From: Pseudomonadota bacterium
Lineage (GTDB): Bacteria > Pseudomonadota > Gammaproteobacteria > Burkholderiales > Rhodocyclaceae
Length of the DNA stretch: 36,257 nucleotides
NCBI GenBank assembly: GCA_021849505.1
Contig: JAJZSW010000019.1
Span: 1 to 36,257, forward strand
Direction: 5' to 3'
The translations under genes were made by a program, and so were the position numbers. The notes below the pieces were generated by a model that saw only the letters and a list, made by a program, of their open reading frames with translations, was not told the origin of the DNA and did not search any database. This document shows, in pieces, positions 1 through 36,257 of the stretch (its first letter is position 1; every line of letters begins with the position of its first letter).

Positions 1-369
1 ATATTCCGGTATATCGAGCGGCGAGATCGAACCCGGATCGAGACTGAGAATTTCTTCTGCGATGATGTCCGCTTCGGGCACGCCCGGTTGCGCCGGGTCA
101 TCGGCATCGCGGAGCAGACCGGTCGGCTTTTCGTCGAGCACGAGATCGATGGTGATCGGCTCGGCGAAGAACTGGCGCGACAGGGCCTCGACCCGGTCGA
201 GATAGCGCTCGCGCACCCAGCGCAGGATGAAGCCGTTCGGCGCGAGCAGGCGCAAGCCGCGGCCTTCGTCGAGCGTTTCGACGCGCAATGACTTGATCCA
301 TGCATTGAACTGTTGCGACGGCACTTCGCTTTCGAAACGCGTCAGACAGTCGGCCCAGAACTGCTTCAT
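1..369 (-). CDS. dnaA: Chromosomal replication initiator DnaA, N-terminal part (partial at window edge)
   Basis: DnaA binds DnaA boxes at oriC, melts the origin and loads the DnaB helicase. Only the first 123 codons are present; the gene continues past the left edge. The protein begins MKQFWADCLTRFESEVP and contains the domain I pattern (aromatic-rich start, FNAWIKSL-like segment, then a stretch resembling APNxFxLxWVRERY), which is the oligomerisation and helicase-interaction domain. The residues after about 90 enter the variable linker domain II; the AAA+ and box-binding domains are outside the window. The ATG at 369 is the natural start because the reading frame aligns with family N-termini. 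It is divergent from rpmH, the usual arrangement at proteobacterial origins. No strong ribosome-binding site precedes the ATG. Confidence 0.93.
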   Translation of the reverse strand, partial: MKQFWADCLTRFESEVPSQQFNAWIKSLRVETLDEGRGLRLLAPNGFILRWVRERYLDRVEALSRQFFAEPITIDLVLDEKPTGLLRDADDPAQPGVPEADIIAEEILSLDPGSISPLDIPEY

Positions 370-493
370 ATAAGTTTATGAATCGATGTAAGTATTATTG
401 TCTGCAAGGAGGCCATCCCGAGGATCGATTTGTCCGAGGCCGGTCTGCATCGGCTGATTGGGAAGCGCTGGATTCTAACGAAATCGGGGGAAG

Positions 494-502
494 TTATCCA
501 CA
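494..502 (+). promoter_or_regulatory. DnaA box TTATCCACA
   Basis: A perfect match to the consensus high-affinity DnaA box TTATCCACA, in the dnaA-rpmH spacer about 125 bases upstream of the dnaA start codon. It could serve autoregulation of dnaA or be part of the origin. No second perfect box was found in the spacer. Confidence 0.75.
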
Positions 503-555
503 AGCCGGGAATCGGCCCAGGGATCTGTCCGGGAGCGCAAAGTGCAAAAAAGCGC

Positions 556-585
556 TTGACAAGAATGGGCCTAACAGGTTGTAAT
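556..585 (+). promoter_or_regulatory. Sigma-70 type promoter of rpmH
   Basis: A consensus -35 TTGACA (556-561) is followed after 18 bases by TGTAAT (580-585), five of six matches to the -10 consensus. The predicted transcript would start around 592, about 20 bases before the rpmH ATG, giving a short leader as expected for this highly expressed operon. Confidence 0.7.
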
Positions 586-613
586 CGCGCGCTTTTCCCT
601 CAAGGATTCCAAC

Positions 614-748
614 ATGAAGCGCACCTACCAACCGTCCGTCGTGCGTCGCAAGCGCACCCATGGTTTCCTCGTCCGTTCCCGTACCCGTGGCGGCCGCGCC
701 GTGCTGCGCGCACGTCGTGCCAAGGGACGCCATCGCCTCGCCGTCTGA
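614..748 (+). CDS. rpmH: 50S ribosomal protein L34
   Basis: L34 is a small, very basic protein of the large ribosomal subunit. The 44-residue product begins [18 protein letters not shown] and ends GRHRLAV, matching the family along its entire length (usual length 44-46). It is the first gene of the rpmH-rnpA-yidD-yidC cluster and has a recognisable promoter just upstream. The start ATG is fixed by the conserved MKRTYQPS N-terminus. The gene is too short for a standard ORF cutoff but its identity is unambiguous. Confidence 0.98.
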
Positions 749-756
749 TTTCCTGC

Positions 757-1122
757 TTGAACGATACCGGATCTGCAGAAGATTTCGGTTACGGGCGACA
801 GCATCGGTTGCTGAAGCCTGTCGAGTATGCGGAAGCATTCGCCGCGCGGCGCGTTCTGCGCGGCAAACGGTTCGCGCTGCATTACCGGGCGAACGGCCGC
901 ACTGAACCGCGGCTCGGCCTGGTGATCCCGAAGAAACAGGCACGCCGCGCCGTGTTGCGCAATGCCATCAAGCGCCAGGCGCGCGAAGTGTTCCGCAAGC
1001 AGAAGGCCGCCCTGCCGGCGCTGGATCTGGTCTTGCGGCTGGCGCAGCCGGCCGGGGCAATCGACAAGCCGGCCTGGCGTGCCGAAATCGCTGCCCTGTT
1101 CGAACAGTTGCCACGTACGTGA
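757..1122 (+). CDS. rnpA: Ribonuclease P protein component
   Basis: RnpA is the protein cofactor of RNase P, which trims 5' leaders of pre-tRNAs. The conserved RNA-binding stretch is visible: [26 protein letters not shown], with the RNR-type core [10 protein letters not shown] around residues 68-77. The product is about 121 residues, within the family range. The start is uncertain: I see no ATG or GTG in frame in a suitable position, and chose TTG at 757, eight bases after the rpmH stop. The family body begins about residue 12. The 3' end overlaps yidD by four bases, suggesting translational coupling. Confidence 0.9.
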
Positions 1123-1340
1123 AAGCACTGCTGGCCAAGCCCCTGATCTGGCTGGTGCGCGGCTACCAGCTGTTCATCAGCCCTTTCGTGCCCCCTTCCT
1201 GCCGCTTCCACCCGACCTGTTCGCACTACGCGGTCGAGGCACTGCAAAAGCACGGTGCCGTCAAGGGTTTCTGGCTCGCGCTGCGCCGCATCGCGCGCTG
1301 TCATCCATGGCACCCGGGCGGACACGATCCGGTGCCGTAG
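1119..1340 (+). CDS. yidD: Membrane protein insertion efficiency factor YidD
   Basis: YidD is a small membrane-associated protein that assists YidC-dependent insertion of inner-membrane proteins. The 73-residue product has the family signature: the CRFxPTCSHYAxEA segment (about residues 28-42), followed by HGxxKGxxLAxxRIxRCxPWHPGGxDPVP to the C-terminus. The start is GTG at 1119, overlapping the rnpA stop. An N-terminal amphipathic hydrophobic segment ([15 protein letters not shown]) is typical. It is followed after 39 bases by yidC, the usual partner. Confidence 0.96.
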
Positions 1341-1379
1341 AATGGCGCCTCTTTTTTACTTGCTGTTGACGCAACCACC

Positions 1380-3005
1380 ATGGATACCCAACGCCTGATA
1401 CTGCTGCTGGTCTTCTTCTTCTCCTGCATGATGCTGTGGGATGCCTGGCAGCGCAAGGATCTGCCGCCGCCGGTCGCGGCCAGCCAGCAGGCGGCAGCTA
1501 CCCAGCCTGCCGATGGGACACCGGGCAGTGCTGCCGTCCCGTCAGCGCCGACTTCCGCGCCGGCATCTCCGGGCGCCGTTCCCGCCGCCGGCAAGCCGGC
1601 TTCACAAGCGGCCGTACTGAAGATCCGCACCGATCTGGTGGCTGCCGAGATTTCCGCCCACGGCGGAGACCTGGTACGGCTGGAACTCCTCAAGCACCAT
1701 GCGACCGTCAAGCCGGACGAGAATTTCGTGCTGATCGACCCGGCGCATGCCTATGCAGCCCAGTCGGGCCTGATCGGCACCGGTCTGCCGAATCACAAAT
1801 CCATCTGGACGCTGCCGGCTGCCGGCCTCGAACTCAAGGATGGCGCGGACGAGTTGCGCGTCCCGCTCGAGGCGGCGCTGGAGGGTGGCGGCAAGGTCGT
1901 CAAGACCTACGTGTTCAAGCGCGGCAACTATCTGGTCGATGTCGAGCACAAGTTCGTCGATGCGCCCGTTCCGGCCGGTACCTTCGCCTATTTCCAGCTG
2001 ACGCGCGACGACAAGCCGCCGGCCGGCGCCAACAGCATGATGATGACCTTCACCGGCGCGGCAATCTATACCGACCAGGACAAGTTCAAGAAGGTCGACT
2101 TTTCAGATTTCGGCGGCAAGAACAAGCATCCGGCCAAGTCCGACAACGGCTGGGTGGCGCTGGTCGAACACTATTTCTTCTCGGCCTGGATTCCCCCTGC
2201 TGGAGAGCGCGAGTATTTCACGCGCAAGCTCGACGGCAACCTGTTTGCCACCGGTCTGGTGCTTCCCTTCACCGGCGACGCGCTGACCGTGCCGCTTTAC
2301 TCGGGTCCGCAGGAGCAGGACAAGCTCGAGAAGATCGCCCCCGGCCTCGATCTCGTCGTCGACTACGGCTGGCTGACGATGATCGCCGCGCCGCTGTTCT
2401 GGGTGCTGGACTGGATTCACGGCTACGTCGGCAACTGGGGCTGGGCGATCATCCTGCTGACTGTGCTGATCAAGGGGGTGTTCTTCCCGCTCTCCGCCGC
2501 GAGCTACAAATCGATGGCGAAGATGCGCGTGCTGACGCCGAAGCTGATGAAGCTGAAGGAAACCTACGCCGACGACAAGCAGCGCATGAACCAGGAGATG
2601 ATGGAGCTCTACAAGCGCGAGAAGGTGAACCCGCTCGGTGGTTGCCTGCCGATCCTCGTGCAGATCCCCGTCTTCATCGCGCTCTACTGGGTGCTGCTCG
2701 GCACCGTCGAAATGCGCGGCGCGCCCTGGCTCGGCTGGATCACCGACCTGTCGGCCCAGGATCCCTATTACGTGCTGCCGCTGCTGATGGGCGTCTCGAT
2801 GTTCATCCAGACCAAGCTCAACCCGACGCCGCCCGATCCGATCCAGGCCAAGATCGTGCTCTGGATGCCGATCGTCTTCACGGTCATGTTCCTCTGGTTC
2901 CCTGCCGGCCTGGTGCTCTACTGGACCGTCAACAACGTCCTGTCGATCGCGCAGCAGTGGCAGGTCAACCGCATGATCGAGAGCGCGGGCCTGAAGGCCC
3001 ACTGA
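1380..3005 (+). CDS. yidC: Membrane protein insertase YidC
   Basis: YidC inserts and folds inner-membrane proteins, alone or with SecYEG. The 541-residue product has an N-terminal transmembrane helix (residues 5-20), a low-complexity Ala/Pro/Ser linker (about 32-75), a periplasmic beta domain (about 78-330) and the conserved C-terminal insertase core with segments such as [21 protein letters not shown] and [23 protein letters not shown], ending in several membrane helices. This is the long Gram-negative form. A copy of the dispersed repeat (1533-1554, reverse orientation, one mismatch) sits in the linker, encoding about residues 52-59, where extra residues would be tolerated. It is downstream of yidD and upstream of mnmE, the canonical origin-side order. 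Confidence 0.97.
1533..1554 (-). repeat. Dispersed 22-bp repeat, copy 1 (in yidC)
   Basis: Reverse-orientation match to the core GTCGGCGCTGGCGGGACGGC preceded by AA, with one mismatch in 22 bases. It is read as Ala-Val-Pro-Ser-Ala-Pro-Thr-Ser in the YidC linker. Confidence 0.75.
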
Positions 3006-3020
3006 CCCGCCCTCCCCCAG

Positions 3021-3040
3021 CCCCTCCCTCGCGGGAGGGG
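3021..3040. repeat. GC-rich hairpin between yidC and mnmE
   Basis: A perfect 8-bp inverted repeat, CCCCTCCC and GGGAGGGG, with a TCGC loop, lies 15 bases after the yidC stop and 27 bases before the mnmE start. There is no T-run after it, so it is more likely an mRNA-stabilising or REP-like hairpin than a strong intrinsic terminator. Confidence 0.55.
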
Positions 3041-3067
3041 AGACTTGTAGATCGCTGCGCTCGAAAA

Positions 3068-4408
3068 GTGAAACCGGCCGACACGATTGCTGCGATCGCC
3101 ACCCCGCCGGGTCGCGGCGGTGTCGGCATCGTCAGGGTCTCGGGTCGTGAGCTGCTGCCCTTGGCGCAGGCGCTGACGAACAGGCTTCCCCAGCCGCGCC
3201 GCGCCACCCGCGCCGACTTTCTGGCTGCCGACGGGCAGCCGCTCGACAGCGGCCTGATCCTTTATTTCCCCGCGCCGCATTCCTTCACCGGCGAGGATGT
3301 GCTCGAACTGCACGGCCATGGCGGCCCGGTGGTGATGCATGCCCTGCTCGCCCGCTGCGTCGAGCTCGGCGCGCGGCTGGCGGAACCGGGCGAGTTTTCG
3401 CGGCGCGCCTTCGAGAACGACAAGATCGACCTCGCCCAGGCCGAGGGCATCGCCGACCTGATCGAGGCCGCCTCGGCGCAGGCGGCGCGCGCAGCACTGC
3501 GCTCGCTGTCGGGCGAGTTCTCGACTGCCGTGCGAGCGCTCACTGACGGCCTGATCGAGCTGCGCAGCCTGATCGAGGCGACGCTCGATTTTCCCGACGA
3601 AGAAATCGACCCGCTCGCCGACACCGACATCGTGCCGCGGCTGGCGCGGCTGCGTGCCGATCTGGCCAGCCTGCGCACCCGCGCCCGCGAAGGCAGCGTG
3701 CTGCGTTCCGGCCTGACGGTCGTGCTCGCCGGCCTGCCGAATGTCGGCAAGTCCTCGCTGCTCAACCGGCTGGCCGGCGAGGAGCGCGCCATCGTCACCG
3801 AGATTGCCGGCACGACGCGCGACGCCGTGCGCGAGACGATCCAGGTCGAGGGCATCCCCTTGCACATCATCGACACCGCCGGGCTGCGCGACACCGCGGA
3901 TGTGGTCGAACAGATCGGCATCGCGCGTACCTGGCAGGAAATCGAAAAGGCCGATGTGATCCTCCAGCTCGTCGATGCGCGCGGCGGTGTCACGCCGGCC
4001 GACCAGGCGATCGCGGCGCGCCTGCCCGCGGGCATCGAGCGCGTCGTCGTCGAAAACAAGTGCGACCTCGCCCAGCGTGTTGCCGGCCGCCATGTCGAAA
4101 AGGGCGCCGCGCATCTGGTGGTTTCTGCCAAGAACGGCGCCGGCATGCAACTGCTGCACGACGAGTTGCTGCGCATCGCCGGCTGGCGCGGCCATGGCGA
4201 GGATGCCCTGCTTGCCCGCGCGCGCCACCTCGAGGCGCTGGCCGAGGCGGAGACCCGCATGGCGGCGGCGGATGGCCAGCTCCGGCAGCTCGAACTGGCC
4301 GCCGAGGAACTGCGCCTTGCCCAGCAGGCGCTGGCGCGCATCACCGGCGAATTCACCGCCGACGACCTGCTCGGCACGATCTTCGGCCGCTTCTGCATCG
4401 GCAAATGA
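3068..4408 (+). CDS. mnmE: tRNA uridine-5-carboxymethylaminomethyl(34) synthesis GTPase MnmE
   Basis: MnmE is the GTPase which, with MnmG, modifies wobble uridine 34 of several tRNAs. The 446-residue product shows the N-terminal tetrahydrofolate-binding domain ([21 protein letters not shown]), a helical domain, and the GTPase inserted in it: Walker [10 protein letters not shown] (about residues 222-230), the GTTRD switch segment, DTAGLRDT, and NKCD as the G4 motif. The C-terminus FCIGK supplies the catalytic cysteine characteristic of MnmE. Start is GTG at 3068, immediately before the conserved [18 protein letters not shown]-terminus. The partner gene mnmG is about 5.9 kb downstream, separated by the TSUP and liv genes. 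Confidence 0.97.
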
Positions 4409-4454
4409 GCCCCCCCCGAAAACCTCGCTTAGCTCGGTTCTCCCCCCAGGGGGC

Positions 4455-4489
4455 CAAGAAACACTCGGGGCGGCCCTTCGTGTTTCTTG
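4455..4489. repeat. 10-bp inverted repeat after mnmE
   Basis: CAAGAAACAC (4455-4464) and GTGTTTCTTG (4480-4489) form a perfect 10-bp stem with a 15-base loop, in the mnmE-TSUP spacer. It is directly followed by a copy of the dispersed repeat. It may be a Rho-independent-like end for mnmE, although no T-tract follows, or part of a composite extragenic repeat. Confidence 0.55.
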
Positions 4490-4494
4490 TGAAA

Positions 4495-4516
4495 AAGTCG
4501 GCGCTGGCGGGACGGC
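4495..4516 (+). repeat. Dispersed 22-bp repeat, copy 2 (before TSUP gene start)
   Basis: Exact copy of the repeat in the forward orientation. Its end is four bases before the ATG at 4521, so it occupies the place where a ribosome-binding site would be expected. Confidence 0.85.
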
Positions 4517-4520
4517 ATAG

Positions 4521-5297
4521 ATGATCGAAATTGACCCGATCTGGCTGACCCTGCTGCTGGCGGCCTGCTTCGCCGGCTTCGTCGATGCGGTGGCGGGCGG
4601 CGGCGGGCTGATCCAGGTGCCGGCGCTGTTCGCCGCCTTGCCGCGCGAGGCCCCGGCGACCCTGTTCGGCACCAACAAGATCGCCTCCATCTTCGGCACC
4701 CTCAGCGCGGCGCGCCGCTATGTCCGCGCGGTGGAAATGCCTTGGAAGCTGGTGCTGCCGGCAGCCGCTTCGGCCTTCGTGTTTTCCTTCGCGGGTGCGG
4801 CGGTGGTGGCCTGGCTGCCCAAGGATGTCGTGCGGCCGCTGGTGCTGGTGCTGCTCGTGGCCGTGGCGGTCTATACCTGGTCCAAACCGGATTTCGGCGT
4901 AAGCAAGCGCTCACCCCGAATTGCCGCCGAACATGCCTTGCTGGTCGCCCTGCTGGTCGGTGCGGTGATGGGCTTCTATGACGGCTTCTTCGGACCGGGG
5001 GCGGGCAGCTTCATGATCTTCGCCTTCGTGCGCCTGTACGGCATGGATTTCCTGCATGCCTCGGCGAGCGCGAAGATCCTCAATGCCGCGACCAACGCCG
5101 GCGCGCTGTTGCTGTTCGCGCCCTCCGGCCATGTGCTGTGGGCGCTCGGCCTGGGCATGGCGGTCTGCAACATCGCCGGGGCCCAGCTCGGCAGCCGGCT
5201 GGCGATCCGGCACGGCAGCGGATTCGTGCGTCTGGTGTTCCTGGTCATGACCACGCTGCTGATCGTCAAGATCGGCTGGGATACTTTCCGTCCCTGA
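4521..5297 (+). CDS. TSUP (TauE/SafE, YfcA-like) family membrane permease
   Basis: The TSUP family contains small inner-membrane transporters often proposed to export or import sulfonates, sulfite or other organic anions. The 258-residue product is very hydrophobic, with about seven to eight predicted helices, and has the two family half-repeats: GFVDAVAGGGGLIQVPALF near residues 19-37 and GFYDGFFGPGAGSFMIFAF near 152-170. The resemblance is closest to YfcA-like members. The substrate cannot be read from sequence. The start ATG at 4521 has no recognisable Shine-Dalgarno sequence because a dispersed repeat and a hairpin fill the upstream region. It is followed by liv genes, but a 93-base gap suggests separate transcription. 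Confidence 0.88.
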   Translation: MIEIDPIWLTLLLAACFAGFVDAVAGGGGLIQVPALFAALPREAPATLFGTNKIASIFGTLSAARRYVRAVEMPWKLVLPAAASAFVFSFAGAAVVAWLPKDVVRPLVLVLLVAVAVYTWSKPDFGVSKRSPRIAAEHALLVALLVGAVMGFYDGFFGPGAGSFMIFAFVRLYGMDFLHASASAKILNAATNAGALLLFAPSGHVLWALGLGMAVCNIAGAQLGSRLAIRHGSGFVRLVFLVMTTLLIVKIGWDTFRP

Positions 5298-5390
5298 GCA
5301 AAAACCCTGCTCGGTGCATGGACGGATGGCCGGTGCGATGATACATTCGGCAATTCCCATATACGTCACCATAATTCCCGGGAGGAGCCC

Positions 5391-6539
5391 ATGAAACTGC
5401 ACAGTAAGTCTCTGCTTGTCGCCCTGCTGGCGTGTTTCGCCGGTTCGGCATTCGCCGATATCAACGTCGGCGTGGTCGTGTCCGCCACCGGCCCGGCCGC
5501 GTCGCTCGGCATCCCCGAAAAGAACACCTTCGCGCTGATGCCGACCAGCATCGGCGGCGAAAAGATCAACTACATCATCCTCGACGATGCCTCCGACACC
5601 ACCACGGCCGTCAAGAACACGCGCAAGCTGCTGACCGAAGACAAGGTCGATGTGATCATCGGTTCGACGATCACCCCGAATTCGCTGGCGATGATCGACA
5701 TCGTCGCCGAAGCCGAAACCCCGATGATCTCGATGGCGGCCTCGGCGCGCATCGTCGATACGGCCAACCCGAAAGTCAAATGGGTGTTCAAGACGCCGCA
5801 GAACGACATCCAGATGTCCACCGCGCTGGTCGAGCACATGACCAACGCCGGCGTGAAAACGGTGGCGTTCATCGGCTTCGCCGACGCCTACGGCGAGGGC
5901 TGGTACCAGGAATTCAGCAAGATCGCCGAGGCGCGCAAGCTCGCCATCGTCGCCAACGAACGCTACAACCGCGCCGACACTTCGGTCACCGGCCAGGTCC
6001 TGAAGATCATCTCCGCCAAGCCGGATGCCGTGCTGATAGCCGGTTCGGGCACCCCGGCCGCCCTGCCGCAGAAGACGCTCAAGGAGAAGGGCTACAAGGG
6101 CGCGTACTACCAGACCCACGGCGTGGCCAACAAGGACTTCCTGCGCGTCTGCGGCAAGGATTGCGAAGGCACTTTCCTGCCTGCCGGCCCGGTGCTGGTC
6201 GCGGCGCAACTGCCCGCCGACAACCCGATCAAGAAGGTGGCCTCCGATTATGTTGCCAAGTACGAGGCGGCCCATGGCAAGGGCAACAGCTCGACCTTCG
6301 GCGCCCACGCCTGGGATGCCGGCATCCTGCTGCAGAATGCCGTGCCGGTCGCCCTCAAGAAAGCCAAGCCGGGCAGCAAGGAGTTCAAGGTCGCGCTGCG
6401 CGACGCGCTCGAAGGCCTCAAGAACGTGACGGTTTCCCATGGGATCGTCAACATGTCGCCCACCGACCATCTTGGCTTCGACCAGCGCGCGCGCGTGATG
6501 GTCAGGGTCGAGAATGGCGACTGGAAGCTGATCAAGTAG
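5391..6539 (+). CDS. Branched-chain amino acid-type ABC transporter substrate-binding protein
   Basis: This is the periplasmic receptor of a LivFGHM-type ABC importer. The 382-residue product begins with a signal peptide (MKLHSKSLLVALLACFAGSAFA, cleavage likely after AFA at residue 22; an LLAC lipobox-like sequence at 12-15 is an alternative). The mature part has the periplasmic-binding type I fold pattern: INVGVVVSATGPAASLGIPEKN at its start and VDVIIGSTITPNSLAMI further on. A strong ribosome-binding site GGGAGGAG precedes the ATG. It heads the transporter cluster livH-livMG-livF. Substrate could be branched-chain amino acids, amides or aromatic acids; receptors of this family in betaproteobacteria often bind aromatic compounds, so I give no gene symbol. 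Confidence 0.9.
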   Translation: MKLHSKSLLVALLACFAGSAFADINVGVVVSATGPAASLGIPEKNTFALMPTSIGGEKINYIILDDASDTTTAVKNTRKLLTEDKVDVIIGSTITPNSLAMIDIVAEAETPMISMAASARIVDTANPKVKWVFKTPQNDIQMSTALVEHMTNAGVKTVAFIGFADAYGEGWYQEFSKIAEARKLAIVANERYNRADTSVTGQVLKIISAKPDAVLIAGSGTPAALPQKTLKEKGYKGAYYQTHGVANKDFLRVCGKDCEGTFLPAGPVLVAAQLPADNPIKKVASDYVAKYEAAHGKGNSSTFGAHAWDAGILLQNAVPVALKKAKPGSKEFKVALRDALEGLKNVTVSHGIVNMSPTDHLGFDQRARVMVRVENGDWKLIK

Positions 6540-6560
6540 AATCGCTGCGGCCATGAAGCC

Positions 6561-6588
6561 AGGGGCGTCGGAGGTTTCCGGCGCCCTT
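6561..6588 (+). terminator. Hairpin between receptor gene and livH (attenuator-like)
   Basis: An 11-bp stem, AGGGGCGTCGG (6561-6571) with CCGGCGCCCTT (6578-6588) including two G-T pairs, has a 6-base loop and lies 21 bases after the receptor gene stop. It has no long T-tract. Such hairpins commonly let binding-protein mRNA exceed permease mRNA. Confidence 0.5.
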
Positions 6589-6618
6589 GTCGTTTGAAAC
6601 TAATCGAAAATCTCGGCG

Positions 6619-7653
6619 ATGGATCTGCAAATCGCACTGCTGCTCGGCCAGGACGGCATCGTCAACGGCGCCATCTATGCGCTGCTGGCGCTGGCGCTGG
6701 TACTCGTCTTCGCCGTGACGCGCGTGATCTTCATTCCGCAGGGCGAGTTCGTCGCCTACGGCGCGCTGACCCTGGCGAGTCTCCAGGCCGGCCAGGTGCC
6801 GGGCACGCTCTGGCTGCTGCTCGCCTGCGGCGTCGCGGTGGCGGTCATCGACGCGCCGGCCAGCCTGCGGTTCGGCAAGGGGCGTTTCGCCAAACTGCTC
6901 GGCTGGCAGGTCCTTTATCCCATTGTCGTTGCCGCGCTGGTGCTCGGCACCGCGCCGGGCGACTGGCCGATGGCCCTGCAGGTGCTGCTGGCCCTCGCGG
7001 TGGTGGTGCCGCTCGGCCCGCAGTTGTACCGGCTCGCCTATCAGCCGATCGCCGAGGCGCCGGTGCTGGTGCTGCTGATCGTCTCGGTGGCGGTACATCT
7101 GGCGCTGGTCGGCCTCGGGCTGCTGTTCTTCGGCGCCGAGGGCTCGCGCACCCCGGCCTTCTCGGAAGCCTCCTTCGACATCGGCGGGCTGACGATCACC
7201 GGTCAGAGCCTCTGGGTGATCGGCGCGAGCGCCGTGCTGATCGTCGCGCTCTACATCTTTTTCGAAAAGAGCCTTTATGGCAAGGCATTGCGGGCGACGG
7301 CAGTGAATCGTGCCGGGGCCCGATTGATGGGCATCTCGACCACGCTGGCCGGCAAGCTGACCTTCCTGCTGGCGGCGATGATCGGCACGCTGTCCGGCAT
7401 CCTCATCGCTCCGATTACCACCGTCTACTACGACACCGGCTTCCTGATCGGCCTGAAGGGTTTCGTCGGCGCGATCGTCGGCGGACTGGCCAGCTATCCG
7501 GTCGCGGCCGCCGGGGCGCTGCTGGTCGGACTGCTGGAGGCTTTCTCTTCCTTCTGGGCTTCGGCCTTCAAGGAGGTGATCGTGTTCACCCTGATCATCC
7601 CGGTGCTGGTGTGGCGTTCGCTCGCCAGCCGGCATCACGAGGAGGAAGAGTGA
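6619..7653 (+). CDS. livH: Branched-chain amino acid-type ABC transporter permease LivH
   Basis: One of the two membrane subunits of the importer. The 344-residue product starts [31 protein letters not shown], the typical LivH opening with its [15 protein letters not shown] helix. Several further helices follow, and the family cytoplasmic loop [19 protein letters not shown] near residues 225-243 that contacts the ATPase, then the [29 protein letters not shown] segment near 280. It is longer than Escherichia coli LivH (about 308 residues) because of an extra region around residues 75-120. The stop overlaps the start of the next gene by four bases (GTGA), so translation is coupled. Confidence 0.93.
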
Positions 7654-9446
7654 ATACCCGCTTCCAACTTCCTGTGGCGGTTTTCGTCGTCGCCCTTGCG
7701 CTGGTGCCGCCCTTCATGTCGGATTACCACGTCACCCTGCTCAGCTACATCGGCTTGTATGCGCTCGTGGCACTCGGCCTGGTGCTGCTGACCGGTGTTG
7801 GCGGCCTGACCTCCTTCGGCCAGGCGGCCTTCGTCGGCCTTGGCGCCTATGCGACCGCGGTGTTGACGACAACGGCCGAGCTGCCCGCCTGGCTGGAGCC
7901 CTTCGCCAATCCGTGGGGCGGGCTGCTCGTCGGCCTGTTGGTCACCGCGCTGGTGGCCTGGCTGCTCGGGCTGCTGACGCTGCGCCTGTCCGGCCACTAT
8001 CTGCCGCTCGGCACCATCGCCTGGGGCATCTCGCTTTACTTCCTGTTCGGCAACCTCGCCTTCCTCGGTGGGCATACCGGCATCGGCGGCATTCCGCCGC
8101 TTGTCGTCGCCGGCTTCGAACTGCGCGATGGCCGCCATTATTATTATCTGATCTGGACGGTGCTGCTGGCGGCGGTGTGGATCACCGCCAACCTGCTCGA
8201 TTCGCGCGCTGGCCGCGCCATCCGTGCGCTCAAGGGCGGGGCGGTGATGGCCGAGGCGATGGGCGTCGATACCGCCCGCGCCAAGATCGTCATCTTCGTC
8301 ATCGCCGCGCTGTTCGCCGCCCTGTCCGGCTGGCTTTACGCCCACCTGCAGCGCTTCGTCAATCCGACGCCCTTCGGCCTGCACATCGGCATCGAGTACC
8401 TGTTCATGGCGGTGATCGGCGGAGCGGCCCACGTCTGGGGCGCGCTAGCGGGTGCGGCGGTGATCACGGTGCTGAAGCAATGGCTGCAGGGGATCCTGCC
8501 CCAATTGTTCGGCGCTTCGGGCAATTTCGAGGTGATCGCCTTCGGTTTGCTGATGATCGTCGTGCTGCACCGCGCGCGCGAAGGCCTCTGGCCGCGGCTG
8601 GCGCGGTTGGTCCCCGCCTCAGGGTGCCGTCCCGCCAGCGCCGACTTTCAGGCCGAGCCGCTGGCGCGCCGTCCGGTGCCGGCACCGGGCACCCCGCTGC
8701 TCGAAGTGAACGATGCGGTCAAGAAATTCGGCGGACTGGTGGCCAACGACCGGATGAGCCTGGCGGTTGCCGCCGGGGAAATCCTCGCCCTGATCGGACC
8801 GAACGGCGCGGGCAAGTCGACCCTGTTCAACCTGATCACCGGCGTCGATCCCCCCACCAGCGGCGCGGTCCAGTTCCTCGGGCGGCGCATCGATGGCCAG
8901 AGTTCGCGCGCCATCGCCCGCATGGGCATGAGCCGCACCTTCCAGCATGTGCGCCTGCTGCCGGCGATGAGCGTGCTGGAGAACGTCGCGCTCGGCGCGC
9001 ACATGCGTGGCAAGCACGGCGTGCCGGCCGCGATGCTGCATCTGGAGCGCGCCGAAGAGTCCCGCCTGCTCGCCGAAGCCGCGCGCCAGTGCGAGCGCGT
9101 CGGACTGGGCGAGCACGTTCATGACGCCGCTGGTAGCCTGCCGCTCGGCAAGCAGCGCATCGTCGAGATCGCCCGTGCGCTGGCGGCCGATCCCTGCCTG
9201 CTGCTGCTCGACGAGCCGGCGGCCGGCCTGCGCTTCCTGGAGAAACAATCCCTGGCCGAACTGCTCCGGCAGTTGCGCGCGCAGGGCATGGGCATCCTGC
9301 TGGTCGAGCATGACATGGAATTCGTCATGGACCTGGCGGACCGCGTCGTGGTGATGGAATTCGGCAAGAAGATCGCCGAGGGCCTCCCGCGCGACGTGCA
9401 GAGCGACCCGGCGGTGATCGAGGCCTACCTCGGCGGAGTCGATTGA
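7650..9446 (+). CDS. livM-livG: Fused ABC permease/ATPase, LivM-LivG
   Basis: A single 598-residue protein joins the second permease subunit and the first ATPase of the importer. Residues 1 to about 320 are LivM-like: helices with [21 protein letters not shown], and the EAA-like loop [19 protein letters not shown]. Residues about 352-598 are a LivG-type ATPase: Walker [10 protein letters not shown] at 383-391, signature region [15 protein letters not shown], Walker [12 protein letters not shown], and the switch histidine in [10 protein letters not shown]. The start is GTG at 7650, overlapping the livH stop. The linker contains an exact reverse copy of the dispersed repeat (8626-8647, residues about 326-333). 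LivM-LivG fusions are known in proteobacteria; the repeat in the junction is the unusual part. livF follows one base after the stop. Confidence 0.93.
8626..8647 (-). repeat. Dispersed 22-bp repeat, copy 3 (in livM-livG linker)
   Basis: Exact reverse-orientation copy located at the boundary between the permease and ATPase domains. It is read as Arg-Pro-Ala-Ser-Ala-Asp-Phe, a different reading frame from the yidC and rsmG copies. Confidence 0.85.
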
Positions 9447-9447
9447 G

Positions 9448-10194
9448 ATGACGGACAACAGCAGCGAACCGATCCTCGAAGTGAATGACCTGTGCGTTTC
9501 CTACGGCAAGGTCGAGGCGCTGCACCATGTCTCTCTCAAGGTGCGGCCGGGCGAGATCGTCACCGTGATCGGCCCGAACGGCGCCGGCAAGACCACCCTG
9601 CTCTCGGCAATCATGGGCGTGCTGCCGTTCACCCACGGCGAAATCCGCTACCAGGGCGAGGCTAGCCGCCACATCGACATCGAGCAGATGGTCGCGCGCG
9701 GCATGACGCTGGTACCCGAAAAGCGTGAACTGTTCGGCGACATGAGCGTGGCGGACAACCTGCTGCTGGGCGCCTTCATGCGCCGGCGGCTCGGCTTCCG
9801 CGATGAGCGGGACACTCTCGAGAGGGTGTATGGGATATTCCCGCGCCTCAGGGAGCGCCATCAGCAGACGGCCGGCACCCTTTCCGGTGGCGAGCGGCAG
9901 ATGCTCGCGGTCGGTCGCGCCCTGATGGCCCAGCCGAAGATCCTGATGCTCGACGAGCCGAGCCTCGGCCTCGCGCCGCTGATCGTCCGCGAAATCTTCC
10001 GTGTCATCGGTGACCTGCGCGACCTCGGCGTCGCGATCCTGCTGGTCGAGCAGAATGCCCGCGCAGCCTTGCAGGTTTCCGATTACGGCTATGTCCTCGA
10101 AACCGGCGAGATCGCCCTCGCCGGGCCGTCTGACCAGCTCGAGGATGACCCGAAGGTGGTTGAAAGCTACCTCGGGTTGGGCGGCAAGCACTGA
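9448..10194 (+). CDS. livF: Branched-chain amino acid-type ABC transporter ATP-binding protein LivF
   Basis: Second ATPase of the importer, pairing with the LivG domain. The 248-residue product has Walker [10 protein letters not shown] (about residues 48-56), the LivF-typical segment MTLVPEKRELFGDMSVADNLLLGAF, signature LSGGERQMLAVGRALM, Walker B ILMLDEPSLGL and the switch histidine position occupied by Gln in LLVEQNAR, which is normal for LivF. The ATG at 9448 follows the livM-livG stop directly. It is the last gene of the transporter; a parS inverted repeat begins five bases after the stop and may also end transcription. Confidence 0.95.
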   Translation: MTDNSSEPILEVNDLCVSYGKVEALHHVSLKVRPGEIVTVIGPNGAGKTTLLSAIMGVLPFTHGEIRYQGEASRHIDIEQMVARGMTLVPEKRELFGDMSVADNLLLGAFMRRRLGFRDERDTLERVYGIFPRLRERHQQTAGTLSGGERQMLAVGRALMAQPKILMLDEPSLGLAPLIVREIFRVIGDLRDLGVAILLVEQNARAALQVSDYGYVLETGEIALAGPSDQLEDDPKVVESYLGLGGKH

Positions 10195-10198
10195 GATA

Positions 10199-10214
10199 CG
10201 TTTCACGTGAAACC
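10199..10214. promoter_or_regulatory. parS: parS site 1 (ParB-binding centromere sequence)
   Basis: The palindrome GTTTCACGTGAAAC (10200-10213) matches the conserved bacterial parS consensus TGTTTCACGTGAAACA in its 14 inner bases; the outer bases differ. ParB, encoded 3.4 kb downstream, would nucleate here. Location near dnaA fits origin-proximal parS sites. Confidence 0.9.
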
Positions 10215-10239
10215 CGGCAGCGCGGGTTTCACGTGAAAC
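10200..10239. terminator. 17-bp inverted repeat made of both parS sites
   Basis: The two parS sites face each other as arms of a larger perfect inverted repeat: 17 bases (10200-10216), a 6-base loop (10217-10222), and 17 bases (10223-10239), followed by ATTTT. Transcribed, this forms a strong GC-capped hairpin just after the livF stop and could act as its terminator. Terminator function is inference. Confidence 0.5.
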
Positions 10240-10240
10240 A
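10225..10240. promoter_or_regulatory. parS: parS site 2 (ParB-binding centromere sequence)
   Basis: A second GTTTCACGTGAAAC (10226-10239), here followed by the consensus outer A at 10240. Its centre is 26 bases from that of site 1, about two and a half helical turns. Confidence 0.9.
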
Positions 10241-10242
10241 TT

Positions 10243-10271
10243 TTGGCTGATCTTTTCTTCGGGGGTATGAT
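10243..10271 (+). promoter_or_regulatory. Sigma-70 type promoter of the mnmG-rsmG-parAB operon
   Basis: TTGGCT (10243-10248) and TATGAT (10266-10271) are spaced by 17 bases. The predicted start near 10278 gives a leader of about 46 bases. The promoter begins three bases after parS site 2, so ParB bound there could influence it. The -10 region also lies in a small GGGGG/CCCCC inverted repeat. Confidence 0.6.
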
Positions 10272-10296
10272 TCGCCCCCCTTCTTCCGAGTTCCTT

Positions 10297-10318
10297 GCCG
10301 TCTCGCCAGCGCCGACTT
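10297..10318 (-). repeat. Dispersed 22-bp repeat, copy 4 (before mnmG start)
   Basis: Reverse-orientation copy with one mismatch in 22 bases. It ends five bases before the mnmG ATG and fills the expected ribosome-binding site. Confidence 0.8.
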
Positions 10319-10323
10319 TTCCC

Positions 10324-12198
10324 ATGTTTTATCCCCACAGGTTCGATGTCATCGTGATCGGCGGCGGCCATGCCGGCACCGAGGCCGCCCTGGCGGCGGC
10401 GCGCATGGGCGCACAGACCCTGCTGCTGACGCACAACATCGAGACGCTCGGCGCGATGTCCTGCAATCCGTCGATCGGCGGGATCGGCAAGGGTCATCTG
10501 GTCAAGGAAGTGGATGCCCTGGGCGGCGCGATGGCGGCGGCCACCGACGCGGCCGGCATCCAGTTTCGCATCCTCAACGCCTCGAAGGGCCCGGCAGTGC
10601 GCGCCACCCGCGCCCAGGCCGACCGCTCCCTCTATCGCCAGGCGATCCGCAGCCGGCTGGAAAACCAGCCGAACCTGACGATCTTCCAGCAGGCGGCCGA
10701 CGACATCAGCGTGGCCGGCGATCGCGTCACCGGCGTGGTCACCCAGCTCGGCGTGCGCTTCGAAGCGGCGACGGTCGTCCTGACGGCCGGCACCTTCCTC
10801 AACGGGCTCGTGCATGTCGGCCTGGACAACTACCGGGCCGGCCGCTTCGGCGATCCGCCTTCCCTGTCGCTGGCCGCGCGCCTGCGCGAACTGCAGCTGC
10901 CGGTGGGGCGCCTGAAGACCGGCACGCCGCCCCGCCTCGACGGCAAGACCATCGACTTCGCGGTGCTGCAGGAGCAGCCGGGGGACACGCCGGTGCCGGT
11001 GTTTTCCTTCCTCGGCAAACCGGCGCAGCACCCGCGCCAGATTCCCTGCTGGATCACCCATACCAACCCGCGCACCCACGACATCATCCGCGGCGGGCTC
11101 GACCGCTCGCCGATGTTCACCGGCGTCATCGAGGGCGTCGGCCCGCGCTACTGTCCGTCGATCGAGGACAAGATCCACCGTTTCGCCGGCAAGGACAGCC
11201 ATCAGGTCTTCCTCGAGCCCGAGGGGCTGGACACCCACGAGTACTACCCGCAAGGCATCTCGACCAGCCTGCCTTTCGACGTGCAGTTGGCGCTCGTGCA
11301 TTCGATCCGCGGCCTCGAGCATTGCCATATCACGCGGCCGGGCTACGCGATCGAATACGACTACTTCGATCCGCGCGCGCTCAAGGCGACGCTGGAGACC
11401 CAGGCCATCGGGGGCCTGTTCTTCGCCGGCCAGATCAACGGCACCACCGGCTACGAGGAAGCCGCCGCGCAGGGCCTGCTCGCGGGGCTCAACGCGGCCC
11501 GCCAGGCGCGCGGCGAAGCAGGCTGGTGGCCGCGCCGCGACGAAGCCTACCTTGGCGTGCTGGTCGACGACCTGATCACCCGCGGCGTCTCGGAGCCCTA
11601 CCGCATGTTTACCAGCCGCGCCGAATACCGCCTGAGCCTGCGCGAGGACAACGCCGATTTGCGGCTGACCGAGGCGGGCCACCAGCTCGGACTGGTGGAC
11701 GCCGAGCGTTGGGAGGCATTCAATCGGAAACGGGATGCCAGCGCCGCCGAGGTAGAACGCCTCAAGGGCACCTGGATCAACCCGAACGTCGTGGCGATGC
11801 ACGAGGTGGAAAGGGTGCTGGGCAAACCCATCGAGCGGGAATATTCACTGTTCGACCTGCTGCGGCGGCCGGAGGTCGATTACGCCAGCCTGATGACCCT
11901 GCCCGGGGCGGGTGCGCCAATCCAGGGTGCCGATGTCGTCGAGCAGGTCGAGATCCAGGCCAAGTACCACGGCTACATCGAGCGCCAGAAGGAAGACGTG
12001 GCGAAGATGGCGCAACAGGAAGGCACGCCGATTCCCGCCGACCTGGATTATTCGATGCTCAACGGGCTGTCTTTCGAAGTGCGCCAGCGGCTCGCCCAGC
12101 ACCGGCCGCAGACCGTCGGTCAGGCGAGTCGCATCCAGGGCGTCACCCCGGCGGCGATTGCCGTGCTGCTCGTCCATCTCAAGAAATTGCGCGGATGA
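10324..12198 (+). CDS. mnmG: tRNA uridine-5-carboxymethylaminomethyl(34) synthesis enzyme MnmG
   Basis: MnmG is the FAD-dependent partner of MnmE in wobble-uridine modification. The 624-residue product (family about 630) begins [22 protein letters not shown], where GGGHAG is the dinucleotide-binding motif. [22 protein letters not shown] follows near residues 50-71, and [11 protein letters not shown] and [22 protein letters not shown] are further family signatures. The ATG at 10324 is chosen because it gives the conserved N-terminus; an in-frame extension upstream would translate the dispersed repeat. It overlaps rsmG by four bases (ATGA). Confidence 0.97.
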
Positions 12199-12812
12199 AG
12201 CTCGCAGAGGGAATCGCCGCATTGGGCCTGGCCTTGCCGTCGGGCACCGCCGACAAGCTGGCGGCCTATCTGGCGCTGCTGGCGAAATGGAACAAGGTGT
12301 ACAACCTGACATCGATCCGGGATCCGGAAGAGATGATCACCCATCATCTGCTCGACTCGCTGGCCGTGCTGCCCATTCTGCAAAAGTCGGCGCTGGCGGG
12401 ACGGCAGTTCGCGCTCGCCGATGTCGGCAGCGGCGCCGGTCTGCCGGGTCTGGTGTTGGCCATTGCCTGTCCCGACTGGAAGTTGACTTCGGTGGAGGCG
12501 GTCGAGAAAAAAGCCGCATTCCAGCGCCAGGCGAAGATCGAGCTGGAACTCGCCAATGTGAGCATTCACTGCGGCCGTGTCGAGGCGCTGCAAGAGAAGT
12601 TCGATGCCGTGATCTCGAGGGCTTTCGCGAGCCTTGCGGGCTTCGCCGAGCATGCGGGACATCTGTCGGATTGCCTGTGGGCGATGAAAGGCGGGTATCC
12701 TGCCGACGAAATCGCTGCCCTGCCCGCCGGCTGGCGGGTGGTGGCCAGCCATGAATTGCACGTTCCCGGCCTGGTGGCCGAACGCTGCCTGCTGCAACTG
12801 GAGAGAAACTGA
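12195..12812 (+). CDS. rsmG: 16S rRNA (guanine-527-N7)-methyltransferase RsmG
   Basis: RsmG (GidB) methylates G527 of 16S rRNA using S-adenosylmethionine. The 205-residue product has the family opening ([28 protein letters not shown], about residues 31-58), SAM-binding [17 protein letters not shown], and [13 protein letters not shown] dispersed-repeat copy (12384-12405, exact) encodes Lys-Ser-Ala-Leu-Ala-Gly-Arg at residues 64-70, between the LDSLAVLP helix and the SAM motif. From memory of the family, homologues have a shorter connection here, so this looks like an in-frame insertion in a permissive loop. The downstream half, with KGG and a C-terminal LERN, appears intact, so the enzyme is probably functional. 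Confidence 0.95.
12384..12405 (+). repeat. Dispersed 22-bp repeat, copy 5 (in rsmG)
   Basis: Exact forward copy inside rsmG, contributing seven residues just before the SAM-binding motif without breaking the frame. Confidence 0.85.
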
Positions 12813-12814
12813 GA

Positions 12815-13600
12815 ATGCACATTTTCGTGATCGCCAACCAGAAAGGCGGGGTGGGCAAGACCACGACCGCCGTCAACCTGGCTGCCGCGCTGGCCCAGGC
12901 CGGCCAGCGCACCCTGCTGGTCGATCTCGACCCGCAGGGCAACGCGACCATGGGCAGCGGCATCGACAAGCGCACGCTCGGTGCGTCGGTCTACCAGATG
13001 CTGCTCGGCCTCGCGACGCTCGCCGAAGTGCGCGTCACCTCACCGAGCGGCAATTACGCCGTGCTGCCGGCGAACCGCGAACTGGCCGGCGCCGAGGTCG
13101 AGCTGGTCGATCTCGAGCGCCGCGAGCAGCGCCTCCGCCTGGCCCTGGCGCGGCACGCCGCCGAATATGACTTCGTCCTGATCGACTGCCCGCCCTCGCT
13201 GTCGATGCTGACCCTCAACGGCCTGTGCGCCGCACATGGCGTCATCATTCCCATGCAATGCGAATACTATGCGCTGGAGGGCCTGTCCGACCTGGTCAAC
13301 ACCATCAAGCAGGTGCACCGCAACCTCAATCGCGACCTGCGCATCATCGGCCTGCTGCGCGTGATGTTCGACCCCCGGTCGACGCTGGCGAACCAGGTCT
13401 CGCGCCAGCTCGAGGAACACTTCGGCGACAAGGTGTTCAAGACGCTGGTGCCGCGCAACGTGCGGCTCGCCGAGGCGCCGAGCTACGGCATGCCGGGAGT
13501 GCTGTTCGACAAGAATGCCAAGGGTGCGCAGGCCTATCTCGCCTTCGCGCGCGAGATGATCGAGCGCGTCGGCACATGGAGCAAGGAGCAGGCAGCATGA
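12815..13600 (+). CDS. parA: Chromosome partitioning ATPase ParA (Soj)
   Basis: ParA is a deviant Walker ATPase that binds DNA nonspecifically in its ATP form and drives segregation of ParB-parS complexes. The 261-residue product begins MHIFVIANQKGGVGKTTTAVNLAAALA with the deviant Walker A KGGVGKTT (residues 10-17), then LLVDLDPQGNAT, and FVLIDCPPSLSMLTLNGL as Walker B. The length and absence of an N-terminal HTH place it with chromosomal Soj proteins. It lies two bases after rsmG and overlaps parB by four bases. Its cognate parS sites are at 10199-10240. Confidence 0.96.
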   Translation: MHIFVIANQKGGVGKTTTAVNLAAALAQAGQRTLLVDLDPQGNATMGSGIDKRTLGASVYQMLLGLATLAEVRVTSPSGNYAVLPANRELAGAEVELVDLERREQRLRLALARHAAEYDFVLIDCPPSLSMLTLNGLCAAHGVIIPMQCEYYALEGLSDLVNTIKQVHRNLNRDLRIIGLLRVMFDPRSTLANQVSRQLEEHFGDKVFKTLVPRNVRLAEAPSYGMPGVLFDKNAKGAQAYLAFAREMIERVGTWSKEQAA

Positions 13601-14451
13601 TGCAACGCAAGAAGGGACTCGGCCGCGGCCTCGACGCGCTGCTCGCCGGCAATGATGACGTCATCGAGACGGACCGGCAGCGGCAAGCGACGCTGGCGAT
13701 CGGCGACCTGCAACCGGGCAAGTACCAGCCGCGCACGCGCATGGACCCGGGCTCGCTGGAAGACCTCGCCGCCTCGATCAAGGCGCAGGGCCTGATCCAG
13801 CCGATTTCGGTACGCCCGATTGCCGGGGGACGCTACGAAATCATCGCCGGTGAACGGCGCTGGCGCGCCTCGCAGATCGCGGGTCTGACCGAAGTGCCGG
13901 TGCTGATTCGCGAGATCCCTGACGATGCCGCGCTGGCCATGTCGCTGATCGAAAACATCCAGCGCGAGGATCTCAATCCGCTCGAGGAAGCGGCCGGGCT
14001 GCAGCGGCTGATCGACGAGTTCGGCATGACGCACCAGCAGGCGGCGGATGCCGTCGGACGCTCCCGTTCGGCGGCTTCGAACCTGCTGCGCCTGCTCCAG
14101 CTGGCGAAGCCGGCGCAGGACCTGCTGATGGCCGGCGATATCGAGATGGGTCACGCGCGCGCCATTCTCGCCGCGCCGAAGAGCGATCAAGGCCGGCTGG
14201 CGGCCGAAGTGGCCGACAAGGGCTGGTCGGTGCGTGAGACGGAAAAGCGCGTGGCGCACGAACTCAATCCGCCGGCCCACAGGCCGGCGGCGGAAAGAAA
14301 CCGCGATCTGGTGCGGCTCGAGGAGGATCTGGCGGACAGCCTGGGTGCCGCCGTGAAGCTTTCCGCCAACCGCAAGGGCGCAGGCAACATCAGCATCCGC
14401 TTCACCAGTCTCGATCAGCTTGACGGCATTCTCAGGCGGCTGCAGGGCTGA
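13597..14451 (+). CDS. parB: Chromosome partitioning protein ParB (Spo0J)
   Basis: ParB binds parS, spreads as a CTP-dependent clamp and is moved by ParA. The 284-residue product has the N-terminal [12 protein letters not shown] ParA-interaction segment (residues 5-16), the CTP-binding core with LIQPISVRP and GERRWRA (box II, about residues 86-92), [14 protein letters not shown], and an HTH ([22 protein letters not shown]) for parS recognition. The C-terminal dimerisation domain includes [11 protein letters not shown]-like sequence ending LRRLQG. The start is ATG at 13597, overlapping parA; a second ATG at 13600 is an alternative. Confidence 0.96.
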
Positions 14452-14636
14452 GCGGGTTTTCGCACGATTTATATAGAGCGAAATAATGTTGCATGGTGTG
14501 TTATTGATTAGACACGCATGCCAGCCCACTCTATATTCGCTCGCGTTGTGCTGGATTGTGCATCGCGCCAACTTGGAAACAAGTTGGTGATAAAATAACA
14601 AGATGTTCAGTAGAGAATAACTGATAGCAGGGCGAC
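14452..14636. other. parB-atpI intergenic region, AT-rich leader
   Basis: This 185-base gap is clearly more AT-rich than its surroundings and must hold the ATP synthase operon promoter. TATATA-like and TAAAAT sequences (14591-14596) are present, but no -35/-10 pair is convincing. A perfect hairpin lies at 14568-14587. Confidence 0.5.
14568..14587. promoter_or_regulatory. Perfect hairpin with GAAA loop upstream of atpI
   Basis: CCAACTTG and CAAGTTGG form an 8-bp perfect stem around GAAA (a GNRA-type tetraloop on the plus strand), 49 bases before the atpI start. It may be a stable leader hairpin if transcription starts upstream, or an operator-like palindrome. Confidence 0.5.
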
Positions 14637-14972
14637 ATGTACAAGACGCTCCTGTTACAGGGCTTGGCGATCCTTGCGGTAGCGGCAGTTGCCGGATTGC
14701 TGGGTGGGGAGGTGGCGGCGCAATCTGCCTTGATCGGCGGCGCGGCCTACTTGGTTCCCAATCTGCTGTTCGTATTGCGTTTGCGATGTGCAGTTGCAGC
14801 GCGAGAAACTGGGGCAGTGGGATTCATGATCGGCGAAGCCGTCAAGTTGTTCGCCGTGATCGCGTTGTTGCTGATCCTGCCGCGCCTGATGGAAGTGAAC
14901 TGGCCGGCGCTGATTGCCGGGCTGTTCACCGTGTTGCTTGCGAACCTGTTTGCCTTATTGCTGAAGACTTGA
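14637..14972 (+). CDS. atpI: ATP synthase assembly protein AtpI
   Basis: AtpI is a small membrane protein that aids c-ring assembly of the F1Fo ATP synthase. The 111-residue product has four hydrophobic helices (residues about 4-20, 26-45, 68-85, 87-109) and resembles the betaproteobacterial AtpI/Zn-binding-type family with the segment ALIGGAAYLVPNLLFVLRL. It is the first gene of the atp operon, seven bases before atpB. Assignment depends partly on position because the family is weakly conserved. Confidence 0.85.
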   Translation: MYKTLLLQGLAILAVAAVAGLLGGEVAAQSALIGGAAYLVPNLLFVLRLRCAVAARETGAVGFMIGEAVKLFAVIALLLILPRLMEVNWPALIAGLFTVLLANLFALLLKT

Positions 14973-14976
14973 ATAG

Positions 14977-16116
<1,140 letters not shown>

Positions 16117-16161
16117 GCGGCTCCCCCTTTCCGTTCAACTGACGCTGAAGGAGCGAGAACC

Positions 16162-16632
16162 GTGAATCTGAACGCAACGCTATTCGCCCAGCTTGTTGTG
16201 TTCTTCATTCTGGCGTGGTTCACGATGAAATTCGTGTGGCCGCCCATCATGAAGGCGCTCGACGAGCGTGCGTCCAAGATCGCCGATGGATTGGCGGCCG
16301 CGGACAAGGCGAAATCCGACTTGGTGCTGGCCGAGCGCCGGGCCACCGACGAGCTGCGCAAGGCGCGCGAGTCTTCCAATGAATTGCGCGCCGGTGCCGA
16401 GCGCCAGGGTGCGCAAATTCTCGACGAAGCCCGTGCCGAAGCGGCCCGCATCATCGCCGCTGCGCGTACCGCCGCCGAAGGCGAAGCCGAGGTGGCCGCC
16501 CAGCGCGCCAAGGAAGCCCTGCGCGATCAGGTGGCTTTGCTGGCCGTCGCCGGTGCCGAGCAGATCCTCCGCAAGGAGATCGATGCGGGCAAGCATGCCG
16601 ATCTGCTCAACCAGCTGAAGGCGGAACTGTAA
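16162..16632 (+). CDS. atpF: F1Fo ATP synthase subunit b
   Basis: Subunit b is the peripheral stalk. The 156-residue product begins [40 protein letters not shown], the usual membrane helix and hinge, followed by a long Ala/Glu/Lys/Arg-rich helix. Start is GTG at 16162 with AAGGAGCGAG upstream. It is five bases before atpH. Confidence 0.97.
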
Positions 16633-16637
16633 CCATC

Positions 16638-17171
16638 ATGGCCGAGAACGTCACCGTCGCACGCCCCTATGCCGAAGCCGCTTTCGAGCTGGCCAAGGCG
16701 GGTGGCGCGCTGGCTGCCTGGCAAGCCGCACTCGAACGCATGGCTGCTGCGGCCGTCGATGCCCGGATGGTCGAGTGCATCGCCGATCCGCGTGTCGCGC
16801 CCACGGCACTGAACGAACTGCTACTCGGTGTGGCGGGTGACCTGTCCCCCGAACAGCGCAACTTCGCCAGCGTCCTTGTCGACAACCGGCGTCTGGGTGT
16901 GCTGCCGGAAATCAGCCGGTTATTCACCATGCTGAAGAATGCCCAGGAAGGCATGCGTGAGGCCGTGGTGAGTTCGGCCTTCCCGATCGACGACGCACGT
17001 CTCGCGGCGCTGGTGGCCGATCTGGAAGGCAAGTTCGGCTGCAAGGTGAAAGCCACCGTAGAAATCGTGCCGGAATTGATCGGCGGAGTCCGCATCGCCC
17101 TGGGCGACCAGGTGATCGACGCTTCCGTCCGCGGCAAACTGAATGCCATGGCGGCATCGCTCAAGAACTAG
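16638..17171 (+). CDS. atpH: F1Fo ATP synthase subunit delta
   Basis: Subunit delta joins the F1 head to subunit b. The 177-residue product begins [22 protein letters not shown], the family N-terminus, and ends with the conserved [34 protein letters not shown] region. Length matches the family. atpA starts 11 bases after the stop. Confidence 0.97.
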
Positions 17172-17181
17172 GAGTTTTTCC

Positions 17182-18720
17182 ATGAACCTCAATCCCTCCG
17201 AAATCAGCGACCTGATCAAGAGCCGGATCCAGAACATGCAGCTCGCCCCCACCGACCGCAACGAAGGTACGGTGGTCACGGTGACTGACGGCATCTGCCG
17301 CATCCATGGCCTGACCGACGTGATGCAGGGCGAAATGCTCGAGTTTCCGGGCAACACCTTCGGTCTGGCGCTGAACCTCGAGCGTGACTCGGTCGGTGCG
17401 GTGGTGCTCGGCGAATACGAGCACATCACCGAAGGCGACACGGTGCGTTGTACCGGCCGCATCCTGGAAGTGCCGATTGGCCCCGAACTGATCGGCCGCG
17501 TCGTCAATTCCCTCGGCGAGCCGATCGACGGCAAGGGCCCGATCAACGCGAAGGCGACAGACAAGATCGAAAAGGTCGCGCCGGGCGTGATCTGGCGTAA
17601 GTCGGTATCCCAGCCGGTGCAGACCGGCCTCAAGTCGGTCGACGCCATGGTGCCGATCGGTCGCGGCCAGCGCGAACTGATCATCGGCGACCGCCAGACC
17701 GGCAAGACCGCGGTCGCGGTCGATACCATCATCAACCAGAAGGGCAAGGATCTGTTCTGCATCTACGTCGCCGTCGGCCAGAAGGCCTCGACGATCATGA
17801 ACGTGGTGCGCAAGCTCGAAGAGTCGGGAGCGATGGCCTATACCATCGTCGTCGCCGCGACGGCTTCCGAGTCCGCCGCGATGCAGTTCATCGCGCCCTA
17901 CTCCGGGTGCACGATGGGCGAGTACTTCCGCGACCGCGGCCAGGATGCCCTGATCATTTACGACGATTTGACCAAGCAGGCCTGGGCTTACCGCCAGATC
18001 TCCCTGCTGTTGCGTCGTCCGCCGGGCCGCGAAGCCTACCCTGGCGACGTGTTCTACCTGCACTCCCGCTTGCTCGAGCGCGCCGCGCGCGTGTCCGAAG
18101 CCTGGGTCGAAAAGATGACCAACGGCGAAGTGAAGGGCAAGACCGGCTCGCTGACCGCGCTGCCGGTGATCGAAACGCAGGCCGGCGACGTGTCCGCGTT
18201 CGTGCCGACCAACGTCATCTCGATTACCGACGGCCAGATCTTCCTGGAGACCGACCTGTTCAACGCCGGCATCCGTCCCGCCATCAACGCCGGCATCTCG
18301 GTGTCGCGCGTCGGCGGCGCCGCCCAAACCAAGGTCATCAAGAAGCTCGGTGGCGGTGTGCGTCTCGCGCTGGCGCAGTTCCGCGAACTCGCGGCCTTCG
18401 CGCAGTTTGCCTCCGACCTCGACGACGCCACGCGCAAGCAGCTCGAGCGTGGCCGCCGCGTCACCGAACTGATGAAGCAGGCCCAGTATTCGCCGCTGCA
18501 GGTTGCCGAAATGGCAGTGTCGCTCTACGCGGTCAACCAGGGTTACCTCGACGACGTTGATGGGCCGCGCATTCTTGCATTCGAAGCCGCCCTGCACCAG
18601 TACATGCGCCAGCAGCACGCGGCGCTGATGGACAAGATCGAGGCGGCCAAGGATCTGGACAAGGACAGCGAAGCCGAAATGGCCGCGGCCGTGGCGGCGT
18701 TCAAGAAAACCTGGGCGTAA
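17182..18720 (+). CDS. atpA: F1Fo ATP synthase subunit alpha
   Basis: The alpha subunit is the regulatory nucleotide-binding subunit of F1. The 512-residue product (family 513) begins [16 protein letters not shown], and shows Walker [10 protein letters not shown] near residues 169-177, [28 protein letters not shown], and [19 protein letters not shown]. The ATG at 17182 is preceded by AGGAG and gives the standard N-terminus; an earlier in-frame ATG would overlap atpH. Confidence 0.98.
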
Positions 18721-18748
18721 TCGGGGCCTGATCTAGGAGAACTGCGTC

Positions 18749-19633
18749 ATGGCAGGCGGCAAGGAAATTCGCACCAAGATCAAGTCGGTCCAGAACACCC
18801 GCAAGATCACCAAGGCCATGGAGATGGTGGCCGCATCCAAGATGCGCAAGGCGCAGGAGCGGATGCGGACCGCCCGCCCCTACGGCGAAAAGATCAGGCG
18901 CCTGGCGGCCAACCTCTCGGCGGCGAACATCACGGAATATCGGCACCCCTTCCTGGTCAAGGCCAAGGCCGAGGGTGCGCCCAAGCGCGTCGGCGTCGTG
19001 CTGGTGACGACCGACAAGGGGTTGTGCGGCGGCCTCAACACCAACGTGCTGCGGCAGACCCTGGGCGCGATGCGTCAATGGGAAGCGGCTGGCGCGACGG
19101 ATATCCGCGCCACCTGCATCGGCAACAAGGGCCTCGGCTTCATGCAGCGCCTCGGCGCCAATGTGGTCTCCCATGTCGTGCATCTCGGCGATACCCCGCA
19201 CCTCGAGAAGTTGGTCGGGCCGATGAAGGTGATGATCGATGCCTTCCAGGCCGGCGAACTCGACGTGGTGCATATCGCCTATACGCGTTTCATCAATACC
19301 ATGCGCCAGGAACCGGTGATGGAGCAGTTGCTGCCCCTGACCGGCGAACGGCTCGGCACGCCCGAAAGCAGCTGGGATTACATTTATGAGCCGGAGGCGC
19401 GCGTCGTCATCGACGACCTGATGCTGCGCTATGTCGAGGCGCTGATCTATCAGGCGGTGGCCGAGAACATGGCTTCGGAGCAGTCGGCGCGCATGGTGGC
19501 GATGAAGGCGGCGACCGACAACGCGGGCGTCGTCATCAAGGAGCTGCAGCTGGTCTACAACAAGGCCCGCCAGGCGTCGATTACCAAGGAAATTTCCGAG
19601 ATCGTCGGCGGTGCCGCCGCGATCGCGGGTTAA
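18749..19633 (+). CDS. atpG: F1Fo ATP synthase subunit gamma
   Basis: Gamma is the rotating central shaft. The 294-residue product begins [36 protein letters not shown], the near-universal family start, has [13 protein letters not shown], and ends with the conserved [23 protein letters not shown] helix. It lies between atpA and atpD in the standard order. Confidence 0.98.
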
Positions 19634-19648
19634 CGATTTAGCGTTTAA

Positions 19649-21055
<1,407 letters not shown>

Positions 21056-21080
21056 GCGCTGCAACAACCAAGGAGCCGTC

Positions 21081-21500
21081 ATGGCACTGACCGTTCATGT
21101 CGATGTTGTCAGCGCGGAGGAGTCGATCTACTCCGGCTTGGCGGAGTTTGTCGTGTTGCCCGGCGAGGCCGGGGAACTCGGCATCATGCCCGGCCATACC
21201 CCGCTCATCACGCGTATCAAACCGGGTGCAGTGCGCCTCAAGGTGCCGCAGCAGGATCAGGAAGAACTGATCTTCGTCGCTGGCGGCATTCTCGAGGTGC
21301 AGCCGGGCCTGGTGACCGTTCTGGCCGATACCGCGATTCGCGGCAAGGATCTGGACGAGGCCAAGGCGCTCGAAGCCAAGCGCCATGCAGAGGAAGCGAT
21401 GGCCGACAAGAAGGCGGAGCTCGACTATGCGCATGCCCAGGCGGAACTCGCCGAAGCCGTCGCGCAACTGGCTACCATCCAGAAGCTGCGCAGGAAGTAA
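21081..21500 (+). CDS. atpC: F1Fo ATP synthase subunit epsilon
   Basis: Epsilon is the regulatory small shaft subunit. The 139-residue product begins [19 protein letters not shown], with [22 protein letters not shown] in the beta-sandwich domain (residues about 33-54), and a C-terminal Ala/Glu-rich helical pair. It is the last gene of the operon and is followed by a strong intrinsic terminator. Confidence 0.97.
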
Positions 21501-21520
21501 CCGCTTACTACCGGCTACCC

Positions 21521-21545
21521 AAGGGCAGCTTAGGCTGCCCTTTTT
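21521..21545 (+). terminator. Intrinsic terminator of the ATP synthase operon
   Basis: GGGCAGC (21523-21529), loop TTAG and GCTGCCC (21534-21540) form a perfect 7-bp stem, preceded by AA and followed by TTTTT. It is 20 bases downstream of the atpC stop, and is the clearest Rho-independent terminator in the window. Confidence 0.9.
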
Positions 21546-21551
21546 CGTGCA

Positions 21552-21573
21552 AAGTCGGCGCTGGCAGTACGGC
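21552..21573 (+). repeat. Dispersed 22-bp repeat, copy 6 (after atp terminator)
   Basis: Forward copy with two mismatches in 22 bases, beginning seven bases after the terminator T-run and about 40 bases upstream of the HTH-PAS gene. It is followed by a partial duplication of its ACGGC end. Confidence 0.7.
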
Positions 21574-21613
21574 ACGGCATAAAATACCTGCATCGAACAG
21601 TCGGACTTGCGTC

Positions 21614-22579
21614 ATGCGCCACAGCAAGGAAGCCAAAGAACAGGCAACCGCCCGCATGCGGGCGGGGGATATGCCGTTGCTCGACATCGCGCGCGAATTC
21701 AATGTATCCACCAACACGCTGCGCGCATGGTTCCGCGAAAGTGAAGCCCGTACCAAGGCACAGGTCAGCGCCAAGCGCGTGGCGACCGCGCTCTCGCAGG
21801 AAAAATACACCTCGGCCAGCCAGCGCCAGCGTCTGTTGATGCATGCGCTGGAACAGAGTCCGGCGACGATCATCGTCACCGATGTCGAGGGCAAGATCGT
21901 CTATGCCAATCCCAAGTTCGTTGCAACGACCGGTTACCTGGCCGCCGAAGCCCTCGGGCAAACCCCGCGCCTGCTCAAGTCGGGCGAAACCTCACCGGAG
22001 GAATATCAGCGGCTCTGGAAGACGATCAAGGCTGGCAAGGAGTGGCGCGGCGTCTTTCACAATCGCCGCAAGGATGGCTCGCTCTACTGGGAACGTGCCT
22101 CGATCTCGCCGGTCCATGATGCGAAGGGGAAAATCACCCATTTCATGGCGGTCAAGGAAGATATTACCGATTTCATGGAGGCGGATGCCGCGCGCCGCCG
22201 CATCGCAGCCGATTTCACCGCCGTGTTTGCCGCACTGCCTTTTGCCATCCTGCTGGTCGACACGCGGGGGCGCACCCTGATCGCGAACCAGGCTGCCGAG
22301 ACACTGTTCGGGACTGCCATGCCACGTGGCACGCGGTTCGAAGAACTGAACCTGCTCTGGGCCGATGCAGATGGTGCAGCGCTCCCGGTAGCCGCACACC
22401 CCTTGATGCGCGTGCTGGCCGGCATGGCCGACCCCGCCGGGATTCAGACGCGCATCGGCGTCGCGCCGCCGACCGGCGGGATGCGCTGGCTGCACTGTTC
22501 GGCGCGGCCGGTTTCCATGCCGGAAACCCATGAAGTTGCTGGCCTGCTCGTCCTTACGGACGAATGCGGAGCAAATTGA
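21614..22579 (+). CDS. HTH-PAS-PAS sensory/regulatory protein (function unknown)
   Basis: The 321-residue product has an N-terminal helix-turn-helix-like region resembling transposase OrfA or sigma region-4 HTHs (KEAKEQATARMRAGDMPLLDIAREFNV, then STNTLRAWFRESE; about residues 5-45), a short helical linker, a PAS domain (about residues 72-185; SPATIIVTDVEGKIVYANPKF, then GYLAAEALGQTPRLLKSGETS and the KDGSLYWERASISPV core) and a second, weaker PAS-like region (about 200-315). There is no histidine kinase, GGDEF, EAL or AAA+ output domain, so the HTH is the only visible output. It could be a one-component DNA-binding sensor. PAS domain 1 looks like the redox/aerotaxis type, but ligand residues cannot be assigned. 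It stands alone between the atp terminator and convergent ubiJ. Confidence 0.75.
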   Translation: MRHSKEAKEQATARMRAGDMPLLDIAREFNVSTNTLRAWFRESEARTKAQVSAKRVATALSQEKYTSASQRQRLLMHALEQSPATIIVTDVEGKIVYANPKFVATTGYLAAEALGQTPRLLKSGETSPEEYQRLWKTIKAGKEWRGVFHNRRKDGSLYWERASISPVHDAKGKITHFMAVKEDITDFMEADAARRRIAADFTAVFAALPFAILLVDTRGRTLIANQAAETLFGTAMPRGTRFEELNLLWADADGAALPVAAHPLMRVLAGMADPAGIQTRIGVAPPTGGMRWLHCSARPVSMPETHEVAGLLVLTDECGAN

Positions 22580-22590
22580 CCCGGGTTTGA

Positions 22591-22612
22591 AACTCGGCGC
22601 TGGCGGCACGGC
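22591..22612 (+). repeat. Dispersed 22-bp repeat, copy 7 (between convergent genes)
   Basis: Forward copy with two mismatches in 22 bases, 11 bases after the PAS-gene stop. Its first 13 bases form one arm of a hairpin. Confidence 0.7.
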
Positions 22613-22629
22613 ACACCAGGCGCTGAGTT
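22591..22629. terminator. Hairpin between the convergent PAS gene and ubiJ
   Basis: AACTCGGCGCTGG (22591-22603) pairs with CCAGGCGCTGAGTT (22616-22629) through 13 pairs with one bulged G and one G-T pair; loop of 12 bases. It overlaps the ubiJ stop codon and may limit read-through from both sides. No T-tract, so terminator activity is uncertain. Confidence 0.45.
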
Positions 22630-23200
22630 ACAGTGCGGCGAGGCGTCTTTCGGCGCGGCTGAGATCGGCATCGAGCCGCGCGACGCCGTCACGCAAGGCG
22701 AGGAGTTCCTCGCGGGGCACCAGCACTTGTGTTTCGATCGTGAGGTATTCGCCGAGATTCTGGGCGAAATGCGTGGCCGCCTGTTTCTGCCAGGCCACGA
22801 CGCGGTTTGCGCCTGCCACGACGCGGTGCGCGGCGATGTCGCCGACCAGTTTCGACAGATCTTCCTCGGCGTCCCAGCGGAGATTGCGGAAGACGAAGGA
22901 AAGCTCGGTGGCGAACTCGGCATTGCCCTCCACGCTCGCTCGTGCCATCACCCGGTCGATGCCTTGCGGCAACAGTAAAGGGGTGTCGGCGGGCAGGCGG
23001 ATGACAACATCGGTGATATCGGCGCTGGTGCTATCCGGGTTCGGGATGACCTGGCCGTCCGGCGCCACCTCGAAGGCGAAGCTGAAAGGCGGCATGTCGA
23101 TATGCGCCCGCCGTCCGGCGAAGGGAAGCAGACGGGCGCGTGCCCAGCCGGAATATTCCAGGAGGTGATTCAGTCCGGCGATGAAGACCGGAGCGAACAT
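22628..23200 (-). CDS. ubiJ: Ubiquinone biosynthesis accessory factor UbiJ
   Basis: UbiJ is a lipid-binding SCP2-domain protein of the aerobic ubiquinone-synthesis complex. The 190-residue product begins [36 protein letters not shown], matching the N-terminal SCP2 helix and the first beta segment of the family. A central beta region follows, then a C-terminal charged helix (about 140-188), as in other UbiJ proteins. It overlaps the end of ubiE by three bases (ATGA overlap), as in many proteobacteria. The usual next gene ubiB is missing here; the operon ends against the convergent PAS gene. Assignment rests on size, N-terminal pattern and linkage to ubiE. Confidence 0.85.
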   Translation of the reverse strand: MFAPVFIAGLNHLLEYSGWARARLLPFAGRRAHIDMPPFSFAFEVAPDGQVIPNPDSTSADITDVVIRLPADTPLLLPQGIDRVMARASVEGNAEFATELSFVFRNLRWDAEEDLSKLVGDIAAHRVVAGANRVVAWQKQAATHFAQNLGEYLTIETQVLVPREELLALRDGVARLDADLSRAERRLAAL

Positions 23201-23931
23201 CAGATCTTGTAACCGCGGTGCAGGGCGACGACGCCGGCAGTCAGGTTGAAATAGTCGACGCGCGCGAGACCGACCGCTTCCATCATGCCCTTCAGGGTTT
23301 CCTGGTCGGGATGCATGCGGATCGATTCGGCGAGATAGCGATAGCTGTCCGGATCATTGACCACTTTCTGGCCGAGCCAGGGCAGCACCTTGAACGAATA
23401 GAAATCGTAGGCGGGCGAGAGTGGCTGCCACACCTTGGAAAACTCCAGCACCAGCAGCCGGCCGCCCGGCCGCAGCACGCGCCGCATTTCCCCGAGGGCT
23501 TGCTCCTTGTGGGTCATGTTGCGCAGGCCGAAGGCGACGGTGACGATGTCGAAGTAATCGTTGGGGAAGGGCAGCTTCTCGGCATCGCACTGGGCGACGG
23601 GACCGAGCCTGCCTTCGTCGAGCAGGCGATCGCGGCCGCGCGTCAGCATAGCGTTGTTGATGTCGGTGAGCCAGACTTCTCCGGTGGGACCGACGCTCTT
23701 CCGGAAGGCGGCAGCAAGGTCCCCCGTGCCGCCGGCGATGTCGAGGACGCGCTCCCCCGGCCGCGCACCCGCAACCTGCAGTGTGAAAATCTTCCACAGC
23801 CGGTGCAGGCCGGCGGACATCAGGTCGTTCATCAGGTCGTACTTGTCGGCGACCGACGAAAACACGCCCTCGACCCGGCGCGCCTTTTCGCTTTCGGGTA
23901 CGGTTTCGAAGCCGAAGTGGGTTTCCGCCAT
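23200..23931 (-). CDS. ubiE: Ubiquinone/menaquinone biosynthesis C-methyltransferase UbiE
   Basis: UbiE methylates the benzoquinol ring in ubiquinone and menaquinone synthesis with S-adenosylmethionine. The 243-residue product has [44 protein letters not shown] at the N-terminus, SAM motif [15 protein letters not shown] (about residues 63-77), the [20 protein letters not shown] segment and [16 protein letters not shown]. All catalytic-family signatures are intact. It is followed by overlapping ubiJ and preceded by a DUF971 gene. Confidence 0.97.
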
Positions 23932-23940
23932 TATGGATCC

Positions 23941-24363
23941 TTAGTGCTTGCCGCAGCCGCCTCCGGTTTTGGGTGGCAGGGTCGTGGAATCGACGTCACG
24001 GTTGGCACCAGCGGCGTCTAGACGGGCCAGATACTCAGCCCACAATTCTTCACGGTTCTTGCCCAGCGAATAGAGCAGGTCCCAGGAGTAGATGCCGGTA
24101 TCGTGGCCGTCGGAGAAAAAAGGCAGGACGGCATAGTTGCCGACCGGCTCGAGCGCCTTGATCTCGACGTTGCGTTTGCCGGTCTGGAGGGTTTCCTGCC
24201 CTGGGCCATGGCCCCGAACTTCCGCAGAAGGGGAATAGACGCGCAGAAACTCGAAGGAAAGGCGGAAATTGCTGCCGTCGTCGAAGGAAATCTCCATTTC
24301 GCGCGATTTCTGGTGCAGTTTGATTTCGGTGGGGATGGGGGTTTTGCGGTCGAGTCCGGCCAT
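23941..24363 (-). CDS. DUF971 protein (gamma-butyrobetaine hydroxylase N-terminal-like)
   Basis: This 140-residue protein has the DUF971 fold found at the N-terminus of gamma-butyrobetaine hydroxylases and as a stand-alone protein. The recognisable parts are PTEIKLHQKSREMEISFDDG (residues 10-29), the LSFEFLRVYSPSAEVRGHGP core and the YAVLPFFSDGHDTGIYSWDLL segment. Stand-alone DUF971 genes are commonly found just upstream of ubiE in betaproteobacteria, as here. The C-terminus GGGCGKH contains a Cys and His that may bind metal. The start is ATG at 24363; a longer open frame runs upstream but overlaps hprK. Molecular function is not established. Confidence 0.85.
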   Translation of the reverse strand: MAGLDRKTPIPTEIKLHQKSREMEISFDDGSNFRLSFEFLRVYSPSAEVRGHGPGQETLQTGKRNVEIKALEPVGNYAVLPFFSDGHDTGIYSWDLLYSLGKNREELWAEYLARLDAAGANRDVDSTTLPPKTGGGCGKH

Positions 24364-24446
24364 GATCGTGAAGGTTCTGGTTGCAGGTCTTACGCCATAT
24401 GGGGGCCGAGTATCATAGCGCAAGGCGCTGCGCTTACCGGTTTTCC

Positions 24447-25391
24447 TCAGTTGAAGTCCGACCGTTCGAGTGCGCGCTGCTGGCGTTGCAGGAATTCCTC
24501 CATGCTGTCGATGCCGCGCAGCAGCAGGATCGTCGAGCGGACCGCCGCTTCGAGCAGGACCGCGAGGTTGCGGCCGGCGGCCACCGGCAGAACGACCTTG
24601 CGGATCGCTACGCCCAGCACGTTTTCGGTGAGGGCGTCGAGCGGCAGGCGCGCCATTTCGGCGGCGCCGGGATTCGGCCGCTGCAGGTGGGCGATCAGCT
24701 TCAGCCGCATCTTGCGCCGGCAGGCGGTCTCGCCGAAGACGGTGCGGATATTGAGCAGGCCGAGGCCGCGCACCTCGATGAAATCCTTGAGCAGTTCCGG
24801 GCAGCGGCCTTCGAGCACATCCGATGCGACGCGCGAGACCTCGACGACGTCGTCGGCCACCAGCCCGTGCCCGCGCGTAATCAGTTCGAGTCCCAGTTCG
24901 CTCTTGCCGACGCCGGAGTCGCCGGTGATCAGCACGCCGATGCCGAGCACGTCCATGAACACGCCATGCAGCGTGACCGTCTCGGCGAGCTGGCGCGAAA
25001 CATAGACGCGCAGCGAGTCGATCACCTGCGCGGTCGGCAGGGGCGTGGAGAACAGCGGGGTGTCGGTCGCCTCGCAGGCGTTGCGGATCTCGTCGAGCAC
25101 GTCGCAGTCGTCGGCGACGATGATGGCCGGCGGATGGGCGTCGATGACCTGCTGGAAGATGTGTTCCTTGGGGTCGTCCAGATGGCGCTTGTACCAGATG
25201 ATCTCGGGCGAGCCGAGTACCTGCACGCGTTCGGGGTGGATCAGGTTGAGGTGGCCGATCAGGTCGGCCGGAGAAACATCGTCGCGATTCACGGCGATCG
25301 GGCGGTTGAGCGTGCCGCCGATCCAGGTCAATTGCAGCCGTTCGCGGTTCTTCTCGAACAGCTGGGCGACGATCAGCTGGCGGATTGCCAC
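24447..25391 (-). CDS. hprK: HPr kinase/phosphorylase
   Basis: HprK phosphorylates and dephosphorylates a serine of HPr-type proteins in PTS regulation. The 314-residue product has the N-terminal domain (residues 1-130) and a C-terminal kinase with Walker A GDSGVGKS (residues 157-164), the preceding HGV histidine near 142, and the signature segment FIEVRGLGLLNIRTVFG. The start is GTG at 25391, overlapping ptsN by 19 bases. In betaproteobacteria hprK typically follows ptsN and is followed by rapZ; here no rapZ is seen and the next gene is DUF971. No HPr (ptsH) gene lies in the window. Confidence 0.96.
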   Translation of the reverse strand: MAIRQLIVAQLFEKNRERLQLTWIGGTLNRPIAVNRDDVSPADLIGHLNLIHPERVQVLGSPEIIWYKRHLDDPKEHIFQQVIDAHPPAIIVADDCDVLDEIRNACEATDTPLFSTPLPTAQVIDSLRVYVSRQLAETVTLHGVFMDVLGIGVLITGDSGVGKSELGLELITRGHGLVADDVVEVSRVASDVLEGRCPELLKDFIEVRGLGLLNIRTVFGETACRRKMRLKLIAHLQRPNPGAAEMARLPLDALTENVLGVAIRKVVLPVAAGRNLAVLLEAAVRSTILLLRGIDSMEEFLQRQQRALERSDFN

Positions 25392-25834
25392 TGCGCGAAC
25401 AGCGCGTGAGTCGCGCCCGCATCGGGCGCGGCGGCGAGCTTCTCGCGGAAGGCCTTGTCGCTGAACATCTGGGCCAGTTCGGAGAGCAGCTGCAGATGAT
25501 GCTCGCTGGCGGCCTCGGGAACCAGCAGCACGAACACCAGATTGACCGGCTGACCGTCCGGCGCGTCGAACTGCACCGGCGTGGCCAGACGGAGGAAGGC
25601 GCCGCGTGCCTCCTTCAGGCCCTTGATGCGGCCGTGGGGGATGGCAATGCCAAGGCCGAGGCCGGTGGAGCCCATTTTTTCGCGGGCGAACAGGGCATCG
25701 TAAACAGTGCTGCGGGCAATGCCGTGACGATTTTCGAAAAGCAGGCCAGCTTGCTCGAACACGCGTTTCTTGCTGCTGGCATCGAGTCCAACGACGACAT
25801 CGTCGCTGGTCAAGAGGTTGGCAATCAGGTTCAT
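25373..25834 (-). CDS. ptsN: Nitrogen-regulatory PTS EIIA protein (EIIANtr)
   Basis: PtsN is the terminal phospho-acceptor of the PTS-Ntr regulatory chain, linked to potassium and nitrogen regulation. The 153-residue product has the phosphorylated histidine in GIAIPHGR (His67), ENRHGI and AREKMGSTGLG before it, and HHLQLLSELAQMFSD after it. All family features are intact. It is downstream of hpf and upstream of hprK. Confidence 0.96.
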   Translation of the reverse strand: MNLIANLLTSDDVVVGLDASSKKRVFEQAGLLFENRHGIARSTVYDALFAREKMGSTGLGLGIAIPHGRIKGLKEARGAFLRLATPVQFDAPDGQPVNLVFVLLVPEAASEHHLQLLSELAQMFSDKAFREKLAAAPDAGATHALFAQWQSAS

Positions 25835-25966
25835 TTCAGGTAAGGGGGTCGCCCTGTCACCCTTCTATCAATATGTAAGCGGAGCGCCGCTGGGTAGGTC
25901 GGCGATTGCGGAGAATCGGGGGCAAAGTATATACCTCGCCCCCTGCCGGGGGAATGCCTTTCCCGC
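25835..25966. other. hpf-ptsN spacer with hairpin
   Basis: A 132-base gap, the largest within the minus-strand cluster. CCCCC-TGCC-GGGGG (25940-25953) can form a small hairpin just downstream of hpf, with TATATA-like sequence next to it (25928-25933). It may hold a weak terminator for hpf and a promoter for ptsN-hprK; neither is certain. Confidence 0.4.
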
Positions 25967-26278
25967 TTACTCGGCCGTCGGCCGGCTGTGGCCGTGGTCC
26001 AAATGCTTGCTCTTGTACTTTTGCACCTGACGGTCGAGCTTGTCAATCAGCAGGTCGATGGCGGCATAGAGATCGGTGTCGCTGCTGTCGGCATAGATGT
26101 CCTTCCCCTTGAGGTGCAGGGTGATCTCGGCTTTCTGCACGAGTTTTTCCACCGAGAGGATCACATGGACGCTGGTGACGTGGTCGAAATGCCGGATGAC
26201 CTTTTCCACCTTGCCCGAAACGTAGTCGCGCAAGGCCGGGGTGACTTCGATGTGGTGTCCAGTGATGTTGAGGTTCAT
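25967..26278 (-). CDS. hpf: Ribosome hibernation-promoting factor (short HPF/YfiA family)
   Basis: HPF binds the 30S decoding region in stationary phase and inactivates ribosomes. The 103-residue product begins MNLNITGHHIEVTPALRDYVSGKVEKVIRHFDHV, the family start, and ends with ADSSDTDLYAAIDLLIDKLDRQVQKYKSKH. It is the short form, without the dimerisation domain of long HPF. It follows rpoN by ten bases, the standard RpoN-linked position. Confidence 0.96.
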   Translation of the reverse strand: MNLNITGHHIEVTPALRDYVSGKVEKVIRHFDHVTSVHVILSVEKLVQKAEITLHLKGKDIYADSSDTDLYAAIDLLIDKLDRQVQKYKSKHLDHGHSRPTAE

Positions 26279-26288
26279 GATGGCTCCT

Positions 26289-27743
26289 CTAGAGAGTTTT
26301 GCGTAGATTGACCGGCGGGATGTTCAGGGATTCGCGGTACTTCGCGACGGTGCGCCGCGCGACGACGATGCCCTGTTCGCCGAGGATTTCCGCGATGCGG
26401 GCATCCGAGAGCGGCTTGTGGCCGTCCTCTGCGCCCACGAGCTGCCTGATCAGCGCCCGGATCGCGGTGGAAGAGGCAGCGCCGCCGGTATCGGTGGCGA
26501 CGTGGCTGCCGAAAAAATACTTGAGTTCGTAGATGCCGCGCGGACTGGCAAGATACTTCTGCGTCGTCACGCGCGAGATCGTCGACTCGTGCAGGTCGAC
26601 CGTGTCGGCGATCTCGCGCAGCGTTAGCGGGCGCATCGCCACCTCGCCGTGGTCGAAGAAGGCGCGCTGGCGGTCGACGATGGCCTGTGAAACGCGCGCG
26701 ATCGTGTCGAAACGCTGCTGCACGTTCTTGATCAGCCACTTGGCTTCCTGCAGCTGGCCGGACAGGTTGCCGCCGCCGCTGCCGCGCTGGCGGCGCAACA
26801 GGTCGGCGTAGAGCCGGTTGATGCGCAGGCGCGGCATGGCTTCCTGATTGAGCTGCACGACCCAGTTGCCGCGCAGCTTGCGGACGATCACATCCGGCAC
26901 GATGTAGCGCGTGTCGAGCGGCGCGAACTGGGCGCCGGGTCGCGGATTGAGGGATTTCACCAGCGCCTGGGCGTCGCGCAGTTCCTCGTCGGTGCAGCCG
27001 AGCGCCTTCCTGATGCGTGCGTAATCGCGATTGGCGAGCTGTTCGAGATGGTCGCTGACGATAGCGCGCGCCAGTTTGACGACCGGGTCGGCGGGCAGGT
27101 TGTCGAGCTGCAGCAGCAGGCACTCACGCGGGCTGCGCGCGCCGATGCCCGGGGGATCGAGGCTTTGCAGGTGCTTGAGGGCGATCTGCAGGTCTTCGAG
27201 GACTTCGTCCGACTCGCCGGTCATGTCCTCGGGCAGCACAGCCACCAGTTCCTCGAGCGACTGGCCGAGATAGCCGTCGTCGTCGAGGGCTTCGACGAGG
27301 AAGGCGACGCGCAACCGATCCTTGCCGGACAGCTGGCTGAGGGCGAGCTGGGCGATCAGATGATCCTGCAGGCTGGTCGCCGCCGCCTGCAGTTCTCCCG
27401 CGTCCGCATCGCTTTCATCATTGGAGTCGCGCGGTCCCTTGGTGCCGCTGGTGGGCCATTCGAGACCGTCCTGATGCCATTCCGGGCTTTCGCTGTCCTG
27501 GCCGCCGCGTTCTTCGTTGCCTGTCGGCTCTTCGCTGCGGGTGTGGGAAAGCGCATCGGCGCCACCAGTGTATAAAGCCGCATCGCTCCCCTCCTCGCGT
27601 TCCAGCAGAGGATTTTCCTGCAATGCCTGCTCGATCTCCTGATTGAGTTCCAGCGACGACAGCTGCAACAAACGGATCGACTGCTGCAACTGCGGCGTCA
27701 GGGCGAGATGCTGGGAAAGCCTGAGCTGGAGCGTTTGCTTCAC
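26289..27743 (-). CDS. rpoN: RNA polymerase sigma-54 factor
   Basis: RpoN directs transcription from -24/-12 promoters with enhancer-binding activators. The 484-residue product has region I (MKQTLQLRLSQHLALTPQLQQSIRLLQLSS, residues 1-30), an acidic region II (about 55-110), the core-binding domain with SLNPRPG, an HTH with LREIADTVDLHESTISRVTTQKY, and the RpoN box ARRTVAKYRE (about residues 462-471). The start is GTG at 27743. It lies five bases downstream of lptB and upstream of hpf, the conserved arrangement. Confidence 0.97.
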   Translation of the reverse strand: MKQTLQLRLSQHLALTPQLQQSIRLLQLSSLELNQEIEQALQENPLLEREEGSDAALYTGGADALSHTRSEEPTGNEERGGQDSESPEWHQDGLEWPTSGTKGPRDSNDESDADAGELQAAATSLQDHLIAQLALSQLSGKDRLRVAFLVEALDDDGYLGQSLEELVAVLPEDMTGESDEVLEDLQIALKHLQSLDPPGIGARSPRECLLLQLDNLPADPVVKLARAIVSDHLEQLANRDYARIRKALGCTDEELRDAQALVKSLNPRPGAQFAPLDTRYIVPDVIVRKLRGNWVVQLNQEAMPRLRINRLYADLLRRQRGSGGGNLSGQLQEAKWLIKNVQQRFDTIARVSQAIVDRQRAFFDHGEVAMRPLTLREIADTVDLHESTISRVTTQKYLASPRGIYELKYFFGSHVATDTGGAASSTAIRALIRQLVGAEDGHKPLSDARIAEILGEQGIVVARRTVAKYRESLNIPPVNLRKTL

Positions 27744-27748
27744 GACGC

Positions 27749-28483
27749 TTACATTCTGAAGTGTTCGCCGAGATACACCCGGCGCACATTCTCATTATCG
27801 ATGATCTCGGCCGGATGTCCAGCCGCGAGGACTGCGCCCTCGTTGATGATGGTTGCGCGGTCGCAGATGCCGAGGGTTTCGCGCACGTTGTGGTCGGTGA
27901 TCAACACCCCGATGCCGCGTTCCTTCAAGAAGCGGATGATCTTCTGGATGTCCAGCACGGCGATCGGATCGACGCCGGCGAAGGGCTCGTCGAGGAGGAT
28001 GAAGCGCGGCGAGGTGGCCAGCGCCCGGGCGATTTCGACGCGACGCCGTTCGCCGCCGGACAGCGCCACCGCCTTCTGGTCGCGCAGATGGGTAATGTGG
28101 AGTTCCTCGAGCAGTTCGTCGAGCCGGGTGTCGATCGTCGTTGCGTCGAAGCCCTGGAGTTCCAGAACGGCGCGGATGTTCTCGGCGACCGTCAGCTTGC
28201 GGAACACCGAGTTTTCCTGCGGCAGGTAGGAGAGGCCGAGCCGCGCGCGCTTGTGGATCGGCATGTGGGTGATCCTGGTTTCCCGGCCGTCCGCGTTGAT
28301 ATGGATTTCGCCGCCGTCGGAAGCGATCAGCCCGACGATCATGTAGAAGCAGGTGGTCTTGCCGGCGCCATTCGGGCCGAGCAGACCGACCACCTCACCG
28401 CCATCGACATGCAGACTGACATCCTTGACGACCGTGCGTGCCCTGAACTTCTTGTAAAGATTGTGGACAGCCAGCGTGGTCAT
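27749..28483 (-). CDS. lptB: LPS export ABC transporter ATP-binding protein LptB
   Basis: LptB powers extraction of lipopolysaccharide from the inner membrane with LptFG-LptC. The 244-residue product has Walker [10 protein letters not shown] (about residues 35-43), the LptB-specific segment [22 protein letters not shown], signature [15 protein letters not shown], Walker [17 protein letters not shown], and switch histidine in [10 protein letters not shown]. Normally kdsC-lptC-lptA precede it; here recX directly precedes with an ATGA overlap, so the upstream LPS genes are elsewhere or lost. It is followed by rpoN as usual. Confidence 0.97.
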
Positions 28484-28904
28484 TCTTCACACTCTTTCAA
28501 GAGCTTGCGGATGATCTCGGCGGAAAAGCCGCGGGCCTGCAGGAAACGCGCCTGGCGGGCCCAATCGCTGCGATCGGCCGGTGCTGCCGAGAATTTTTTC
28601 TGCCATACCGCGCGGGCACGGTCGAGTTCATCCGGCAGATCCTCGACATGATCGGCGATCAGGTCGGGTGCCACACCTTTTTGGCGCAACGTCTGGCGCA
28701 GGCGCGCGGCACCCAGCCGCTCCCCCTGGCTGCGCAGGTAACTCTCGGCAAAGCGCGCATCCGACTGCAAGCCCGATCTGGCCAATTCATTCAACACGGT
28801 GTCGATTTCTTCCGGCGTGCCATGCGCGGCGAGTTTCCTGGCCAGTTCTGCGCGCGTGTGCTCGCGCCGGGCCAACAGTCTCACCGCGCGCTGGCGCAGT
28901 TCAT

Positions 28905-28908
<4 letters not shown>
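28480..28908 (-). CDS. recX: RecA regulatory protein RecX
   Basis: RecX modulates RecA filament extension. The 142-residue product shows the three-helix-repeat pattern: [23 protein letters not shown], the [13 protein letters not shown] motif (about residues 49-61) and [11 protein letters not shown]. Start is GTG at 28908, overlapping the recA stop by four bases. The end overlaps lptB. Length is in the usual range. Confidence 0.93.
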
Positions 28909-29924
<1,016 letters not shown>

Positions 29925-29951
29925 TTTGCTTCCTTCCCGAGTTTGTCTGGA

Positions 29952-30446
29952 TTATGGCATGTTTCTTGCGCGTTCGATCAGGCCCGAGAGCGCGTGAATG
30001 ACCGATTGACGGCGGACTGCCTCGCGGTCGCCCTCGAAAAGTCGGCGCTCGCAGGACGGCACCTGATTCTTCAGGCACCAGCCAAAGCAGACCGTCCCGA
30101 CCGGCTTCTCTTGGGAGCCGCCCGCCGGCCCGGCAATCCCGGTAATCGCCAAAGAAATCATGGCATTGGAGTTCGTCAAGGCACCGGCGGCCATTTCCCC
30201 CGCCGTTTCGAGACTCACCGCGCCAAAAGTTTCAATGGTGATCAAACGTACACCAAGCATATCCGCTTTTGCGGCGTTTGCATAGGTCACGAAGCCGCGG
30301 TCGAACCAGGCCGAACTCCCGGCCGTGTGGGTGATTACTTCTGCCGCCCAGCCGCCGGTGCAGGATTCCGCCGTGGCGACGACCAGACCTCGTTCCAGGC
30401 AGATCCGTCCCAGCGCTGCGGAAAGCTCAACCAGTTCGCTATCCAT
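29952..30446 (-). CDS. pncC: Nicotinamide-nucleotide amidohydrolase PncC (CinA C-terminal domain)
   Basis: PncC deamidates nicotinamide mononucleotide in pyridine-nucleotide salvage. The roughly 164-residue product is the stand-alone CinA C-terminal domain with LVVATAESCTGGWAAEVIT, the motif GIAGPAGGSQEKPVGTVCF, and GDREAVRRQSV near the end. I chose ATG at 30446 (MDSELVELSAALGRI), which leaves eight bases after pgpA; an upstream ATG at 30473 would overlap pgpA. A dispersed-repeat copy (30039-30060) is read near the C-terminus as Pro-Ser-Cys-Glu-Arg-Arg-Leu-Phe, where family members of similar length have unrelated residues, so it appears as substitution and not insertion. pncC-recA is a typical proteobacterial linkage. 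Confidence 0.93.
   Translation of the reverse strand: MDSELVELSAALGRICLERGLVVATAESCTGGWAAEVITHTAGSSAWFDRGFVTYANAAKADMLGVRLITIETFGAVSLETAGEMAAGALTNSNAMISLAITGIAGPAGGSQEKPVGTVCFGWCLKNQVPSCERRLFEGDREAVRRQSVIHALSGLIERARNMP
30039..30060 (+). repeat. Dispersed 22-bp repeat, copy 8 (in pncC)
   Basis: Forward-orientation copy with two mismatches in 22 bases, antisense to pncC. It replaces the C-terminal beta-strand region of PncC just before its GDREAVRRQ segment. Confidence 0.7.
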
Positions 30447-30453
30447 CAGCGTA

Positions 30454-30957
30454 TCAGAACAGCGACTCGACAACGGCCTTGAACAGCGCCAGCGTCAGCA
30501 CGGTGTAGGCGGCCGCGATCACGTCGTCCATCATCACGCCGAAGCCGTTCTTCACCTGTTCGTCGAAATAATTGGCCGGCGGCGGCTTCATGATGTCGTA
30601 GAAGCGGAACCACAGGAAGGCGGCGAGCTGCCAGACCCAGCCGGCCGGCGTCAGCAGCAGCACGGCCCAGAAGGGGACGATCTCGTCCCAGACGATGCTG
30701 CCATGGTCGGTGACGCCGAGCGCCCGGCCGGTGATGTGGCAGGCGGTCACGCCCAGCGCGAAGGCCAGCAGCAGAAAAATGGCGAAGGCGAAGTCGTCGG
30801 GAAAAAGTCCGCGCAGCAGGGGATAGGTGACCCACGCGAACAGCGTGCCCGCGGTGCCCGGCGCGAAGGGCGAGAGGCCGCTGCCGAAGCCGCAGGCGAT
30901 CAGGTGCGCCGGATGGCGGAACAGGAAGGCGGTCGGCGGGGCAGGCGCTTTGGCCAT
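30454..30957 (-). CDS. pgpA: Phosphatidylglycerophosphatase A
   Basis: PgpA removes phosphate from phosphatidylglycerophosphate in the inner membrane. The product of about 167 residues has the family start HLIACGFGSGLSPFAPGTAGTL (about residues 17-38), several membrane helices, VTDHGSIVWDEIVPFW and the FRFYDIMKPPPANYFDEQVKNGFGVMMDDV motif containing the acidic active-site residues. I use ATG at 30957; a TTG at 30972 would add five residues and overlap nothing. It follows thiL and precedes pncC, a conserved order. Confidence 0.95.
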   Translation of the reverse strand: MAKAPAPPTAFLFRHPAHLIACGFGSGLSPFAPGTAGTLFAWVTYPLLRGLFPDDFAFAIFLLLAFALGVTACHITGRALGVTDHGSIVWDEIVPFWAVLLLTPAGWVWQLAAFLWFRFYDIMKPPPANYFDEQVKNGFGVMMDDVIAAAYTVLTLALFKAVVESLF

Positions 30958-30972
30958 GCGTTTCAGGCGCAA

Positions 30973-31908
30973 TCAGGCGAAATGGTCGTAGCCGCGCTGC
31001 GCGATCTCGACCGGCCGGCCGGTGGCATCGAGGACGTTCAGCTGACCGGCCGGACCGGCTTCGGTCGTGCCGATGCAGGTGAGCGGCAGGTCCAGCTCCG
31101 CGGCAAGCGCGACGATCTGCGCGTGATACAGCGCGGGCGCGGTGAAGACCAGTTCGTAGTCGTCGCCGCCGGAGAGATAGGCGTCTCGTTCGAAACCCGG
31201 CGCCGGCAGGACGGCAGGCTGCAGGGTCGCCGCAAGGCTGGAAGCCTCGAGCAGATGGCCGAGGTCGGCCAGCAGGCCGTCGGAGACATCGATCGCCGCC
31301 GAGGCGATGCCGCGCAGGGCGATGCCCAGCTCGACGCGCGGCTGGGGACGATGCAGGGCCGCCAGGCAGACCGACAGCGCCGGTTCGGTGAGTTCGATGC
31401 GGCCCTGCAGGTGGGCCAACCCCAGCGCGGCGCGGCCGGGCATGCCCGACACCCAGATTTCCTCGTAGAGATGCGCGCCCGAGCGCAGCAGCGCCTGTCC
31501 GGGCAGGGTCTCGCCGAAGATCGTCACGCAGAAATTGCGCGGACCCTTGGTCGTGTCGCCGCCGATCACGTCGATGCCGAACTTTTCGGCACAGTCGAAG
31601 AATCCCTGGGCGAACTTCTCGATCCAGGTTTCCGTCGCGGCCGGCAGCGCGGCGGCGAGCAGCGCCCAGCGCGGCTGCGCGCCCATCGCCGCCATGTCCG
31701 AGACATTCACGGCCAGCGTCTTCCAGCCGAGATCCTCGGGATCGGCATTGGGCAGGAAATGTGTGCCGGCGACCAGCATGTCGGTCGACACCACCAGTTC
31801 GCAGCCGGGCGAGGGCTTCACGATGGCGGCGTCGTCGCCGACGCCCAGCACGGTGTGGCGGGCGGGGCGGCGGAAATAGCGGTCGATCAGGGCAAATTCT
31901 GATGGCAT
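30973..31908 (-). CDS. thiL: Thiamine-monophosphate kinase
   Basis: ThiL phosphorylates thiamine monophosphate to the pyrophosphate coenzyme. The 311-residue product has the family pattern: EFALIDRYF, VLGVGDDAAIV, STDMLVAGTHFLPNADPEDLGWKTLAVNVSDMAAMGAQP, GGDTTKGP and ISAAIDVSDGLLADLGH-like sequence, then LSGGDDYELVF. A degenerate repeat-like sequence (31194-31215) encodes the variable segment before the LSGGDDYEL motif. The gene lies between nusB and pgpA. Confidence 0.96.
   Translation of the reverse strand: MPSEFALIDRYFRRPARHTVLGVGDDAAIVKPSPGCELVVSTDMLVAGTHFLPNADPEDLGWKTLAVNVSDMAAMGAQPRWALLAAALPAATETWIEKFAQGFFDCAEKFGIDVIGGDTTKGPRNFCVTIFGETLPGQALLRSGAHLYEEIWVSGMPGRAALGLAHLQGRIELTEPALSVCLAALHRPQPRVELGIALRGIASAAIDVSDGLLADLGHLLEASSLAATLQPAVLPAPGFERDAYLSGGDDYELVFTAPALYHAQIVALAAELDLPLTCIGTTEAGPAGQLNVLDATGRPVEIAQRGYDHFA
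31194..31215 (+). repeat. Possible degenerate copy of the dispersed repeat (in thiL)
   Basis: Matches the repeat at 18 of 22 bases, including the GGACGGC end and an AA start preceded by CGA. It lies in the variable loop of thiL. It could be a decayed copy or chance similarity in GC-rich sequence. Confidence 0.35.
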
Positions 31909-31917
31909 GCCCGGATA

Positions 31918-32382
31918 TTACTTTGCCTTGGTTTCGTCCGGGCGCAAAGAGGGCGCCAGCTTGTCGAGCACGCCATTGACGAACTTGTGGCCGTCGGTGC
32001 CGCCGTAGGATTTCGTCAGTTCGATCGCCTCGTTGATGATGACGCGCCAGGGCGTCTCGAGGTGGTCGCGCAGTTCGCAGGCCGCCATCAGCAGGATGCC
32101 GCGTTCGATCGGCGAGACTTCGGCCCAGGGGCGTGCGATGTGCGGTTCGAGCAGCGCCTGCAACGCGGGCAGGTCGTTCAGCACGCCTGCCAGCAGGCTG
32201 TCGTACAAGCCGCGATTGGCCTTGTCGAAGCCGGCGACCGACTCGGCCTGCACGATGATCGCGGCAGCATCCTGGCCGCCGATCAGGTGCTGGTAGAGGC
32301 CCTGCACGACGAACTCGCGCGCCCGGTGGCGCGGGCTGGCGGGCGCCTTGTTCGCCTTGGCTGGCTGGTGGGCGGCACTCAC
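31918..32382 (-). CDS. nusB: Transcription antitermination protein NusB
   Basis: NusB with S10 (NusE) assembles antitermination complexes on rRNA transcripts. The 154-residue product has [22 protein letters not shown] and [53 protein letters not shown], the typical C-terminal half. The first 20 residues are a low-complexity Ala/Lys/Pro tail. I chose GTG at 32382 because it overlaps the ribH stop by four bases; an earlier GTG or ATG in frame would overlap ribH much further. Confidence 0.95.
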
Positions 32383-32888
32383 TTCAGCGCTTTCCGCAGC
32401 GTCTTCTGCAGGTTGGCCATCTCGACCGCGCATTGCGCGGCTTCCATGCCCTTCTGCGTCATGCGCACCTCCGCCTGGTCGTCATTCTCGACGGTCAGCA
32501 CGGCGTTGGCGATCGGGATGCCGGTGGTCAGCTGCACGTCGGTGACACCGCGCGACGATTCGTTCGAGACGATCTCGAAGTGATAGGTCTCGCCGCGGAT
32601 CACGCAGCCAATCGCGACCAGCGCATCGTAACGGCCGCTCTGCGCCATGGTCTGCAGGGTCAGCGGAATCTCCAGCGCACCCGGCACCGTGGCGAGGGTG
32701 ACGTTGGTGACGCCGAGGCGCTTGAGTTCATGCGTGCAGCCGGACAGCAGCCCCTCGCCGACATCCTTGTTGAAGCGGGCCATGACGATGCCGATGGAGA
32801 GTCCCGCGCCGGCGAGGTCGGGTTCGATTTCGGCGAGATCGCCACGGCCGACGGGAGTCGCCGCGCTGGTGTTGGGCGTGAAGCTCAT
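32379..32888 (-). CDS. ribH: 6,7-dimethyl-8-ribityllumazine synthase
   Basis: RibH condenses the butanone phosphate with aminoribitylpyrimidinedione, the penultimate step of riboflavin synthesis. The 169-residue product has [20 protein letters not shown] (the substrate FN motif), [47 protein letters not shown] and [18 protein letters not shown]. The ATG at 32888 overlaps the ribBX stop by four bases. Residues 1-25 are a non-conserved tail. Confidence 0.97.
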
Positions 32889-33985
32889 TTGTCGAGTTCC
32901 TCGGGAGACAGGTAGCCGCAGATTTCCAGGCCGAAGCCGGCCATGCTGGGCATCTTGCGCGGGCTGGCCAGCAGGCGCATCTTGCCGACGCCCAGCGCGC
33001 GCAGGATCTGCGCGCCGATGCCATAGAGGCGCGGATCCCACTTCTGTGCCGGGCGGGCGTCGTCGGCCTGCAGGGCGTCGAGCAGGTCGCCGCCCGCTTC
33101 GTTGCGATGGAGCAGCACGATGGCACCGTTGCCCGATTTGGCGATGGCCTGCATGGCCTGATCGACGGTGAAGGTGTGGCGGCGGTTCTTGCAATCGAGG
33201 AAATCGAGTACCGACACCGGTTCATGCACGCGCACGAGCGTCTCGGTTTCCGGCCGGATCTCGCCGCGCGTCAGGGCCAGATGCACGTCGCCGCTGGTCT
33301 GGTCGCGGAAGGCGCGCAGGCGGAAGCTGCCGTGCGTGCAGATCACCTCCTTGTCGGCCACGACCTCGACCAGCTTCTCGTTCTCCGCGCGGTAGTGGAT
33401 CAGGTCGCGGATGGTGCCGATCTTCAGCTTGTGCTTCGCGGCGAATTCGAGGAGTTGCGGCAGGCGCGCCATCGAACCGTCCTCGTTCATGATCTCGCAG
33501 ATCACCGCGGCGGGCTCGCAACCGGCCATCTGCGCCAGGTCGCAGCCGGCCTCGGTGTGGCCGGCGCGCACCAGCACGCCACCCTTCTGGGCCATCAGCG
33601 GGAAGATGTGGCCGGGCTGGATGATGTCGGTCGGCTGCGCGCGCTTGGCCACGGCGGCGCGCACCGTGCGGGCCCGGTCGTGCGCCGAGATGCCGGTGGT
33701 GACGCCCTCGGCCGCTTCGATGGAAACGGTGAAGGCGGTGCCGTGCGGCGTCTTGTTGTCGCGCACCATGAGGGGCAGGTCGAGCTGGCGGCAGCGCTCC
33801 TCGGTGAGCGTCAGGCAGACGAGGCCGCGCGCATGCATGGCCATGAAGTTGATGGCTTCCGGCGTCACGTAGTCGGCGGCGAGGACGAGGTCGCCCTCGT
33901 TCTCGCGGTCTTCCTCGTCGACGAGGATGACCATCTTGCCGGCACGCATGTCGGCGACGATGTCTTGGATGGGGCTGATGCTCAC
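32885..33985 (-). CDS. ribBX: RibBX: dihydroxybutanone-phosphate synthase with degenerate GTP cyclohydrolase II domain
   Basis: Residues 1 to about 205 are a complete Rib[16 protein letters not shown] with acidic metal ligands, and [30 protein letters not shown]. Residues about 206-366 align with RibA but lack its zinc-binding cysteines (the HSECxTGDxFxSxRCDC region is replaced by [19 protein letters not shown]) and the EGRGIGL loop. The protein therefore cannot be a standard GTP cyclohydrolase II. This matches the RibBX variant described for Proteobacteria, in which another RibA supplies the cyclohydrolase. Start is GTG at 33985. No FMN riboswitch was recognised upstream. It is the first gene of the large minus-strand cluster. 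Confidence 0.93.
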
Positions 33986-34043
33986 GCTGGGTAGGCTCCG
34001 TGTACTGCGTTGGGAAAGGCGCGCATTCTACGCCGGCACCCGA

Positions 34044-34065
34044 AAGTCGGCGCTGGCGGGACGGC
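34044..34065 (+). repeat. Dispersed 22-bp repeat, copy 9 (upstream of ribBX)
   Basis: Exact forward copy in the ribBX-cytochrome spacer, about 60 bases upstream of the ribBX start on the opposite strand. Confidence 0.85.
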
Positions 34066-34082
34066 ACCATGGCGCGGGGACT

Positions 34083-34154
34083 CTAGAACTCGAAGCCGAA
34101 ATTACGCGAATCAAAGCGCTGCGTGCAGCCGCCGAGGTAGAGCGATGCACCCAT
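34083..34154 (-). pseudogene. Possible 3' remnant of an outer-membrane protein gene
   Basis: Read on the minus strand this stretch encodes MGASLYLGGCTQRFDSRNFGFEF followed by a stop. The alternating polar/aromatic pattern and terminal phenylalanine resemble the last beta-strand of an outer-membrane beta barrel, the assembly signal recognised by BamA. The frame continues upstream for some codons but no full gene is seen; the cytochrome genes occupy that region on the other strand. It may be a remnant left by an insertion or deletion. It could also be chance, since only about 23 codons support it. Confidence 0.3.
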
Positions 34155-34241
34155 GGCCGGTTTGTCAGTACTTGTATTCGGATGGATGCTGGCTATGCTG
34201 GAAAAGCGGGTATTTCGTTTTGTTTTAAAAGGAGAGATGAC

Positions 34242-34682
34242 ATGAAACTGCAGACATTGAGTTTGATTGCGTCGATTCTTGCCACGTTCTGTCTGGGGGG
34301 AAATGCCGTTGCAGCCGGAAAGGAAAAGATCGACTTGGGCAAGCGTGAGTATTTGAACAAATGTGCCGTATGCCACGGTCAAAGTGGGAAGGGTGATGGG
34401 GGTGTCATCGATGTGCTGAAAGTCGCGCCGACCGATCTCACCACTTTGAGCAAGAAAAACGGCGGCGTGTTTCCGTTCGAGCGGATGTACATGGTCATTG
34501 ATGGACGTCAGATGGTGAAGGGCCACGGCGACCGCGACATGCCGATCTGGGGCAGCGACTACAGCCGCGAAAAGATTCAGGCAGGTGAATACTATTTCGA
34601 TGTCCCCTACGATATGGAGATGTACACAAGGATGCGGATTCTTTCGCTCATCGACTATCTGAATCGGATCCAGGTCAAATAA
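34242..34682 (+). CDS. Small monohaem c-type cytochrome 1
   Basis: The 146-residue product has a signal peptide (cleavage near AVAA, residues 21-25) and is periplasmic. The haem site is CAVCH (Cys41, Cys44, His45), and the distal ligand is probably Met100 in GDRDMPIWG. The organisation is that of a class I cytochrome c with KxNGGVFPFERMYMVIDGR between them. A strong ribosome-binding site (AAAAGGAGAG) precedes ATG 34242. Base composition is less GC-rich than the surrounding genes. A paralogue follows 45 bases downstream. Partner enzymes are not visible, so the electron-transfer role is unknown. Confidence 0.88.
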   Translation: MKLQTLSLIASILATFCLGGNAVAAGKEKIDLGKREYLNKCAVCHGQSGKGDGGVIDVLKVAPTDLTTLSKKNGGVFPFERMYMVIDGRQMVKGHGDRDMPIWGSDYSREKIQAGEYYFDVPYDMEMYTRMRILSLIDYLNRIQVK

Positions 34683-34727
34683 GGGATTCAATTCAACCTA
34701 GTTCAGATACCGAATAGTAGGGAGGGT

Positions 34728-35144
34728 ATGAATATGCTCAAAATATGTGTGAGTGTTCTGATGCTGTTATTCGGAATGACGGCATTTGGTGCTGGAAAGT
34801 TGGATATCGGCAAGATCGAATACGAGCAGAGTTGTGCCAATTGCCATGGTATGGATGGAAAAGGAAAGGGGTCGATTGCACAAACTTTCCAGTTGTCGGT
34901 GCCGGATATCACGACCATGGCGAAAAGAAATGGTGGTGTATTTCCTGTTTCCCGTGTGTATGACTTGATTGACGGACGGGAAGAGGTCAAGGCGCACGGA
35001 ACACGCGAAATGCCGATATGGGGCAAGTATTATTCCTTGGGTGCTGCACCAAGGTATGACGATTATCCTTACAACCCGGAAGCTGCAGTGAGGGGGCGAA
35101 TTCTTGCCCTGATCGACTACCTGTACAGGCTGCAGCAAAAATGA
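34728..35144 (+). CDS. Small monohaem c-type cytochrome 2
   Basis: A 138-residue paralogue of the preceding cytochrome, with signal peptide (MNMLKICVSVLMLLFGMTAFGAG), haem site CANCH (Cys36, Cys39, His40) and probable distal Met95 in GTREMPIWG. Both share KxDIGKxEY/KIDLGKREY, KxNGGVFPxxRxYxxIDGR and ILxLIDYLxRxQxK, so they arose by tandem duplication or were acquired together. It uses more AT-ending codons than neighbours. Function beyond electron transfer cannot be assigned. Confidence 0.88.
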   Translation: MNMLKICVSVLMLLFGMTAFGAGKLDIGKIEYEQSCANCHGMDGKGKGSIAQTFQLSVPDITTMAKRNGGVFPVSRVYDLIDGREEVKAHGTREMPIWGKYYSLGAAPRYDDYPYNPEAAVRGRILALIDYLYRLQQK

Positions 35145-35168
35145 CCTGAAAGTACTTAACCCCCCGGC

Positions 35169-35190
35169 GCCGTCCCGCCAGCGTCGGGTT
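35169..35190 (-). repeat. Dispersed 22-bp repeat, copy 10 (before the hydrolase gene)
   Basis: Reverse copy with three mismatches, concentrated at the end farthest from the conserved GGGACGGC half, located between cytochrome 2 and the MBL-fold gene. Confidence 0.6.
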
Positions 35191-35207
35191 TTGAGTGCGT
35201 ATTGCGG

Positions 35208-35213
35208 TACAAT
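35208..35213 (+). promoter_or_regulatory. Candidate -10 element before the MBL-fold gene
   Basis: TACAAT lies seven bases before ATG 35220, so transcription from it would begin at or next to the start codon and give a leaderless or nearly leaderless mRNA. No good -35 is seen at the right distance; the dispersed repeat occupies that position. Confidence 0.3.
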
Positions 35214-35219
35214 GACGGC

Positions 35220-36257
35220 ATGATCAGATCAGCCGCTGCCATAGTTGCCTTTATGCTGCTGGCCGCTTGTGCGAGCGTCAATCCGTATTACGACCCCGCC
35301 AAGCCGCATCATCGTCCGGACGGCTTCGCCAATACCGACCCGGTGGTCGTCGCCGGCAAGATGCCGTGGTACGAAGTCATGATGCGCCGCTGGCGCGGCG
35401 ATTTCCGGCCGCGGCAGGAACCGGAGGGCGGTTACGCGGCCTTCGCCGCGAAGTGGAGCGCGCCAGTCGATCATGCGCTGCTGGCGCAGCGCCACGAGGC
35501 GCCGGTGCTCACCTGGCTCGGCCATGCCGGGATGCTGTTGCAGGTGGGTGGGCGCAACATCCTCATCGATCCGCAGCTCAACGACTTCGCCGGCCCGGTG
35601 TCCTGGCTGTCGGCGCCGCGCCGCGTGCCGGCGCCGTTAAGCGTGGCGGAGCTGCCGCCGATCGACCTCGTCCTCATTTCGCACAATCACTACGACCATC
35701 TCGACCACGCGACGGTGACGCAGCTGGCCGCCCGCCAGAAGCCGCGCTGGCTGGTGCCGCTGGGTCTCAAGGCCTGGTTCGAGGCCGAAGGCATCGGGCC
35801 GGTCGAGGAGATGGACTGGTGGGATGCCAAGAGCGAAGCGCGTCTCGTGGTGCGCTACACACCGGCGCAGCACTGGAGCAAGCGCACGCCGTTCGATGCC
35901 AACGCGACGCTGTGGGGCGGCTTCGCCGTCGAATGGATGGCGCCCGGCGCGGCGATTCCCTGGCGCTTCCTCTACACCGGCGACACCGGCTACTCGAGCG
36001 ACTTCGCCGAGATCCGCCGCCGCATCGGCGCAGTCGATTTCCTCGCCGTGCCGGTGGGCTCCTACCTGCCGCGCGACTTCATGCGGCCGCAGCATGTCAA
36101 TCCCGATGATGCCGTGCGCATCCTGCTCGACCTCGAGGCGCGGCAGGCCATCGGCGTGCATTGGGGCACCTTCGAGCTGACGCAGGAAGCCTTCGACCAG
36201 CCGCCGCGCGATCTTGAAGCGTCGCTGCAGGAACGGGGCCTCGCGGCGAACCGCTTC
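35220..36257 (+). CDS. Metallo-beta-lactamase-fold lipoprotein hydrolase (NAPE-PLD/RomA-like), partial
   Basis: The visible 346 residues begin with a lipoprotein signal ([17 protein letters not shown]; lipobox LAAC with Cys17) and continue with an MBL-fold domain: [25 protein letters not shown], then the metal site HNHYDH (His155, His157, Asp159, His160), later GDTGYSSDF and GVHWGTFEL, which fit the NAPE-hydrolysing phospholipase D / outer-membrane protein RomA family. The N-terminal 90 residues with WRGDFRPR match this subfamily. The open frame reaches the right edge without a stop, so the C-terminus is missing. Substrate is unknown. The start was chosen as the first ATG of the lipoprotein signal; there is no Shine-Dalgarno sequence. 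Confidence 0.87.

Follow-up and report, generated by a model that had tools for sequence, protein, structure and literature searches.

A 24-base DNA word with the consensus AAAGTCGGCGCTGGC-NNN-ACGGCA is dispersed through a genome of the Rhodocyclaceae, is retained at orthologous positions in relatives, and differs at its end between lineages. We regard this word as a putative uptake sequence, which is probably its correct description. Most likely, a third lineage uses an uptake sequence, in this case one of exceptional length. With a little less confidence, we favor the view that word-guided DNA exchange arose independently for a third time, in this family. This view would comprise a bipartite word of 24 bases, i.e. 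about twice the known 9–12, several dialects, at least one complete secondary loss (in the genome G006), and a receptor whose footprint is unusually long.

The word and its abundance

The window, i.e. the whole analyzed stretch of 36,257 nt, contains ten copies of the 20-base core of the word at up to three mismatches (Table 1). By chance, 0.05 copies would be expected, and shuffled window sequence contained at most one copy in 100 shuffles. The first-pass annotation had listed these ten copies and had judged them to be beyond chance; its positions, strands, and mismatch numbers all agree with ours, given that its forward coordinates count the leading AA and its mismatches refer to the 20-base core. 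Two additional degenerate copies were found by comparison with the 24-mer.

The alignment of the copies showed that about 20 of the 24 positions are strong, that the core is bipartite, and that the motif ends abruptly on both sides, while the flanks display neither conservation nor terminal repeats. The word is not palindromic, in agreement with the first-pass annotation, and neither its two strands nor three of its contexts in the window have a better predicted fold than shuffled controls.

Table 1. Copies of the word in the window and at the corresponding sites of relatives (G numbers denote genomes)
Position	Strand	Location	Match	Relatives
1532..1555	-	inside yidC, Ala/Pro/Ser-rich stretch near the N-terminus	1 mismatch to core	G004, G012, G001
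3197..3220	-	inside mnmE, residue 44	degenerate, 5 mismatches to 24-mer	same residue in G012, G001, G026
4494..4517	+	between mnmE and TSUP-type gene	exact	same gap in G017, G002, G004, G005; in G003 just upstream of TSUP-type gene
8625..8648	-	livM/livG junction of one open frame	exact	seven relatives, either orientation
10296..10319	-	between livF and mnmG	1 mismatch to core	G017, G002, G012, G001, G004, G003; weaker in G005 (5 mismatches, other distances)
12383..12406	+	inside rsmG, read as QKSALAGRQ	exact	15 of 17 genus genomes
21551..21574	+	between atpC and PAS/HTH gene	2 mismatches to core	downstream of atpC in G017, G002, G004, G003
22590..22613	+	between convergent PAS/HTH gene and ubiJ-like gene	2 mismatches to core	
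30038..30061	+	inside cinA-like gene	2 mismatches to core	same residue in G017 (6 mismatches), G002 (4), G004 (3), G003 (2)
31193..31216	+	inside thiL, residue 231	degenerate, 4 mismatches to 24-mer	G003 (4 mismatches)
34043..34066	+	upstream of ribBA	exact	G017, G004
35168..35191	-	downstream of cytochrome c gene	3 mismatches to core	

A search for the 23-mer at up to three mismatches on both strands of the 2.75-Mb genome from which the window is derived yielded 273 + 241 = 514 copies, i.e. one per 5.3 kb. For comparison, the same search with the pattern read backwards yielded 0 + 0 copies. The predicted genome-wide repeat is therefore real, whereas the copy number is about half of the predicted “order of a thousand”. 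The over-representation is far above chance, and it extends to 18 of 19 genomes of the genus, which are rich in the word, with 128–668 copies each. The word is wholly absent from G006, which stands beside word-rich sisters; the best candidates for decayed words at old sites of this genome, in two gaps, have 8 and 10 mismatches, which is within background.

Only a small part of the family is rich in the word. In a draw of 199 family genomes from 68 genera, at least 100 copies were present in 22 genomes of 7 genera, and the next highest genome had 36. In a smaller survey, 16 of 18 other genera of the family had 0–5 copies. A variant of the word, in the form GTCGACGC, occurs in G086. In wordless relatives, no comparable other word was found by 12-mer counts in 17–37 kb of each of ten genomes, a method that also missed the word of G002.

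Conserved positions and dialects

Orthologous positions of the word are kept in ten word-rich relatives. The rsmG site holds the word, at up to five mismatches, in 15 of the 17 genus genomes in which rsmG was found; the exceptions are G008, in which the site is interrupted by an insert, and G006, which has none. When the same amino acid is encoded, the codons of rsmG are identical in 49 of 56 cases within the word versus 617 of 1152 elsewhere, in a comparison of eight genus relatives that all hold the word. For four genes pooled, the values are 99 of 121 versus 2001 of 3433, mnmE and yidC being limited to relatives already seen to have the word. At the livM/livG junction, position is kept and orientation is not: the word is reversed in the genome of the window and in G017, G002, G004, and G005, and forward in G003, G012, and G001. 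The first-pass annotation had suggested either ongoing copying or selection on the DNA word as the reason for the near-identity of the copies; maintenance of the word accounts for it better than recent copying does.

The end of the word varies by lineage, and GGCA, GGCG, and GGTG dialects can be distinguished. The GGCA end prevails in the genome of the window (73 of 85 copies) and in G017 (82 of 97), the GGTG end in G005 (21 of 22), and the GGCG end in G026 (25 of 29), G019 (17 of 25), and G010 (16 of 23). Mixed ends were found in G012 (7 GGCA and 3 GGCG of 12 copies) and in G003 (3 GGCA, 2 GGCG, and 2 GGCT of 7). At retained orthologous sites, G005 has the GGTG form.

The word can be present without added length at three compared sites. 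At residue 396 of mnmE, four genomes hold the word, and the alignment is ungapped in eight of the ten genomes shown without it. At residue 44 of mnmE, it is likewise ungapped in several genomes, and a length difference of 3–4 residues just upstream occurs both with the word (G026) and without it (G017, G002, G004, and G006). The gap between mnmE and the TSUP-type gene comprises 35 bases with the word (G004 and G017) and 36 bases without it (G024); its length varies, with about 112 bases in the genome of the window and 55 bases in the wordless G023. Genomes with the word have about six additional residues in a loop of rsmG.

Placement in the genome

The placement of the copies was analyzed in a sample consisting of the window and 20 further stretches of the same genome (428,257 bases, 15.6% of the genome), including copies with up to five mismatches. 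Of the 88 copies, 53 lie wholly inside predicted genes, compared with 87% by area, and 28 lie between genes, often near a gene end. In the window, the genes that hold copies include yidC, rsmG, and cinA. The earlier statement that the word encodes no protein is correct as far as the word itself is no gene, whereas the copies within coding sequence are translated there. The copies inside genes are oriented with the gene direction in 27 cases and against it in 26, and thus no significant bias with respect to transcription was detected in the sample. On the two replication arms of G017, the forward/reverse numbers are 29/17 and 19/14 (p = 0.10 and 0.49), with the same sense on both arms. A replication-polar signal such as KOPS or Chi is not supported, because the orientation shows no significant relation to replication direction in this genome.

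In two 200-kb stretches of G017, two pairs of copies are less than 1 kb apart versus 14.2 expected, and none of 10,000 random placements was as even. In the sample from the genome of the window, the spacing is not more even than random (CV 0.96, 53 spacings). In both data sets, the copies are not clustered. Inverted pairs of the word closer than 120 bases are absent from the G017 stretches; another genome (L122) contains one pair of this kind. The two longest word-free gaps of the sample, 25 and 31 kb, were picked as the longest and named afterwards, and they contain an integrative conjugative element and ribosomal, rpoBC, and tuf genes. The element itself, of some 18–20 kb, has no copy of the word.

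Comparison with known uptake sequences

The DUS of the Neisseriaceae, ATGCCGTCTGAA and its dialects, comprises 10–12 bases with a CTG core, as described in the cited sections of PMC3630211. The word resembles the DUS described there in its copy number (hundreds to thousands), its location within genes as well as between them, its lineage dialects around a constant core, and its lineage-wise distribution. Minor pilins of the ComP_DUS family are also present here. With 24 bases, the word is longer than the DUS, and at 0.2 per kb it is sparser. It was rejected as a Neisserial DUS proper, since it is a 24-base motif in which the CTG core of the DUS (PMC3630211) has no counterpart at the lined-up place. 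Homology with the DUS is not supported because, when GCCGT of both is lined up by eye, the CTG core falls on the variable triplet.

The USS of the Pasteurellaceae is AAGTGCGGT with A/T tracts, the full motif being about 31 bases long (PMC7811141). In the cited part of this source, uptake sequences are characterized as arising by point mutation, as being scarce in DNA that is acquired or constrained, and as relatively evenly distributed; the word may resemble the USS in these three traits. The long full motif of the USS is another resemblance. A short core dominates the USS (PMC7811141), whereas nearly the full length of the word is strong, and sequence and family are different. The traits of the word appear to match those published for the uptake sequences of both families.

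We propose that the type IV pilus or the competence machinery would include a DNA receptor that prefers, at DNA uptake, DNA with AAAGTCGGCGCTGGC-NNN-ACGG(C/T)(A/G). The uptake bias, together with homologous recombination, would let the word accumulate where the chromosome tolerates it, and drive through transformation would maintain it in either orientation. Few copies would be expected in DNA that was recently acquired or is strongly constrained, and a shift in receptor preference would change the whole set of words together and thereby generate dialects.

The genome of the window encodes ComEC, DprA, and a ComP_DUS-family minor pilin, which are equally present in wordless relatives. Of 61 genomes, 55 have ComEC and 53 have ComP_DUS, among them wordless genomes, and G006 has all three genes. 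Among word-rich genomes, G018 has no ComEC match, G013 and G015 have no ComP_DUS match (completeness 76–83%), and G019 has only a sub-threshold match for DprA. As markers of the word, the three genes were rejected, as none tracks it among the genomes tested; they fail to discriminate because they are too widespread. A comparison of pilin repertoires, in which extraction by motif recovered 8 distinct pilins from the 14 matches in the genome of the window, revealed no receptor candidate and no pilin that tracks the word.

Alternative explanations

Among the three candidates offered by the first-pass annotation, the evidence is strongest for a DNA-uptake signal; a chromosome-organizing site is a weaker rival, and a mobile or REP-like element was not borne out. 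The organizing site, which we consider unlikely, would be bound by a cytoplasmic chromosome-organizing or nucleoid protein that is needed every few kilobases and whose specificity has drifted between lineages. It would also predict the even spacing in G017, the positional conservation, the intergenic excess, and the dialects. However, the copies on the replication arms of G017 lack a significant orientation bias, contrary to FtsK- or Chi-like polar signals, and a concerted change of hundreds of sites would be hard to achieve without a drive. In addition, the word is dispensable, because most of the other family genera surveyed have next to none and G006 lost it, and the integrative element does without it.

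A self-DNA mark for a restriction-modification or other defense system is very improbable. It would be compatible with the word-free integrative conjugative element and with a 31-base query that had no match among plasmid records. However, the recognition sites of such systems are short, such systems need no 24-base word, and a spacing of 5 kb leaves few sites for marking or cutting.

Slightly less probable still is a mobile or REP-like element of small size that a transposase copies; hundreds of near-identical copies and the longer rsmG loop could be suggestive of it. REP/BIME elements occur as hundreds of short dispersed copies and are associated with Y1 (RAYT) transposases. The word shares the number and dispersion of short copies, but it is not palindromic, has no fold, and is often coding. 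A Y1 transposase has one match each in the word-rich G019 and G026, which would fit a mobile element, and in the wordless G028; none was found in the genome of the window and five other word-rich genomes of the genus. The first-pass annotation had suggested searching for a conserved competence pilin or a REP-type transposase: the pilin is present without tracking the word, and the transposase is missing from these six genomes. A REP/RAYT element is not supported, as the word has no palindromic unit and no Y1 transposase was found in the genus genomes tested. The unconserved flanks without terminal repeats, the lack of clustering, the presence of the word without added length, and the dialect change at retained orthologous sites also argue against mobility. 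The BRE is likewise dispersed in Betaproteobacteria, but it is about 90 bp long and has at most 29 copies per genome, according to the cited part of PMC3110155.

An RNA- or transcription-level element (terminator, promoter, or leader), to which the copies between genes and close to gene ends could point, is the least probable explanation and was rejected, as there is no Rfam match in the window, no fold, and no strand bias, and most sampled copies lie in coding sequence in balanced orientations.

Significance

Sequence-specific DNA uptake is described for two families, Pasteurellaceae and Neisseriaceae, in the cited parts of papers of 2016 and 2020 (PMC5031613; PMC7811141). If the word is an uptake sequence, this third case would extend such recognition beyond the host-associated groups where it has been studied, and it would provide an independent replicate on the question of whether molecular drive alone suffices for the accumulation of uptake words. 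Receptor and drive would become directly testable through the dialects, the length of the word, and the word-free G006 with its word-rich sisters. DNA imported into word-poor relatives may also be marked by the word. The word-bearing bacteria are known here mostly from metagenome assemblies. An exact copy of the word is also present in 50 stretches of viral contigs.

A maintained 24-base DNA word

The ten copies of the dispersed repeat that the first-pass annotation had reported in the window were all recovered at their places. A genome-wide count, which it had called for, yielded 514 matches to a 23-mer (≤3 mismatches) in the genome to which the window belongs (2,749,208 bases in 161 contigs), and the reversed pattern yielded none. 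A profile was built from 80 copies with ≤4 mismatches from an own-genome sample of 428,257 bases (the window and 20 stretches). The motif consists of AAAGTCGGCGCTGGC, three looser positions, and ACGGCA. Its edges are abrupt: A or G is favoured immediately 5′ of it, and no conservation was found in the flanks of these 80 copies beyond that base. A occupies the first and second loose positions in 25% and 24% of the copies, which were picked by similarity, and ACGGC is almost invariant. A repeat decaying uniformly would not be expected to show such a loose triplet beside a near-invariant ACGGC, with the reservation that similarity-picking bears on this comparison as well. The repeat is genuine: a DNA word of 24 bases, maintained in evolution and present in several genera of one family.

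Shared sites and lineage-specific forms

The proposed comparison of orthologous loci revealed that many copies in the syntenic region of ten word-rich relatives occupy orthologous sites (livF/mnmG, 3′ of atpC, mnmE/TSUP, i.e. between mnmE and the following TSUP-type gene, rsmG, cinA, yidC, and 5′ of ribBA). The rsmG gene was present in 58 of 61 genomes, and 30 loci were obtained. The word lies at identical codons in 15 of the 17 genus genomes (≤5 mismatches), and likewise in G019 and G026, which represent other genera of the family; the 11 loci from the remaining genera gave no such match at this position.

Lineages differ in how the word ends, which defines dialects. It is GGCA in the own genome (73/85) and in G017 (82/97), GGTG in G005 (21/22), and GGCG in G026 (25/29), G019 (17/25), and G010 (16/23), while G012 and G003 have mixed ends. 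The copies retained by G005 in rsmG and at livM/livG carry the GGTG form. Lineage-specific ends at shared sites are what a concerted change in a recognised word would produce. A mobile unit copied one by one would hardly yield this pattern. In genus g69 of the family draw (G086, L496), an extra dialect was observed, with GTCGACGCTGG replacing GTCGGCGCTGG.

Substitution versus insertion

At residue 396 of mnmE, EKSALAGRQ or a similar peptide is found in four relatives (G012, G001, G019, G026), and the alignment is ungapped in 8 of the 10 displayed genomes that lack the word there. The word stretch at residue 44 is also ungapped, with a length variation of 3–4 residues directly upstream, both with and without the word. 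The mnmE/TSUP gap comprises 35 bases with the word (G004, G017) versus 36 without it (G024); the wordless G023 has 55 bases there, and the own genome has about 112. The livM/livG site carries the word in reverse orientation in five genomes (own, G017, G002, G004, G005) and in forward orientation in three (G003, G012, G001). Word-bearing genomes have an rsmG loop extended by about six residues, which counts against pure substitution. Codon identity at conserved amino acids of rsmG, calculated for eight relatives that all have the word at that site, is 49/56 in the word versus 617/1152 outside, which points to constraint on the DNA letters. Two genomes, G008 (L255) and G015 (L253), have in-frame inserts of different sequence inside the rsmG word site that lengthen the loop further.

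Distribution among relatives

Copies were counted in 61 genomes close to the own one. Within the genus, 18 of 19 genomes have 128–668 copies, and G006 has none. Of 18 other family genera, high counts are limited to those of G019 and G026; the remaining 16 have 0–5 copies. For a draw of 199 family genomes a looser pattern was used (AAAGTCGGCGCTGGCNNNACGG, ≤2 mismatches); 22 genomes, from 7 of 68 genera, have at least 100 copies, and the next-highest value is 36. Among the matches listed (80; at least 117 stretches), word-bearing records are mostly titled Rhodocyclaceae bacterium; other titles name Sulfuritalea, Sulfurisoma, Propionivibrio, Azonexus, and a small number of further taxa.

A tree of 21 genomes built from 12 genes unites the word-rich ones in one clade versus the other genera (separating branch 0.987), and G006 is on a long branch within the genus. 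A second tree (MnmG and RsmG, 30 genomes, word region excluded) groups six of the seven rich genera (support 0.76), with the seventh, g70, nearby without firm placement, and G006 as sister to G002 (0.994). The simplest reading is a single origin and at least one complete loss. G064, assembled as one contig, has 36 copies; this intermediate number may mark a lineage that is losing the word or uses another dialect. G123 has only 10 words, yet five exact ones lie within 41 kb, a cluster that suggests import of DNA from word-rich donors.

Spacing and position relative to genes

G017, a single-contig genome, was sampled in two stretches of 200 kb with 46 and 33 copies; the spacing CVs are 0.59 and 0.63, and 2 pairs lie within 1 kb versus 14.2 expected. 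This evenness was matched by none of 10,000 uniform placements, a null model that takes no account of a possible spread of the tolerant places. The own sample has a CV of 0.96 over 53 spacings, no lower than random; two long gaps account for part of this. An orientation bias relative to replication, also raised at first pass, did not emerge: the values on two arms of G017 (29/17 and 19/14) are non-significant and not opposed.

The two gaps were chosen for being the longest of the own sample. One (~31 kb) contains genes for ribosomal proteins as well as tuf, fusA, and rpoBC, identified by eye from their translations; the other (~25 kb) contains an integrative conjugative element, with genes for TrbL, a TrwC relaxase, an integrase, and a type IV coupling protein. 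A 31-base query had no match in plasmid records and one in phage records (21 bases, E 0.02); 50 stretches of viral contigs have an exact word copy.

Genes were called with a purpose-written codon-usage gene caller. Of 88 sampled copies (≤5 mismatches), 53 are wholly intragenic, versus 87% expected from area alone; 28 are intergenic, 6 overlap a gene edge, and 1 is at a stretch end. The intragenic copies read KVGAGGTA (21), AVPPAPTF (14), CRPASADF (10), KSALAGRQ (6), or a fifth frame (2); 27 run along the gene and 26 opposite. Tolerant protein regions, e.g. the YidC linker, were seen by eye to host copies.

Possible function

According to PMC7811141, uptake sequences keep conserved positions, lack polarity, arise in place, and are scarce in both acquired and highly constrained DNA; dialects are described there and in PMC3630211. 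The word likewise has conserved positions and dialects and shows no significant polarity. An origin in place is suggested at some sites, and the two longest gaps would fit a scarcity in acquired or strongly constrained DNA. It is most likely an uptake sequence of a third lineage, with uptake itself inferred.

ComEC and DprA are encoded in the own genome, as is a minor pilin scoring 42.3 bits (cut-off 27.3) against ComP_DUS. None of the three tracks the word across the compared genomes: they also occur in wordless genomes, of which G006 has the full set, and matches are absent from word-rich G018 (ComEC), G013 and G015 (ComP_DUS), and G019 (DprA above threshold). Therefore, no reader of the word is singled out, and a nucleoid-type protein may read it instead. 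Searches of an open-access library, which covers few subscription papers and no preprints, found no paper containing the word or its peptides, and none combining "DNA uptake sequence" and "Rhodocyclaceae"; wider searches there, judged by titles and abstract openings, returned only papers on the known families and on other matters.

Additional features

In neisserial uptake sequences, inverted pairs double as terminators; one inverted pair of words was observed in another genome. The palindromes in the livF/mnmG gap resemble a pair of ParB parS sites.

Coordinates of individual features (L, DNA stretches of compared genomes)
Feature	Location	Remarks
livM/livG frame	7650-9446	single open reading frame, contiguous in several relatives too; word at junction; apparently a fused permease-ATPase
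Putative parS pair	10200-10239	livF/mnmG gap near parAB; two GTTTCACGTGAAAC palindromes around a short spacer; listed as stem-loop
Inverted word pair	L122:5033-5106	exact words, 28 bases apart, another genome
Integrative conjugative element	L218:11644 to ~L219:9960	word-free; precedes rpsF-rpsR-rplI-dnaB-like genes
Word-bearing stretch of G123	L500 (G123:C1:1486000-1504000)	three words in 18 kb, two different ends; adjoining apparent metal-efflux and transposase genes (by eye)
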